Shown one piece after another: positions 1 to 45,192 of a stretch of DNA of 45,192 bases. Each line of letters opens with the position of its first letter. The first letter of the stretch is position 1. Below the pieces are notes generated by a model. The model ran no database searches. It saw only the letters and a list, made by a program, of their open reading frames with translations, and was not told the origin of the DNA. The stretch spans positions 1 through 45,192 of IMG/VR virus record IMGVR_UViG_3300005613_000120, one strand, 5' to 3'. The stretch is from a virus. The position numbers and the translations under genes were made by a program.

Positions 1-256
1 CAGTAGCCAAGTAAGTGGGCTGCGTTGCTGCCGTACCGTTAGATACGTGATTGTCGTTGCCGTTACCGCTCTTGTCGTTCCACTGAGCGACGGTGCTGCC
101 GTTCAGCGAGATGCTGAGCGTGTCCTCCGCGTCGAGCCAGAGCACCAGTGATGCGCCAAGCTCATCAGGTCGCCATAGCTTCTGACCGCCAACAGCAGTG
201 CCGTCCCATCGGTAGGGGTGGTCGTAGGGTAGTTTGTTTACGAGTTCTAGTGCCAT
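1..256 (-). CDS. LamG-like (concanavalin A-fold) tail protein, N-terminal part, cut by window edge
   Basis: The first 85 residues of a protein that runs off the left edge. It starts with a short segment containing LPYDHPY, then a module (LGASLVLWLDAEDT, QWNDKSGNGNDNH) closely similar to the start of the next gene upstream. The pattern 'LVLWLDA...W.DKSGN' is typical of LamG/lectin-like beta-sandwich domains on phage tail and surface proteins, which bind glycans. The ATG directly follows the TAA of the upstream gene, in the same frame. GGGGAGG lies seven bases before the ATG and should serve as its ribosome binding site. Probably a receptor-binding or tail-decoration protein; this role is inferred. 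Confidence 0.75.
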   Translation of the reverse strand, partial: MALELVNKLPYDHPYRWDGTAVGGQKLWRPDELGASLVLWLDAEDTLSISLNGSTVAQWNDKSGNGNDNHVSNGTAATQPTYLAT

Positions 257-943
257 TTAGATGCCTCCCCACTTCCATGCGAGGTAGCCTTCGAGCTTCT
301 GGCGGTCGTCGGTGGACAGTGCGGAGTTGCTGACCACGATTTCATTGTGCCCGCCATTCCAGAAAGTCGGGGCAGAGGGTCCATTGCGTCGATTGCCTAG
401 AGTAAATTCGACTGTTGGGGCAGCAAACAAATTACCGCCAGTAACGCTTGTGACCGTGCCGTTGAAGCTCAGGTTGGCAGTGTCGTTGCTGAACACCACA
501 CCAATAACACCCTGACCCGGAAGTGCGATATTGTGCGGCACTTGGCCAACACTGGCGCCCGTAATTGTGCGCGCCAAACCTATGGTTGTGCCGTTCTGAT
601 ACAAGGCGCAGCCTTGACCGGCATCTACTGCGCCATACATGTAGCCATTTTCCGCCACCACCAAAGACGACACCGAGAACATCGTCAGTGTGCCAGTATT
701 GTCTGCGGTGATGATGGGGGTCGCAGCAATCATCATATCATCGGAGCCGTCGAACGTAACCAGTCCTGCGGTGTAGGCGGGCTGCGCTGCGGCAGTCCCT
801 TGTGATACGTGATTGTTGTTGCCGTTACCGCTCTTGTCGTTCCACTTCGAGACGGTGCCGCCGTTCAGCGAAATGGTGGCGGCGTCGTCCGCATCCAGCC
901 ACAGGACAAGATCACTGCCGAGTTGTGCCGGAGTCCACGCCAT
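257..943 (-). CDS. LamG-like tail/adhesion protein
   Basis: A 228-residue protein made of one LamG-like module. Near the N-terminus are LVLWLDADD and KWNDKSGNGNNNH, then VTFDGSDDMM, and at the C-terminus the signature STDDRQKLEGYLAWKWGG. This layout is common in secreted or virion-attached lectin-like domains. The start ATG overlaps the stop of the upstream gene (TGATG) and is preceded by AAGGAGG. The last 47 bases of homology are almost identical to the C-terminal coding region of the fragment at the right edge, so these are recent paralogues. It ends in TAA directly before an in-frame ATG that opens a second LamG module. Likely a tail-tip or fibre component. Confidence 0.75.
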   Translation of the reverse strand: MAWTPAQLGSDLVLWLDADDAATISLNGGTVSKWNDKSGNGNNNHVSQGTAAAQPAYTAGLVTFDGSDDMMIAATPIITADNTGTLTMFSVSSLVVAENGYMYGAVDAGQGCALYQNGTTIGLARTITGASVGQVPHNIALPGQGVIGVVFSNDTANLSFNGTVTSVTGGNLFAAPTVEFTLGNRRNGPSAPTFWNGGHNEIVVSNSALSTDDRQKLEGYLAWKWGGI

Positions 944-1296
944 CAGATGCCGTCCTCCTTGAAATCACCGGGGGCAGAGGGCCACTCGGGATCTTCGATC
1001 ACGGTCCCGCCGACGCCCTCCAAGGCGACCTCGATCGGCATGGGCGCGGTGTCATTGGCGGTCGGGACCGGGAACACCCACGTCCCGGCTGCCGTCATGA
1101 GGGGCACGGCCCACCGGGTCGTCTGCCCGCCATCGGTCACGATCTCGCCGTTTGATGCCCGCACGCCACGCAGGGCTGGCCCGCTGGGGTCGTAGCGGTC
1201 GGGAACGTTGACCGCGACCCACGCCGCGACGTTGGCGACGATCCGGCCCTCGGCGGCGACGGCTTCGCCTTCGGTGACGAACTCGTACCAGGTCAT
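943..1296 (-). CDS. Unknown virion-associated protein (117 aa)
   Basis: No family recognised. The protein starts MTWYEFVTEGEAVAAEGR and ends DFKEDGI. It is rich in beta-prone and small residues (WAVPLMTAAGTWVFPVPT, PIEVALEGVGG) and has no membrane segment or cysteine motif. A start further upstream is possible, but the ATG at 1296 is preferred: it overlaps the TGA of the upstream gene (ATGA) and has GGAGAGG eight bases before it. It sits between a membrane coiled-coil protein and the LamG proteins, so it is most likely a small tail or baseplate protein, possibly a chaperone or connector for the LamG products. Confidence 0.6.
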   Translation of the reverse strand: MTWYEFVTEGEAVAAEGRIVANVAAWVAVNVPDRYDPSGPALRGVRASNGEIVTDGGQTTRWAVPLMTAAGTWVFPVPTANDTAPMPIEVALEGVGGTVIEDPEWPSAPGDFKEDGI

Positions 1297-1595
1297 GGCA
1301 GCCTCTCCAATAGCTGTTCGAGAATCGCCGTCTGCCGGGCCATCTGCTGCTCCAGCGATGAGAGCCTTGGCCCGACCTGTTTCCACTGCTCAGATCGGTC
1401 CTCGACCACCGTAAGCCTGCGTTCGTGGTCCGATGTCATCTGGATGATCGGTTGTACGGCTGTGCTAATCTGCTGCACCTGACTGGCGATCGACTGGAGC
1501 CACGCCACGCCTCCGATCACGATTGCGGCAATTGAGGCCGTCGCCGCGTATTCCTTTGGACCCCAAAACTGGATCTTCTGATTTGCCTGGCTCAT
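1293..1595 (-). CDS. Small membrane protein with C-terminal coiled coil (holin candidate)
   Basis: About 100 residues starting MSQANQKIQFWG. Residues ~16-36 (AATASIAAIVIGGVAWLQSI) form one hydrophobic, probably transmembrane, helix. The rest is polar and heptad-like (RRLTVVEDRSEQW, LSSLEQQMARQTAILEQLL). The topology fits small phage membrane proteins used in lysis or anchored in the envelope during ejection. Single-span holins and XhlA-like proteins are comparable, though XhlA normally has the coil before the membrane span. It is the best holin candidate in the window, but no endolysin lies next to it. An in-frame start ten codons upstream would overlap the neighbouring gene and is less likely. 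Confidence 0.6.
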   Translation of the reverse strand: MSQANQKIQFWGPKEYAATASIAAIVIGGVAWLQSIASQVQQISTAVQPIIQMTSDHERRLTVVEDRSEQWKQVGPRLSSLEQQMARQTAILEQLLERLP

Positions 1596-1603
1596 TGTAC
1601 CAA

Positions 1604-1921
1604 CTATTCCCAAAGCGACACCCAAGAAAGTTCAGGATTCGGGGCTACGGCAACGGCCAGATTGATCACGATCGACTGATTGGTAGCCAGTTCGATGATT
1701 CCGCCAGGTGGTTCGTACAGGTACGTCTCGCCGACATTCAAATTGTATTCCCTGATCAAGTAGGTGTCGGCGACAACCTGCCCTCTGGTTCTGATGAAAA
1801 TCGAGAACTTCTTCTTGTCAATGCCGTTGCTAGAAATCGTCACGCCAAGGAATGATCCCGCTTCGTACGGGACCATCTCGACGATAGTCGTGCCGTTCGA
1901 CGTTCCGCTGCTGGTAGGCAT
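1604..1921 (-). CDS. Unknown small tail-region protein (105 aa)
   Basis: No family recognised. Starting at MPTSSGTSNGTT, the chain is beta-rich (IVEMVPYEAGSFLGVTI, FSIFIRTRGQVVADTYL, GETYLYEPPGGIIEL) and ends SWVSLWE. It looks like a small immunoglobulin-like or jelly-roll fold, but this is only an impression from residue patterns. The ATG at 1921 is preferred over an in-frame start 75 bases upstream because it lies next to the end of the upstream gene, as in the rest of this operon. Most likely a minor virion protein. Confidence 0.6.
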   Translation of the reverse strand: MPTSSGTSNGTTIVEMVPYEAGSFLGVTISSNGIDKKKFSIFIRTRGQVVADTYLIREYNLNVGETYLYEPPGGIIELATNQSIVINLAVAVAPNPELSWVSLWE

Positions 1922-1922
1922 C

Positions 1923-2258
1923 TCATCGTCTCTGGAGAGGATAGTAGAAAACCTGGGCAGCCGCGTCCGCCGTGCCGTCAGGGCAGCATACGGCAATCCT
2001 CAGAGCCTTTGCGCCAACAATGTCAATGTTTCTCCTCCCGCGAATGGAGTCGCCAAACGTCATGGGTGGAGAAAATGATATCCATTCCTGCTCGCTGATG
2101 TCGTTCGGGTCGTATGACTGAGAACTCCATCGAAGCTCGGCCACAGCCGCTCCGAACGATTTGGCCGACACGACGACCGAGACCGATTCGTAGTCGGCTT
2201 CACGAAGCGAGAGATTCGCGTAGTCGCCGGAATACGTCAGGTTGATCGTCTCGCTCAT
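1923..2258 (-). CDS. Unknown small virion-region protein (111 aa)
   Basis: Begins MSETINLTYSGDYANLSL and ends VFYYPLQRR. It has alternating hydrophobic residues suggesting beta strands (YESVSVVVSAKSFGAAVAEL) and one Cys pair (AVCCPDG). No recognisable family. The start at 2258 overlaps the 3' end of the preceding Cys-rich gene by four bases, the usual spacing in this block; a start 21 codons upstream would overlap it much further. Its place between the Cys-rich pair and the LamG proteins suggests a tail or spike accessory protein. Confidence 0.6.
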   Translation of the reverse strand: MSETINLTYSGDYANLSLREADYESVSVVVSAKSFGAAVAELRWSSQSYDPNDISEQEWISFSPPMTFGDSIRGRRNIDIVGAKALRIAVCCPDGTADAAAQVFYYPLQRR

Positions 2259-2503
2259 CGCTTCGGGATCCTCAGTGGGACGTACTTGTTGAGGAGATTC
2301 TGCCGCCTTGAACAGCCGCACCCGGACTTCTTCTTGAACTTCGGAACAGAAGACAGTGCAAGCCGAACCAGATCACCGAGTCCGAGAATGCAATTGTAGC
2401 TCTTAGACTCGCAGTAATTGCACACTCCAGGGCTTGGCCGACGACCGTATCTTTGCAAGCGGCACTCGGAATTGCGGAACCAGCGGCAGCCGTTCATGTT
2501 CAT
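2255..2503 (-). CDS. Small Cys-rich protein, probable metal-binding (82 aa)
   Basis: Begins MNMNGCRWFRNSECR and has eight cysteines: a first cluster NGC...SEC, then VCNYC, SYNC near the middle, and SGCGC towards the end, followed by RRQNLLNKYVP. The spacing suggests one or two zinc knuckles or a disulfide-stabilised mini-domain. The ATG lies two bases after the stop of the upstream 333-residue gene, which also carries clustered cysteines at its N-terminus, so the two may act together. Family not recognised; a structural role in the tail is inferred from position only. Confidence 0.6.
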   Translation of the reverse strand: MNMNGCRWFRNSECRLQRYGRRPSPGVCNYCESKSYNCILGLGDLVRLALSSVPKFKKKSGCGCSRRQNLLNKYVPLRIPKR

Positions 2504-2505
2504 GC

Positions 2506-3507
2506 TCACAAAATTGTGATCGGGTCGCAGGAAAAGTTTGTAGGAGCAAATTGGTAAAACCCCGCGGTTGGTCCATCTGGCGAGACACCGAGCCCCGGAC
2601 CTTGCGTGGTGGCAATAGAAATTCCAGTCACTCCAGCAGGAACGCCGAATCCATTTTGGCCTTGACCGTATCTTCCTGGTGCTGGGTAGCAGATTCCGGC
2701 AGAATTGGAAAAACAATATACAGGCCGCGTGTTTTCAAAACGCAACCTTGTTGTGCCGGTAAGACACCCCGCAACAAGATCGTCCGGGTTTCCAGTGTAG
2801 CCAAGCATTTTGCCGCGAGCCCAGAACCACACAAACGCCTTGACGGTCTGAAGTATGTAGTAACATCCGTTCAAATTCCGTAGACTGAAATAAGCTTCGA
2901 CGCGATCAATTTCACGAAACATCTGATCGCTGTACCAGCCTTCGATGTACGGGTTTGGGTATCCAGAATTCTCGGCCTCATAGCCTGCGTTGGTAAACCT
3001 GCCTCGATATTGAGAACCTTCGGTTGCCGGGAAATCTGGAGTTGGCATAGAGTCCGGATCTCTATGCCAACTTGCTGTCCAATTGTCAGCAAGAATTCCG
3101 CAAACCGGATAATATTCAGGTTGATCGTATGAAAGAGGCCACGGATTCTGCATATTCTGGTTGACATATTCGTATCTGGCGATTTCATTACAGGGTGCTA
3201 CAACGAGGTCATTGAATTGACCAACCCATTGAAAATCGTTTTTGGATGCGACCAGCCCACCGACGCTGAATTCGATCGTGTTGTTCCCCTGCGTGTGTTG
3301 CATTGTCCAGTATGAGTCAAAATCGCAAACTATTTGAGAAAGATCGACGAGCAGCGAAGAAGGGCAGCCAGCGTCGAGGCAATTAAAGAAGCCGCATGGC
3401 GGCTGAGGGCACGGCTCGGGATCCGTTGGATCTCCTGGGCCAGGGCCGCCACCACCACCGTCATCGTCGCAACAGCACTTCTTCGCTGCCAGAAGCTCGA
3501 CCGTCAC
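2506..3507 (-). CDS. Virion protein with Cys-triplet and Gly/Pro-rich N-terminus (333 aa)
   Basis: Starts at GTG, which overlaps the TGA of the upstream gene. Residues 9-15 are AKKCCCD, followed by a Gly-rich run and a Pro/Asp linker (PGDPTDPEPCPQPPC), then FFNCLDAGCP. The rest (~45-333) is Trp/Tyr/Asn-rich, as in secreted or virion beta-structured proteins (FSVGGLVASKNDFQWVGQF, GNPDDLVAGCLTGTTRL). It lacks obvious membrane segments. No family recognised. The flexible N-terminal linker after a Cys cluster suggests an anchoring tail and an exposed C-terminal domain, so a spike or fibre role is plausible but unproven. Confidence 0.65.
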   Translation of the reverse strand: MTVELLAAKKCCCDDDGGGGGPGPGDPTDPEPCPQPPCGFFNCLDAGCPSSLLVDLSQIVCDFDSYWTMQHTQGNNTIEFSVGGLVASKNDFQWVGQFNDLVVAPCNEIARYEYVNQNMQNPWPLSYDQPEYYPVCGILADNWTASWHRDPDSMPTPDFPATEGSQYRGRFTNAGYEAENSGYPNPYIEGWYSDQMFREIDRVEAYFSLRNLNGCYYILQTVKAFVWFWARGKMLGYTGNPDDLVAGCLTGTTRLRFENTRPVYCFSNSAGICYPAPGRYGQGQNGFGVPAGVTGISIATTQGPGLGVSPDGPTAGFYQFAPTNFSCDPITIL

Positions 3508-4085
3508 GGTTCACATCCAATCTCGATCGGGTTCGGGGCCATGAAGAACGGTCGTGGAGCAGGCGTGTCACTTTCAACACCCTGAATTTGGTTGCTGCCA
3601 GGTTCGGGCGGGGTGAACGGGATCGACGTGAAGTGAATCGCCACCGGGTAGCCGTTCGGGATCCTCTGAAAATCCAGCGTCGTCCCATCAGGCTTCAGCC
3701 AGCCGTAGCCGAACGGGCCGTTCGGAGACTGGTTCAATGCCTCGTACATGTTCAAGGCTGTGCCGTACTCGTCGGACACAATGCCGTCACGCTTGGGCGT
3801 GAAGACGTTCGAGTCCCCGACAAGCTCGGCCTCGATCCAGCCATACAGCCACCTGGTCGGCTCAATCTCCTCAGCCGAGATGATCAACGCCGCAATCGTT
3901 GCTCCGGCCCCTGTGCCGCCTCCGCCGCCGCCAGGACGCTCCCGGACCAGCCGACGCTCGATGGCGTCCTGGCGGCGAATCAGGTCCGCCACGCGGGACG
4001 TGAGCGAGGCGTACGACGCCTTGAACGCCTGCGAAAAGACGTTGACCTTCTGTGGGCTCGCTGCCAGGCTTGGAAAGTCCCTCAT
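3504..4085 (-). CDS. Unknown tail-region protein with coiled coil and Gly linker (193 aa)
   Basis: N-terminal helix with coiled-coil character (FKASYASLTSRVADLIRRQ, AIERRLVRERPG), a polyglycine linker at ~50-58, then a mixed domain (ATIAALIISAEEIEPTRWLY, YGWIEAELVGDSN). Start and stop overlap both neighbours by four bases (ATGA at its start). A coil followed by a Gly linker and a compact domain is a frequent plan for trimeric tail attachments; that assignment is inferred. No enzyme motif seen. Confidence 0.6.
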   Translation of the reverse strand: MRDFPSLAASPQKVNVFSQAFKASYASLTSRVADLIRRQDAIERRLVRERPGGGGGGTGAGATIAALIISAEEIEPTRWLYGWIEAELVGDSNVFTPKRDGIVSDEYGTALNMYEALNQSPNGPFGYGWLKPDGTTLDFQRIPNGYPVAIHFTSIPFTPPEPGSNQIQGVESDTPAPRPFFMAPNPIEIGCEP

Positions 4086-4918
4086 ATCTGGTTGAACCAG
4101 GGCAGGGCGTTGAAATTGATCACCGGGGCAGCGGCCTCGGTCTTGATCTCCCAGCGGGGATCCGGCGGATCGCTCCCGGCATCAGTGAACCACCTGGGGA
4201 CCTGCTGGACATGGCCGCCGTTGCGGAGCGTCCAGGCGTACTGAAGCTGGTAGGTGACCTCGCCAATGTCCCCGCCAAGCGTGTACGTCACGACGGTATC
4301 CATCTCGAACCCGTCAAATCGCACCACGCCTGGAGCCCACGTTTCGCCCGCGATCGTCACAACCGTTTGGTTCAGCCGCCCGAAGGCATTCGCAATCCCG
4401 ACAGGCAGGAAATTGATCTGGGAGGCCACGAACAGGTTGACCACGGGGACCCGACGCTCGACGCTCACTGGCCGCAAAGTGGCGATCCGAAGCTGCTCCG
4501 GACCACTGAGAATGTCGCCAGCAGGGAGCCCATACTCGTCGAAGACGGGCGTTTCGCTGGTCCCCACGAACTGGCTCTTGAAGATCTCGATCGCCTCGTA
4601 GCCAGACCTGTAGGTCGCCTCGACGCCGCTTGGTGGCGGCGGGAAACTGAAGCGGTTCCGCTGATACTGGGCGATCAGCAGGCCCTTGTCGCAGGAAACG
4701 CGGGTGAAGCGGACCCGGCGAAGAGGCAGGCTCGGAATGTCCGGGTGGTATCGCCCCTGCTCAGCCTCGAAGGCAGCGATGACATCGGTCGCCGTCGTGG
4801 TCTCGTCAAGACCCCTGCACCAGACCCTGCGAATGGCCGACGTGCCGTAGGCGGACTGGTAGTCCGCCGTCAGTTCGGTCCCCTCGTACAGGTCCTTCTT
4901 GAGGCTGATGTTCGCCAT
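4082..4918 (-). CDS. Unknown structural protein (278 aa)
   Basis: Starts MANISLKKDLYEG and ends FNALPWFNQI. The chain is beta-rich with a hydrophobic core and no Cys motif, membrane span or catalytic signature. Strand-like stretches include SAIRRVWCRGL, FTRVSCDKGLLIAQY and VVTYTLGGDIGEVTYQLQYA. The start overlaps the upstream stop (TGATG) and the gene is coupled to its downstream neighbour, so all three are probably made in similar amounts. In short-tailed phages this position often holds tail-tube/nozzle or fibre-adaptor proteins, but no residue pattern proves it here. Confidence 0.6.
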   Translation of the reverse strand: MANISLKKDLYEGTELTADYQSAYGTSAIRRVWCRGLDETTTATDVIAAFEAEQGRYHPDIPSLPLRRVRFTRVSCDKGLLIAQYQRNRFSFPPPPSGVEATYRSGYEAIEIFKSQFVGTSETPVFDEYGLPAGDILSGPEQLRIATLRPVSVERRVPVVNLFVASQINFLPVGIANAFGRLNQTVVTIAGETWAPGVVRFDGFEMDTVVTYTLGGDIGEVTYQLQYAWTLRNGGHVQQVPRWFTDAGSDPPDPRWEIKTEAAAPVINFNALPWFNQI

Positions 4919-5211
4919 CAGTCAACCCCAAAACGGTTGGCGAGCGTGTCCGGAAGGTCCTCGATCAGTGCGATCAGGCGTTCCATGGACTCCGCGATCG
5001 CGTTCATACCCTGCCCTTGCATTTCGCCAGAGCCATCGGAAACACCCTGCTCGACCTTGCGGGCGTCCACCAGCTTCATCTGGTCCTCGAAGCTGATCTT
5101 GCTCTTTGGCTTCTGGTCATTGTCCTCGGTCGGAAGAGGCTTCTGGTCGGTCGAAGACGCGACGTGCTTTTCAAGAAGCCTCTTCTGCTCGTCCGGGGTC
5201 ATCTTGCTCAC
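4918..5211 (-). CDS. Small charged protein (97 aa), possible chaperone or connector
   Basis: Begins with GTG (GTGA overlap with the upstream stop). It is highly charged and helical (DEQKRLLEKHVASS, KISFEDQMKLVDARK), has a flexible Gly/Gln stretch, then a hydrophobic heptad-like C-terminal helix (AIAESMERLIALIEDLPD). No family recognised. Small helical proteins between tail genes often act as assembly chaperones, which is the best guess here. Confidence 0.55.
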   Translation of the reverse strand: MSKMTPDEQKRLLEKHVASSTDQKPLPTEDNDQKPKSKISFEDQMKLVDARKVEQGVSDGSGEMQGQGMNAIAESMERLIALIEDLPDTLANRFGVD

Positions 5212-5717
5212 GGCTGTCTGACCTCGATCCCGCCGTTGGCAACGTCATCGTTGGACACCTTGCCGACGATCATGACCGGGACGACCGGGGCGTTGGCGGT
5301 CCACTGAACGTCAATCGCCTCGATCATCACCGGGACCTGGGCGTTGCTGCTGTTGCCGGTGATGGCGTGCTGCCCGTCCAGGTTGAACGTCATGCGGAAC
5401 TGCGCCTCGTTGCCCGAGACGTTGTCCTTGAGGACTTGAAGCCGCATGGCCTGCAAGCCCATGGCGGAAGACGCGACCATGAAGCCGGAGATCGAGAAAT
5501 CGCAGTAGAGAAGCTGCGCGATCTCAAAGACGGGCGACTTGTCGCCGTCTCCAGTCGTCTCGACGCTCCGAACGGCGAACCGGAAGCGAGCCTGCTGGGC
5601 CTTGATGACAAGATCATCCGTGCCACCGATTCGCCCGATGGTGGCCCAGCCGGACGCGGACGTGGACTCGATGACCTCGTCCGGGAGAGTCCCAGGACGA
5701 ACCAGGTCAATAGCCAT
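5208..5717 (-). CDS. Beta-rich virion protein (169 aa)
   Basis: Starts MAIDLVRPGTLPDEV with GGAG eight bases before the ATG. It is made of repeated strand patterns (RFRFAVRSVETTGDGD, FRMTFNLDGQHAITGN, VPVMIEAIDVQWTANA), with GRIGGTDDLVIKAQQARF near the N-terminus. The size and all-beta look match minor head-tail or tail-tube proteins, but no known family can be assigned. A tail component is the working hypothesis. Confidence 0.6.
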   Translation of the reverse strand: MAIDLVRPGTLPDEVIESTSASGWATIGRIGGTDDLVIKAQQARFRFAVRSVETTGDGDKSPVFEIAQLLYCDFSISGFMVASSAMGLQAMRLQVLKDNVSGNEAQFRMTFNLDGQHAITGNSSNAQVPVMIEAIDVQWTANAPVVPVMIVGKVSNDDVANGGIEVRQP

Positions 5718-5739
5718 GCCGTCGCTCCAATGTCAGAGA

Positions 5740-5991
5740 TCAGACGCCGCCCAGAACCGGGTTCCAGTCGTTGGCCGCCGGGTCACCGCGAAGGTAGAGC
5801 CGGGTGTCCTCGTTGGTCCCATCCGTGCGGATGTAGACCAGGCCTTCGGTAGACGCACCTGGCGCACCGCTGCCGATCGTGACAACCGCCGACACGGCAT
5901 CGAGAGGGTTCACGATGTTGACGAGCTTGTTGCCGTCAGCCTCGTAGTTGTGGGGAGACTGGGCCAGCCTCAGGATCGCATCGACGTTCAT
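5740..5991 (-). CDS. Small unknown structural-region protein (83 aa)
   Basis: Starts MNVDAILRLAQSPHNYE and continues with a small beta-rich domain (AVSAVVTIGSGAPG, EGLVYIRTDGTNEDTRLYL). It stands slightly apart from its neighbours (58 bases after the adaptor gene), with AGGAG about ten bases before the ATG. No family is recognised. Its size and strand content suggest a small decoration or tail-completion protein. Confidence 0.55.
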   Translation of the reverse strand: MNVDAILRLAQSPHNYEADGNKLVNIVNPLDAVSAVVTIGSGAPGASTEGLVYIRTDGTNEDTRLYLRGDPAANDWNPVLGGV

Positions 5992-6049
5992 TTTCCAACA
6001 CTCCTACTGGAGAGACCTTGGATCAAGCGTGCCCGTCGCCGGGCTCCTG

Positions 6050-7078
6050 TCAATACTGGACGCCGTTGTAGAGAATACGGGTCTTGTCGTGCCGAGAAAG
6101 CTCGACTTGACCGTACTTCATGTCACTGGCGTCCCCGACATACCCCAGATTGTCAGCAGTCGAGCCCCGCCTGTCAATGGCGATGCTCGCAGACAGCCTG
6201 GTGAGAAATTCGTTCTGCTGCATCCCGGACCCACGGCTTTTGGCGTCCATAGCCATCATCTCGGCCACGGCCAGGCACGATGCGAGGATCGTCTCGCCGT
6301 GCTGCATCCCGCCGTACGGGTACAGGTTGTTGGTCCCGTCGAGATCGTCCGGAAGGACGTTGTACCGATACCGGAGCGTGTAGACCTGGTCCGGTATCGG
6401 GAAGACCATCAACTCGTACCGCTGGCCTTCAGTTGCCGGGCTGGTCGGCGTCTCGTACTTGATGGACCGCACGGCGGCGTACTTCGGCCAGTCACGATCG
6501 TCAATGTTGTTCTGCTGGAGAGAGCGGATGATGCTCTCCCGCGTGAATGTCAGATCGTCAACCTGGTGGTTGGACAGATCGTCCGGGTCGAATGTCAGCT
6601 TCCCGGCCATGCCGCCAAAGTCGTCCGGAAGGCCACGGAACACGCCGTTGTGGGTGACCGTCACGTCAACCCCGCCAGACTCCGACACGCTGGTCGCCGT
6701 CGTGCAGAAAGTCGGACTGGTGACCGAGGCGATCGTGGTCGTCGTGCTGCCGATGGTGATCTCGTTGCCGACAATGCCGTTGAAGAACTTGGCCTCGCTG
6801 ATCGTGATCGCCGTTCCGACAGCCGTCGCCAGAGTCGTCTCGATGTTGTCGCCAACGTCGATCGTCGTGACCGGCTTCAGGAAGGTCCACTCATGCGGCG
6901 GAATGCCCTCGCCGACCTGCTGCGGGTAGTAGAATCGACGCAAACCGCGAGACACGATCGAGTCGATGTCCCCCTTGAGAGTTGACGACAGCGAGGCATA
7001 GGACCTCCCAAGCTGGAGATACCTCGCCACCTCGCTGCGAAGGTCGTCGATCGTGATGGAAAGCGATGATTCAGCCAT
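6050..7078 (-). CDS. Head-tail adaptor protein, SU10-adaptor-like
   Basis: A 342-residue protein with the look of podoviral adaptor (connector) proteins that ring the portal exit. It has an N-terminal helix (DDLRSEVARYLQLG), then IVSRGLRRFYYPQQV, HEWTFLKPV and near the middle a beta insertion (NGIVGNEITIGSTTTTIASV). The C-terminal half has YELMVFPIPDQVYTLRYRY, NLYPYGGMQHGE and a helix ASCLAVAEMMAMDAKS. The combination 'GLR.FY.P ... W.FL.P ... RYR..P ... GG..H...I...CLA.AE' is how I recall this family. The start overlaps the upstream stop (TGATG). It should join the portal to the tail nozzle. Confidence 0.7.
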   Translation of the reverse strand: MAESSLSITIDDLRSEVARYLQLGRSYASLSSTLKGDIDSIVSRGLRRFYYPQQVGEGIPPHEWTFLKPVTTIDVGDNIETTLATAVGTAITISEAKFFNGIVGNEITIGSTTTTIASVTSPTFCTTATSVSESGGVDVTVTHNGVFRGLPDDFGGMAGKLTFDPDDLSNHQVDDLTFTRESIIRSLQQNNIDDRDWPKYAAVRSIKYETPTSPATEGQRYELMVFPIPDQVYTLRYRYNVLPDDLDGTNNLYPYGGMQHGETILASCLAVAEMMAMDAKSRGSGMQQNEFLTRLSASIAIDRRGSTADNLGYVGDASDMKYGQVELSRHDKTRILYNGVQY

Positions 7079-7392
7079 CAGGGCACGATGTAGAGGACGA
7101 CGGTGAAGTCCTCGTCCGGGGTTCCGCTGAGCGTGATCGTCAAATCGCCGTACGCGATCGTGCCGCCGATCTCGCTGGCCGACAGCAGATTGCTGGCAGA
7201 GGCCGCGATTCCGGTCCCGGCTTCGTTGAGCAAGTCAGCACCATGCTCGTCGATAAGGGTCACGGAGAGCGTGCCCGTGCCGCCAGCAGCGTACTTGTAG
7301 AAGCACGAATGGATCTGGCCGTAGACGCCCTTGGCGGTCGCCGTGGCGGATCCGTTCAAGACCTTGATTCGCTGTTCGACGCTTGAACTCAT
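7078..7392 (-). CDS. Unknown small beta-rich protein (104 aa)
   Basis: Starts MSSSVEQRIKVLNGS (ATGA overlap with the lipoprotein gene). It resembles a small beta-sandwich: GVYGQIHSCFYKYAAGG, GTLSVTLIDEHGADLL, TIAYGDLTITLSG, DFTVVLYIVP. Stop and start overlap the adaptor gene. No family is recognised; it may be a minor head or tail completion protein. Confidence 0.55.
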   Translation of the reverse strand: MSSSVEQRIKVLNGSATATAKGVYGQIHSCFYKYAAGGTGTLSVTLIDEHGADLLNEAGTGIAASASNLLSASEIGGTIAYGDLTITLSGTPDEDFTVVLYIVP

Positions 7393-8006
7393 GACATCTC
7401 ACCGTTGTTCTTGGAGGGCACGGCCTCCATCTTCTTGTCGCCGATCCGCACCCTGGCCTGGGTCACGCGGTTCTTCAGGCCGGGGACGGCGGCCATCGCC
7501 GCCCTTGCAGCCTCACTGTTCTTCGGCCCGCCGCCAGCGGCGACCGCAGCGACGACGCCCTCGAAATTCCGGCGTCCTGCACGGATGATCGGGGTCGCCA
7601 CGGCCAAGGGCGGGAACAGGCCCGCCCCAAAGGCCACCAGGGCCTCCGCAACGTCCCACTCGTTCTGGGCCGAGGCAAGGTCATCGCGGGCCTTCAGGGC
7701 CGCCGCATTGGCCTCATTGAGACGCTGGAGCCACTTGGCCGATTCCTCGGTCTTCTCGGCGATGAACGCAGCCAGACGCTCGGCACTCCGGTCGGCGTCC
7801 GGGTCGTTCGTGTCGAGGTTCTCCAGTTCCTCCCGGAGAATCCGAAGTTCCTCGGAAATTCGATCGCCGATCAGGCGGGTTTCCTGGACTTCCTGCTCGG
7901 TCTCGTTGACCCGGCCAGCAATATCGCCCGGCTTCTGAAACATCGCGCAGCCAGCGACAAGGCACGACAGGGCAAGGCAGGCAAGGAGGGCGGTGATCGT
8001 CTTCAT
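7389..8006 (-). CDS. Predicted lipoprotein with coiled coil (205 aa)
   Basis: The N-terminus is a clear lipoprotein signal: MKTITALLACLALSCLV followed by lipobox LVAGC, with the modified cysteine at residue ~21. A long coiled coil follows (ETEQEVQETRLIGDRISEEL, LRILREELENLD, RLNEANAAALKARDDL), then a hydrophobic stretch at ~125-150 (ALVAFGAGLFPPLAVATPII) and a basic C-terminus. A lipid-anchored coiled-coil protein could act as an outer-membrane spanin in lysis or as a superinfection-exclusion protein. Its place inside the head genes, behind its own promoter and terminator, is unusual. The chosen ATG is immediately downstream of a TATAAT box with no Shine-Dalgarno. Confidence 0.7.
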   Translation of the reverse strand: MKTITALLACLALSCLVAGCAMFQKPGDIAGRVNETEQEVQETRLIGDRISEELRILREELENLDTNDPDADRSAERLAAFIAEKTEESAKWLQRLNEANAAALKARDDLASAQNEWDVAEALVAFGAGLFPPLAVATPIIRAGRRNFEGVVAAVAAGGGPKNSEAARAAMAAVPGLKNRVTQARVRIGDKKMEAVPSKNNGEMS

Positions 8007-8021
8007 GCCACGATTATACCA
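8007..8021 (-). promoter_or_regulatory. Extended -10 promoter, probably leaderless
   Basis: On the minus strand TGG TATAAT (perfect -10 with a TGN extension) occupies 8021-8013, and the ATG of the lipoprotein starts only six bases further on. No convincing -35 is seen, as often with extended -10 promoters. Transcription would start at or within a base or two of the ATG, giving a leaderless mRNA. It lies directly after the terminator of the capsid genes. Confidence 0.6.
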
Positions 8022-8024
8022 CTG

Positions 8025-8065
8025 AAAACCCCCCTGCCCTCTGGAAAATCCAAAGGGCAGGGGGG
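8025..8065 (-). terminator. Rho-independent terminator after the capsid/decoration genes
   Basis: On the minus strand a 17-bp stem (arms 8065-8049 and 8045-8029, C6/G6 at the base, one wobble pair, TTT loop) is followed by TTTT. It sits about 45 bases after the decoration-like gene and should separate the highly expressed capsid genes from the lipoprotein and tail genes. Confidence 0.85.
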
Positions 8066-8110
8066 GGAGCATGAACCCCCTCGGCGGGACGACCGAGGCG
8101 GAAAGAAGGA

Positions 8111-8596
8111 TCAGATGAACCGGACAATCGCCTGGTTCGTGCCCACGACATCGTGGACCGTCAGGGCGACCGCCAGGGTCTTGAGGTCGGCTTCCTCGAT
8201 GTTCGCTGCCGACGTGCCAGCGGGGGTGAACCCGACGAACTTGTTCGCGGTGGATTCGTTCACCGTGATGGCGTCCCCGATCGTGATCGTGGTCGCCGCA
8301 GCCAGGTTGACGATCAGGCTGTCCCCGCGAACCGGGACCATGACCTCGATCCACCCGGCGTTTGCCGGATGGTTTTGGGTCGCCACGCCGACGAAGTATT
8401 CAGCACCGGAACCAGCGGTGTCAGAATCGACACAATAGGTCCCGACCGAGGTCGGCTTGTTGAGGTCGTCGGTCGCCGCAGCGACCGTGCTGCTCGCACA
8501 GCAGACGGCATCGCCCGCCGTCAGAGCAGAACCGGCCCAGTAGACGCGACGAAGAATGCCGCCTTCAGGACCGCCGTTGTATTGAATTCGAGCCAT
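8111..8596 (-). CDS. Head decoration/stabilisation-like protein (161 aa)
   Basis: Starts MARIQYNGGPEGGILRRVYW. The chain is Ala/Thr/Val-rich and beta-structured (ITIGDAITVNESTANKFVGF, GVATQNHPANAGWIEVMVPV). The 'AGDAV...VGVAT...AG..V.V...G' pattern and its place just after the capsid gene match small capsid decoration or cement proteins (DUF2190-like), which bind the outside of the shell. CGGAGAA lies upstream of the ATG. Function is inferred from pattern and position. Confidence 0.6.
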   Translation of the reverse strand: MARIQYNGGPEGGILRRVYWAGSALTAGDAVCCASSTVAAATDDLNKPTSVGTYCVDSDTAGSGAEYFVGVATQNHPANAGWIEVMVPVRGDSLIVNLAAATTITIGDAITVNESTANKFVGFTPAGTSAANIEEADLKTLAVALTVHDVVGTNQAIVRFI

Positions 8597-8617
8597 TTCA
8601 GTTCTCCGGGGTCAGGA

Positions 8618-9715
8618 TCAGGCGGAAACCTTGTCGAGGCGGAACAGCTTCCGGCGGTTGTAGCACAGGAAGTTGTAGGTCATGTCCACCTGGACATGGT
8701 AGGTCGTATGCTGGTTGGCCGCCTTCTCGGGGCCTTCCTCGACCATGTATTCACCTTCGAGGAAACAGGGCTTGAAGACGCCCCAGTTGATCCCGTAGAT
8801 GGGATCGGCGGTCGTCGGGGCACTGGTTCCCGCCGGGCCGGTGTACGAGTCCAGGTACGGGACCCACATGACCGGCACACGCCGGAACAGCAGGCGACCG
8901 TCCTGGGACGCGATGTCGCTGCCCAGATTGTCGTTCTGGGCTTCCAGGACCTCTTCCAGCCGACCGATGACGTTGTAGTTCGTGTAGTACCCGAAGTCGG
9001 TCGCCGTGCCCAGGGCCGGGATCTCGGTCGGGGACATGAACCGGGTCTTCGTGGCGGCCTCACGCCACTTCCGAATCAGGTCGGTCTTGTCGATCGTGGT
9101 GTAGTCGGCACACCAGTTCGACCAGCGGTTGTAGGTGGCCGAGGACAGGCCGCCAGCACCAGCCGAGAAGCCGTACGGGTTGCCGCCGCCGGTCACGCTG
9201 GAACCGTCGTAGAAGCCCGGATCCTCGCCGTTGACCGCCGGGACGATCCAGTAGTCAACGCCGAAGGGGTCGAGCTTGTCCGACGAACTGGTCGGCTGGG
9301 ACCAGAAGTTGGCCTCCAGCTTCTCAGCCATGCTGATCATGGCGTCGGCACGACGAATCTTGAGCAGCTCGACGATTCGAGCGGGCTCGCGGTTCATCTT
9401 GATCTCACGACGCTCGAAGGCGTAGTGGGAGTTGGTGTGACGCCACGGAATTTCAGCCGTGGTCATCACGTCACCGACGTTCACGTTGTCGGTCGAGAAG
9501 AGACCGACGTTGCGGGCGGCGTTGGAATGATCGGTCATCACCGACCACTTGATGCCGTAGCCGGACTGGAACGTCACGCGGCTCTTGCGAAGCAGTTCGC
9601 GGGCAGCGACATGCTCCTGAAGGTCGGTGGCGATCTCAGTCCAGCGAAGCGGGTTGAGTTCCTGAAGAGTTTGGGAGACAAGATCCGCGATGTCTCCGCC
9701 TTGCAAAACGGACAT
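8618..9715 (-). CDS. Major capsid protein
   Basis: A 365-residue protein directly after the acidic scaffold gene and before the decoration-like gene, the canonical position of the capsid gene. Near the N-terminus is a helix resembling the HK97-fold N-arm (LVSQTLQELNPLRWTEI), then ARELLRKSRVTFQSGYG and WSVMTDHSNAARNVGLF. The C-terminal part is mixed (FRRVPVMWVPYLDSYTG, YGINWGVFKPCFLEGEYMVE). Length, order and HK97-like arrangement support the call; no single diagnostic motif exists. AAGGA lies eight bases before the ATG. Confidence 0.8.
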   Translation of the reverse strand: MSVLQGGDIADLVSQTLQELNPLRWTEIATDLQEHVAARELLRKSRVTFQSGYGIKWSVMTDHSNAARNVGLFSTDNVNVGDVMTTAEIPWRHTNSHYAFERREIKMNREPARIVELLKIRRADAMISMAEKLEANFWSQPTSSSDKLDPFGVDYWIVPAVNGEDPGFYDGSSVTGGGNPYGFSAGAGGLSSATYNRWSNWCADYTTIDKTDLIRKWREAATKTRFMSPTEIPALGTATDFGYYTNYNVIGRLEEVLEAQNDNLGSDIASQDGRLLFRRVPVMWVPYLDSYTGPAGTSAPTTADPIYGINWGVFKPCFLEGEYMVEEGPEKAANQHTTYHVQVDMTYNFLCYNRRKLFRLDKVSA

Positions 9716-9730
9716 TGGAGTATCCTTGTA

Positions 9731-10708
9731 TCAATACAGACCGCGTTCGCGCATCCTGGCTCCGAGATTGGCGATGGCTCTCGCTTCGCGGTCGCCGTCG
9801 TCGCCCTCGGACAAAGCCGGGCGGGAGATGAATCTGCCCCTCCGGTCCTTGATCGCGGTGCTGATCTGCTTTTTCGTGATTACTTCGTACTGATCGCCGA
9901 AAGCGGACCTCAGTGCCTTCTTGAAGATCTCAGGTCGAGACGGAGGCTTCTCATTCATGGCCTGATAGCCAAGAGTGATCCGGTCCATTTCTTCCCTGAG
10001 GGCCTCTCGATTCTTCGCGTAGTCCGACATCGGGTCGAGCGTGATGCTCGTCCCTTCGCCGAAGAGATCGTGATATTCCGGCCCCAGTTTCGACATTTCA
10101 TTGTCAAAGCTGGACACCGCATTCGTCGTCTCGACCTCGCTGAGCTTGGACTGAAGCCGCTTGATCTCGGCGTTGAACTTCTCCGTGAGCTTTTCCATCG
10201 CCCGAGCAGTGTCCGGGTCGATGTAGCCCATGTCGAAGTCATCGGACTCAGAATCATCCGGATCCTGGTCCTCTTCGAGCGAGTCGTACGTTTCCTCGAA
10301 TTCATCCTCGTCCTCATCTTCCTTGCCGGACTTCTTGTCGGGCTTTTCAGACTTGGCCTTGGACTCGGCTTCGGCCTTCTCGATGAATCGCTTGAGAACG
10401 CTCTCGGGCGTCTGCTGAATCTGCTCGACGGTCATGTCCAGCAGGCTTGCAGCCTTCGCCATCAGTTCATCCGTGGCATTGTCTTCCCGAGCATCGCCAT
10501 CGTCCTGGGAATTCGCGGCATCTTCCAGGGCGGCAGCGTCGTCCTCGTTCGGCTCGGCGTCGGCATCTTCCTCGGCTCGCGGGAATTCCGGCGAGCCATG
10601 GTCGTAGCCTGCCCGAGTGTCGCTGAAACGACTGAGGACAGCATCATCAGGAATCACGTTCTGGGCTTCCTCGTCTCTTGCGAAGCTCAGCCCAACTGTG
10701 CCACTCAT
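9731..10708 (-). CDS. Scaffolding protein (acidic, 325 aa)
   Basis: Strongly acidic N-terminal half (EEDADAEPNEDDAAALEDAA, KEDEDEDEFEETYDSLEEDQ), a helical coiled-coil middle (RAMEKLTEKFNAEIKRLQSK) and a basic C-terminus (RARMRERGLY-like end with NLGARMRERGLY). An acidic helical protein between portal and capsid genes, with a basic tail for capsid binding, is the classic scaffold plan. Scaffolds guide procapsid assembly and then leave or are degraded. The ATG at 10708 overlaps the upstream stop; a GTG one codon earlier is an alternative start. Confidence 0.75.
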   Translation of the reverse strand: MSGTVGLSFARDEEAQNVIPDDAVLSRFSDTRAGYDHGSPEFPRAEEDADAEPNEDDAAALEDAANSQDDGDAREDNATDELMAKAASLLDMTVEQIQQTPESVLKRFIEKAEAESKAKSEKPDKKSGKEDEDEDEFEETYDSLEEDQDPDDSESDDFDMGYIDPDTARAMEKLTEKFNAEIKRLQSKLSEVETTNAVSSFDNEMSKLGPEYHDLFGEGTSITLDPMSDYAKNREALREEMDRITLGYQAMNEKPPSRPEIFKKALRSAFGDQYEVITKKQISTAIKDRRGRFISRPALSEGDDGDREARAIANLGARMRERGLY

Positions 10709-11076
10709 CACGGATCTCCGTATCCACCATTGTTATCCCGAATGCCGACCGAACGCAAATACTTTTTGCGTTGTCCCGGCGATTCAAAGATCGCCCGGCC
10801 ATCCGGGGTGAAATTCAAGGCCACCCCAGCCTTCTTCCTCGCGTGTTCCTGCATCTCCTTGATCTGGCTCGGGTGACACCCGGCAGACTCACTGACCACA
10901 GGCCAAGTAGAACAAGAACCACCAAATCCACCGAGTTCGGTCTGGTAGTCCCTCTTGAGCCACTGTCCTTCGTGCAGGATCATCCCTGATGGAGATTCCC
11001 GACGCTCCATCTCGGACACGGACATCTGGATCTCGAAGGTGTCGCCAGAATCACTCTTGTAGCAGTATACAGGCAT
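10708..11076 (-). CDS. FmdB-like small protein without zinc cysteines (122 aa)
   Basis: The N-terminus MPVYCYKSDSGDTFEIQMSV follows the FmdB zinc-ribbon opening (MPxYxYxC..CG..FE), but the second metal-binding pair is missing. A positively charged C-terminal half (SQIKEMQEHARKKAGVALNF, RKKYLRSVGI) follows. Small FmdB-like proteins are often found between portal and scaffold genes in phages; their function is unknown. TGATG coupling to the portal gene supports co-expression. Confidence 0.55.
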   Translation of the reverse strand: MPVYCYKSDSGDTFEIQMSVSEMERRESPSGMILHEGQWLKRDYQTELGGFGGSCSTWPVVSESAGCHPSQIKEMQEHARKKAGVALNFTPDGRAIFESPGQRKKYLRSVGIRDNNGGYGDP

Positions 11077-12866
11077 CAGCTATTTGGTCTCCCGATGGCG
11101 GCGGCCTCGGAGTCCTGGACGTTGGATCCGAGCAGCAGCCGCTTCATCACGTCGTCCTTTCCGCTCTGGGTCGCACCAGGCCGGTTGACCCTGGTCACTG
11201 TCCGGTCTCCAGCCGGGACCCCGCCACCGCCGCCGCGACCGGACATCTGATCGACGAACGTGTCCTGCCCGACGAACTCGATGAACTCGTTCAGTTCAGG
11301 CAGGTTCGCGTACTTGGAAACGTAGCCCAGGATCCGCTTCATGTTCGGAGCCTCGCCCTTCGCCATCATCACCGGGATCATCGGCATGATGTATTGCTGC
11401 ATCACCTGCCCCATCGCCTTCAGACGCCGGGCGGGAGTGTTGTGCTGCATCGAGAAGGGCTCGATGTCGATCTCGTAGTCGCTGACCTTGCCCTTTCGGA
11501 TGTCGGGCGAGAACTTCACCGGAATGCTGTAGTTCTCAGTGACCTTGTGCTGGACCTCAAGATCGTACACCGGGTCCTCCCAGACCAGCGAACCAATGTG
11601 GCAAACCACGTCTCGCGTGAACGACACCGTCTGGTCCTGCATGTCGCTGACACGCTGACTCGCGTTTGCCGCCAGCATCTCGTCCTGGCCGAGCGTTTCA
11701 GCCTGCGGGCTCAGGCCGCCCAGCGTGTCCAGGTTGCCGCCCAGGTAGCTGAACAATTCCCGAATCTGGATGAAGAACGCCAGGTTCGTCGGGTTCGGCC
11801 CGCCCCAGTCCACCGGCTGCACGCTCGACGGATCGTCCATTCCGTAAGCCTCGCCGTCGCTGGCGTCCTTGAACGTCTCGGCATCCTCCTCCGAACCCTT
11901 GCGGTAGACCGCCATCGACTTCTGCCGCTCGGCCTGACGACCGAGCTTCCGGAAGACGTGGTTCGCCAGGTCGTGCAAATCCATCATCAAGCTTGCCGGT
12001 GGAACCGGCATCGTGTTCGACGGGACCTCGTTCAAATTCAGGATGTGGTACGGCCCGGCCTCACGACCGTCCCACTCCACCACCTTCAGCACCTTCGCCG
12101 AACCGGCGTACCCGGCCTGGGAGATGCTCGACGCCGGGATCGTCACCACCAGCTTCTCTCGCGGAAGCCAGATGTCCCAGACCTCCGTCATCGGAACGAC
12201 CGTGTCCTTCTCGGCGTCGAGACCCTGGCTCATCGCCTCGGCACGGATGTCGCCATGCTCGTTGTAGGTCCGGTTGGTGACCTCCTCGATCGAATCCTTG
12301 TTCTTGTCGGCCCAATCCTTCGCCTGATCCAACGGAATCCGATACCTGTCCCCCATGAACCCGCACAACTCGAACCGGGGAACGGTCATGTCATGCACCC
12401 AGTCATCAAGCGACACCGGGTCCGCAAACGGCATCCCAGAATCGTGCATGTACCCGTACGCCTCGTGCAGGCCCAGGCTCGTCACGCCGACCTTCATCAG
12501 GCCAAGCCCGAACATCGCGTCCTTCGTCACGATGCGAAGGTTCCGCTCGAACGGCATCTCATGCTTCAAGATGTGGTTCATCGCCAGTTCGAGCCGGAAG
12601 GCCGGGGCCTTGTTCTGCTCGTTCCTGGCGAACACGTTCACTTGCGGGCACGTCGCGGCAAGCTGCCTGGTGTAGATGCTCACCAGCATCTCGATCAGAT
12701 TGATCGGGACCTTGTCTCCAGCCTTCGACTGCGAGTGGTAGTGCGACCCGACGAACTGCCTCAATGCCATCAGCCTCGCAGACCGGAAGTCCTGAAGCTC
12801 GCGCCGGGAATGCAGAATCGCCTTTCCGAGGGCGTCCATCGACCGCTGATCGTTCGGGTTCACCAT
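11076..12866 (-). CDS. Portal protein
   Basis: 596 residues, next to the large terminase and before the scaffold and capsid genes. The N-terminal part is helical (SMDALGKAILHSRRELQDF, RQFVGSHYHSQSKAGDK), with INLIEMLVSIYTRQLAATCP like the stem/wing start of portals. Mid-protein PHDLANHVFRKLGRQAERQ-type helices and a crown-like C-terminal region follow, with GQDEMLAANASQRVSDMQDQ and a flexible Gly-rich end. Portals form the dodecameric ring through which DNA is packaged. Length and context are right for this class. The ATG overlaps the terminase stop. The strongest evidence is gene order. Confidence 0.85.
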   Translation of the reverse strand: MVNPNDQRSMDALGKAILHSRRELQDFRSARLMALRQFVGSHYHSQSKAGDKVPINLIEMLVSIYTRQLAATCPQVNVFARNEQNKAPAFRLELAMNHILKHEMPFERNLRIVTKDAMFGLGLMKVGVTSLGLHEAYGYMHDSGMPFADPVSLDDWVHDMTVPRFELCGFMGDRYRIPLDQAKDWADKNKDSIEEVTNRTYNEHGDIRAEAMSQGLDAEKDTVVPMTEVWDIWLPREKLVVTIPASSISQAGYAGSAKVLKVVEWDGREAGPYHILNLNEVPSNTMPVPPASLMMDLHDLANHVFRKLGRQAERQKSMAVYRKGSEEDAETFKDASDGEAYGMDDPSSVQPVDWGGPNPTNLAFFIQIRELFSYLGGNLDTLGGLSPQAETLGQDEMLAANASQRVSDMQDQTVSFTRDVVCHIGSLVWEDPVYDLEVQHKVTENYSIPVKFSPDIRKGKVSDYEIDIEPFSMQHNTPARRLKAMGQVMQQYIMPMIPVMMAKGEAPNMKRILGYVSKYANLPELNEFIEFVGQDTFVDQMSGRGGGGGVPAGDRTVTRVNRPGATQSGKDDVMKRLLLGSNVQDSEAAAIGRPNS

Positions 12867-14650
12867 CGCTGGGCACTCCGCTTCCTGTTTCGACGCATGG
12901 TCATCCTCGCGGCCATCGAGCCGTCCGGTTCACGTCTTGAATTCGCCGCACCGCCAAGAGACGACACCCGCCTCCGACCGATCCCCTTCCACAGCAAGGC
13001 GTCCGCGATCACCCTGTCACCGTGGTTCTGGTCCGCTCCCGAAGGGTCGATCTTGTTCGAGCTTCTGGAGTGAGCGACCTTGTCGCCCTTCATGAAGACG
13101 TACTGACGCATCTCATCATACGTCCCCTTGCTCGGAATGATGATCTCGCCGGATTTCACCGCACGCCTGAAATCACCGAGCAGGCTCAGCTTCGATTCCT
13201 TCGTGCTGAAAAATCCAGGGATGTCCGTGATGCTCCGCTTCAGCCGGTACTCGTCCTGCTTCCACCAGATCGAACGATATCCGCTCTCAAGGATCACGTC
13301 GCCGAAATTCCGGCCAGGCCCGTTCGCCTCCCAGATCAGCAGCGGGTTTCTGCCGCTGGACTTCTCGAACGCCTTGCACAGGGCAAGGGCGATCTTCGCC
13401 AACGCCTCCGGCCTGGTGTTGTTGCAGACGAACTCGCCCACCTTTTCTCCGGTCGTCCTTCTCCCGATCGACAGCACCGAATTGCTCGACCCCGTGCCCG
13501 TTGCAATGTCGCCCGCGATCACGAAATCGTCGTCGATCATGACCGGCTGCCCGTCACGAAGCGGAACCCACAGGTGAAACCGCCCGTCAGTGACCTCGTC
13601 GAAGAACCTGAAATCGCCAGTCTCCTCGTCGTACCTGATCTCGCATCGGTGCATCGGGTGCCGCATTTGAAGACGCTGCACTTCCGAAACCATGATCGGA
13701 TCAAAGAACTGGTAGTCCGAGCCCAGGTAGTCAATGTCGAGTTCCTGGGCGATCTCCATCGGGTGGCTTCGACGCTCGCATTCACGGTCGTACCAGGGGC
13801 TCCGCCACTTGCCGTTGTCGTCGAGGTACTTGCCCTCGGCCTTCCGCGGGTGCAACGTCCAGTGAAACACCAGCTTCTTGATCTTCGAGTGGGCCAGGTC
13901 CGCAAATGCGTTGCCCATGCCCTTCGGCGTCGAATTGAACAGGCGGCAATTCGTCGCATCGCCCGTCGCCGCCAACGCCTCGTATCCGTTCTCGACCGAC
14001 GCGAACTCGTCCAGACCGATCGCCGTGCGACGACCGCCGCGAGCGATGTCGCCAGTCGTCGAATCACCGTCGATGGTCGATCCGTTCGAGTCGTTCACGA
14101 TTGACAGCAGCTTTCGGCTGGTCGGCGGCAGCAACCACGTCGGCAGATGGTTGTGGATGAAGTCGATTTTCCAGAACAACGAGTCCGGGTCGCCCTTCTC
14201 GTCAACCAAGGATTCCTTTCTCGACACCATCAGGAAGCTCTGATCCGGCCAGAAATGCCACAGGTACTCGAACGCGATCAGGATCATCCATGATGCGCCC
14301 ATGTCGCGGCTTTTCTCGATCAGGGCGTCCTGGCCTACCTTGATCGACTCCAGCAACGCCATGATCCCCTCGTCCTGGTACTCGTACGTCACCATCGGGA
14401 GCTTGGACGGCGTCCTTCTCGGGTCGTAGGTCCACACAAAGGCATTGATGTAGAACAGCGGGTCCGCCGCGCACATGTTCCGAATGCTCTCGGCGTGTTC
14501 CGCAGACGAATTTCCCAAGTCCACGATGGCTTTGCGAAACAGCAGGTTGGCAGTCACGTCCTTCGGGATTGCCTTGTAGTACGGCTGGGCCGACGCCTTC
14601 CAGCGTTCTGGACCGGCAAGGACCGGATTTTCGCTCAACTCCAGGCTCAA
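12860..14650 (-). CDS. terL: Terminase large subunit
   Basis: 596 residues, two-domain packaging motor. The ATPase has Walker A KSRDMGAS at 113-120, Walker B IGLDE at 211-215 and the coupling motif STPKG at 240-244. The nuclease domain begins with the conserved acidic residue in FVIAGDIATGTGSS (D381), followed by LLIWEANGPG (~445) and HGDRVIADALLW near the C-terminus; these are the usual RNase H-fold metal ligands. Together they drive ATP-dependent DNA translocation and cutting at the portal. The start is TTG overlapping the TGA of the upstream gene, with GGGGA before it, so translation is likely coupled and weak. Confidence 0.93.
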   Translation of the reverse strand: MSLELSENPVLAGPERWKASAQPYYKAIPKDVTANLLFRKAIVDLGNSSAEHAESIRNMCAADPLFYINAFVWTYDPRRTPSKLPMVTYEYQDEGIMALLESIKVGQDALIEKSRDMGASWMILIAFEYLWHFWPDQSFLMVSRKESLVDEKGDPDSLFWKIDFIHNHLPTWLLPPTSRKLLSIVNDSNGSTIDGDSTTGDIARGGRRTAIGLDEFASVENGYEALAATGDATNCRLFNSTPKGMGNAFADLAHSKIKKLVFHWTLHPRKAEGKYLDDNGKWRSPWYDRECERRSHPMEIAQELDIDYLGSDYQFFDPIMVSEVQRLQMRHPMHRCEIRYDEETGDFRFFDEVTDGRFHLWVPLRDGQPVMIDDDFVIAGDIATGTGSSNSVLSIGRRTTGEKVGEFVCNNTRPEALAKIALALCKAFEKSSGRNPLLIWEANGPGRNFGDVILESGYRSIWWKQDEYRLKRSITDIPGFFSTKESKLSLLGDFRRAVKSGEIIIPSKGTYDEMRQYVFMKGDKVAHSRSSNKIDPSGADQNHGDRVIADALLWKGIGRRRVSSLGGAANSRREPDGSMAARMTMRRNRKRSAQRW

Positions 14651-15255
14651 ATCGGATCCCCGACCTCTTGTGAATCCAGCTTTTCCTGGATCCGCTTTTC
14701 GATCATCTCCTGAACTCGCTCGGACATCATTTCACGCTTGATTTCCGCCTGCACAAGCGAATCTTCGTGCGCTTTGATGACTTCGGCCAGCGTTTCCTGC
14801 AAGACACGGCCACTTTGCCTGAATCTGGCGTCCTGCTCAAGTTCCGACTTGGACGGCATGAGCTTGGCATAGATCGTCTTCATGAAGTCGGTCAAGCCGA
14901 CTTCCCTGGCCCATCTCAACATCGTGACCGAACCGCTGCTCGGGACCAGATCAGGGTCGATCCGCTCCAGCGGGACCGCGTGATGCTGGATCACCCATTT
15001 CGCCTCGTCCCTCGGGGCCGCACTCCGCTTCATCGCCGCCATCGAAAGAGCCGACCACAGCACATCTTCCGTGTCCGAGCCAAGCTCCGAGACCGCTGGC
15101 GGACCACCGTACTCGACTCCGACGATTTCCCATGCGGATTCCACGTCCATGTCCTCGTCGCCGTCGAGAAGATCACCGACACGCGACAAGAACTGGTCCA
15201 TTCGACCATCACGACGCAGCTTCCAGACCAGCAGTTCTCTGTCGTACCCGTCCAT
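14647..15255 (-). CDS. Possible terminase small subunit (202 aa), first gene of the late operon
   Basis: Starts MDGYDRELLVWKLRRDGRMD. Acidic central part and a long charged C-terminal helix (AEVIKAHEDSLVQAEIKREM, VQEMIEKRIQEKLDSQEV). It is directly upstream of terL and first in the leftward operon, the normal place for the small terminase, which recognises DNA and forms rings. No clear HTH is visible, so the call is mainly positional. The ATG is preceded by a copy of the repeated hairpin element containing AAGGA, so translation may be controlled by it. Confidence 0.45.
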   Translation of the reverse strand: MDGYDRELLVWKLRRDGRMDQFLSRVGDLLDGDEDMDVESAWEIVGVEYGGPPAVSELGSDTEDVLWSALSMAAMKRSAAPRDEAKWVIQHHAVPLERIDPDLVPSSGSVTMLRWAREVGLTDFMKTIYAKLMPSKSELEQDARFRQSGRVLQETLAEVIKAHEDSLVQAEIKREMMSERVQEMIEKRIQEKLDSQEVGDPI

Positions 15256-15282
15256 TGTGTCCTTCGCTTCCCTCCGGCCAAT
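15256..15282 (-). repeat. Twin-GA hairpin element, copy before the small-terminase candidate
   Basis: Minus-strand copy. The element runs from ATTGGCCGGAG through GCGAAGGACACA to the ATG. The CC of CCGGA can pair with the GG of AAGGA, placing the ribosome binding site in the 3' arm. It matches the copy at 17442-17468 in 30 of 32 bases including the start codon. It is the only copy outside the rightward genes. Confidence 0.7.
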
Positions 15283-15288
15283 GCGATT

Positions 15289-15294
15289 ACTGTA
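15289..15294 (-). promoter_or_regulatory. Weak -10-like box (TACAGT) for the leftward operon
   Basis: On the minus strand TACAGT lies 33 bases before the ATG of the small-terminase candidate. No good -35 is found at 16-18 bases. It resembles the TACACT boxes of the rightward promoters and may be one of two starts for the late operon. Confidence 0.3.
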
Positions 15295-15357
15295 CCAGGC
15301 AAAGCAAAGACCAGCCTGTACGGGAAACGGCTGGAAATTGGCTGGCAGATGTTAGTA

Positions 15358-15388
15358 CGGGTTTTGTTAGATACGAAGCCCTGTAAAA
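15358..15388. repeat. 31-base repeat, intergenic copy
   Basis: 28 of 31 bases match 26844-26874, inside the primase-helicase gene; the perfect core is AGATACGAAGCCCTGT. These are the only two copies found. A leftward transcript of this copy would be complementary to the primase-helicase mRNA. Confidence 0.75.
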
Positions 15389-15404
15389 ATGATAGTGGTA
15401 TCAG

Positions 15405-15432
15405 ATTACAAACCAGGTTCCGGCCAATGCAA
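15405..15432 (-). promoter_or_regulatory. Candidate leftward late promoter (TTGCAT-16-TGTAAT)
   Basis: Minus strand: -35 TTGCAT (15432-15427), spacer of 16 bases, -10 TGTAAT (15410-15405). The start would be near 15398, giving a leader of about 140 bases containing the 31-base repeat in antisense sense. The block ATTGGCCGGA within the spacer also matches the repeated hairpin element, which could be coincidence. Confidence 0.45.
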
Positions 15433-15473
15433 AAGTCGGGAAATTTGCACCATGTTTGTGACTGATACCAAAG

Positions 15474-15518
15474 TCAAAAAAATCACGCGAAGTGGGGGGC
15501 TGTATTGAATACTTCGCG
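15474..15518 (-). terminator. Inverted repeat with minus-strand T-run
   Basis: Perfect 8-bp arms CGCGAAGT (15486-15493) and ACTTCGCG (15511-15518) with a 17-base loop. On the minus strand it is followed by TGATTTTTTTG. It would stop leftward transcription entering from the right. The same symmetry could also be a protein-binding site. No minus-strand gene lies to its right within 10 kb. Confidence 0.5.
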
Positions 15519-15587
15519 GGGGCCGGGGGGCGTGGTTCGGGTTGCGTGCGGGTCGGCTCCAGGTTCGGGTCCTGTCCGGCACATGCG

Positions 15588-15643
15588 TCGCGTTCGGTGC
15601 TTGTCCGGCACGGGCTCGCGTTCGGTGCTTGTCCGGCCCGGGC
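15588..15643. repeat. Two tandem 28-bp repeats
   Basis: Units 15588-15615 and 15616-15643 differ at one base and share GTTCGGTGCTTGTCCGGC. Partial copies (CCTGTCCGGCACATGC and CCCGGCACATGC) flank them. GC-rich direct repeats in the divergent control region resemble iterons or activator sites. No coding sense in either strand is credible. Confidence 0.75.
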
Positions 15644-15654
15644 TCCCGGCACAT

Positions 15655-15696
15655 GCTCTCCGATTCACGCTCTCCGATTCATGCTCTCGATGTCAT
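15655..15696. repeat. Three tandem 14-bp repeats
   Basis: GCTCTCCGATTCAC, GCTCTCCGATTCAT and a diverged third unit ending GTCAT, head to tail. Together with the 28-bp units upstream they make a clustered repeat block that could be a replication origin or regulator-binding array. Confidence 0.7.
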
Positions 15697-15725
15697 GCAT
15701 TGGGTGTCGTCGGTATCACCGTAGT

Positions 15726-15740
15726 TGAGACTCATTCTCA
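15726..15740. promoter_or_regulatory. Palindrome resembling a 7-1-7 Fur box
   Basis: TGAGACT C ATTCTCA. The arms match at six of seven positions and resemble the general Fur-box pattern TGAGAAT-N-ATTCTCA. It lies about 60 bases before the rightward -10 box. It may bind a host or phage repressor; iron control is only a guess. Confidence 0.4.
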
Positions 15741-15798
15741 TTTAGATCCGACGCGATTCCTCCCTCATCTTTTCGCCACCGATCCGCCGATCCTTTGG

Positions 15799-15829
15799 TA
15801 CACTGATGCCGGCGGGAACTCACCCGCCG
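15799..15829 (+). promoter_or_regulatory. Rightward early promoter -10 (TACACT) and leader hairpin
   Basis: TACACT at 15799-15804 matches the -10 boxes of two other plus-strand promoters here. No good -35 is visible, so an activator may be needed. Seven bases further on the leader can form a 7-bp stem (arms at 15810-15816 and 15823-15829, loop AACTCA), followed by AAGGAG and the first early gene. Confidence 0.5.
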
Positions 15830-15850
15830 CAAACGCAAGGAGCCATGAGC

Positions 15851-16207
15851 ATGAATGTCCACACGATCACCACCACCATCAAGGGGATCTGCGCGGCTGA
15901 TCCCGACGAGGCTGTCAAGGCCGCCCGCCGCCATAAGGATGGCGCGATGTGCTACCGCTACCTGACGGAACACCACGCCACGGACGGCGACACGCTGGAC
16001 TGCGTCGCGACTGCGGCCCGCTGGTCGCTGGAAGCCGCGGCGTCTGCGATGGCGGTCGCGGCCCTGACGACCGGCGACATGAGGCCGGGCACCCGGTTCC
16101 TGATCGCTGACCTCGCGCGGCTCGCCGCCGACGAAGCAGCCACCGCCGCCCGCGTGGCTGCCGAGGCGTTCGAGGCTGCGTACCACCGAGCCGCCATCGA
16201 AGACTGA
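15851..16207 (+). CDS. Small Ala-rich helical protein (118 aa), first early gene
   Basis: Begins MNVHTITTTIKGICAADPDE. Two ATGs occur; the second (15851) is chosen because AAGGAG is eight bases before it, while the first is only two bases away. The product is very Ala-rich and helical (AASAMAVAALTTGDM, FLIADLARLAADEAATAARV). No family recognised. As the first gene after the control region it is a candidate for early host takeover or regulation, but nothing in its sequence proves this. Confidence 0.55.
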   Translation: MNVHTITTTIKGICAADPDEAVKAARRHKDGAMCYRYLTEHHATDGDTLDCVATAARWSLEAAASAMAVAALTTGDMRPGTRFLIADLARLAADEAATAARVAAEAFEAAYHRAAIED

Positions 16208-16228
16208 CCTGACCATCAAACCCGGCCC

Positions 16229-16287
16229 GACTGGGCGGAGCGAAAGCGACGGACACGCTTGGCCGGAGCGAAAGCGACGGCCACATT
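16229..16287 (+). repeat. Twin-GA hairpin element, two tandem copies
   Basis: Copies at 16229-16260 and 16258-16287. Both contain CCG/GCG-GA-GC-GAAA-GC-GA-CGG; the second closes with GGCCG/CGGCC. The GAAA tetraloop, two G-A/G-A steps and GC clamp would make a stable, distinctive RNA hairpin just before the start of the next gene. Confidence 0.7.
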
Positions 16288-16298
16288 GGAGCATGAGC

Positions 16299-16736
16299 AT
16301 GAAGAACAGGCCGATTGTCACGCCGAGCAACGGCGACCACATTGCCAAAGCGATCGACCAGATCGAGTTCAGTGCCACATTCAACGACGCAGCGTTGTGG
16401 CTGGCCGTTTTGCCGACCGACGCCGAGCGGGCAGACGGGTGGGCAGACGCGAGCATCCACAGCCTCGCCACCGATCCCGAGGGGTGGCTGTCCAGTGACT
16501 TCATGGACAAGGCTCGCGGGGTGATCGGATGCGACCTGATCGAAGTGATCACGGGACCGGACTACATCGTGATCATTGATGAATGTGGGAAGATGTCCGG
16601 CGATCCCAAGCCGAACTCGCTGGCGACGCAGGTCGCCTGGGAAGCCGGGATTGCTTCGTGGGACATCATCGTCGGGCGCGCGATCATCATGCCGGTTCGG
16701 ACATGGGACGCGATCAACGCAGCGTACGACGCTTGA
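16299..16736 (+). CDS. Small phage protein, possibly DUF3846-like (145 aa)
   Basis: Start MKNRPIVTPSNGDHIAKAI is chosen at the second ATG because GGAG lies seven bases before it. Mid and C-terminal parts read GCDLIEVITGPDYIVIIDEC, PKPNSLATQVAW and DIIVGRAIIMPV. 'IEVI...IIDE.GK...PN..AT....DIIVG.AI' resembles DUF3846, a common small phage domain of unknown function. Tandem hairpin elements precede it. Confidence 0.55.
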   Translation: MKNRPIVTPSNGDHIAKAIDQIEFSATFNDAALWLAVLPTDAERADGWADASIHSLATDPEGWLSSDFMDKARGVIGCDLIEVITGPDYIVIIDECGKMSGDPKPNSLATQVAWEAGIASWDIIVGRAIIMPVRTWDAINAAYDA

Positions 16737-16741
16737 CACGG

Positions 16742-16808
16742 ACAGCCGGAGTCGGGGCGGGAGGCGACGGACACGCTTGGCCGGAGCGAAAGCGACGGAC
16801 ACGCTTGG
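16742..16808 (+). repeat. Twin-GA hairpin element, two further copies
   Basis: A diverged copy at 16742-16778 (CCGGAG, longer GC-rich apical part, GCGACGG) and a perfect copy at 16776-16808. A GC-rich tract follows, then AAGGAAGGACACGAAC before the next ATG, so the GGACAC tail of the element is seen again next to the start codon. Confidence 0.65.
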
Positions 16809-16852
16809 CCCCCGCCCCGCCCCGGCCCGGCACAACAAGGAAGGACACGAAC

Positions 16853-17131
16853 ATGATCAGCAACCGATCGACGAGGCCGTTTGAGGAAACGGCGAAGATG
16901 ATCCTCGCCAATGTGGACCCGAGAGAAGTCTGGATTGCGGTCTCCGAGTGCGAGGACGAGTACATGGGTTTTTGCCTCGCGTGCGGCGAGGCAGCGTGGG
17001 GCGTCGAGCCTGATGCCGAGGACTACAAGTGTGAGGCGTGCGGCGCGATGGCCGTTTGGGGCGCGGAGCAGATCGCCCTGTCATCCGGCCCGGCGTGGCT
17101 TTCCCGTGGAATGGAAGGAGGTGGCGAGTGA
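16853..17131 (+). CDS. Zinc-ribbon protein (92 aa)
   Basis: Starts MISNRSTRPFEETAK. Two CxxC pairs (FCLACGE and YKCEACGAM), 21 residues apart, make a typical zinc ribbon, followed by AVWGAEQIAL, as in many small phage zinc ribbons. AAGGAAGGA lies before the ATG. The C-terminus MEGGGE is encoded by bases that also form the ribosome binding site of the next gene. It probably binds nucleic acid or a protein partner. Confidence 0.65.
   Translation: MISNRSTRPFEETAKMILANVDPREVWIAVSECEDEYMGFCLACGEAAWGVEPDAEDYKCEACGAMAVWGAEQIALSSGPAWLSRGMEGGGE
17104..17131 (+). repeat. 28-base direct repeat at a gene junction, first copy
   Basis: Identical at 27 of 28 bases to 17415-17442. It covers the last codons of one gene, the AAGGAGG ribosome binding site and the GTG start of the next. 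The duplication suggests that the 311-bp unit between them arose by tandem duplication. Confidence 0.75.
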
Positions 17132-17442
17132 GCAATCCGGATACCGTTGACCGGAGCCCTGCGACGGGCACGCTTGATGAAGCGATCAAAAACGCGATCG
17201 CCATCATGATCGATCAAGCTGGCATCCCCGATCAGATCAGGCGAGCGATAGCCGATCTGACAGATCGGATGAACGGCATTGACCAAGAAAACGAGGAAAT
17301 CCGCGGCATCGTGGCTGCCGTCGAGGCCGAGCGGCGAGCGATGGCCGACCTGACAGATCGGTTGAACGGCATTGACCAAGTGTGGCGACGAAATCTGCGA
17401 TGGCGAGTGACGGGCCGTGGAACGGAAGGAGGTGGCGAGTGA
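17128..17442 (+). CDS. Small coiled-coil protein with internal repeat (104 aa)
   Basis: Starts at GTG (GTGA overlap) after AAGGAGG. The protein reads MSNPDTVDRSPATGTLDEAI and then has two copies of a helical unit, RRAIADLTDRMNGIDQ and RRAMADLTDRLNGIDQ, 35 residues apart. This is a coiled-coil-forming duplication. Its last 28 bases repeat the end of the previous gene. Function unknown. Confidence 0.55.
   Translation: MSNPDTVDRSPATGTLDEAIKNAIAIMIDQAGIPDQIRRAIADLTDRMNGIDQENEEIRGIVAAVEAERRAMADLTDRLNGIDQVWRRNLRWRVTGRGTEGGGE
17147..17175 (+). repeat. Twin-GA hairpin element within the start of a coding region
   Basis: TTGACCGGAGCCCTGCGACG followed by GGCACGCTTG. CCG-GA-GC-CCT-GC-GA-CGG keeps the GA/GA and stem pairs while the loop changes from GAAA to CCT. 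It lies just after the GTG start of the 104-residue gene. Confidence 0.6.
17415..17442 (+). repeat. 28-base direct repeat at a gene junction, second copy
   Basis: Partner of 17104-17131 (one T/C difference). It gives the next short reading frame the same AAGGAGG and GTG start. Confidence 0.75.
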
Positions 17443-17592
17443 TTGACCGGAGCGAAGCGAAGGACACAATGGAATGGTCACCATTCATCGTGATCGACGA
17501 CGGAGAACTCTTGCGGCGGCTTCGACCTGTCCGAAACCGGGGAAGAGTATGCCGAGAGCATTCTGGCAACGAACTGGAGCGAAATCGCATGA
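17439..17592 (+). pseudogene. Short early gene, apparently frameshifted
   Basis: A GTG with AAGGAGG opens MIDRSEAKDTMEWSPFIV up to DDGE. From there the protein-like frame changes by one base to ENSCGGFDLSETGEEYAESI...NWSEIA, which ends in a TGA that overlaps the ATG of the next gene (ATGA). The second half has better GC in third positions in the shifted frame. It looks like one small gene with a one-base shift: a sequencing error, a degraded gene or recoding. No known slippery site is seen. Confidence 0.4.
17442..17468 (+). repeat. Twin-GA hairpin element before an ATG
   Basis: ATTGACCGGAGCGAAGCGAA then GGACACA and ATG. Near-identical to the copy before the small-terminase candidate on the other strand. 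The ATG at 17469 is an alternative start for the short frameshifted gene. Confidence 0.7.
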
Positions 17593-17987
17593 AAGCGTAC
17601 ATCATCAGCCTGACAGGCGTTCGGCACGAAATGAAGGCCTACGACGAGGGATTCCCAGGCGATCCCGCGTGGGTCGTCGTGGACAGTCTGGGGCCGATCG
17701 GGGCTGTCCGGGCAGCCAGCGAGAGCGATGCGTGGGGGGTCGCGCTGGACATGTTCCTCCCCGATCCGATCGACGACGATGACATCTGGGAGAACAAGGA
17801 CGAAGGCACGCTTGCCGAGGGATACGAGTGGCGACCCAACGGCACGCCGACCGATGACACCGGCTTGAAATCCCCGGTGGCGTCGATTGACCTGAACGGG
17901 TGCCGCGTGTTCACGGTTGGAGAGTACATGAGGCTTGCGTCGCATTCCATCGAGATCGAGTTCGAGACAGAGGAGGAGGAGGAATGA
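17589..17987 (+). CDS. Unknown small acidic protein (132 aa)
   Basis: Starts MKAYIISLTGVRHEMKAYDE with GGAG nine bases upstream and ends in a Glu run (ETEEEEE). The N-terminus resembles small phage proteins with an alternating beta strand. The frame is open further upstream to 17439, but codon usage and a competing frame favour the ATG at 17589. The stop overlaps the next start (ATGA). Function unknown. Confidence 0.55.
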   Translation: MKAYIISLTGVRHEMKAYDEGFPGDPAWVVVDSLGPIGAVRAASESDAWGVALDMFLPDPIDDDDIWENKDEGTLAEGYEWRPNGTPTDDTGLKSPVASIDLNGCRVFTVGEYMRLASHSIEIEFETEEEEE

Positions 17988-18409
17988 CCACGATGCACGA
18001 CTACGACGAGGATCGGCAGATTAGAAGCGCGCACCATTTGGTCATGTCGGCAATCGACGCCCTGAGGTACGCAAGAAAGGCTTTGCATGATTTGCGTTTC
18101 GACGGCGAGGCGTCCACCCGAGCCGCCATTGGCATCATGAACAGGGTCGAGGCCCACATCGCCCGCCTGCTGGACGGCAGGGCAAGAGGCGACGAAGTGA
18201 ACACCAGGTATCGGTATCGGCACGCCGAAATGCTGATCCTTGAGGGAGATGGCGAGAACAGATACCGACTCATCGACCACTACGGCGACAAGGAGAAGGT
18301 CGAGCGACTGCACGAAATCCTCGATGACGAGGACATTGAACTGATGCTGCTGGGGATCGCGGCAATCAACGGATGGGACATCAGCGGCACGCCGCATTCA
18401 TTCCAGTGA
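17984..18409 (+). CDS. Unknown helical early protein (141 aa)
   Basis: Starts MTTMHDYDEDRQIRSAHHLV after a very strong GAGGAGGAGGA. Mostly helical with many charged residues (DALRYARKALHDLRFD, KEKVERLHEILDDEDIELML). No motif recognised. Coupled to both neighbours, so part of the accessory early cluster. Confidence 0.55.
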   Translation: MTTMHDYDEDRQIRSAHHLVMSAIDALRYARKALHDLRFDGEASTRAAIGIMNRVEAHIARLLDGRARGDEVNTRYRYRHAEMLILEGDGENRYRLIDHYGDKEKVERLHEILDDEDIELMLLGIAAINGWDISGTPHSFQ

Positions 18410-18423
18410 AAGGGATTCAGAGC

Positions 18424-19050
18424 ATGGACATCAACAAGATGAAGAAGAGCGACTACGAGCAACTTGGGCCGATCGGCAGGATCGCATACGAAAAGGCGAG
18501 GGCAGCGTCGAAGTACGACCCCCCGACTGCACAAGAGGTCTTCAATGCCGTCATGAGCGAGGTTGGCGTCGGCGGCGAAGCATGGGCTGTCGGCATCCTG
18601 TACGAGATGGCGACCAGCACGAAAAGCGGTGTGATCGAGGAGATCCCGAGTCAAAAGCAGTGGATTCCGATTTCAGCCATGACGATCCTTGCCAGGGAGA
18701 TGGCCCGGAAGATTGATATTGGCCGGAGCCGAAGCGAGGGCGAGAGAATCCGCATGGCGATCGGAGACATCGCAACGGCTGTTCGGGAGGAACACGCGAG
18801 AAGCGGCGGCAGGCTCAAGACCGTGGTCCACGACATCTTCATGGCCTTCGACATGCCGTCTCTGGCCGATGCCAGGAGGATCATTCTCGACGCCATCGGC
18901 ATGGATCAGGACCGCTACGACGAGATCATGATCCGGATCTTTTCCGACCAGCGGAAGGCCGATGAGATGGCCGACCTCAAGCGGGAGAAGCTGGAATCCG
19001 ATGCCCGCACTGACATGGAGGATGCTGCTGCGGAAAGGAGCCCGTGGTGA
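18424..19050 (+). CDS. Unknown helical early protein (208 aa)
   Basis: Begins MDINKMKKSDYEQLGPIG. Predicted helices with charged surface (AREMARKIDIGRSRSEGERI, LESDARTDMEDAAAERSPW). A copy of the twin-GA element lies in frame within it (18716-18745), encoding IGRSRSEG, so some element copies are inside genes. No family or enzyme motif recognised. Confidence 0.55.
   Translation: MDINKMKKSDYEQLGPIGRIAYEKARAASKYDPPTAQEVFNAVMSEVGVGGEAWAVGILYEMATSTKSGVIEEIPSQKQWIPISAMTILAREMARKIDIGRSRSEGERIRMAIGDIATAVREEHARSGGRLKTVVHDIFMAFDMPSLADARRIILDAIGMDQDRYDEIMIRIFSDQRKADEMADLKREKLESDARTDMEDAAAERSPW
18716..18745 (+). repeat. Twin-GA hairpin element inside a coding region
   Basis: ATTGGCCGGAGCCGAAGCGA GGG: GA/GA and GC pairs are kept, the last closing pair is lost. 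It lies in the 208-residue gene and is not next to a start codon. Confidence 0.5.
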
Positions 19051-19208
19051 GCCTAAGGCCGACAGGAGACAGCGGGTCGCCATTCTGGAGGCCGCCGGAC
19101 GAGGACGAACTTGAAGAGGATCGGCAGATCGTGCGGATCATCATTTTCATCGTCATGTTCGTACTGCTGCTGTTCGCGGTGGACTGGCTGTTGAGCCTTC
19201 TGCCATGA
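19047..19208 (+). CDS. Small single-span membrane protein (53 aa)
   Basis: Starts at GTG overlapping the previous TGA, after AAAGGAG. Polar acidic N-terminus (GSPFWRPPDEDELEEDRQIV) and a C-terminal hydrophobic helix (RIIIFIVMFVLLLFAVDWLL) ending LSLLP. The next gene starts inside its stop (ATGA). A tiny tail-anchored membrane protein in an early operon may alter the host membrane, exclude other phages or help in lysis. Confidence 0.6.
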   Translation: MSLRPTGDSGSPFWRPPDEDELEEDRQIVRIIIFIVMFVLLLFAVDWLLSLLP

Positions 19209-19531
19209 AGAGCAGGATCACAGGCAAGGAAGCACAGGAGATCGTCAGATGGATGCTGAAGAGCGGAATGAGGATGAAGGACATCGCAAGGGAGATCGGG
19301 ACGAGGTCCGCGACTCCGGCGAGATGGCTGGAAAAACCGCCCCGAACCCTGAACTCAGAAACGAGCATGAGGCTCTTGAGTCTGTCAAGGACTCGCGTCG
19401 TCGGTCTGACCCGGCGTCAGGCCTACTTGCGGGCGGTGGAGCGTCGGGCCGGAAACAAGGCGTCTACTCGATCCCGATCGTCGAAGGACGCCTCGCAGCG
19501 GTCCTCCCGACATCGGTTCCCGCTGTGCTAG
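19205..19531 (+). CDS. HTH DNA-binding protein (108 aa)
   Basis: The N-terminal 60 residues carry an HTH of the XRE/transposase-like type: ITGKEAQEIVRWMLKSGMRM KDIAREIG TRSATPARWLEK. After about residue 80 it becomes Arg/Ser-rich and less credible. Its 3' half overlaps the next HTH-like gene in another frame. Probably a small early regulator. Confidence 0.6.
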   Translation: MKSRITGKEAQEIVRWMLKSGMRMKDIAREIGTRSATPARWLEKPPRTLNSETSMRLLSLSRTRVVGLTRRQAYLRAVERRAGNKASTRSRSSKDASQRSSRHRFPLC

Positions 19532-19737
19532 AAGACTGGTACGGCATCAAGATCCACCCCAACACCGTCCGCAAGCGGATCATCGCCGGAACACTGGTCG
19601 GCACGCCCCTTTGGGCGCACGAGGGCCAGTGTCACCGGGTACTGATCCCCCTCAACGAGATCATCGCCTCATGGGGGCTGGAGGGCATTCCGGTCCTCGA
19701 TGGGCCAGGAGCGTGGTTCGTCAGGACAAAGCGATGA
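19324..19737 (+). CDS. Excisionase-like small DNA-binding protein (137 aa)
   Basis: The well-supported part (from ~19455) reads QGVYSIPIVEGRLAAVLPTS and WYGIKIHPNTVRKRIIAG, then GTPLWAHEGQCHRVLIPLNE, a MerR/excisionase-like helix-turn-helix. The best ATG is at 19324, giving a 200-base overlap with the upstream HTH gene in the -1 frame. Alternatively both are parts of one protein joined by frameshift. The 5' boundary is uncertain. Confidence 0.5.
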   Translation: MAGKTAPNPELRNEHEALESVKDSRRRSDPASGLLAGGGASGRKQGVYSIPIVEGRLAAVLPTSVPAVLEDWYGIKIHPNTVRKRIIAGTLVGTPLWAHEGQCHRVLIPLNEIIASWGLEGIPVLDGPGAWFVRTKR

Positions 19738-19743
19738 GACCCG

Positions 19744-19772
19744 TTGACGCCGCGTGGCGTCGGCGGTACACT
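19744..19772 (+). promoter_or_regulatory. Strong sigma70-type promoter (TTGACG-17-TACACT)
   Basis: -35 TTGACG (19744-19749), exact 17-base spacer, -10 TACACT (19767-19772). Transcription would start near 19779, only a few bases before the first ATG. It should drive the coiled-coil, SSB-like and following replication genes. Confidence 0.75.
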
Positions 19773-19782
19773 ACTACCGTTC

Positions 19783-20187
19783 ATGTTGGAGCATGAAGTG
19801 AAGACAGCACAGCAGATCACCGAGCGATTCGCCGCGATCCAGAAAAACCTGAATCGCGTCAACGCCGAGAAATCCGCTCTGGAGAAGGAGCTTCGGTCGG
19901 TCAAGGCCGAGTTTCTCCAGTGGTGCGAGGAGCAGGGCACGGACAAGGCCGTGTCCGACGAGATCACCATCACCCGTGTCACGAAGCCCGCAGCGTCGAT
20001 CGACGGCAGGTGGGACGACTATGTCCAGTGGTGCATCGAGAAGGGCAACCTTGACCTCATCACCCACAAGCGGCCCAACGCAAAGGCCCTGACCGAAATG
20101 ATCGAGGCTGGCGACGTGATCCCGCCGTGGATCGAGATCACCGAGTATGACGAAGCGACCTACCGCTTCAGAAAGGGACAGCAGTGA
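19783..20187 (+). CDS. Coiled-coil phage recombination/replication-type protein (134 aa)
   Basis: Begins MLEHEVKTAQQITERF; an internal GTG at 19798 with GGAG six bases before it is a strong alternative start. N-terminal coiled coil (IQKNLNRVNAEKSALEKEL), then a compact domain ending RPNAKALTEMIEAGDVIPP and TEYDEATYRFRKG. Similar proteins sit before SSB or recombinase genes in many phages; a nuclease-inhibitor (Gam-like) role is possible but unproven. Confidence 0.5.
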   Translation: MLEHEVKTAQQITERFAAIQKNLNRVNAEKSALEKELRSVKAEFLQWCEEQGTDKAVSDEITITRVTKPAASIDGRWDDYVQWCIEKGNLDLITHKRPNAKALTEMIEAGDVIPPWIEITEYDEATYRFRKGQQ

Positions 20188-20534
20188 ACATCAAGGAATA
20201 CGAGGAATACTACCGAGAGCAGGCCGAGCATCATGAGTTGCCTGACCACATGATCGACGGACTGGTCCGTTACATTGTTCACGGCATCGAGCCCGGCGGC
20301 TTCCTGATGTCCGTGCTTTGGAACGATCTGGCGTGGGCCGCAGCAAAGGCCGACGCGGTCAACCGGCGGAACCTGTTCCGGTACGCATCATTTCTGCTGT
20401 ACGGCGCACCAGGCGGCTGCTGGGGATCCCAGTCGAAGGTGCTGGAATGGATCGAGAAGGGCGGGCTGTCCTCCCTTCGAGGATCCTCTGTTTGGTGGGC
20501 CCCTGAGAACAAGGACGAGGTAGAGATTCAATGA
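20184..20534 (+). CDS. Conserved small phage protein (116 aa)
   Basis: Starts MNIKEYEEYYREQAEHHELP (ATGA-type coupling). The core DGLVRYIVHGIEPGGFLMSV LWNDLAWAAAKADAVN and GAPGGCWGSQSKVLEWIEKG matches a widely shared phage pattern (rY...G..PG.FL..vL.NDL..A...AD). No enzyme signature. It lies between the coiled-coil and SSB-like genes, so a replication or recombination accessory role is likely. Confidence 0.6.
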   Translation: MNIKEYEEYYREQAEHHELPDHMIDGLVRYIVHGIEPGGFLMSVLWNDLAWAAAKADAVNRRNLFRYASFLLYGAPGGCWGSQSKVLEWIEKGGLSSLRGSSVWWAPENKDEVEIQ

Positions 20535-21322
20535 CCAAGACCACGAAGAACGACAACGAGATCGTCAAGATGGAGGAGGGGGCTCTGGCCTCCGCCGACG
20601 AGGCCGTGCTGGCCCAGTTCGGGATGATGGAGGGCATGTCCAGCGAGGACATCGAGATGCCCGAGATCATCCTGTTCCAGAACCAGAACGAGGACAAGGT
20701 CGGCATGGGGCACGCGAAGGGCTCCTGGGTCAACGGCATCACCAAGCAGGCCATCACCGACAGCGATCGCGTGATCCCACTGCACGTTCGCCCCAGCGTC
20801 GTCGTCTGGGACGAGATGGCGAAGGCCGAGGGCATCGAGTGGCCGGTGTTCGTCGCCAAGCGGGCCGAGGACGTTCCCGCCGAGATCCGCGACAATCAGG
20901 AGACCGTCGAGGTCGATGGCGAGATCTCCCCCCGGTACGCCATCGACATCGGCTACGACGTGTTCGTCCTCCTGAACGACGAGCCGACCCCGTACCTGAT
21001 CAAGTGCTACCGCACCTCCAAGCGTGGTGCGAAGCAGTTGAACACCATCCTCATGGGCCGCCTCATGAGCGGCAAGGGCCCCGGCGTGTTCATGCTCGCC
21101 AACACCAGCCGCCAGACCGTCAAGAAGGGCCGCAAGGTCACCTACTACAACCCCCGGTTCGTCCTCACCGACGAGCCCATGACCAGGCAGCAGGCCGACA
21201 CCGCCCTCGCCCTGATCCCGTCACTCCGGCAGGATCCGCAGTACGGGTGGCTGATCGACCGTGCTGACAGCAGCACCAACAGCGACAATGTCATCGACGC
21301 CGACAACCCGTTCGATGCCTGA
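20531..21322 (+). CDS. Probable ssDNA-binding-like protein (263 aa)
   Basis: N-terminal acidic helix, then beta-rich core (EMPEIILFQNQNEDKVGMG, DRVIPLHVRPSVVVWDEMAK, FVLLNDEPTPYLIKCYRTSK) like OB-fold single-strand binding proteins of phages, and an acidic C-terminus with a terminal-like NPF (DADNPFDA). The C-terminal acidic plus NPF/IPF ending resembles SSB tails. It sits in the replication block before a terminator. The assignment rests on fold-like pattern and context. Confidence 0.45.
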   Translation: MTKTTKNDNEIVKMEEGALASADEAVLAQFGMMEGMSSEDIEMPEIILFQNQNEDKVGMGHAKGSWVNGITKQAITDSDRVIPLHVRPSVVVWDEMAKAEGIEWPVFVAKRAEDVPAEIRDNQETVEVDGEISPRYAIDIGYDVFVLLNDEPTPYLIKCYRTSKRGAKQLNTILMGRLMSGKGPGVFMLANTSRQTVKKGRKVTYYNPRFVLTDEPMTRQQADTALALIPSLRQDPQYGWLIDRADSSTNSDNVIDADNPFDA

Positions 21323-21346
21323 CGCAACAGCCTGATCTCCTTCTTT

Positions 21347-21383
21347 GGCTCGTCGCCCGGTTCGCCGGGTGGCGGGCCTTTTT
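21347..21383 (+). terminator. Rho-independent terminator with TTCG loop
   Basis: 14-bp stem with three wobble pairs, CCCGG-TTCG-CCGGG at the top, followed by TTTTT (21379-21383). It ends the SSB-like transcript; downstream genes probably rely on read-through. Confidence 0.9.
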
Positions 21384-21400
21384 CATCGAAAGGCAATCCA

Positions 21401-22300
21401 ATGCAGATCTATGTCAGCCAGGCCCCGAAGTTTCCAGACATCTGGGTCCCCCCGTTCATCCGCGTGCTTGAGCATGGCGGGTACATGAAGTCGTTCGTGA
21501 ACTACCGCGTTCTAGGCTCCGGTGAAAAGCAGCCGATCAGCGTCTACTTCCCAAGCCTCGACCCCGTGTCGTCCACCTTCAGGTACGACGCCCGGTTCGT
21601 TGACAACAAGTGGACCGAGGACGGGCTTCGGATGCTCGACTCATGGGAGTCGATCTGGAAGCGGGAGTTCGTCCAGCCGATCAAGGACCGCGACATCCCG
21701 CTTCGTGCGATCCAGTTCGACCATGCGCGGTTTGCCGAGAACGAGGAGCAACGGCTTCTGGGAGATTTTCAGCGTCCGATCGCGGAAGGGATCATCGAGA
21801 TGCTGGCCGAGGAGTTCCCGACCGCCCACATCGGCATGTACGGCATCGCAGTCGATCCCAGGCCGACCCGCACGATCAACTGGAACATCTCCGGCGGGTC
21901 CCAGGCTCATTCATACGACACCGTCGCCAGCGACGAGCCGCTCAACGACACGATCTGGATCCGTGGCTACGGGAGACCTGACGGGCGAGGTCGCTACCCG
22001 CAGGACCGTGAACTGGATTTCCTCACCAGCTACAGCCTCGTCGCCAACTCGTCCGAGAACCCAGGCGCGATGATCATCTGGACGCCGCAGTCTCAGATGC
22101 AGGCAAGGGACTGGTCGAGGATGCTCTACCACCTCTGCATAGCGAACAACTGGCCGCTGGTCCCTGACCGCGTCGAGCCCGGCATCTCCGACATCATCAC
22201 CCAGATCCTCGCGGACATGGACACTGACGGGAACCTGATGCCGGGAGAGACGACGATGAGCGATCTCCTGCACGCCCTCCGCATGGCAGGACGCCGGTGA
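21401..22300 (+). CDS. Unknown protein (299 aa), possible TIM-barrel fold
   Basis: Starts MQIYVSQAPKFPDIWVPPFI. The alternation LRAIQFDHARFAENEEQRLL, GIIEMLAEEFPTAHIGMYGI suggests beta/alpha units, like some phage glycosidase-fold proteins, but no catalytic pair is identified. TIM-barrel is an impression only. It lies after a terminator and before several small genes in the replication region. Function unknown. Confidence 0.5.
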   Translation: MQIYVSQAPKFPDIWVPPFIRVLEHGGYMKSFVNYRVLGSGEKQPISVYFPSLDPVSSTFRYDARFVDNKWTEDGLRMLDSWESIWKREFVQPIKDRDIPLRAIQFDHARFAENEEQRLLGDFQRPIAEGIIEMLAEEFPTAHIGMYGIAVDPRPTRTINWNISGGSQAHSYDTVASDEPLNDTIWIRGYGRPDGRGRYPQDRELDFLTSYSLVANSSENPGAMIIWTPQSQMQARDWSRMLYHLCIANNWPLVPDRVEPGISDIITQILADMDTDGNLMPGETTMSDLLHALRMAGRR

Positions 22301-22512
22301 TCAAGTGCGACTACCCGAAAGGGTGCGGAGGCACGGCGGCGTGGGTCGCTGTCTACGGGATGCTCGATCTCGAAGACAAGACGGTCCCGCCGCCGTACTT
22401 CCTCTGCACGGAACACCTGATCGAATCACTGAAGAAGTACGGGAGCCGGGATGACACGATCAGAAAACACGTCATCATCAAGCGGGTCGGCGGCGGCGAC
22501 GAGGGTCTTTGA
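22297..22512 (+). CDS. Small Cys/His protein (71 aa)
   Basis: GTG start overlapping the previous stop. Motif CDYPKGCGG near the start and FLCTEHL near the middle (C, C, C and H) could hold one zinc. Basic C-terminus. Function unknown; common type of phage accessory protein. Confidence 0.5.
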   Translation: MIKCDYPKGCGGTAAWVAVYGMLDLEDKTVPPPYFLCTEHLIESLKKYGSRDDTIRKHVIIKRVGGGDEGL

Positions 22513-22513
22513 A

Positions 22514-22678
22514 ATGGAGTCCAGGCGAGCGAACATCGCGTGGACGATCGCAAGGCACTCGATCCTGTCAGGCATGAAGATCAACGTGATGTGCGACGAT
22601 CGCAGGGAGGCCGACATCCTCAACCAGATGATAGACGCGAACGTCCGAGAAATGAACAGCATGACTTGGAGCTTGTGA
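22514..22678 (+). CDS. Small unknown protein (54 aa)
   Basis: Begins MESRRANIAWTIARHSILSG and ends MNSMTWSL. One base separates it from the previous stop, and its TGA overlaps the next ATG. The in-frame start 63 bases upstream would overlap the neighbour. Helical, positively charged N-terminus. Coding status rests on the tight spacing. Confidence 0.45.
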   Translation: MESRRANIAWTIARHSILSGMKINVMCDDRREADILNQMIDANVREMNSMTWSL

Positions 22679-23235
22679 TGGGCGACATGAACTGCGCTTC
22701 AGGGCCGATTCCGTACCACATGCAGGTATGGGTTCGGCGGAGATTCATCGAGAACGACGTGGCTCCCGGAGAGCCGGACAAGACGCGAGCCGTGTGGTGT
22801 GGTCTGGTGAGCCATCCGGGCCGGGCTTGGGGCTGCACATGCGTACTTGAGAGTGGAGCGATCTACAGGAATCTGCCTCCGCACGCGATCGCGTTCGAGC
22901 AGAACTCGCCCGATATCGAACTGAGCAAGTGCCAGAAATGGGATTGCTACGGGTTTCGATGGTCGGCGTGCGTGTACCCGTATCTGGACGGGCAGGTCAT
23001 GATGGTCCGCGATTGGGACATCAGGGGCGAATACCTGTTCAGCGTGCAGCCGGTTGACGACGGCTGGAGCCGGGAGCCGGAGCAGAACAAGGAATTCACG
23101 TTCATCGTCATGGACGACGGAAATCTCGTCATCCAGCCGACCGACAGGACGCTGGTGATCGACAATTCGTTCACGAATGTCGTCGAGTGGCCCACATGGC
23201 TCAAGCGTCAAACTGAGAAATGGAGCGTTGAGTGA
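22678..23235 (+). CDS. Unknown protein with Cys residues (185 aa)
   Basis: Starts MGDMNCASGPIPYHMQVWVR with GGAG before it (TGATG overlap). Trp/Tyr/Cys-rich (RAWGCTCVLESGAIYRN, CQKWDCYGFRWSACVYPY), a possible metal site. No family recognised. It is coupled to the helicase gene. Confidence 0.5.
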   Translation: MGDMNCASGPIPYHMQVWVRRRFIENDVAPGEPDKTRAVWCGLVSHPGRAWGCTCVLESGAIYRNLPPHAIAFEQNSPDIELSKCQKWDCYGFRWSACVYPYLDGQVMMVRDWDIRGEYLFSVQPVDDGWSREPEQNKEFTFIVMDDGNLVIQPTDRTLVIDNSFTNVVEWPTWLKRQTEKWSVE

Positions 23236-24665
23236 GCGTCGAACTGTTCCCGCACCAGCGGGAGGGCGTGGACTTCGTACTCAACAAGGGCAGGGCGTGC
23301 CTGTTCTACGAGCAGGGGCTCGGCAAGACCATCACGGCCCTGACCGTGATGGATCTGGATCGCGGCTTTACCGTCGTCGTCTGCCCCAGGTCGATCATGA
23401 AGGGGACGTGGCTGGAGGATTCATCCCACTTTCCGGACCTCGACGTGAACATCTACCACGGCTCGAACCGCGACAAGAGAAACACGTTCTTCCACTACAA
23501 GATGATGGGCGATGAGCAGCGGCGATGCGGCGTGCTGGTCACGACGTTCGATACGTTCCGGCTGCACAAGGACGAGATCATGCGTCTTGAGCCGTATCGG
23601 ATCGTGGTTGATGAATCCAGCCGGATGAAGAACCGCAACTCCGAGACGGCGAAGGCGATCATCTCCTGCACCGATCGCGTCGAGAAGGTCATCCTCATGA
23701 CCGGGACCCCGGCCCCGAACGGACCCGAGGAGTATTTCACCCAGATCAGGTGCGTCTACGGGGTCTCATGCCCCAGCTTCTGGACATGGAGCGGTAAGTT
23801 CATGACGAAGATCATGAAGACCGTGCCAGGCAGGCGGACGCCGGTCGTGGATCGCTTCGTGCTGAAGGACCCGGCTGAGTTCGCCCGCAGGATCGAGCGG
23901 ATGGCCCACGTCAAGAAGAAGATCGACTGCTTCAAGGACATGCCCGAGAAGCTTGAGCGGGTCGTCAGCGTGGATCTTTCGACAAGGGAAAAGGGCATGT
24001 ACCACTCGATCGAGGACGAGTTCTTCGCCTCGTTCAACGACGACGGCGACGGCTTCGACATCGACCCGACCGCCGTGACGATGAAGCTTCGCCAGGTGTG
24101 CGGCGGGAACATCAGGGACACCGAGAACGAGGTCTGGAAAAAGGTCGGCAGGTCCAAGCTCGACGCCTTGCAGGAGATCATCGACGGCTTCGACCCCGGC
24201 AGGCCGTTCATTGTCTGGACGCAGTTCCGCGAGGAGGCGACGAGGGTGTCGGAAATGCTCGCGGACCAGATCGACCATAGGGTTTGCGATGGCAGGAGCA
24301 GCGACGATATCCCGTGGTTTCTTGAGGAGTTCCGGAAGGGTGATGTCAGGTGTCTTGTATGTCACCCTCAATCGGTCGGTCACGGCGCGACTCTTGTTCG
24401 TTGTGGAGATCGCTTTTGCAGCGACGCGATCTACTACTCCATGTCATACTCGTACGAGCTTCAGGTGCAGTCGATGGACCGCATCCATCGCATCGGACAG
24501 ATGGAGCCCTGCACCTACTGGTACATCGTCGCTGAAAACACCATCGACGAGGCCATCAGGAAGGCAATCGCGTCAAAGGAACGGATTTCGGAACGGGTGA
24601 TGACCGAGCTTCGAGCGATCGCGTTCGAGCGGAAGAACCTTGCCCAGGCCAGAAAGGAAAAGTGA
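23232..24665 (+). CDS. SF2 DNA helicase, SNF2/Rad54-like
   Basis: 477 residues with N-terminal FPHQREGVDFVLNKG, Walker A GLGKT at 29-33, DESS at 127-130 (DExx box), motif III MTGTP at 156-160 and motif VI QSMDRIHRIGQ near 412-422. The last is the SNF2-type signature. It lacks the long accessory domains of remodelers, so it is a small DNA-dependent ATPase probably acting at forks or on nucleoprotein. GTG start overlaps the upstream stop. It lies before the primase-helicase gene. Confidence 0.85.
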   Translation: MSVELFPHQREGVDFVLNKGRACLFYEQGLGKTITALTVMDLDRGFTVVVCPRSIMKGTWLEDSSHFPDLDVNIYHGSNRDKRNTFFHYKMMGDEQRRCGVLVTTFDTFRLHKDEIMRLEPYRIVVDESSRMKNRNSETAKAIISCTDRVEKVILMTGTPAPNGPEEYFTQIRCVYGVSCPSFWTWSGKFMTKIMKTVPGRRTPVVDRFVLKDPAEFARRIERMAHVKKKIDCFKDMPEKLERVVSVDLSTREKGMYHSIEDEFFASFNDDGDGFDIDPTAVTMKLRQVCGGNIRDTENEVWKKVGRSKLDALQEIIDGFDPGRPFIVWTQFREEATRVSEMLADQIDHRVCDGRSSDDIPWFLEEFRKGDVRCLVCHPQSVGHGATLVRCGDRFCSDAIYYSMSYSYELQVQSMDRIHRIGQMEPCTYWYIVAENTIDEAIRKAIASKERISERVMTELRAIAFERKNLAQARKEK

Positions 24666-27511
24666 TGAAGATAGAGATGAGCCCGGAGACGGCGGAGTCG
24701 CAGATGAAGCTCTTCGGTGGGCTGCTTTGGGGGCTGAGCGGAGAGGAACACGTCGAGATCAGGTGCATTCGGTCGCGGAAGGACAAGGTGCAGTCGGTCT
24801 GGCTGACGCCCAAGTCCTTCTCCGTGGTGGCGAAGAAGCTGTGGGCCTTGAACGAGGAGGGCTACAACATCTACGTCGGCATCCACCTGAGGAAGTCGAA
24901 GAATCCGGGTGACGACAACGTCGCGTCGATCCGATGCCACTTCGCGGACTGGGACGGCATGAAGTCGTGCCAGACGGCATTCGAGGCCTGCAAGCAGGCG
25001 GGCGTCCCGTCGCCGTCCCTGATCGTGCAGAGCGGCAACGGCTTCCACGGCTACTGGCTGATCGACAACGACATCGACCCCGAGGTCTACACCGGCTACC
25101 AGAAGGGCCTCGCCGTCGCCCTGGGGGCCGACTCGTCGGTGAGCAATCCCGAGCGGATCATGCGAGTGCCTGGCTTCTGGAACATGAAGGACCCGGAGAA
25201 CCCTCGTCCGTGCCTGATCGCATGGGCCGAGCAGGACATCGAGAACACCCTCGTCTACGACGACTCGTCCGATCTGGGCGTGGACCCGGTCAAGCCGATC
25301 GCACCGCCCGCCGTCGGCGCGTACACCAGCAGCAGCGGCGAGAAGATGGAGTTGAACGACTCCACGATCTTCTACATGTTCAACCGGGCTTCGGCGGGCC
25401 AGCGGAACAACCACTGCTTCGCAGCCGCGTGCGACATCGCCGCGTGCGGGTACACCGAGCAGGAGGCCGTCAGCATGTTGATGGCCGGGACGCTCCGGTG
25501 CGGGCTGCCGCTGAGCGAGATGGAGGCGGCGATCGCCAGTGCGTTCAAGAAGGCCCGCGAGAAGCGATCTGACAGCGAGGAGCAGGCGGAGATCGCCAGA
25601 TACCAGCCCGCCGTGATCATGGAGAAGACCACCGGCGTCATCGAGCGGTACATGACGACGCCAGGCGGCGAGGAGGGGTCCGAGTCCAAGCTGGTCCGCC
25701 ACTCGATCATCACGAACTACCAGACCGAGTTCGTCGCGGACGCCAACGGTGACTCCAAGCCCAAGAAGATCCTCGTCTCGACCAGCGACTTCTACCGCCA
25801 GGTCTCCGAGGTCTCCGGCGGCTTCCCCAAGCTCGTCAACGGCATCCCGTTCTACCTGCTGGACCCGGATCGGATCCTGAAGACCGTCCCCGAGATGCTT
25901 GAGGATGCCGGGGTGGTGAACCACGGGCTGTACCGGCTGCCCGACCACGTTCGGGAGGGCAAATACTTCCTGACATCGTCCGACCGGGTGATGTTCATGG
26001 GGGACCAGTCGAAGTTCTTCTCCTGGCTCCACATGACGGGCTACATCCGTCTGGCCGGGACTCGCGGCGTCGTCTTCTGCCCGACCGACCACGACGAGGC
26101 GATCGCCCCGCCGACCAAGACCGAGATCTTCGAGTCCACCATCGGCGAGGCGAGGAGCCGGGGCGAGAACTACAAGTCCATCGAGGTGATGCCGCACGTC
26201 CCCCGGATCGAGGGGTCCTACTACGCCCCGATGAATCTGCCACCGTCCACGGGGAAGGCCCTGGAGGAGCTTGTGGCTCATCTGAACCCCGAGACCGAGG
26301 TGGACCGCACCCTGATGATCGCGGCCCTCCTGACGCCTCTCTGGGGCGGTCCTGCGGGCAAGCGGCCCGCCTTCGTGTTCACCAGCGACCACGGGCGGGG
26401 CACGGGCAAGACCAGCACGGCCAACTTCTTCGCCGACGTGTTCGGCGGGGCCGACTACTTCGGCGAGAATGAGAAGGTCGAGGACATCAACAAGCGGCTG
26501 CTGGCTGACAGCAGCATGGCCCGCCGGGTGGTGATCATCGACAACGTCAAGAACACCCTGTCCAGCGGCGGGCTGGAGGCCCTGATCACCAACTCGATCA
26601 TCAACGGCCACCGGATGTACCACGGCAACTACAGCCGCCCGAACTACCTCACCTGGTATCTGACGGCCAACAGCCCAAGCCTGAGCCGCGACCTGGCCGA
26701 GCGTGCGGTCGAGATCAAGGTCGGCCCGCCGAAGTGGAACGTGGACTTCAGCCGGTTCTCAATCGAGTTCATCGCATCCAAGCGACTGGAATTGATCAGT
26801 GATCTGGTTGCCCTGCTGGAATCACCAAGTCACATGCCAAGTTCGGGTTTTGGCAGATACGAAGCCCTGTCAAAGTTTGGCGATCGCTGGAGTCTCTGGA
26901 GGGAGAACGTCCTCTCCAAGATCCCGAATTGGGAGCAGGTCATCCCCGAGATCTCCGCTCGCCGGACGGAGATGGACACGGATCGGGAGATGGCCGACGA
27001 CATCCAGACGATGTTCCTGAAGCTGGTGGTCCTCCAGGAGGGCGTCCAGCAGGCTTCTCTGGCCCTCCGAGACGCCTCCGCCGAGGACGGCCCCTACTGG
27101 TTCATCACCTCCAAGGCGGCCCACTACGGGGCGATGGCCGAGGAGATGCTGATGAAGACCTCCCAGCGTGGCGTGACGAACTTCGTGAACAAGTTCCTCG
27201 ACGTGCCGCCGCTCCGTGGCCGGGTCGTTCGCTACAAGAATCAATCAACCAGAGGCTTCCTGATGATCCCACCGGGCGTGAAATGGATTGGGACAGCTTC
27301 AGAGACTTCCGGGAAGCTCGGAAGCAAGGTCATCCAGGTCATCGACCCGCCCGCCGACAAGTCGATCTGGATGGACTCCTTGCCCGAAGACATCGCCAGA
27401 CTCTTCTCCGGGGACCCTAACAAAACAGGCGTAGCAGATTCCGAGGCGCATAACGGGCTTCCGGAAGAATCGGAAGAAGAAGGACGTTCGGGTTTTGATA
27501 TCCCATTTTGA
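24665..27511 (+). CDS. Primase-helicase: RepB/AEP-like primase plus AAA+/SF3-like ATPase
   Basis: 948 residues from the second ATG (TGATG overlap, AAAGGA before it). N-terminal primase: metal ligands in HFADWDG (D95, D97), SGNGFHGYWL (H128) and RIMRVPGFWNMK (~165-180) follow the archaeo-eukaryotic primase plan of RepB-like proteins. A helical linker follows, then Walker A HGRGTGKTS (~577-586) and Walker B VVIIDN (~620-626) of a phage/plasmid helicase. It probably initiates replication and unwinds DNA. The last residues (EEEGRSGFDIPF) mimic the bacterial SSB C-terminus. The 31-base repeat at 26844-26874 lies inside it. Confidence 0.85.
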   Translation: MKIEMSPETAESQMKLFGGLLWGLSGEEHVEIRCIRSRKDKVQSVWLTPKSFSVVAKKLWALNEEGYNIYVGIHLRKSKNPGDDNVASIRCHFADWDGMKSCQTAFEACKQAGVPSPSLIVQSGNGFHGYWLIDNDIDPEVYTGYQKGLAVALGADSSVSNPERIMRVPGFWNMKDPENPRPCLIAWAEQDIENTLVYDDSSDLGVDPVKPIAPPAVGAYTSSSGEKMELNDSTIFYMFNRASAGQRNNHCFAAACDIAACGYTEQEAVSMLMAGTLRCGLPLSEMEAAIASAFKKAREKRSDSEEQAEIARYQPAVIMEKTTGVIERYMTTPGGEEGSESKLVRHSIITNYQTEFVADANGDSKPKKILVSTSDFYRQVSEVSGGFPKLVNGIPFYLLDPDRILKTVPEMLEDAGVVNHGLYRLPDHVREGKYFLTSSDRVMFMGDQSKFFSWLHMTGYIRLAGTRGVVFCPTDHDEAIAPPTKTEIFESTIGEARSRGENYKSIEVMPHVPRIEGSYYAPMNLPPSTGKALEELVAHLNPETEVDRTLMIAALLTPLWGGPAGKRPAFVFTSDHGRGTGKTSTANFFADVFGGADYFGENEKVEDINKRLLADSSMARRVVIIDNVKNTLSSGGLEALITNSIINGHRMYHGNYSRPNYLTWYLTANSPSLSRDLAERAVEIKVGPPKWNVDFSRFSIEFIASKRLELISDLVALLESPSHMPSSGFGRYEALSKFGDRWSLWRENVLSKIPNWEQVIPEISARRTEMDTDREMADDIQTMFLKLVVLQEGVQQASLALRDASAEDGPYWFITSKAAHYGAMAEEMLMKTSQRGVTNFVNKFLDVPPLRGRVVRYKNQSTRGFLMIPPGVKWIGTASETSGKLGSKVIQVIDPPADKSIWMDSLPEDIARLFSGDPNKTGVADSEAHNGLPEESEEEGRSGFDIPF
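26844..26874. repeat. 31-base repeat, copy inside the primase-helicase gene
   Basis: Encodes part of SSGFGRYEALSKFG. It matches 15358-15388 at 28 of 31 positions. The intergenic copy is not open in the same way, so conservation is at nucleotide level. Confidence 0.75.
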
Positions 27512-27581
27512 TGCCACGGCGCATCCATTCGCCATGGATTGACCACCCGCCACCAGATACGCCAATAGTGTTCAAAAATCT

Positions 27582-27616
27582 AAAATCCCCTCTCAGGAAT
27601 TCTGGGAGGGGATTTT
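27582..27616. terminator. Rho-independent terminator, nearly symmetric
   Basis: 15-bp stem (one wobble) AAAATCCCCTCTCAG with GAATT loop and matching arm ending TTTT, 70 bases after the primase-helicase gene. A-run and T-run on both sides make it likely bidirectional. Confidence 0.9.
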
Positions 27617-27877
27617 GCTTGTATCAGTCTACCGCTGGATATATCCTTATGGCGTTGTGGCGCATATTTTAGGGGTAAGAGTCTATGACCTATAAGAGGG
27701 GGCAAAAGCGTTGAGAATGGGGGGGAGAGAGGGGGAAAACATGAGCAACGCACTACATAGGGAAATTCCGCGCCAAGCGGCACCCGTATCCGCCACGGAT
27801 CGTCTCACGTAAGGGTTCTGTTCTGTAAAATCCGTTAGGGTCAGACGATCACTGACAAAAAAAATCATTGACTGCCT
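27617..27877. other. Noncoding spacer between terminator and promoter
   Basis: About 260 bases, less GC-rich than the surroundings, with a G-rich run (27721-27738) and a 5-bp inverted repeat GTCAG/CTGAC (27840-27856) before the promoter. Open frames on the minus strand here have no start signals and no family resemblance. The inverted repeat could be an operator. Confidence 0.5.
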
Positions 27878-27905
27878 TTGATTGCATGGGCATCCGTGCT
27901 ACACT
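27878..27905 (+). promoter_or_regulatory. Sigma70-type promoter (TTGATT-16-TACACT), leaderless
   Basis: -35 TTGATT (27878-27883), 16-base spacer, -10 TACACT (27900-27905). The ATG of the next gene is only six bases after the -10, so the transcript should start at the ATG itself. No Shine-Dalgarno is present. Confidence 0.7.
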
Positions 27906-27911
27906 GACGGC

Positions 27912-28190
27912 ATGAGTGACACCGCAACTATCGAGGCCGAGGCTCAGGCCCCGGCGAGCAAGCCCCGCAAGCCCCGCAAGCCCGCCCCGATCGTGGTTGA
28001 GCGGGCCAAGAACCCGGACGCCGAGCCCGAGAAGATCCAGTGGATCACCGGGACCAGCACCTTCGGCTCGACCGCCGAGGCCAAGAAGGCAATCGTGGAC
28101 ATCGCCGAGGCAGGGCTCTACCGCATCGTTCAGGTCCGCGACCAGTTCACGGTCTCCGTCGAGACCAAGCCGGTCGTCAAGATCGACTGA
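27912..28190 (+). CDS. Small Lys/Pro-rich protein (92 aa)
   Basis: Begins MSDTATIEAEAQAPASKPRK with a KPRKPRKPAP basic linker, then a small mixed domain (IQWITGTSTFGSTAEAKKAI, GLYRIVQVRDQFTVSVETK). The basic linker suggests nucleic acid binding. Start chosen by the leaderless promoter. It is followed by the structured region and terminator. Confidence 0.6.
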   Translation: MSDTATIEAEAQAPASKPRKPRKPAPIVVERAKNPDAEPEKIQWITGTSTFGSTAEAKKAIVDIAEAGLYRIVQVRDQFTVSVETKPVVKID

Positions 28191-28316
28191 GACATCCCAC
28201 TGGCCTGGGATCAGGCAGCGTCTTCAATGCCACCTAGCTGCCAACATCGTCGGCCTCTCTTCATCAAGGCTGACTCGTTGGGGAAAACAGGTTGTGGTGG
28301 CAACCAGAACCCCGAT
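28191..28316 (+). ncRNA. Possible small structured RNA or long 3' UTR
   Basis: No ORF. Short hairpins ATCCCA-CTGGCC-TGGGAT and, further on, GGGG-..-GGTTG-TGGTGG-CAACC-..-CCCC suggest a folded RNA ending at the strong terminator that follows. It may be the 3' UTR of the 92-residue gene or a processed sRNA. Confidence 0.35.
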
Positions 28317-28384
28317 AAGCCACGGCTGGGCCAACCTTCATGCAACTCCCCCGATGCATGAAGGCCCCAGCCGTGGCTTTTTTT
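28317..28384 (+). terminator. Long-stem Rho-independent terminator
   Basis: AAGCCACGGCTGGG with CCTTCATGCA pairs to the reverse arm TGCATGAAGG and CCCCAGCCGTGGCTT across a 10-base loop, followed by TTTTT. About 24 bp in the stem, unusually long. Confidence 0.9.
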
Positions 28385-28392
28385 GGAACGCG

Positions 28393-28421
28393 ATTGGCCG
28401 GAGCCCGGCGAAGGACACGAC
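28393..28421 (+). repeat. Twin-GA hairpin element before the double-HTH gene
   Basis: ATTGGCCGGAGCCCGGCGAA then GGACACGAC and ATG. CC-GGA-GC-CCG-GC-GA-AGG keeps the pairs with a different loop. The SD bases AAGGA are in the 3' arm. Confidence 0.7.
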
Positions 28422-28850
28422 ATGGAACTGCTCAAGGCATCTGACATCGGAGCCCTGCTCCAGATCTCCTCGCCAGGCGTCTACCGAATGGTCAAGGACG
28501 GCAGACTCAGCGGCGTCACCAGAGGACGAAAGCGGGTCGGCTACGAGCCCAACGAGGTCATCCAGATGATCTGGGATTCCTCCACCGTCGCACCAGAGGA
28601 CAAGGAGTTCCTCTGCTCCGTGGTCAAGCAGGGCCGGGAAGCCATCCGCAAGGCCGTGGCCGCCCGCAAGCTCGTCACGGCCACAGAGGCCGCTTGCCTG
28701 CTCCAGGTGACCCGGAACACCGTCGTCAACTGGACCCGCGACGGCATCCTCAAGCCCAGCAGGACCTCGCCACGGGTCAACATCTACGACGTGGACGACA
28801 TCAAGGCCGCCGCCACCTCCCTCGGGATCGGGACCGAATGGGCAAGCTGA
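28422..28850 (+). CDS. Double MerR/excisionase-type HTH protein (142 aa)
   Basis: Two related DNA-binding units: N-terminal LKASDIGALLQISSPGVYRM VKDGRLSGVTRG and C-terminal VTATEAACLLQVTRNTVVNW TRDGILKPSRTSP. Both are winged-helix HTH_17-like, so the protein probably binds two half sites or works as a regulator of the late/early switch. The ATG is preceded by a twin-GA hairpin element. Confidence 0.75.
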   Translation: MELLKASDIGALLQISSPGVYRMVKDGRLSGVTRGRKRVGYEPNEVIQMIWDSSTVAPEDKEFLCSVVKQGREAIRKAVAARKLVTATEAACLLQVTRNTVVNWTRDGILKPSRTSPRVNIYDVDDIKAAATSLGIGTEWAS

Positions 28851-29269
28851 GCCCCACCCAGAGGACCCTCCGCGAGATGCGGAAGATGGGCCGGATCTGC
28901 GGGATCGTCGAGCGGTTCAACGGCTACGCCGGGCCGCACGGCGTCAGGCAGGACCTCTTTGGCTTCATCGACATCATCGCCCTGGACCCTCAGGACGGCA
29001 TCGTGGGCGTCCAGAGTACCGGGACCGACTACTCAGGCCACCTGAAGAAAATCACGCAGGAGAGGGCCGAGGAGGTCCGGGAATGGCTCTCCTGTGGCGG
29101 AGTTGTCGAACTCTGGGCCTGGCGGAAGGTCAAGCAGGTCAAGGGCGGGACCAAGATGGTCTACCGCCCCCGAGTCAAGAAGATCACTGCCGCCGACCTT
29201 GATACTGAACTGTCACCGGGGGACGACCCGGCAACTCCTGACGACGCTTCGCCGCCTCTTCCAGAGTGA
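28838..29269 (+). CDS. PD-(D/E)XK-like nuclease-fold protein (143 aa)
   Basis: Overlaps the previous gene by 13 bases. The core RQDLFGFIDIIALD and GIVGVQST, then HLKKITQERAEEV and VELWAWRKVK follow the phage VRR-NUC/PDDEXK pattern. The acidic residue D45 is present, but the usual (E/Q)xK reads QST (59-61), so the lysine is replaced by threonine. Possibly a structure-selective nuclease, or an inactive DNA-binding version. Its 3' end overlaps the oppositely oriented giant gene. Confidence 0.55.
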   Translation: MGKLSPTQRTLREMRKMGRICGIVERFNGYAGPHGVRQDLFGFIDIIALDPQDGIVGVQSTGTDYSGHLKKITQERAEEVREWLSCGGVVELWAWRKVKQVKGGTKMVYRPRVKKITAADLDTELSPGDDPATPDDASPPLPE

Positions 29270-32200
29270 TCGTCTGGATCCAGCCGTCCACCACGGTCCT
29301 CTGGACGTAGCGGAACCCGTTCTCCTTCCGGAGACGACGGACGATCTCGTTGAGCCCGTCGTGGTACTCCTTCACGTCAATGTTCCGGGCACGCAGGGAC
29401 TTGCTCACATCCTCGCTGGTGGCCCCGAGGCTCATCAGGGCAGCCAGAGACTTCTCGGCGTTCTTCCAGTCGTCCTGCTCGATCTCCTCGTACATGTTGG
29501 TGTAGTGGTAGTTCTTGGCCCTTGACATGGCCTGGTTGAACATCACCTCACGCTCTTCTCGCGTGAACCCGTTGACCCGAGCAGCCTCGTTGATCTCCTG
29601 CATGACCTTTCGGAGCTTGGCAAAGTCACGATCCGACTTCTCGTCGCTCCGGTCCTTGGCGTTGGCGTAGATGTTCAGCATCCGCTCCATCTCCCCGACG
29701 ATCCGACCTCTGGTCTCACCGGATCGCTTGGGCAGAGACAGCAGGAATTGACCCTGGAATTTCACGTTCTCCATGTCCGCGCCGCGGAACTCGTAGCTTC
29801 TTGCGCTGAACGGGATGGACTCGGCAAAGCCCGTTTTCGCCAACCTCATGAGGCTGTCCGTGATCAGCTTGTCGCCCTCCAGCTGCCCGAGTTCGGACTC
29901 TCGCTTGATCTCTTTGAGTTCTCCAATAAATGCCGCTCCGAAATGCCAGATCGGGGCAGACTTCGAGACCGCCTGATCCGCCGCACCACCGATGCCTCCA
30001 GTGAACCAGCGGGCCACCTCCTTGATTTGCTTGCCGGGATTGACGTAGGACCGATACCTCTGGACCTCTTGTCCACGGAGACGCTGAATCGTCCGGGAAA
30101 GCGGCGTGATGTCGAAGGTGATGAACCGATCGCCACGCTCGTTCATGTGCGGCAGGGGCTTCATGTCCTCGTCTTCGTCCAGTAGGCCAGCCTTCATCAT
30201 GGCGTAGATCATGGCCTGGAAAATGCTGGTCCAGACGTGGAGACCAGCGATCATGCCAGCCATGTAGACCGGGCCGCGACGGGCGTAGAACGTGTTCACG
30301 TCCGCGTCCTTGACCATCGGAATGCTCTTGACGCCAGGCGTCATCTGGGCAAGCTTCAGAGCCGGGTGCTTGACGGACCTGGTAGCGACCCGGAAGACGC
30401 TCATGGTCCAGTCGATTGACAGGAACGTGACCCGAGCCGCCTGTTCGTTCTGCTTCTGGGCGTCCTTCCAGTTCGCCCCGGTGAGGGTCCGCCGCACCTC
30501 GTCCAACACGACGCCTGCGGCTGGCAAAACGCCTCTCTGGCTCGCCTCCTGGAGTCTTGCACGACCTTCGTAGAAGTCGGGCATGACGATCCGCTCTTGT
30601 CCGCCGAACATGTCGTTGACGAAACTCATCAGGTCTTCAAGCTGGCCGTCGATGCTCTTCTGCCCAGGCTTCGGCTCCTTGAACACGAGGCTTTTCGTGC
30701 CTGTCGATGACTCGTCGATCGACTCGATCAAGTCCGTCATCATCAGGTTGGCCGCCGTGTAGAGCTTCAAGCCGTTGTGCCACCTGTCCCAAAGCTGGCG
30801 ATCAAGGGCTCCCTTGATTTCACGAATTCCCAGTGCAACATTGAGCTTGTTCGGAAGGCCAAGCTTCGTGAGAATGTTCGCAAGCTCTTCAAGGAAGATG
30901 TCTACTCCGCCGACCTGTCGGTCGAGTGCGGCAGCCCCGCCGACGCCGCTTGCCTCAAGACCGCGACCGACGAACAAGCCCACGTTGAACGGGCTGTCTT
31001 CGGAGTGGGCCAGGGCGATCCCGATGTGGTGAGCCGGAATGATCGGCATCCGGTAGCCGGTCCATCTGTTGACCACCCCGAACACACCTTGGTTCAGGAA
31101 GGTGTCTGTCGGGTCGATTCCGAACCGCCGAAGCTCCAACCTGGTTGCGATCACACCCTTCAGCGGGTTCCAGCTTGTCCCGAGGTTGCCCGACCAGGCG
31201 GACTCCGTCAGCGAGAATGCGTGGAATCCGCTGAAGAACAGGGCGGACTGCTTCAGGATCGCGTTGATCGCGGAAATCGCCTTGACGATCCGGTTGCCGC
31301 CGATCGGGTCTTCAAGCAGCGAGTTGATCGGGCGGACCACGGCAGGGTGGACGTAGACGGGACCGACGATCCCGATCGACTGGCCTGACTTGGTCTTCCG
31401 GAACGCGATACCTGAAAGCAGCGCGTTCTGGACCGGGACGTACCCAGGGATCCGCTGTTGGCTGATGTACGGCATCCCGTCAGAGGTCTTGCGGGTCATC
31501 AACTGGTTGATGTACCACCGACCGACCATCGCACGGTAGTTGGCCTGAGCGGAAAGCATGAGCAGTTCCGCCGCGTCCAGCGTCTTCGGGACCAAGCCTG
31601 CCTCAATGCCCTCCTTGTAGGTGGGGATATTCCGCTTCTTGGAGAACGGCGTGTTCGACTTCAGCGTCAACCACTGTCGGACCTCGCTGCGAGGCCGTTG
31701 CCAGATGTGGGCGACGTAGTTTGTCATGTATTTGATGTAGTCGTCGCCCATCCCCGACGCCTTCATCATCCGGTTCACCTCAGCCCGGACGTTCTCGAAT
31801 TCCTCCCGGACCAGACCGAGCGTCTGATGGAAGAACACGTCCCCGTCGTACAGGGCGAGCAGCTCCTCGTACGTCTCCCCGGTCCTGGGGTCGCCGGTCT
31901 CCTCGATGATGAACGTCATGTCCTCGCGGACACGCTTGGCGTCGGCCCCGTACCTGGCCTCGGTGCGGCGAATGATCCGGACGTAGATCGCTTCCAGATC
32001 GGCGATCTTGCGGTGGATCTTCCGGCTGGCGTCACGCGAAAGCATGTACGCAAGCTCGCGGGCCTGCGGGTCTCGCGGGACGACCACGCCCTTCGGAGCG
32101 GGCGTCGCCACCGGCTCGGGCCTTGCAACGGGGAAAGCCTCGACGGGCTCGATGTCCTTGGTCATGACGTGCGGTTGACCGTGGATCATTCGGAGGGCTT

Positions 32201-35200
32201 CGACCAGATCGGAATTGCTTCGGAGAAGTTCCTCCATGACTTCGGTCAGGCGAGGTGCGATCGACCTGGCCTGCTCCGGCATCATGAAGTACGCCGAGAA
32301 GAAGTCGGCCAGAAGTTCCTGGCTCTTCAGCCGGTACTTGATGTAGTCGCTGTTGGTGTCAGACCAGTCAACCGGGACGTTGCCGGGCTCCGGGCGGACC
32401 CATGATGAGAGACGCTTGGCCTCTTCTTGAAGCTCGGACGGCGAGTAGCCGGACTTTGCGAACAGCTTGGCGAACGGCAGATTGTCCTTGCCCTGGAAGA
32501 TGATCGCCGCGAAGCCGTGGCCGACTTCGTGAGAGATCGTGCGAACCCACCTGGGGTCGCCGATCTGGACCTCGAAGGTGTTCTTGTTCTGCTGCTCCCT
32601 GGCTTCGGCGATTGTCCGGACGTTTGCGTTCCTGGCCGCCTTGCTGATGATGTTCATCCATGGCTTGCCTGGCCTCTGGCCTCGGGAGAGGCCGATGCTG
32701 CCCAGCACGCCAACATCCTCGCCGCGAGTAGTCGTACTGACGATGAAGAACCCGAGGCGTCGAGCGGCTTCCCAGATGTCGATGCCCAAGCCGTCGCGGA
32801 CGTAGATCCACGGCGGCATGGTGTCATCGACGCTGGCTTCGTGCTTGGGCACGATCTTCTGGTATGGCTTCAGCGGATCCTGGAGCGGGGTCTTGGTCTG
32901 CCCCATCGACAACGACGCCTCGGACGTGACGCCGACGACATCCTGCTCGGTGGCTCCCTCGCCCTCAAGATTGATGTTCAGGTTGATGCCTTCAATCTCA
33001 GCCGCCTTCTGCTTCGAGTCGAAGGACGCCTTGAAGGTGATGCCGATGTCCTCGCCCATGTAGACGCCGATGAGCTTGATGAAGGCGTCCTTGTCACGCA
33101 CGACGAATTGAACGCTTCGCTGGCCCTTTCTCCACGAAAGCTGGATCCCGAGGTTGTCAAGAATCTCCTTGATTCTTGGATGGTTCAAGAGCAACTGCTT
33201 GCTCTTGATGGTCGGAAGGCTGACTTCGGCCAAGTTTCCGCTGTACCCGCGAATTACAACGCCTTCGCTGCTGTTGGCCGATCCTCTCTCGTCAAAGACG
33301 AGCTTTGCGACGTTTTCGGGAGTGCTGAGAGTGATGGACCTTTGCTGCGCGAATGTTGCAGGCTTCCAGTCGGCAGGCATCAGAATGCCTTCTCGCTCTG
33401 CGCCGGTGTTGTCAGTGAAGAAGATGATTTTTCCTCGACCTCTGTTCATGAGAACAGCATTGAGGACGTTGCCGGTGAACATGTACCGAACTTCACGGCT
33501 CTGCTTTGACTTCTCCTCGAAGATCTTGAAGAAATCTTCGATGGACCCTGCGACCATGCCGACAAGATACTTCGCTTGCTCGCCTGTCTTGTCTGTGTTC
33601 TTCGGGGCCGAGCCGGATTTGCCGATCATCGAGAACGGGATTGCCAGCGTTCTCGATGAATCAGGGACCGCCATTGTCACGGTGAACGCGCTGAGCGAAA
33701 GCGGGTTTTTCACGACCTTTGGCGAGTGCTTGACATCGAGAATGATTCCAGACTGAAGCTCCTGTCCAGTCTGCGCTTCCTTCAGAGTCCTGGCAGAACC
33801 GATCAAGACCTGATCTGCGATGTTTTGAATTTCGTTGATCTTGTCGTTCAGTTCGTTGTTGTAAAGGATGGAAATGCTGCGAAGCTCATTAGCCTTGTCC
33901 ACCGGCCAGTCCGAAATCGGAGGGGTCTTCTTCGGGTAAAACGTTTCGGAAGTAAACGAGGCCACGACGGTCTCTTTTTTTCCCTCCTTGTCGAAATATT
34001 TGACTTGGTACAGCGTGCCCTTTTCGTTTGTCACGATTTTTTGGACGACGCCTTCCTGCTCCTGGTTTCTGACCCAGACAACCGAATCGCCTTCCTTGAC
34101 CTCGACTTCGATACCGAGATCCCTCGCCATCTTTCTGGCTTTTTCTGTAATGATCCTGGTGTAGTAGGCGGAACCCAAATCCCTTGCTCGCTTGACAAGC
34201 TCGTCAACCGCCTTTTTCGCCTCGGTTCTGATGACCGATTGATCGAGTGTCGCGGCATCGCCTTCGATCTTCAGCCTTCCGGCGATTCTTTCGAGGATCT
34301 CAAGTTTGCTCAACGGCCTCTTCAGAGCCCTGATGGACACTTTTTCAAGAATCGTGCCTGCAAAGAACGGGCTTCTGCTGTTTTTCTTGATCGGAGGATT
34401 GACTTCCTGACTGGCGATGACTTCCGCCTGGAGGTCGAGGAATTCAGCCTCCAGCGGGTTCGTGCCGCTGGCCTTGAGGCCCGCAAGAATCCGGTTGTAG
34501 CTTTCGAGGATTCTTTCCCAAAGCTTTCTCTGTTCTTCAACCGGCAGAAGAACCATTCTTCCAGTGACCATCTTGACGATGTCTATGGCCGGTGTTTGGG
34601 GAGACAGTGGTCCGAGCCGCATGGCTCGGAGCGTTTCGATCTCGTCGAGGAACACCTCTCGGATCGCGGCACCGCCGACGATGTTCATGATGTCAGGGAG
34701 GTCCACCTTCAGGGAGCCTGTGGTGTCGGCGGACACGTTTGCGTTCAGGCTGCGGAGCTTCCGCATGATCGCCGCAGCCGGGCGAAGCTCCATTGGGAGG
34801 CTGGTCATGACAAACGAGTATCGCGGCAGGTTGACCTGGCCTGATCGGTTGACGCGACCGAGGACCTGCATGAATACGTTCACGTCGTCCTCAGGCTCAA
34901 GGACGAACATGTGACGAGGCTTCTGGCCTTCGGGGACGTTCTTTTCCGATGCGTGCAAAGAAACGCCGGTCGCCGACGAGCGGTTCAGCAGGACGAAGTC
35001 CAGCTTGCCGGAGTTGAACTTTCGGCGGATTTCCTCTTTCGAGTCCGCTTCCTTCCGCTCCGCCCATTTGGGGTCGTCATCGCTGTAGTCGATCTTCAAA
35101 CTACGACCCGTGAGTTCCGCTCCAGAGTACCCTGCGCCTTGAAGTTCGTTGAAGATGTAGTCGATCGGGCTGACTGGAAGATCAGCAAGCTTCGATTCGT

Positions 35201-38200
35201 CGATCGCAACTTCCGACACATGGAGTGCCGCCCTCAGTGCAAGCCCTTGGGCGTTGTTGAAGAACGAGTCCTGGTCGTCCGGGTCAATCTTGATCCTGAC
35301 GATTTCTCCGCTTGGAGCCTTGAACGACACGGTCAACAAGCGGTCAAGGGTTCGCTCGACCGCTGCCCTGAAATCGGCGTCGGCAACAGTGCCAAGGCCC
35401 TGCTCGCCCTTGATGTCCTGGAGAGCGGCTTCCATCGTCTTGGACACGGAGATGACCACGGCTTCGCCGCTCGCCATCGACTGCTTGATCTTGTCGATTG
35501 CCCCAACGACCTTCGACGCGAGAATGATCTGCGACGAAAGGTTGTGCATCACCGAGCCGAAATCGACTGACGAAAGACTTGGGTCTCCAACTCCTGGGTC
35601 GGAAACCGCTCCGTACCCCTTGGCGAACATCCATTGCTGGACCTCTGGCGTTGCAAGATATTCCGAAACGGCCCTGCTCAGGTCGTAGAACGTATTGAAG
35701 ATCCTTGAAGTGTCGTCGCCGTATGAAGCATCGACGCCGACGACGACCGGGTCGAAGTTGATGCCCGCGTACGAACGCTCACGGCGGATCAACTGATACG
35801 CCCGGATGAAGTAGGTCGAGATGATCTGCTTCAGCGGCAGTCCTCCGGACGCGATGGCCTCCTGCATGACAAGCGAAGTCGGGAACACCTCGCCGAGGTC
35901 GGTGTTGGAATACAGGGACAGGACCGCCTCGTTCTTGGCGAACGTCGCCGACGAGAACACAGCACCGGCAGACCGGCGGATGATCTTTCGGACCTGGTTC
36001 GCCAGCAGGAACGGGGCCTCTGGCGTCATTTCGTTGACTGACTGCGTGCCGCCAGCCGTGTGCGACTCGTCGAGGATGAAGATCGAGTCCGGGGCGTACT
36101 TCGACATCATGCCGTTCCGCCAGGAAAGAACCCCGGCTTCGCCCTTCTTCCGGTCGGGCTTTTTTCTTGGCGTGAGCTGCGAGTACGTCGTGGCGATCAC
36201 GTCGTAAACGACGTTGTCGCCAGCTTTCAGACCCTCTCCGTTCCTGAAGGATTTCAGCATGGTGCTGAAATGCGTTCTGGTCGTGTCGTTGTCGTTCGAC
36301 AAGATCTTGACGGAGTTCACCACCTTGCCGGTCTTGGCGTCCTTGAATTCTCCGTTCGTGCTTCGGTCAACGTTCGTCGGCGCGAACTTGATGTCGGTGT
36401 ATCCGAGGTCGGCGAACTCGCCAAGCATGTCCGTGTAGAGAGACGAATTCTCTGTCACGAAGACCGGGATTCTGCCGGAACGCATTGCGTAGATCAGCAG
36501 AGCGGCGACCTGACGGCCTTTTCCGATGCCGGTCATGTCGCCGATGATGAAGCCCTTGCCCTGCTCAAGCTGGTAGATCGCCAGTGCGATCGAGTCCAAT
36601 TGCTCGGCGTAGAAGATGCCGCTAATGATCTTCTCGAAGGTCATGCCGATCTTCTCGGCGACGTACTCCTCGACGGTCTTGCCGGTCTCTCGCTCGATGA
36701 GGGCGATGGCTTCCCTGACGGCTTCCGCCTGCCGCTCCGGGACCAGCGTCCCGGCAGCGGGCGTGTTCTTTGCACCCGGCTGGTATTCGACTTGGCGGTC
36801 ACCAGCACGGACTACAGGCTTCGGGGCAGGCTCTCCGGGCTTTCCAGCCCCTCCAGGGCCTCCATCCACTCCGCCAGGCTCGCCTTCAGGGCCAGGCTCG
36901 CTTCCCGGCTCGGGCTCACCTTCTTCGGGCTGTAGCCCAGGCTGATCCGGGGGCTCAACGCCTCCTCGGCTCTTTGTACCAGCATCGCCGCCAGTTCCGC
37001 CGGGCTCTCCGCCATCATTCCCGACATCCTTTGGCTTGCCGGGAACGTTGACGCCTGCACCAGCCCCAGGACCCGCTCCCTGAGTGCTTCCACCCACTGG
37101 CCCCGGTCCAGTTCCAACTGGCCCTTTCGGAGGCTGATCGCCCCGACCAGGCCTGCCCGATTGTCCCTCGCCTCCGGCGCGTAGCCTCTCAAGAGCCACC
37201 TCCTCAAGCTGCTGCCAGGTCTCGATGACCGGCGGATTTTCAGCAGCCAGGAACGGGACCTTTTCCTGGCCCTCCTGCTGCTGCTGGAAGTAGAACAGGT
37301 CCACCGGCCACGCTGAACCCTGGCGAGCGTAGAGCTTGCCGCTCAGCGTCAACCTGACTGGAACGTCGTAGTGATCCCGGACATATGACCAGAACTTCCG
37401 CCACTTGTCGCTGTTGTACCGGACGCCCTTGTTCACCTCGGTCAGGTTGCCGGAACCGATGATGGCGACCGCTCCGGGGACTTCACCAGTGGCGATGCCC
37501 TTGAGGAACTTCACCACGATGGCATGGTCGATCTGGTCGGTGATGAAGGTCTGGCCGCCCTCTACGGGAATCTGCCAGACCTTCTTCTGGCTCGGGTTCT
37601 TCGGGTCGGTCTTGGTCCCGAACGGCGGGTTCATCAACCGGAACAGGAAGCCACCGTCAACCGTGGGGCTCAAAGCGTCCTGGTTCGACGACGAATGACC
37701 GAGACTCGGCGACGGCGAACGCATCCCGAGTTCGAGCAGGCCGTCGTACCTGTTCTTGTCGATCTCGTTGCCCTGCCGGAGGCTGCCGTTCCTGCCGATC
37801 AGGAGCGCACCGTGCCCGGCGGTCGGGTCGAACAGCGGCGTGAACCTGGTCACGCCGCCAAGGACCTGAGCAGCGAACGCCATTGGGATCGGCGTCGAAA
37901 ACTGCTGAAGCTCCTTCGACTCCGCCGTGTAGTCGTGCATCAAGGGCATCGACTGGTAGATTTCAACGAGCTTGTTGTAGACCTCGGAGAAGACGGCAGG
38001 ATCCGTGTAGGCCTTCTCACCGGCCTTCAGGATGATCTCGTCGGCGACCGCGACGGTCGCCTGCTCGTAGACCTCGGCCACGCGGCGGCGGATGTTGTCC
38101 GGCAGCTTCTCATTGGTGTCCTCGCCGAAGAACAGGCGAGCGACGTAATCCATCAGATCCTTGCGGGTCCGGAACCTCGCGCCGCTCTTGAGGTAGTCGA

Positions 38201-41200
38201 TCAGGATCAGCCGAAGCTCGCTCCATTGCGGGTCGTCGATTGATCCGATCAGCGGGGCCTGCTCCTGCCCCTTCGTGATGCCCAGCATGGCCTGACGCAC
38301 GTTCGGCGTGCCGGTCAGGGTCATCCTGGAATCGCCTGGCGCATTGGCCGCAATCTGGACCAACTGGGGCCACGCGGTCTCCAGCGGCTTGGCGATCTTG
38401 CCAATGACGCGGATGGCCTTTTCAGGGTCGCCGGTCATGGCGACCAGATTGCTGTAGACCGCCCCAACGATATCAGTGAAATCAGTTCGGCCTTCGTCGA
38501 AGACGGCGGCTTCAATCAGTTCGCCGACCTTTTCTTGAAGTGCTTCGGACGGCTGTTCAGCCCGGCTGGCCGCACGGAGGTTCTTCGCGTCCTGGAGGGA
38601 CTCGACGCTTCCGGCCTCGGCTCGCAGCGATGCCCTGGCTTCCACCACTCGACGCTGGTCGTCACTCAGTTCCTCGATGGTGACCGCTTCGCGGTTCTGG
38701 TTGACGACGGTCTTGAGCTTCTTCTTCCTGGCCTTCTCGGCGACCTTGTCTTCTTCGCCGAGGATCTCAAGGATGTCGCTGAGAGCCTTGCCCATGCGAG
38801 TGGACTTCGTCTGTCCCTGTGGCTGCTGGCGAGGAGACGGCGGAGCTTGAGGCGGAACTTCGGCCTTTGGTTTCGGCTCGGCCTTCGGCTTTGGCTCGGT
38901 TTCGGTCGGAGCAGGGGATTCCTCCTGGCTTCCGAATCGCTCGGCGAGCTTCTTTGAGAACCCGGCGGCAATCGGGTTGATCGGTGGTTCCGGCGGCTCA
39001 GCACCCGCAGCTTCAGCGGGCCTTGCCTTTCGCGGCTCGGCCTCCGGCTTCGCCTCAGCCGGGGGCTCAGGAACCCGCTCGGCACCCGGAGGCGGGCCGC
39101 CGGGGATCGTCGGGCCGGTCTCGCCTGGGGCAAAGGCACCGCCCGGCGTCGGAGCCTCGCCTGGGGCAAAGGCACCGCCCGGCGTCGGAGCCTCGCCGGG
39201 AGCAGGCTCGCCTTCAGGGGCGGGAGCAGGCTCGCCTTCAGGGGCGGGAGCAGGCTCCAAAGGGACGGGAGCAGGCTCGCCTTCAGGGGCGGGAGCAGGC
39301 TCGCCTTCAGGGGCGGGAGCAGGCTCGCCCTCTGGAGCAGCCGGAGTCGGCTGGGGCGGCTCTTGGATCTCGACGGTCGGGCCTTGGCCCTCAGGAGCCG
39401 CAGGGCCGCCCTCAGGACCGCCCTCGGGTGCGGCGGGGCCACCGGCCTCCGGGCCGCCTTCCTCGCCGCCCTCGTATGGGTACGGGAAGGGATCCGGCGT
39501 CTCCATCGGCTCGGGCTGCGGAGTGCCCGGCGGCGGCGGGGTCTCGCCCCGGTCTTCGGCCTCGGATTCCTCGACCTTCGTTTTCGGGGCAGCCGTCTGC
39601 ACGAACCCACGACCAGGGACGAACTCGAAGCCGTCGTTCCAGAGCCGACGCCAAAGGATCTGAACCTCGCTGACGAAGTTCTGCCGGGCGTTCTTCTTTC
39701 TCAAGAGAGACTGAATGTTCGGCGGGAAGTTCCTGATCTGGGATCGCGTCAGGTCCTTGACCTTCGGATCCGTGATCTCAGACATGACCTGAGCGAAATC
39801 CGGGTCGTTCTTGGCGATATCCCAGGCTTGGATGGCCGCCTCGCCGATCTCGTCGAGCGTCTTGCCGCCACGGCGGACGTAGTTGGCGACCTCTGACGTG
39901 GTGCTGAGGACGGCGGAACCGCCGACCGCGCCAAGACCGGCCTGCACGAAAGCCTCGGGAGTCAGCATCGAATCCAGTTCGACGCCGAGTTCGTTGGCGA
40001 CCATCGTCCGGAAAGCCGCTTCGCTGAGAAGCTGGGCCTCCTCCTCAAGGACCTCGCCAATCATGTTGCGGAAGACGCGACCGACTGGCGAACGGCTCCC
40101 ATAGATCTGGCGAGGCAGAACACCACGCTCGATCAGTGATGAAGTCACGCCGTACGCGACCGCACCAAGACTCGCCGTCATTTCCGCGTCTTCGCGGGAC
40201 ACGCCAGCCTTGATCAGGGAATCGACCATGGCTTCGTACGAGCTACCAGCCTCCATCGCAAACAGCGAGTAAGCTGCGACCCGGACGCCGAAGTCCCTGG
40301 CCTCCTTCTGGATCACCAGGCTGGCCGCCTGAGCCTCGGCAGCATTCAAGCCACGACGCGCGGCGGCCCGGCTGGCGGCGGCAGCACCGCGACCAATGAA
40401 GACGTTGTAGACCGCGTTGGCAGCATCTTCCGGGAACTGCCCGGTCCAGTAGTCGATGTTGCCGGAAGCGTCGTCGCTGACGAACGGAGTCTTCGGCTCG
40501 AAGTCTTCCGGAGGAGCAAGGATGCTCGTCTCTTTCAGACTCTTGATCGGCTCGGAAACATACTTGTCGATGAGTTCCTTGGCCGACTGGAGATACTCTT
40601 GCCGCAAATCGACGACCGGCTGAGTCATTGCGATTTGGAGCTTGCGGCGACCCTCCGGGATCTTGAAGCCCTTCCGAGCTTCCCGGAAGTCTCTGAAGCC
40701 TCCGCCGTACGGCATCCCGGTTCTCGGATTGATCCGTGGCCTGGGCTTTTTACCGCCAGTCAAGGATATACCGTAGTACTGCTCGAAATCCTCCGCGTAC
40801 TCGGCGAACGCCTCGCCAATCGCCCCGCCGATGCCGCTGGCAGCCATATCGACTTCGGCCATCAGGTCGTTGTAGTACTCTGGGAATTCCCTGGCAATCT
40901 GCGGGATCGACTTCAGGACATCTCCGTTGTTCGACTTGACGATCGCTGCCGAACGCATCGCGTAGTAGGTCGAGGCCCTGAAATTGTCCACTGAAAGCTG
41001 TTGGAGCGAGAGTGCCGCCTGAGGCGTCTCGCCAAGCGTCAGTTGTGCCAGAGTCACACCAGCCCGGCCAACGCCCTTGGCAACATTTCCGGCAATCGTC
41101 CTGTCCTCGCGGGCTTCGGCAAGACGCTCCTGCTCAGAAATGATCTCCTGCCGGTTGACGATGTTGTCGTCAAGCTGGACGCCGGGCAGCGAATCGAAGA

Positions 41201-41330
41201 GCCGGTTGCCGCTGCGTCCCGGAACCGGAATCCTTGAGCCGCCGTCCATGGGAACGTCGGTCTGTCCGACGCTGTCGCCAGGCAGGCTGTCGAAGAACGA
41301 GGACCGATTCGTCGGCTGATTGGGTTCCAT
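29184..41330 (-). CDS. Giant polyvalent/DarB-like protein (methyltransferase, helicase, zincin motif), 4,048 aa
   Basis: Start ATG 41330 is preceded by GGAAGG. In order: helical N-terminus with two FDSLPG motifs; acidic Pro/Glu/Ala repeats at ~590-760; N6-adenine methyltransferase fold with DPTAGHG (~1167) and NPPF (~1232); Gly/Pro linker at ~1383-1523; SF2/strawberry-notch-like helicase with GIGKGRQ (~1598), DESH (~1752) and GRVNRSG (~2160); zinc-protease motif HEVGH (~2935); and a C-terminal region with hydrophobic helices resembling polyvalent-protein LPD domains. By analogy with phage P1 DarB and other polyvalent proteins it is probably packaged, injected with DNA and protects it against host restriction. 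The length is exceptional. Confidence 0.85.
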   Translation of the reverse strand: MEPNQPTNRSSFFDSLPGDSVGQTDVPMDGGSRIPVPGRSGNRLFDSLPGVQLDDNIVNRQEIISEQERLAEAREDRTIAGNVAKGVGRAGVTLAQLTLGETPQAALSLQQLSVDNFRASTYYAMRSAAIVKSNNGDVLKSIPQIAREFPEYYNDLMAEVDMAASGIGGAIGEAFAEYAEDFEQYYGISLTGGKKPRPRINPRTGMPYGGGFRDFREARKGFKIPEGRRKLQIAMTQPVVDLRQEYLQSAKELIDKYVSEPIKSLKETSILAPPEDFEPKTPFVSDDASGNIDYWTGQFPEDAANAVYNVFIGRGAAAASRAAARRGLNAAEAQAASLVIQKEARDFGVRVAAYSLFAMEAGSSYEAMVDSLIKAGVSREDAEMTASLGAVAYGVTSSLIERGVLPRQIYGSRSPVGRVFRNMIGEVLEEEAQLLSEAAFRTMVANELGVELDSMLTPEAFVQAGLGAVGGSAVLSTTSEVANYVRRGGKTLDEIGEAAIQAWDIAKNDPDFAQVMSEITDPKVKDLTRSQIRNFPPNIQSLLRKKNARQNFVSEVQILWRRLWNDGFEFVPGRGFVQTAAPKTKVEESEAEDRGETPPPPGTPQPEPMETPDPFPYPYEGGEEGGPEAGGPAAPEGGPEGGPAAPEGQGPTVEIQEPPQPTPAAPEGEPAPAPEGEPAPAPEGEPAPVPLEPAPAPEGEPAPAPEGEPAPGEAPTPGGAFAPGEAPTPGGAFAPGETGPTIPGGPPPGAERVPEPPAEAKPEAEPRKARPAEAAGAEPPEPPINPIAAGFSKKLAERFGSQEESPAPTETEPKPKAEPKPKAEVPPQAPPSPRQQPQGQTKSTRMGKALSDILEILGEEDKVAEKARKKKLKTVVNQNREAVTIEELSDDQRRVVEARASLRAEAGSVESLQDAKNLRAASRAEQPSEALQEKVGELIEAAVFDEGRTDFTDIVGAVYSNLVAMTGDPEKAIRVIGKIAKPLETAWPQLVQIAANAPGDSRMTLTGTPNVRQAMLGITKGQEQAPLIGSIDDPQWSELRLILIDYLKSGARFRTRKDLMDYVARLFFGEDTNEKLPDNIRRRVAEVYEQATVAVADEIILKAGEKAYTDPAVFSEVYNKLVEIYQSMPLMHDYTAESKELQQFSTPIPMAFAAQVLGGVTRFTPLFDPTAGHGALLIGRNGSLRQGNEIDKNRYDGLLELGMRSPSPSLGHSSSNQDALSPTVDGGFLFRLMNPPFGTKTDPKNPSQKKVWQIPVEGGQTFITDQIDHAIVVKFLKGIATGEVPGAVAIIGSGNLTEVNKGVRYNSDKWRKFWSYVRDHYDVPVRLTLSGKLYARQGSAWPVDLFYFQQQQEGQEKVPFLAAENPPVIETWQQLEEVALERLRAGGEGQSGRPGRGDQPPKGPVGTGPGPVGGSTQGAGPGAGAGVNVPGKPKDVGNDGGEPGGTGGDAGTKSRGGVEPPDQPGLQPEEGEPEPGSEPGPEGEPGGVDGGPGGAGKPGEPAPKPVVRAGDRQVEYQPGAKNTPAAGTLVPERQAEAVREAIALIERETGKTVEEYVAEKIGMTFEKIISGIFYAEQLDSIALAIYQLEQGKGFIIGDMTGIGKGRQVAALLIYAMRSGRIPVFVTENSSLYTDMLGEFADLGYTDIKFAPTNVDRSTNGEFKDAKTGKVVNSVKILSNDNDTTRTHFSTMLKSFRNGEGLKAGDNVVYDVIATTYSQLTPRKKPDRKKGEAGVLSWRNGMMSKYAPDSIFILDESHTAGGTQSVNEMTPEAPFLLANQVRKIIRRSAGAVFSSATFAKNEAVLSLYSNTDLGEVFPTSLVMQEAIASGGLPLKQIISTYFIRAYQLIRRERSYAGINFDPVVVGVDASYGDDTSRIFNTFYDLSRAVSEYLATPEVQQWMFAKGYGAVSDPGVGDPSLSSVDFGSVMHNLSSQIILASKVVGAIDKIKQSMASGEAVVISVSKTMEAALQDIKGEQGLGTVADADFRAAVERTLDRLLTVSFKAPSGEIVRIKIDPDDQDSFFNNAQGLALRAALHVSEVAIDESKLADLPVSPIDYIFNELQGAGYSGAELTGRSLKIDYSDDDPKWAERKEADSKEEIRRKFNSGKLDFVLLNRSSATGVSLHASEKNVPEGQKPRHMFVLEPEDDVNVFMQVLGRVNRSGQVNLPRYSFVMTSLPMELRPAAAIMRKLRSLNANVSADTTGSLKVDLPDIMNIVGGAAIREVFLDEIETLRAMRLGPLSPQTPAIDIVKMVTGRMVLLPVEEQRKLWERILESYNRILAGLKASGTNPLEAEFLDLQAEVIASQEVNPPIKKNSRSPFFAGTILEKVSIRALKRPLSKLEILERIAGRLKIEGDAATLDQSVIRTEAKKAVDELVKRARDLGSAYYTRIITEKARKMARDLGIEVEVKEGDSVVWVRNQEQEGVVQKIVTNEKGTLYQVKYFDKEGKKETVVASFTSETFYPKKTPPISDWPVDKANELRSISILYNNELNDKINEIQNIADQVLIGSARTLKEAQTGQELQSGIILDVKHSPKVVKNPLSLSAFTVTMAVPDSSRTLAIPFSMIGKSGSAPKNTDKTGEQAKYLVGMVAGSIEDFFKIFEEKSKQSREVRYMFTGNVLNAVLMNRGRGKIIFFTDNTGAEREGILMPADWKPATFAQQRSITLSTPENVAKLVFDERGSANSSEGVVIRGYSGNLAEVSLPTIKSKQLLLNHPRIKEILDNLGIQLSWRKGQRSVQFVVRDKDAFIKLIGVYMGEDIGITFKASFDSKQKAAEIEGINLNINLEGEGATEQDVVGVTSEASLSMGQTKTPLQDPLKPYQKIVPKHEASVDDTMPPWIYVRDGLGIDIWEAARRLGFFIVSTTTRGEDVGVLGSIGLSRGQRPGKPWMNIISKAARNANVRTIAEAREQQNKNTFEVQIGDPRWVRTISHEVGHGFAAIIFQGKDNLPFAKLFAKSGYSPSELQEEAKRLSSWVRPEPGNVPVDWSDTNSDYIKYRLKSQELLADFFSAYFMMPEQARSIAPRLTEVMEELLRSNSDLVEALRMIHGQPHVMTKDIEPVEAFPVARPEPVATPAPKGVVVPRDPQARELAYMLSRDASRKIHRKIADLEAIYVRIIRRTEARYGADAKRVREDMTFIIEETGDPRTGETYEELLALYDGDVFFHQTLGLVREEFENVRAEVNRMMKASGMGDDYIKYMTNYVAHIWQRPRSEVRQWLTLKSNTPFSKKRNIPTYKEGIEAGLVPKTLDAAELLMLSAQANYRAMVGRWYINQLMTRKTSDGMPYISQQRIPGYVPVQNALLSGIAFRKTKSGQSIGIVGPVYVHPAVVRPINSLLEDPIGGNRIVKAISAINAILKQSALFFSGFHAFSLTESAWSGNLGTSWNPLKGVIATRLELRRFGIDPTDTFLNQGVFGVVNRWTGYRMPIIPAHHIGIALAHSEDSPFNVGLFVGRGLEASGVGGAAALDRQVGGVDIFLEELANILTKLGLPNKLNVALGIREIKGALDRQLWDRWHNGLKLYTAANLMMTDLIESIDESSTGTKSLVFKEPKPGQKSIDGQLEDLMSFVNDMFGGQERIVMPDFYEGRARLQEASQRGVLPAAGVVLDEVRRTLTGANWKDAQKQNEQAARVTFLSIDWTMSVFRVATRSVKHPALKLAQMTPGVKSIPMVKDADVNTFYARRGPVYMAGMIAGLHVWTSIFQAMIYAMMKAGLLDEDEDMKPLPHMNERGDRFITFDITPLSRTIQRLRGQEVQRYRSYVNPGKQIKEVARWFTGGIGGAADQAVSKSAPIWHFGAAFIGELKEIKRESELGQLEGDKLITDSLMRLAKTGFAESIPFSARSYEFRGADMENVKFQGQFLLSLPKRSGETRGRIVGEMERMLNIYANAKDRSDEKSDRDFAKLRKVMQEINEAARVNGFTREEREVMFNQAMSRAKNYHYTNMYEEIEQDDWKNAEKSLAALMSLGATSEDVSKSLRARNIDVKEYHDGLNEIVRRLRKENGFRYVQRTVVDGWIQTITLEEAAKRRQELPGRPPVTVQYQGRRQ
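39121..39330. repeat. In-frame tandem repeats in the polyvalent gene
   Basis: Two perfect 36-bp units (39121-39156, 39157-39192; protein GEAPTPGGAFAP) and 24-bp units encoding PAPEGE repeats next to them. They form a flexible linker before the methyltransferase and should vary in copy number. Confidence 0.8.
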
Positions 41331-41331
41331 G

Positions 41332-43671
41332 TCACCTTCCCGCAGCGCGGTCAACTGGCTTCTTTTCGATCAGGTTGGAACGCCCAGGCGGCAGGACGAG
41401 GGCGACTTCGCCGCTCTGTACGGCAGCCATGTAGACATTCTGGTTGTTCTTGAACGTCGAGACCTGAACGCGCTTCGTCCTGCCGGTGGCCTTGTCGATG
41501 ATGTAGACGCTACCAGCATGGGCTCCGCTGGTGTCCAGCATACCAGTCGTGTCGTAGAAGACACCTTGCGGGAGGTCAGGGGAAAACTCGGTTCCAGGCA
41601 AGATCGACCTGGGGTCCTGGAACAGGCCGCCGCCGGTGCTGCCACGCCTCACGCTTTCAGACGCAGCCTTTCTGGCCGCTGATTCGGCGGCTTTCTTGCT
41701 TCTGGCGAATCCATAGGCTTTCAAATAGTCGTCTTCGTTCGGGACAATTTTTGATTCGTCGATTTCCGAACCTGGGCCAAACTTGCCGCCGGAATCGAAC
41801 CCGGTCTCCCTTTCAATGGCAAATTTCATCGCAAGTTCATGGACCTGGTCGTCCGGTATTCCGGGGAACTGGCCGATATCAACGATCTCGGTGTCGCCAT
41901 TGGCCTTTTGCATCGTCCAGACGCCAGCACCAGTGTCCCACTTCAGTTGGCCGGTCTGCTCGCCCTCTTCGCCGATCAAGACCCCGGACCTTTCAGCGTA
42001 CCCCTGGACGATCCGGACCTCGTTGCCCTGAAGCTCGCGTTCCCGGCGTCTGAGTTGGCGAAGCTCCTGTCCGTCAAACCGGCCACTCCCGATGGCCTCG
42101 CGGGTTCTCATCAACTCGTCGGAATTCCGCTTGAGCCGAACCGCCGAGTCGTGATAGACGCTGCCCGGGTTCCGCTCGTACTGAGCAAGCGAATCCCTGG
42201 CCTGGGCGTACATGCCAGGCTCCTGCTCCATCATCTGGATCATTCCGGCCATCCGCTGATCCACGACGTAATCACCGCGAGGGCCGATGGTAGCCGGAAG
42301 AAGACCACTTGAGGTCATCATCACGGCGTTTCCGCTCGGGTCCCTGATCACGTCGCCCTGACGGATTCCAGCAGATCTGGCGTCGTCGTCCGTGTAGCCG
42401 CTCACGCTGCCGCCGATGTTTTTGATCGTCGCTGCACGCTCCCTGACAGGCGTGTCAGCCGCCATGCGGCCCTCGGTCTCCCACGCAGGGTTCGCGGCAG
42501 CAGGCCCACGCTGGCCCGCACGACGCTCTAGCTCCCGTTGGTTTCTGATCTTCGCCGAGCGGGAGACAGTCTCGCCAGCAGCCTCCGCTCGGGCAATCGA
42601 GTCGGCGTATTCCGGGTCACCAGGGCGAATGCGGGACCCGTCCTTGCGGAAGAAGAATTGCGACCGACTCCCGTCACCTGCGACGTTCGGAAGGAAGCCG
42701 GTCTGGCCGTACGGAAGCTTTTTGCCAGAACGGATGGCCTCAAGATTCTGCTTCTGCCATTGGTCACGAATGTAGCGACGAATGACAGGATGCTGCTTGT
42801 CCAGATTCCGAGGAACTCGTCCGGTCTCATTGAACTCCCTGAACGCGGCATACCCGCCAGTGTTGATGATCGAGTCAACGTCAGCGTCAGTCATCTGACC
42901 GCCGCCGGAATACCCCTGCATCAGTGCAATCAGGTTCTCGGAGACCGTGTCCGGGCTGTCGCCGAGAAGCTTTTCAACCCCCTTCGGATCTTTGTCCAGG
43001 AAGCGTTCAAGATCTTTCTGAACCTTGAATCTGGCTTCTCGCTGAGCAGTCTCTCCGAGGAACCGCCCAAGATCAGCCATCGCTTTGTTCGGCTGAATAA
43101 CGCCCCCGTCCTGGCGAATCAATTCTTCTTCGCGGCGAATTGACTGAGGCGTTGTCCTGATCCGCTCTTCAAGCTCGTCACGGCGTTGCTTCGCTCTGGC
43201 CTGCTCATACCGAACCGGGGCCATCGCCCGCTGGAATTCCTGTTCGCGGGCGTTTGCTTCGGCAATATTCGCACCAAACCGGGCCATCGCTTCGTTCGGC
43301 TCGATGACTCCGCCGGTTCGAGCCAGCATGTCTCGTTCAGCCTGGAGCCAAGACGGAGTCCTAGGCTCATCAAGTTCTCTTCGACGGAAGAGATCTTCCT
43401 CGCGGAGCATCCGGTTGGGCCGAGCATAAGACATGAGGTCGCGGTTCATCTCAAGAGCAGCAGCCGCTCTAAGATCGGACTCTCCAGGAGCCTCAAAAGT
43501 GGCTCCAAGAGAAGAATCGCGATTGGACCTGACAAAGGCAGTGGCAGCCGTGGCAGGGGCGTTCCTGTTCTGCCCCTTGATGCTCATCATGATGCCGGGC
43601 TCTTTCCAGCTCGTATCGCCGGGCTGAGCAACAGCAAACGGGTCAACCACCTTGGGCTGCTTCTTCGCCAT
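41332..43671 (-). CDS. Internal virion/ejection protein (779 aa)
   Basis: Charged, largely helical, with N-terminal low-complexity and an approximate duplication: GGVIEPNEAMA (120-130) and GGVIQPNKAMA (189-199), each preceded by Arg/Glu-rich helix and followed by E..REQ/REARF. Later part contains Gly-rich loops and a compact C-terminus (FYDTTGMLDTSGAHAGSVYI). It lies between the tail protein and the giant ejected protein, with which it overlaps by few bases, so an internal core or ejection role is likely. No enzyme motif seen. Confidence 0.6.
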   Translation of the reverse strand: MAKKQPKVVDPFAVAQPGDTSWKEPGIMMSIKGQNRNAPATAATAFVRSNRDSSLGATFEAPGESDLRAAAALEMNRDLMSYARPNRMLREEDLFRRRELDEPRTPSWLQAERDMLARTGGVIEPNEAMARFGANIAEANAREQEFQRAMAPVRYEQARAKQRRDELEERIRTTPQSIRREEELIRQDGGVIQPNKAMADLGRFLGETAQREARFKVQKDLERFLDKDPKGVEKLLGDSPDTVSENLIALMQGYSGGGQMTDADVDSIINTGGYAAFREFNETGRVPRNLDKQHPVIRRYIRDQWQKQNLEAIRSGKKLPYGQTGFLPNVAGDGSRSQFFFRKDGSRIRPGDPEYADSIARAEAAGETVSRSAKIRNQRELERRAGQRGPAAANPAWETEGRMAADTPVRERAATIKNIGGSVSGYTDDDARSAGIRQGDVIRDPSGNAVMMTSSGLLPATIGPRGDYVVDQRMAGMIQMMEQEPGMYAQARDSLAQYERNPGSVYHDSAVRLKRNSDELMRTREAIGSGRFDGQELRQLRRRERELQGNEVRIVQGYAERSGVLIGEEGEQTGQLKWDTGAGVWTMQKANGDTEIVDIGQFPGIPDDQVHELAMKFAIERETGFDSGGKFGPGSEIDESKIVPNEDDYLKAYGFARSKKAAESAARKAASESVRRGSTGGGLFQDPRSILPGTEFSPDLPQGVFYDTTGMLDTSGAHAGSVYIIDKATGRTKRVQVSTFKNNQNVYMAAVQSGEVALVLPPGRSNLIEKKPVDRAAGR

Positions 43672-43675
43672 CAGG

Positions 43676-44920
43676 TCACCTCGTCACGCCGAGAGCGGAC
43701 GAAGTGTCGAACTTCACGTCGCCGCCATACTGCTTCAGGTCGTTGGTGTAAGTCACAATTCCGGAGCCTGAACGCTCCGTGAAGACCCCGCCAAACACCT
43801 CTGCATCAACGATGGTCACAGATTTCACGTTCGATGAATCGACCGAGAAAGAGCCGCCGTACAGCTTTAGGCCGAAAGCGTCCCCATCCGAGTTGTCGCC
43901 GAGCGTGCCGCTGCCTCGCCAGTTGATCGTGCCGCCAGATTGGATCACGTTCCTGGCCGGGCTGGTTTTGAACATGTTCACGACGCCGCCGGTCACGGTC
44001 ATGCTGCCAGGTTCCGTCACCTCGCCGATGGCAACCGTGGTCGCCTCGATCGGGGACGAGCAGTTGAACGTGCCAGCCGTGACCACCACCTCGTTCAGGT
44101 TCGTGGCGTTGATTCCGAGGGTGACCGTCGCGCTCGGGCAGTTGATCATGAAGATCTTTTGGATGCTGATCGCATTCTCAAGCGTGATCGTCCCCAGGAC
44201 GTTAGTCCCGATCACCCGAAGAGACTGGATCGTGGACCCGAACCCGATCGAAACGAGATCCTGGGACCGGATCCCGCCGATCACGTCGATCTCGTCGATG
44301 GTTCCCTCAATCATGGTGGCCGCACCACGACCGTTTATGACCGCCTTGCCGTCCGTGTTCGACACGTCGATCTGGAGGTGGAAGCCCTTGGACGGCTGAC
44401 CGATCGTGCCGGTGTAGGTGCTGGCGACCCTCAAGGTGTTCAGGTCAACCGCCGACTGATCGAGCCCGTAGTAGACATCATGAGGAGAGTCGGCAAAGAC
44501 GACGTCGTCGCCGCTGACAGGCTTGGCGTTCGTGTCCCAGTTCTTCGTAGTGTTCCAGTCGTTCGGCCCAGCCGAAGCGGTCGAGTCCGCGACCGTGGTC
44601 GTGGCAGATCCCGTGACGGTCACGGCAAGGTAGAACGGCGCACCGGCAACCTTCGCCGTTGCCGTGACCACGTTCGACGCCACGGTCCAGGTGATGGCCT
44701 GAAAAAGGGCGTTGGAGCTTCCTGCCGCCGCCGCCTGAATAGCAGCGGCGTGGACGGTCTCGTCAACGCCGGAAGCCGTGTGCTGGACCGTGGCCGTGCC
44801 ACCGTTCTCGTCAGTCAGCGTGATCGTGTAGATGTCGCCGTTGACAGAGTCGTTGTTCAACGTGATCAGGGTCACCTGTGCAGCGGCAGCAGCACCGCCA
44901 AACCATAGAACGGTAGCCAT
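43676..44920 (-). CDS. Beta-helix-like tail protein (414 aa)
   Basis: N-terminal beta region (MATVLWFGGAAAAAQVTLIT), WNTTKNWDTNAKP, then many short repeating strands (GTITLENAISIQKIFMINC, SATVTLGINATNLNEVVVTA, SMTVTGGVVNMFK). Such repeats are typical of right-handed beta-helix tail spikes or pectin-lyase-like fibres. No catalytic motif identified. The neighbouring LamG fragment supports a receptor-binding complex. Confidence 0.6.
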   Translation of the reverse strand: MATVLWFGGAAAAAQVTLITLNNDSVNGDIYTITLTDENGGTATVQHTASGVDETVHAAAIQAAAAGSSNALFQAITWTVASNVVTATAKVAGAPFYLAVTVTGSATTTVADSTASAGPNDWNTTKNWDTNAKPVSGDDVVFADSPHDVYYGLDQSAVDLNTLRVASTYTGTIGQPSKGFHLQIDVSNTDGKAVINGRGAATMIEGTIDEIDVIGGIRSQDLVSIGFGSTIQSLRVIGTNVLGTITLENAISIQKIFMINCPSATVTLGINATNLNEVVVTAGTFNCSSPIEATTVAIGEVTEPGSMTVTGGVVNMFKTSPARNVIQSGGTINWRGSGTLGDNSDGDAFGLKLYGGSFSVDSSNVKSVTIVDAEVFGGVFTERSGSGIVTYTNDLKQYGGDVKFDTSSALGVTR

Positions 44921-44921
44921 G

Positions 44922-45192
44922 TCAGCCTCTCAAGAAAGGGAAGTTCCAGGCCGCAAAATTGAATCCGGTTCCGACGGTAGGTGGTGAGTTCTTGTATGGG
45001 TGGTCGAATGGAAGGTCGGACTCAAGGCCCCACTTCCATGCGAGATAGCCTTCGAGCTTCTGGCGGTCGTCGGTGCTGAGTTTGGTATTGCAACCCACCA
45101 CTTCGGAGATGTACTTGTCGCCGTAAGCGGCGCCACTTGCATGTCGTCCACCGATCTGAAAGCCTGTTGCCGCCGCACTAGGCCACGTTTGA
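44922..45192 (-). CDS. LamG-like tail protein, C-terminal part, cut by window edge
   Basis: 89 residues to the stop TGA, open to the right edge. Reads QIGGRHASGAAYGDKYISEV, then TDDRQKLEGYLAWKWG (the LamG C-terminal signature) and LPFDHPYKNSPPTVGTG, a short tail ending FNFAAWNFPFLRG. 46 of 47 bases of its signature region match 268-314 at the other edge. It may be the other end of the left-edge gene if the molecule is circular and some bases are missing, or a third paralogue. Confidence 0.65.
   Translation of the reverse strand, partial: QTWPSAAATGFQIGGRHASGAAYGDKYISEVVGCNTKLSTDDRQKLEGYLAWKWGLESDLPFDHPYKNSPPTVGTGFNFAAWNFPFLRG

Follow-up and report, generated by a model that had tools for sequence, protein, structure and literature searches.

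A 27-28-nt repeat at gene junctions of a bacterial virus, a candidate for a very small mobile DNA element

A short sequence able to form a hairpin recurs in about nine copies of 27-28 bases in the genome of one virus of bacteria, several of them directly before start codons, and the question is whether these copies represent a shared RNA switch, a set of sites for a protein, or pieces of DNA that spread by themselves. The precise insertion described below is invisible from one sequence alone, and came out through comparison with related phages. With these relatives at hand, a small dispersed mobile repeat of the REP/SDR kind, residing in a phage, appears to be the best reading; we put at about two in three the probability that a family of dispersed repeats of 27-28 nt has spread in this phage lineage by precise insertion at the tetranucleotide NTGR in gene junctions. 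The repeat is a candidate for one of the smallest self-spreading pieces of DNA known, and not for a shared RNA switch.

Genomes of tailed phages are under strong pressure to stay compact, and descriptions of mobile DNA in them normally concern introns that carry genes, homing endonucleases, or elements of MITE size, i.e., hundreds of bases. If our reading is true, an inserter of 27 nt that settles at stop/start junctions and is able to supply a ribosome-binding site would be selfish DNA of this very small size, remodelling the translation signals of a phage, and would offer a fast-replicating phage system for testing how REP- and SDR-type repeats move, which is an unsolved question.

The repeat unit and its copies

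The window, by which we mean the whole stretch of 45,192 nucleotides that was analysed, is an IMG/VR virus record. It encodes a terminase, a major head protein and helicases, and appears to be an almost complete genome that was opened within a late structural gene; in the related contig L177, the counterparts of its first and last bases are about 400 nt apart.

Copies were scored position by position against the consensus TTGRCCGGAGC-N(3-4)-GCGAMGGNCAC, with 22 scored positions and close spacing variants allowed. Seven copies in the window match at 20-21 of the 22 positions, one at 19, and the copy inside gene 18424-19050 at 18. In six first-order shuffles of the complete window, the best score was a single match at 18; the repeats are real and far above chance (Table 1). 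Every copy in the list of the preliminary description was located, at or within a few bases of the place given there, and one more, in the late operon, was added to it (6027-6053). Of the two copies that had been placed at 16742-16808, the second stands, and the first is degenerate.

Table 1. Copies of the repeat in the window and their surroundings
Position	Strand	Copy	Context
6027-6053	-	27 nt, TTGACAGGAGCCCGGCGACGGGCACGC then TTGA	At TGA stop of gene 6050-7078, upstream of gene 5740-5991
15256-15282	-	27 nt, GCGAAGGACACA-ATG allele	Immediately 5' of ATG of gene 14647-15255, which lies upstream of the large terminase
16231-16258	+	28 nt, GAAA loop, first member of tandem pair	Gap after gene 15848-16207
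16259-16285	+	GAAA loop, second member of tandem pair	TTGG on both sides; upstream of gene 16299-16736
16748-16776	+	Degenerate, long loop, 16/22, first member of second tandem pair	After gene 16299-16736
16777-16804	+	28 nt, GAAA loop	TTGG on both sides
17147-17173	+	27 nt, in frame, 9 codons (DRSPATGTL)	Inside ORF 17128-17442; TTGA on both sides
17443-17468	+	GCGAAGGACACA-ATG allele	Between TGA of ORF 17128-17442 and ATG (17469) of ORF 17469-17987
18719-18744	+	Diverged, 18/22, right NTGR lacking	Inside gene 18424-19050
28394-28421	+	28 nt, GCGAAGGACAC allele	Directly before ATG (28422) of gene for HTH_17/excisionase-like DNA-binding protein

The conserved unit is longer than the hairpin and extends over about 27-28 nt, from a left NTGR to a right NTGR, these tetranucleotides being TTGA, TTGG, ATGG or ATGA. 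Of 12 copies, 11 have NTGR at the right end, compared with a background frequency of 3.6% per position; on the left, too, the copies are bounded by NTGR. There are two subtypes, TTGA...GGGCACGC followed by TTGA (with GGGCAC inside), and TTGG...GGACAC.. followed by (T/A)TGG. An apparent covariation of the left R with the internal N (A/G versus G/A) is confounded by these subtypes and is not claimed. The 21-22 letters common to the copies exceed what a short operator or a Shine-Dalgarno (SD) sequence needs, which counts in favor of a mobile repeat. All copies are in the sense orientation relative to the local genes; this bias is compatible with target choice at start and stop codons and also with insertion into one replication strand, and decides neither.

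Some sequences resemble parts of the unit. The leader of gene 16853-17131 (16826-16855, GGAAGGACACGAACATG) resembles the element in its 3' half (GCGAAGGACACGACATG), with no counterpart of the 5' half, and is possibly a truncated copy; TTGACCGCGCTGCGGGAAGGTGACATGG, before the giant gene on the minus strand (41331-41354), matches at 15/22, a chance-level score, and is possibly a decayed one. A ribosome-binding site before gene 5208-5717, TTGGAGCGACGGCATGG, was considered as a shrunken copy and rejected, as its alignment with the leader in the relative L179 needs just one gap of 1 nt and the sequence is a leader of the ordinary type. An inverted repeat at 28319-28385 (AAGCCACGGCTGGG / CCAGCCGTGGCTT), just upstream of the 28394 copy, is accompanied by a T run and resembles a terminator.

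Exact-core scans of IMG/VR, and of GTDB for the TTGG subtype only, returned single matches scattered in unrelated contigs, mostly coding-looking. The only contigs with more than one good copy were the window, L149 and L178 (= L151), i.e., the window and its own relatives; hence, in this form, the element is not a repeat of wide distribution among hosts. Three outside matches, in the AT-rich IMG/VR contig L131 (19/22), in EBPR podovirus 1 (21 bp) and in Gordonia phage Lilbeanie, were judged to be due to chance, as there was no second copy.

Filled and empty junctions in related phages

Relatives were found by protein searches, all of them in the late region: L178/L151 (99.6% identical to the window), L149 (about 91%), L177 (about 88%) and L179/L150 (about 70%). 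Searches for relatives of the early region with the primase-like and SNF2 helicase proteins found none, and the comparison of filled and empty sites covers three late-region junctions, the early copies at 16.2-28.4 kb, which are the majority, being outside the aligned relatives.

At site B (6053), the window and L178 read CAGTA-TTGACAGGAGCCCGGCGACGGGCACGC-TTGATCC, L177 reads CAGTA-TTGATCC, and L179 has no insert. At site A (15282), GC-ATTGGCCGGAGGGAAGCGAAGGACACA-ATGG in the window and L178 corresponds to GC-ATGG in L149 and to CT-ATGG in L179, the empty sequences being GTGGC^ATGGATGG and TTCT^ATGGACGG, respectively. Site C, before the terminase gene, is filled in L149 by three head-to-tail units of 27 nt, which lie between the stop codon and the ATG, and is empty in the window, L178 and L179. 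A single NTGR is present where the insert is lacking, namely ATGG at site A (L149), TTGA at site B (L177), and TTGA or ATGA at site C, whereas filled sites have NTGR at both ends of the unit. The whole unit of 27 nt has thus been gained precisely at NTGR, repeatedly and with tandem forms included. Since the outgroup L179 is empty at all three junctions, gains are the simplest reading, most simply two on the lineage of the window and one on that of L149; loss by recombination between the flanking 4-nt repeats could mimic some of them.

The elements are also the only indels of at least 9 nt outside coding sequence, in 12.2 kb compared with L177 at 88% identity and in about 8.5 kb compared with L149 at 82-91%, with the triple insertion of L149 falling between two alignment blocks. 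The same inserts occur in two separate contigs, the window and L178, which speaks against assembly errors at sites A and B; for the tandem array of L149, the precise number of units is less secure, since repeats can be miscounted when short reads are assembled. The comparison also bears on the conserved, protein-controlled regulon that had been proposed on the basis of the window: orthologous genes in the relatives are wholly without the element, even though their flanks align, which speaks against such a regulon.

Translation starts, protein binding and the hairpin

That several copies lie just before an ATG is correct for those at 15256-15282, 17443-17468 and 28394-28421, but the copies at 6027, 16231, 16748, 16777 and 17147 adjoin no start. 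Starts of the type ATG-R and stop-start overlaps of the type TTGA/ATGA happen to read NTGR, and this largely explains the reported position before start codons; insertion at NTGR, with survival only where no frame is broken, would account for most of the pattern. Two copies, at 17147 and 18719, are inside reading frames. The former is the telling exception, as it is 27 nt long, flanked by TTGA and in frame, adding nine codons to the ORF.

A link with translation does exist in a subset of copies. Four copies, three of the window and one of L149, directly adjoin an ATG, and every one of them has the AAGG(A) allele (GCGAAGG), while the seven others all have GCGACGG (Fisher p = 0.003, the copies being not fully independent). 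A translational role of these four copies, with the allele acting in the manner of an SD sequence, is plausible from this association; the spacing of AAGG and ATG in the L149 copy is, however, unusually short, at about 3 nt.

One may ask whether the whole family is of this kind, consisting of translation-initiation modules gained at starts to provide a phage-specific ribosome-binding context, possibly together with a phage-encoded factor, as with the start-associated sequences of Cluster K mycobacteriophages. There, SAS and ESAS recur at start codons, and one relative may lack them altogether (PMC3203893); in our case four copies stand directly before an ATG with AAGG(A), and all copies are in sense. 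On the other hand, at least five copies adjoin no start and have no AAGGA, two are inside reading frames, tandem arrays occur, orthologous genes do without the element, and many genes of this phage have an ordinary SD or none. The Cluster K SAS is a 13-bp sequence, GGGATAGGAGCCC, virtually every site of which is a few nucleotides from a start and conserved among relatives (PMC3203893). The repeat shares with SAS/ESAS the location at translation starts of a tailed phage, the absence from some relatives and, in some cases, inverted repeats; it differs in sequence, in that about half of the copies are not at a start, and in that orthologous sites are empty. We consider this explanation unlikely.

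Somewhat less probable still are stoperator-like DNA sites. In this reading, a DNA-binding protein of the phage would occupy the copies as asymmetric operators at gene junctions; a candidate is the HTH_17 protein of gene 28422, a gene that is itself preceded by a copy. The stoperators of phage L5 are characterised by asymmetry, by a location in short junctions and by an orientation that follows transcription (PMC9283540), and the same arrangement is seen here, with all copies in sense and most of them in junctions. Both L5 stoperators (PMC9283540) and SAS/ESAS are thus similar to the repeat in location and orientation, but both are 13-bp sites, while the insertions described here are 27-28 bp long and come as whole units, sometimes in tandem, with NTGR at both ends. 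Moreover, the loop varies in length (3, 4 or more), which is seldom tolerated by a duplex-binding protein, and no integrase was found, hence no sign of lysogeny.

The hairpin, tandem G.A pairs included, can be read off the sequence, and had been described as an RNA structure under selection. Among 11 aligned copies, however, no pair has changed on both sides, the very lack of compensatory stem changes that the preliminary description had named as evidence against itself, and four of the seven stem pairs depart from the consensus by breaking only. The most variable pair, the G-C of columns 8/21, has been lost in all four copies with the SD-like allele and in no others, so this allele weakens the stem; of the earlier proposal, in which folding hides the AAGGA of the 3' arm, a link to translation starts is supported in a subset of copies, and a structure kept by selection is not. 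If these copies acquired an SD-like sequence, they did so at the stem's expense, contrary to what is expected of an RNA switch, in which the stem would be conserved. RNA and DNA folding gave the proposed hairpin in some copies only, stable for those with the GAAA loop, the others folding differently or hardly at all, with z-scores unremarkable for most copies, and no match to Rfam reached the gathering score. A structured cis-element in RNA that hides or exposes the ribosome-binding site under protein control is therefore hardly tenable, even though GAAA-loop copies fold as drawn and some copies carry AAGGA within the 3' arm.

Comparison with known mobile repeats

The dispersed mobile repeat that we favor has its closest parallels in bacterial chromosomes. 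SDR units of cyanobacteria are reportedly 21-27 nt long, and their secondary structure is said to show compensatory changes in some families; to our knowledge, SDRs have no dedicated transposase, and we know of none reported in a phage. Like the SDRs of Nostoc and other cyanobacteria (Elhai et al. 2008, Genome Res; cited in PMC3116915, PMC3733652), the repeat is a short hairpin-forming unit of about 20-30 nt, in several dispersed copies that appear to be recently mobile, with filled and empty orthologous sites for the whole unit (three sites); unlike it, SDRs are chromosomal, numerous and of other sequence, and the compensatory changes are absent here (no double changes).

REP/REPIN sequences, which are associated with RAYT (TnpA-REP) tyrosine transposases and are thought to be mobilised via single-stranded DNA by Y1 HUH enzymes (PMC6006769, PMC3733652, PMC3116915), are likewise short imperfect hairpins beside a tetranucleotide, mostly intergenic, single or in tandem. 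Three of their features are lacking here. The tag of REP is GTAG/GTGG (or CGTC), as opposed to TTGR/NTGR on both sides (PMC6006769, PMC3733652); the basal stem of REP is 7-20 nt and fully paired, as opposed to at most 3 bp, two GA mismatches and 2 bp; and the window encodes no cognate Y1/RAYT transposase (PF01797). By analogy, then, the element may work like the small mobile palindromic repeats of bacteria, REP/REPIN and SDR, with no claim to REP membership.

Rickettsia palindromic elements, about 100-150 nt in length, are also small palindromic repeats that occur in frame inside ORFs, as does the copy at 17147-17173; they differ in being longer, in the CGTC tag and in the bacterial chromosome as their residence. 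These elements are mentioned in PMC3733652. Transposons of the IS200/IS605 family insert beside a short T-rich tetra- or pentanucleotide that is read via a hairpin-associated guide, TTAC in IS608 and TTGAT|G in ISDra2 (PMC5934647). TTGA(T) resembles the latter target, which is a lead only for the origin of the NTGR preference, and the repeat has neither transposase nor left and right ends around a cargo.

A unit would be copied from another copy in the genome and inserted while DNA is single-stranded at replication. The mover might be a Y1/HUH-type transposase of the IS200/IS605 or REP type, supplied in trans by the host or by a co-infecting element, or else the template might be switched at NTGR sequences that offer microhomology. 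The structure that is recognised, or that induces a pause, would be the imperfect hairpin (CCG-GA-GC-loop-GC-GA-CGG). Insertions at stop/start junctions would survive because both reading frames stay intact, and a copy placed against an ATG could, by a C-to-A change that makes AAGG(A), become part of a ribosome-binding site, as the allele association suggests. Several observations are less comfortable for this scheme: no Y1 transposase was found in the window and no integrase or resolvase in the window or the relatives, the number of copies is small, and the hairpin is weak in several of them, which is not what a strict REP-type mechanism would predict. A bolder version is doubtful, namely that the repeat is an autonomous-looking viral element of 27-28 nt, among the smallest known, whose own hairpin foot N-C-A pairs with the flanking T-G-R and so chooses the target; the two subtypes (TTGA/GGGCAC and TTGG/GGACAC) differ jointly at target and foot, which is reminiscent of the guide/target pairing of IS608.

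Other features of this genome were recorded along the way. The minus-strand frame at 29184-41354 has 4056 codons and appears to encode a giant protein of the polyvalent type, with a Strawberry-notch-type helicase pair (PF13872, PF13871) in the middle and without a match among PHROGs; an N4-like hairpin promoter was dropped as an idea, as this protein of 4056 aa shows a Strawberry-notch helicase and no match to virion RNA polymerase. The divergent intergenic region between late and early genes contains three near-identical direct repeats of 28 nt (15559-15643), possibly origin or regulatory iterons, and the syntenic place in L179 has unrelated direct repeats (9-98, 197-238, 254-337). Finally, the first early gene is wholly different in L178 (1-137) and in the window (15927-16080), next to a late region that is 99.6% identical, and we read this difference as a mosaic boundary beside the element-rich region.

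What the first reader, a model, noticed from the sequence alone, without database searches (positions are those of the whole stretch)
29184..41330. 4,048-residue polyvalent protein combining methyltransferase and helicase
One reading frame carries methyltransferase DPTAGHG/NPPF, strawberry-notch-like helicase GIGKGRQ/DESH/GRVNRSG and an HEVGH motif, linked by low-complexity spacers. It is far longer than DarB of P1 and uses about a quarter of the window. It is placed directly after internal virion genes, as expected of an injected anti-defence protein.
Basis: partly seen in the sequence, partly recalled or inferred. Interest (0 to 1): 0.7.

Follow-up and report, generated by a model that had tools for sequence, protein, structure and literature searches.

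The report
Giant injected anti-restriction phage protein
This phage spends over a quarter of its genome on one giant protein that joins a DNA-marking enzyme to a DNA motor, a known type of weapon that phages are thought to carry into the cell to protect their DNA; this is a very distant new member of that type.

Summary
One uninterrupted minus-strand gene, 41330 to 29184 (ATG, 4,048 aa, 443 kDa, 26.9% of the record), carries an N6-adenine-type methyltransferase and a strawberry-notch-type helicase with conserved catalytic motifs, one HExxH motif where most relatives have one, and two low-complexity spacers. The frame is open in 36 of 36 viral relatives checked. Of 80 viral loci (best of 329 hits), 63 hold complete frames with a median of 3,960 aa, so the size is normal for the family.

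It is a polyvalent protein (Iyer et al. 2017). Podoviruses JC1 (4,515 aa, 22.1% of genome, found in purified virions) and Parlo (3,764 aa) carry published DarB-like giants. This one is not a P1 DarB orthologue: pairwise E is 0.43, P1's helicase matches another family, and Parlo's domain order is reversed.

Best explanation: packaged, injected, methylates entering phage DNA against restriction. The enzyme modules are shown; packaging, injection, cleavage and anti-restriction are inferred. 'After internal virion genes' is partly supported: it ends the late gene run, but its two upstream genes match no family. For the N- and C-terminal regions, about 40% of the protein, no relative was found. New member of a known kind.

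The parts
29184..41330 (-). whole gene, ATG start, 4,048 aa (4,056 from an upstream TTG at 41354)
41335..41340 (-). Shine-Dalgarno-like GGAAGG, 4 bases before the ATG; the stop of the preceding gene (41334-41332) lies between them
   Evidence: read by eye
39555..41330 (-). N-terminal region (P0001 residues 9-600); all-helical in a low-confidence model; no relative found
   Evidence: (mean pLDDT 54.9)
38775..39554 (-). low-complexity spacer rich in P, E, G, A with tandem repeats (about residues 601-860)
37911..38207 (-). helical stretch just before the methyltransferase (about residues 1050-1148), shared with relatives; position equivalent to LPD36 of Iyer et al., identity with LPD36 not shown
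   Evidence: hhalign probability 90.6, E 1.3e-6; four shuffles 0.038 to 0.85
37215..37907 (-). N6-adenine-type DNA methyltransferase (residues 1150-1380): STP, DPTAGHG, NPPF
   Evidence: (found in 87 of 87 related loci searched)
36765..37214 (-). second low-complexity spacer (residues 1381-1530)
35736..36617 (-). first helicase lobe, AAA_34 (residues 1580-1873): GIGKGRQ, DESH
34410..35168 (-). second helicase lobe, Helicase_C_4, strawberry notch C-terminal family (residues 2063-2315): GRVNRSG
32991..33854 (-). post-helicase domain (about residues 2501-2788) shared with relatives, no family name
   Evidence: 79 of 87 loci; E 2.6e-25
32280..32552 (-). putative zincin-like metallopeptidase region with HEVGH (32531-32517)
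   Evidence: (E 1.3e-3 but probability only 18%); not confirmed by HMM or fold search
29187..32177 (-). C-terminal region (about residues 3060-4056), mostly helical in a low-confidence model, no relative found; LPD38 tested and not found
41332..43671 (-). 779-aa gene directly upstream, no family; homologue (34%) in the same order in a related viral record
43676..44920 (-). 414-aa gene upstream of that, no family; homologue (60%) in the same order in a related viral record
12860..14650 (-). terminase large subunit, same strand as the giant gene
   Evidence: phrog_5989, 1.5e-13
8618..9715 (-). major head protein
   Evidence: phrog_9953, 3.1e-7
257..943 (-). virion structural protein
   Evidence: phrog_10356, 4.6e-30

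Best explanation
A polyvalent protein of the methyltransferase-helicase class. Most likely it is made late, packed into the head and released into the cell with the DNA. There the strawberry-notch-type helicase tracks along the entering duplex and the adenine methyltransferase marks it before host restriction enzymes cut. The HEVGH region may cleave the protein to free the modules; the spacers would give flexible joints and let a very large chain pass the portal. Shown here: the continuous gene, the methyltransferase and helicase families with conserved catalytic residues, the same domain order in many phage relatives, the place at the end of the late gene run. Inferred from the class: packaging, injection, methylation of entering DNA, protection from restriction. 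Speculative: self-cleavage and the role of the spacers.
For: Gene and start. Helicase; methyltransferase. Invariant residues in all 7 aligned sequences include the S-T of the STP motif, NPPF, GxGKGR, DExH and the motif VI arginines. 329 viral hits with an aligned relative, best 80 fetched; 63 complete frames, median 3,960 aa, 60 of 63 at least 3,000 aa; frame open in 36 of 36 records checked. Terminase on the same strand as the giant gene in 7 of 8 records with a terminase match, 5 of 5 over the cut-off; the other 28 of 36 gave no match. In 5 of 9 relatives scanned the gene directly upstream matches phrog_4287, DNA ejection protein. 6 of 23 post-helicase regions scanned match phrog_10089, DarB-like antirestriction; the window's does not. 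JC1 gp69: 51 unique peptides in purified virions (PMC9144972, passages). P1 DarB: head protein, first 30 residues send a reporter to the capsid (PMC9024508, passages). HExxH at 350-800 aa after the helicase in 58 of 73 viral relatives against 0.7 expected.
Against: No direct evidence of packaging or injection. The upstream 779-aa protein does not resemble the ejection-type proteins of relatives (no hit). No significant BLASTP similarity to P1 DarB (E 0.43). No LPD38, ParB, pyrophosphatase, transglycosylase or other named polyvalent domain besides the helicase in the window protein. The peptidase is weak: the relatives' HMM gives -2.4 bits at HEVGH, a downstream E-x-x-A pattern is not enriched in relatives (10 of 60 against 15 in shuffles), fold searches gave nothing at E 0.001 or better and no Z of 8 or more. 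Similar modules without giant flanks occur on plasmids and chromosomes, so the module by itself does not prove injection.
Confidence: 0.65

Rival explanations
1. The protein acts inside the infected cell after late expression, methylating progeny DNA or excluding rival phages, and is not injected.
For: The core is common on plasmids (579 records) and in bacterial genome contigs (289 hits), where no virion is involved; packaging was not tested here; the upstream gene lacks similarity to ejection proteins.
Against: Position at the end of the late gene run in the window and next to ejection-type genes in 5 of 9 relatives scanned; JC1's giant is in the virion (PMC9144972, passages).
Confidence: 0.2
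2. It is mainly part of the DNA ejection machine: the helical N- and C-terminal regions span the envelope and the helicase pulls DNA in, with methylation secondary.
For: Both ends are mostly helical in low-confidence models; neighbours in relatives match DNA ejection proteins.
Against: Methyltransferase motifs conserved; the same core on plasmids that have no phage ejection machine; models too poor to use as evidence of fold.
Confidence: 0.1
3. The motifs are chance or decayed remnants in a non-functional giant frame.
For: The protein is the longest end branch in the tree of 51 (2.1 changes per column).
Against: No stop in 12 kb, codon signature throughout, catalytic motifs intact, frames open in 36 of 36 relatives checked.
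Confidence: 0.02

Closest known systems
Polyvalent proteins with the methylase-helicase dyad (Iyer et al. 2017, PMC5512222; abstract and sections 6, 8, 14, 29, 32 read)
   Same: Very large multidomain phage protein, adenine methyltransferase followed by a SWI2/SNF2-like ATPase, possible zincin, near late genes
   Different: Strawberry-notch-type ATPase, which the authors report in a few instances only; none of their other named domains detected in this protein
DarB-like giant of Bcep22-like podovirus JC1, gp69, 4,515 aa (PMC9144972, passages)
   Same: Size, share of genome (22.1% against 26.9%), last gene of the virion module, directly downstream of a 500-800-aa gene
   Different: Sequence of gp69 itself not compared here; its helicase is labelled HepA superfamily there
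Serratia phage Parlo DarB-like protein, 3,764 aa (PMC6606913, main text read; sequence in L096)
   Same: Giant late-gene protein with helicase and methyltransferase
   Different: Order helicase then methyltransferase; transglycosylase and LPD39 present; BLASTP E only 0.012
Escherichia phage P1 DarB, 2,255 aa
   Same: Methyltransferase followed by SF2 helicase in one protein
   Different: SNF2-rel_dom and N6_Mtase families, no significant BLASTP match
Bacteroides phage BS-TP4 gp3, 5,391 aa, annotated hypothetical
   Same: Methyltransferase, strawberry-notch helicase and an HE-x-x-x-H motif in the same order; core 28.9% identical
   Different: Also carries ddrB-ParB, InPase and LPD38

Membership tests
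Polyvalent proteins (Iyer et al. 2017) | two or more domains of disparate activity in one polypeptide | tested here: met
   methyltransferase and helicase families in one frame
Polyvalent proteins (Iyer et al. 2017) | encoded near phage late or virion genes | tested here: met
   end of the minus-strand run that holds terminase and head genes, joined across the record's ends as in one related record
Polyvalent proteins (Iyer et al. 2017) | delivered into the host with the DNA | not testable with these tools
   needs virion proteomics or ejection assays
Methylase-helicase dyad of polyvalent proteins | EcoKI/TaqI-like adenine methyltransferase with N-terminal TP motif and NPP(Y/F) | tested here: met
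   STP and NPPF conserved in all 7 aligned sequences; profile finds EcoR124II M protein, 1.6e-6
Methylase-helicase dyad of polyvalent proteins | SWI2/SNF2-like or strawberry-notch ATPase C-terminal to the methyltransferase | tested here: met
   AAA_34 and Helicase_C_4 over cut-off
Methylase-helicase dyad of polyvalent proteins | LPD36 before the methyltransferase, with GxGU motif | tested here: inconclusive
   a helical stretch shared with relatives is there, not identified as LPD36; no GxGU seen by eye
P1 DarB orthologue | sequence similarity to P1 DarB over methyltransferase and helicase | tested here: not met
   best BLASTP E 0.43; different helicase family
Zincin-like metallopeptidase of polyvalent proteins | HExxH helix plus downstream glutamate in a zincin fold | tested here: inconclusive
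   HEVGH at the relatives' position; hhalign E 1.3e-3 at probability 18%; HMM and the glutamate test gave no support; fold search ambiguous
LPD38 C-terminal domain | match to LPD38 | tested here: not met
   no Pfam hit; home-made HMM from 29 matches gives -0.7 bits, below shuffles

The most novel reading that the evidence does not exclude
The helicase is the engine of entry: anchored by helical N- and C-terminal regions of a kind not yet described, it draws the phage DNA through the envelope and methylates each site as it passes, so that entry and immunity to restriction are one process, after which the peptidase frees the motor.
Probability: 0.07. Interest if true: 0.8.

Novelty: new member of a known kind. 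Interest (0 to 1): 0.3.

Why it matters
Giant polyvalent proteins are a large and mostly unassigned part of phage coding capacity. The search here found 329 viral hits of this one type, typically with frames near 4,000 aa, while a full-text search for strawberry notch, phage and virion together returned one paper. Defining the core (methyltransferase, strawberry-notch helicase, post-helicase domain) and its variable flanks gives a handle for annotating these proteins and for testing how phages protect entering DNA. The window's copy adds a very divergent lineage whose ends have no assignment.

Tried and rejected
Rejected: plus-strand reading. P1 DarB orthology. LPD38 at the C-terminus: the pattern seen by eye in the alignment with BS-TP4 was not borne out by an HMM or hhalign. 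Ejection-protein identity of the 779-aa upstream gene: below shuffled controls, no phage record by tblastn. Downstream glutamate of the zincin: pattern not enriched.

Led nowhere: close relatives of the giant in viral contigs by single-sequence patterns, core, C-terminal part, and of the 414-aa gene; nucleotide match in phages; tblastn of the N-terminal region in phages and plasmids and of the C-terminal part in phages; in plasmids six weak matches that end about residue 2,710. AlphaFold models: N-terminal mean pLDDT 54.9, residues 2860-4056 mean 50.4 with the HEVGH stretch at about 66-88 in most blocks. Foldseek: nothing at E 0.001 or better. VIA-align: best Z 7.0; rows 8, 22 and 48 place the HEVGH stretch on the N-terminal, zincin-like domain of listed toxin components at Z 6.0, 5.3 and 4.8 (that this domain is zincin-like is recalled); Z of that size can be a common arrangement, so not used as evidence. 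A MAFFT run over all N-terminal parts hit the time limit and was replaced by a quicker one. The careful tree search was not finished; the quick tree is quoted. PADLOC and NCBIfam list nothing for the giant protein. Controls shuffle the part after residue 3150, not the HEVGH stretch itself.
Full report
OBSERVATION. The gene is real and on the minus strand: ATG 41330 to TGA ending at 29184, 4,048 aa, 443 kDa, 26.9% of the record. GGAAGG stands 4 bases before the ATG, and the preceding gene's stop ends one base before it. The chance of no stop over 4,048 codons is about 5e-58, and G+C is highest at the third codon position in 19 of 21 blocks; the two exceptions fall in the spacers. Motif places use P0001, numbered from the TTG at 41354, 8 higher than from the ATG.

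DOMAINS. Pfam lists two families over cut-off, AAA_34 (1580-1873) and Helicase_C_4 (2063-2315), the strawberry notch pair. The methyltransferase was shown through relatives: seven sequences aligned (window, two phages, four plasmids) share the S-T of STP, the PxxGxG glycines, NPPF and the helicase motifs, and their profile finds the EcoR124II M protein at 1.6e-6. In single-segment BLASTP against 87 related loci, methyltransferase and helicase were found in 87 of 87 and residues 2330-2700 in 79 of 87; eight other segments (two N-terminal, the stretch before the methyltransferase, the one after residue 2690, the HEVGH stretch and three C-terminal) in 0. Profile comparison added the helical stretch before the methyltransferase (probability 90.6, E 1.3e-6; four shuffles 0.038 to 0.85) and the post-helicase domain to about residue 2788 (E 2.6e-25). 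The N-terminal region matched nothing (tblastn), nor did the part after residue 3150.

HEVGH. It is the only HExxH. An HExxH lies 350-800 aa after the helicase in 58 of 73 viral relatives with enough sequence, against 0.7 expected (most 4 in 200 shuffles). For the window the chance of one in that interval is 0.25%. Against: the relatives' HMM scores -2.4 bits there and a higher-scoring match of that HMM falls elsewhere, hhalign gives E 1.3e-3 but probability 18%, a downstream E-x-x-A pattern is not enriched, and structure comparison is ambiguous. A zincin is likely, not shown.

RELATIVES. tblastn of the core found 3 phage records (Bacteroides phage BS-TP4, and Acinetobacter phage MD-2021a twice) and 579 plasmid records, 57 with 80% or more of the query at one place. 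A pattern scan of IMG/VR gave 424 stretches, 329 encoding a relative, best 80 kept. Of their 80 frames 63 are complete, median 3,960 aa, range 2,301-5,632, 60 at least 3,000 (stop to stop). In genome contigs 289 relatives, best 80 kept; 66 complete frames, median 2,153 aa, 23 at least 3,000. In 36 records, chosen from the 80, the frame is open in 36. A quick tree of 51 rows interleaves viral, plasmid and chromosomal copies; the window is the longest end branch (2.1) and joins L034 with support 90, below the 95 mark, so its place is unsure.

FLANKS VARY. Around the same core, relatives carry other polyvalent domains. In the post-helicase parts of 23 sequences, window included: LPD38 in 9, LPD39 in 3, others in 1 or 2. 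In the N-terminal parts of 20: InPase 7, ddrB-ParB 3, LPD1 3, others fewer. The window has none of these.

CONTEXT. Minus-strand late genes include terminase (12860-14650), a major head protein (8618-9715) and a virion structural protein (257-943). TerL, the next gene and the head protein have close viral relatives. In one such record (TerL 71%) homologues of the window's 414-aa gene (60%) and 779-aa gene (34%) follow the late genes directly, so the window's two ends are probably adjacent in the genome and the giant gene closes one long late run; this rests on one relative, in which the window's 257-943 and 943-1386 genes were not detected. The 779-aa and 414-aa genes have no family match. In 72 of 72 viral relatives with 1.5 kb upstream a same-strand frame of at least 60 aa ends near the giant's start, and in at least 40 it is 508 aa or longer (list cut at 40). 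Of nine such proteins scanned, five match phrog_4287, DNA ejection protein. The window's 779-aa protein does not, and scores below shuffles against them. Terminase shares the giant's strand in 7 of 8 records with a terminase match, in 5 of 5 over the cut-off; 28 of 36 had no match.

KNOWN OR NEW. Iyer et al. 2017 (PMC5512222; abstract and sections 6, 8, 14, 29, 32) describe the class, the methylase-helicase dyad, rare strawberry-notch versions, zincins and placement near late genes; they propose injection and DNA protection. JC1 gp69 (PMC9144972, passages) is 4,515 aa, 22.1% of its genome, last in the virion module, found in purified virions. CSP3 (PMC10269572, passages), Parlo (PMC6606913, main text) and Atu_ph08 gp21 of 4,877 aa (PMC6630229, passages) are further giants. 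P1 DarB's first 30 residues direct a reporter into the capsid (PMC9024508, passages). Gill et al. 2011 on Bcep22 is not held and is known only through these papers. P1 DarB has SNF2-rel_dom and no significant similarity to the window core (E 0.43); Parlo has helicase before methyltransferase, with transglycosylase and LPD39. So the window works like the DarB-like giants as a class but is no P1 DarB orthologue. A search for strawberry notch, phage and virion together returned only the Iyer paper, in the open-licence library only.

VERDICT. A real, intact, very divergent member of a known kind. Enzyme modules shown; packaging, injection and anti-restriction inferred by analogy; cleavage speculative. 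Interest 0.3.

Noticed in passing
window 23232-24665 +: 477-aa helicase matching only the C-terminal part of phrog_62 (2.5e-102) and of DpdE/ZorD-type defence helicases; in the plus-strand gene cluster.
   Followed up: no
window 22540-23235 +: Matches phrog_3704, labelled ferredoxin (3.7e-21), directly before the helicase gene; the label may not be the function.
   Followed up: no
window 24662-27511 +: 949-aa primase-like protein with weak matches to RepB_primase, PriCT_1 and DUF5906.
   Followed up: no
window 1 and 45192: The record is classed linear, but one related record has genes of both ends in direct succession, so the ends are probably adjacent and the genome may be nearly complete.
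   Followed up: partly
window 43676-44920 -: 414-aa protein that by eye looks repetitive and beta-rich, like a fibre or spike; no family match.
   Followed up: no
L008 1845-19456: Thalassospira plasmid gene of 18.5 kb annotated strawberry notch C-terminal domain-containing, larger than the window's gene.
   Followed up: no
L002 1511-17686: Bacteroides phage BS-TP4 gp3, 5,391 aa, annotated hypothetical, carries ddrB-ParB, InPase, methyltransferase-helicase and LPD38.
   Followed up: partly
L153, L171 and similar genome contigs: The same core occurs in frames of only about 1,300-1,600 aa in bacterial contigs, so it may also serve cells by itself.
   Followed up: no
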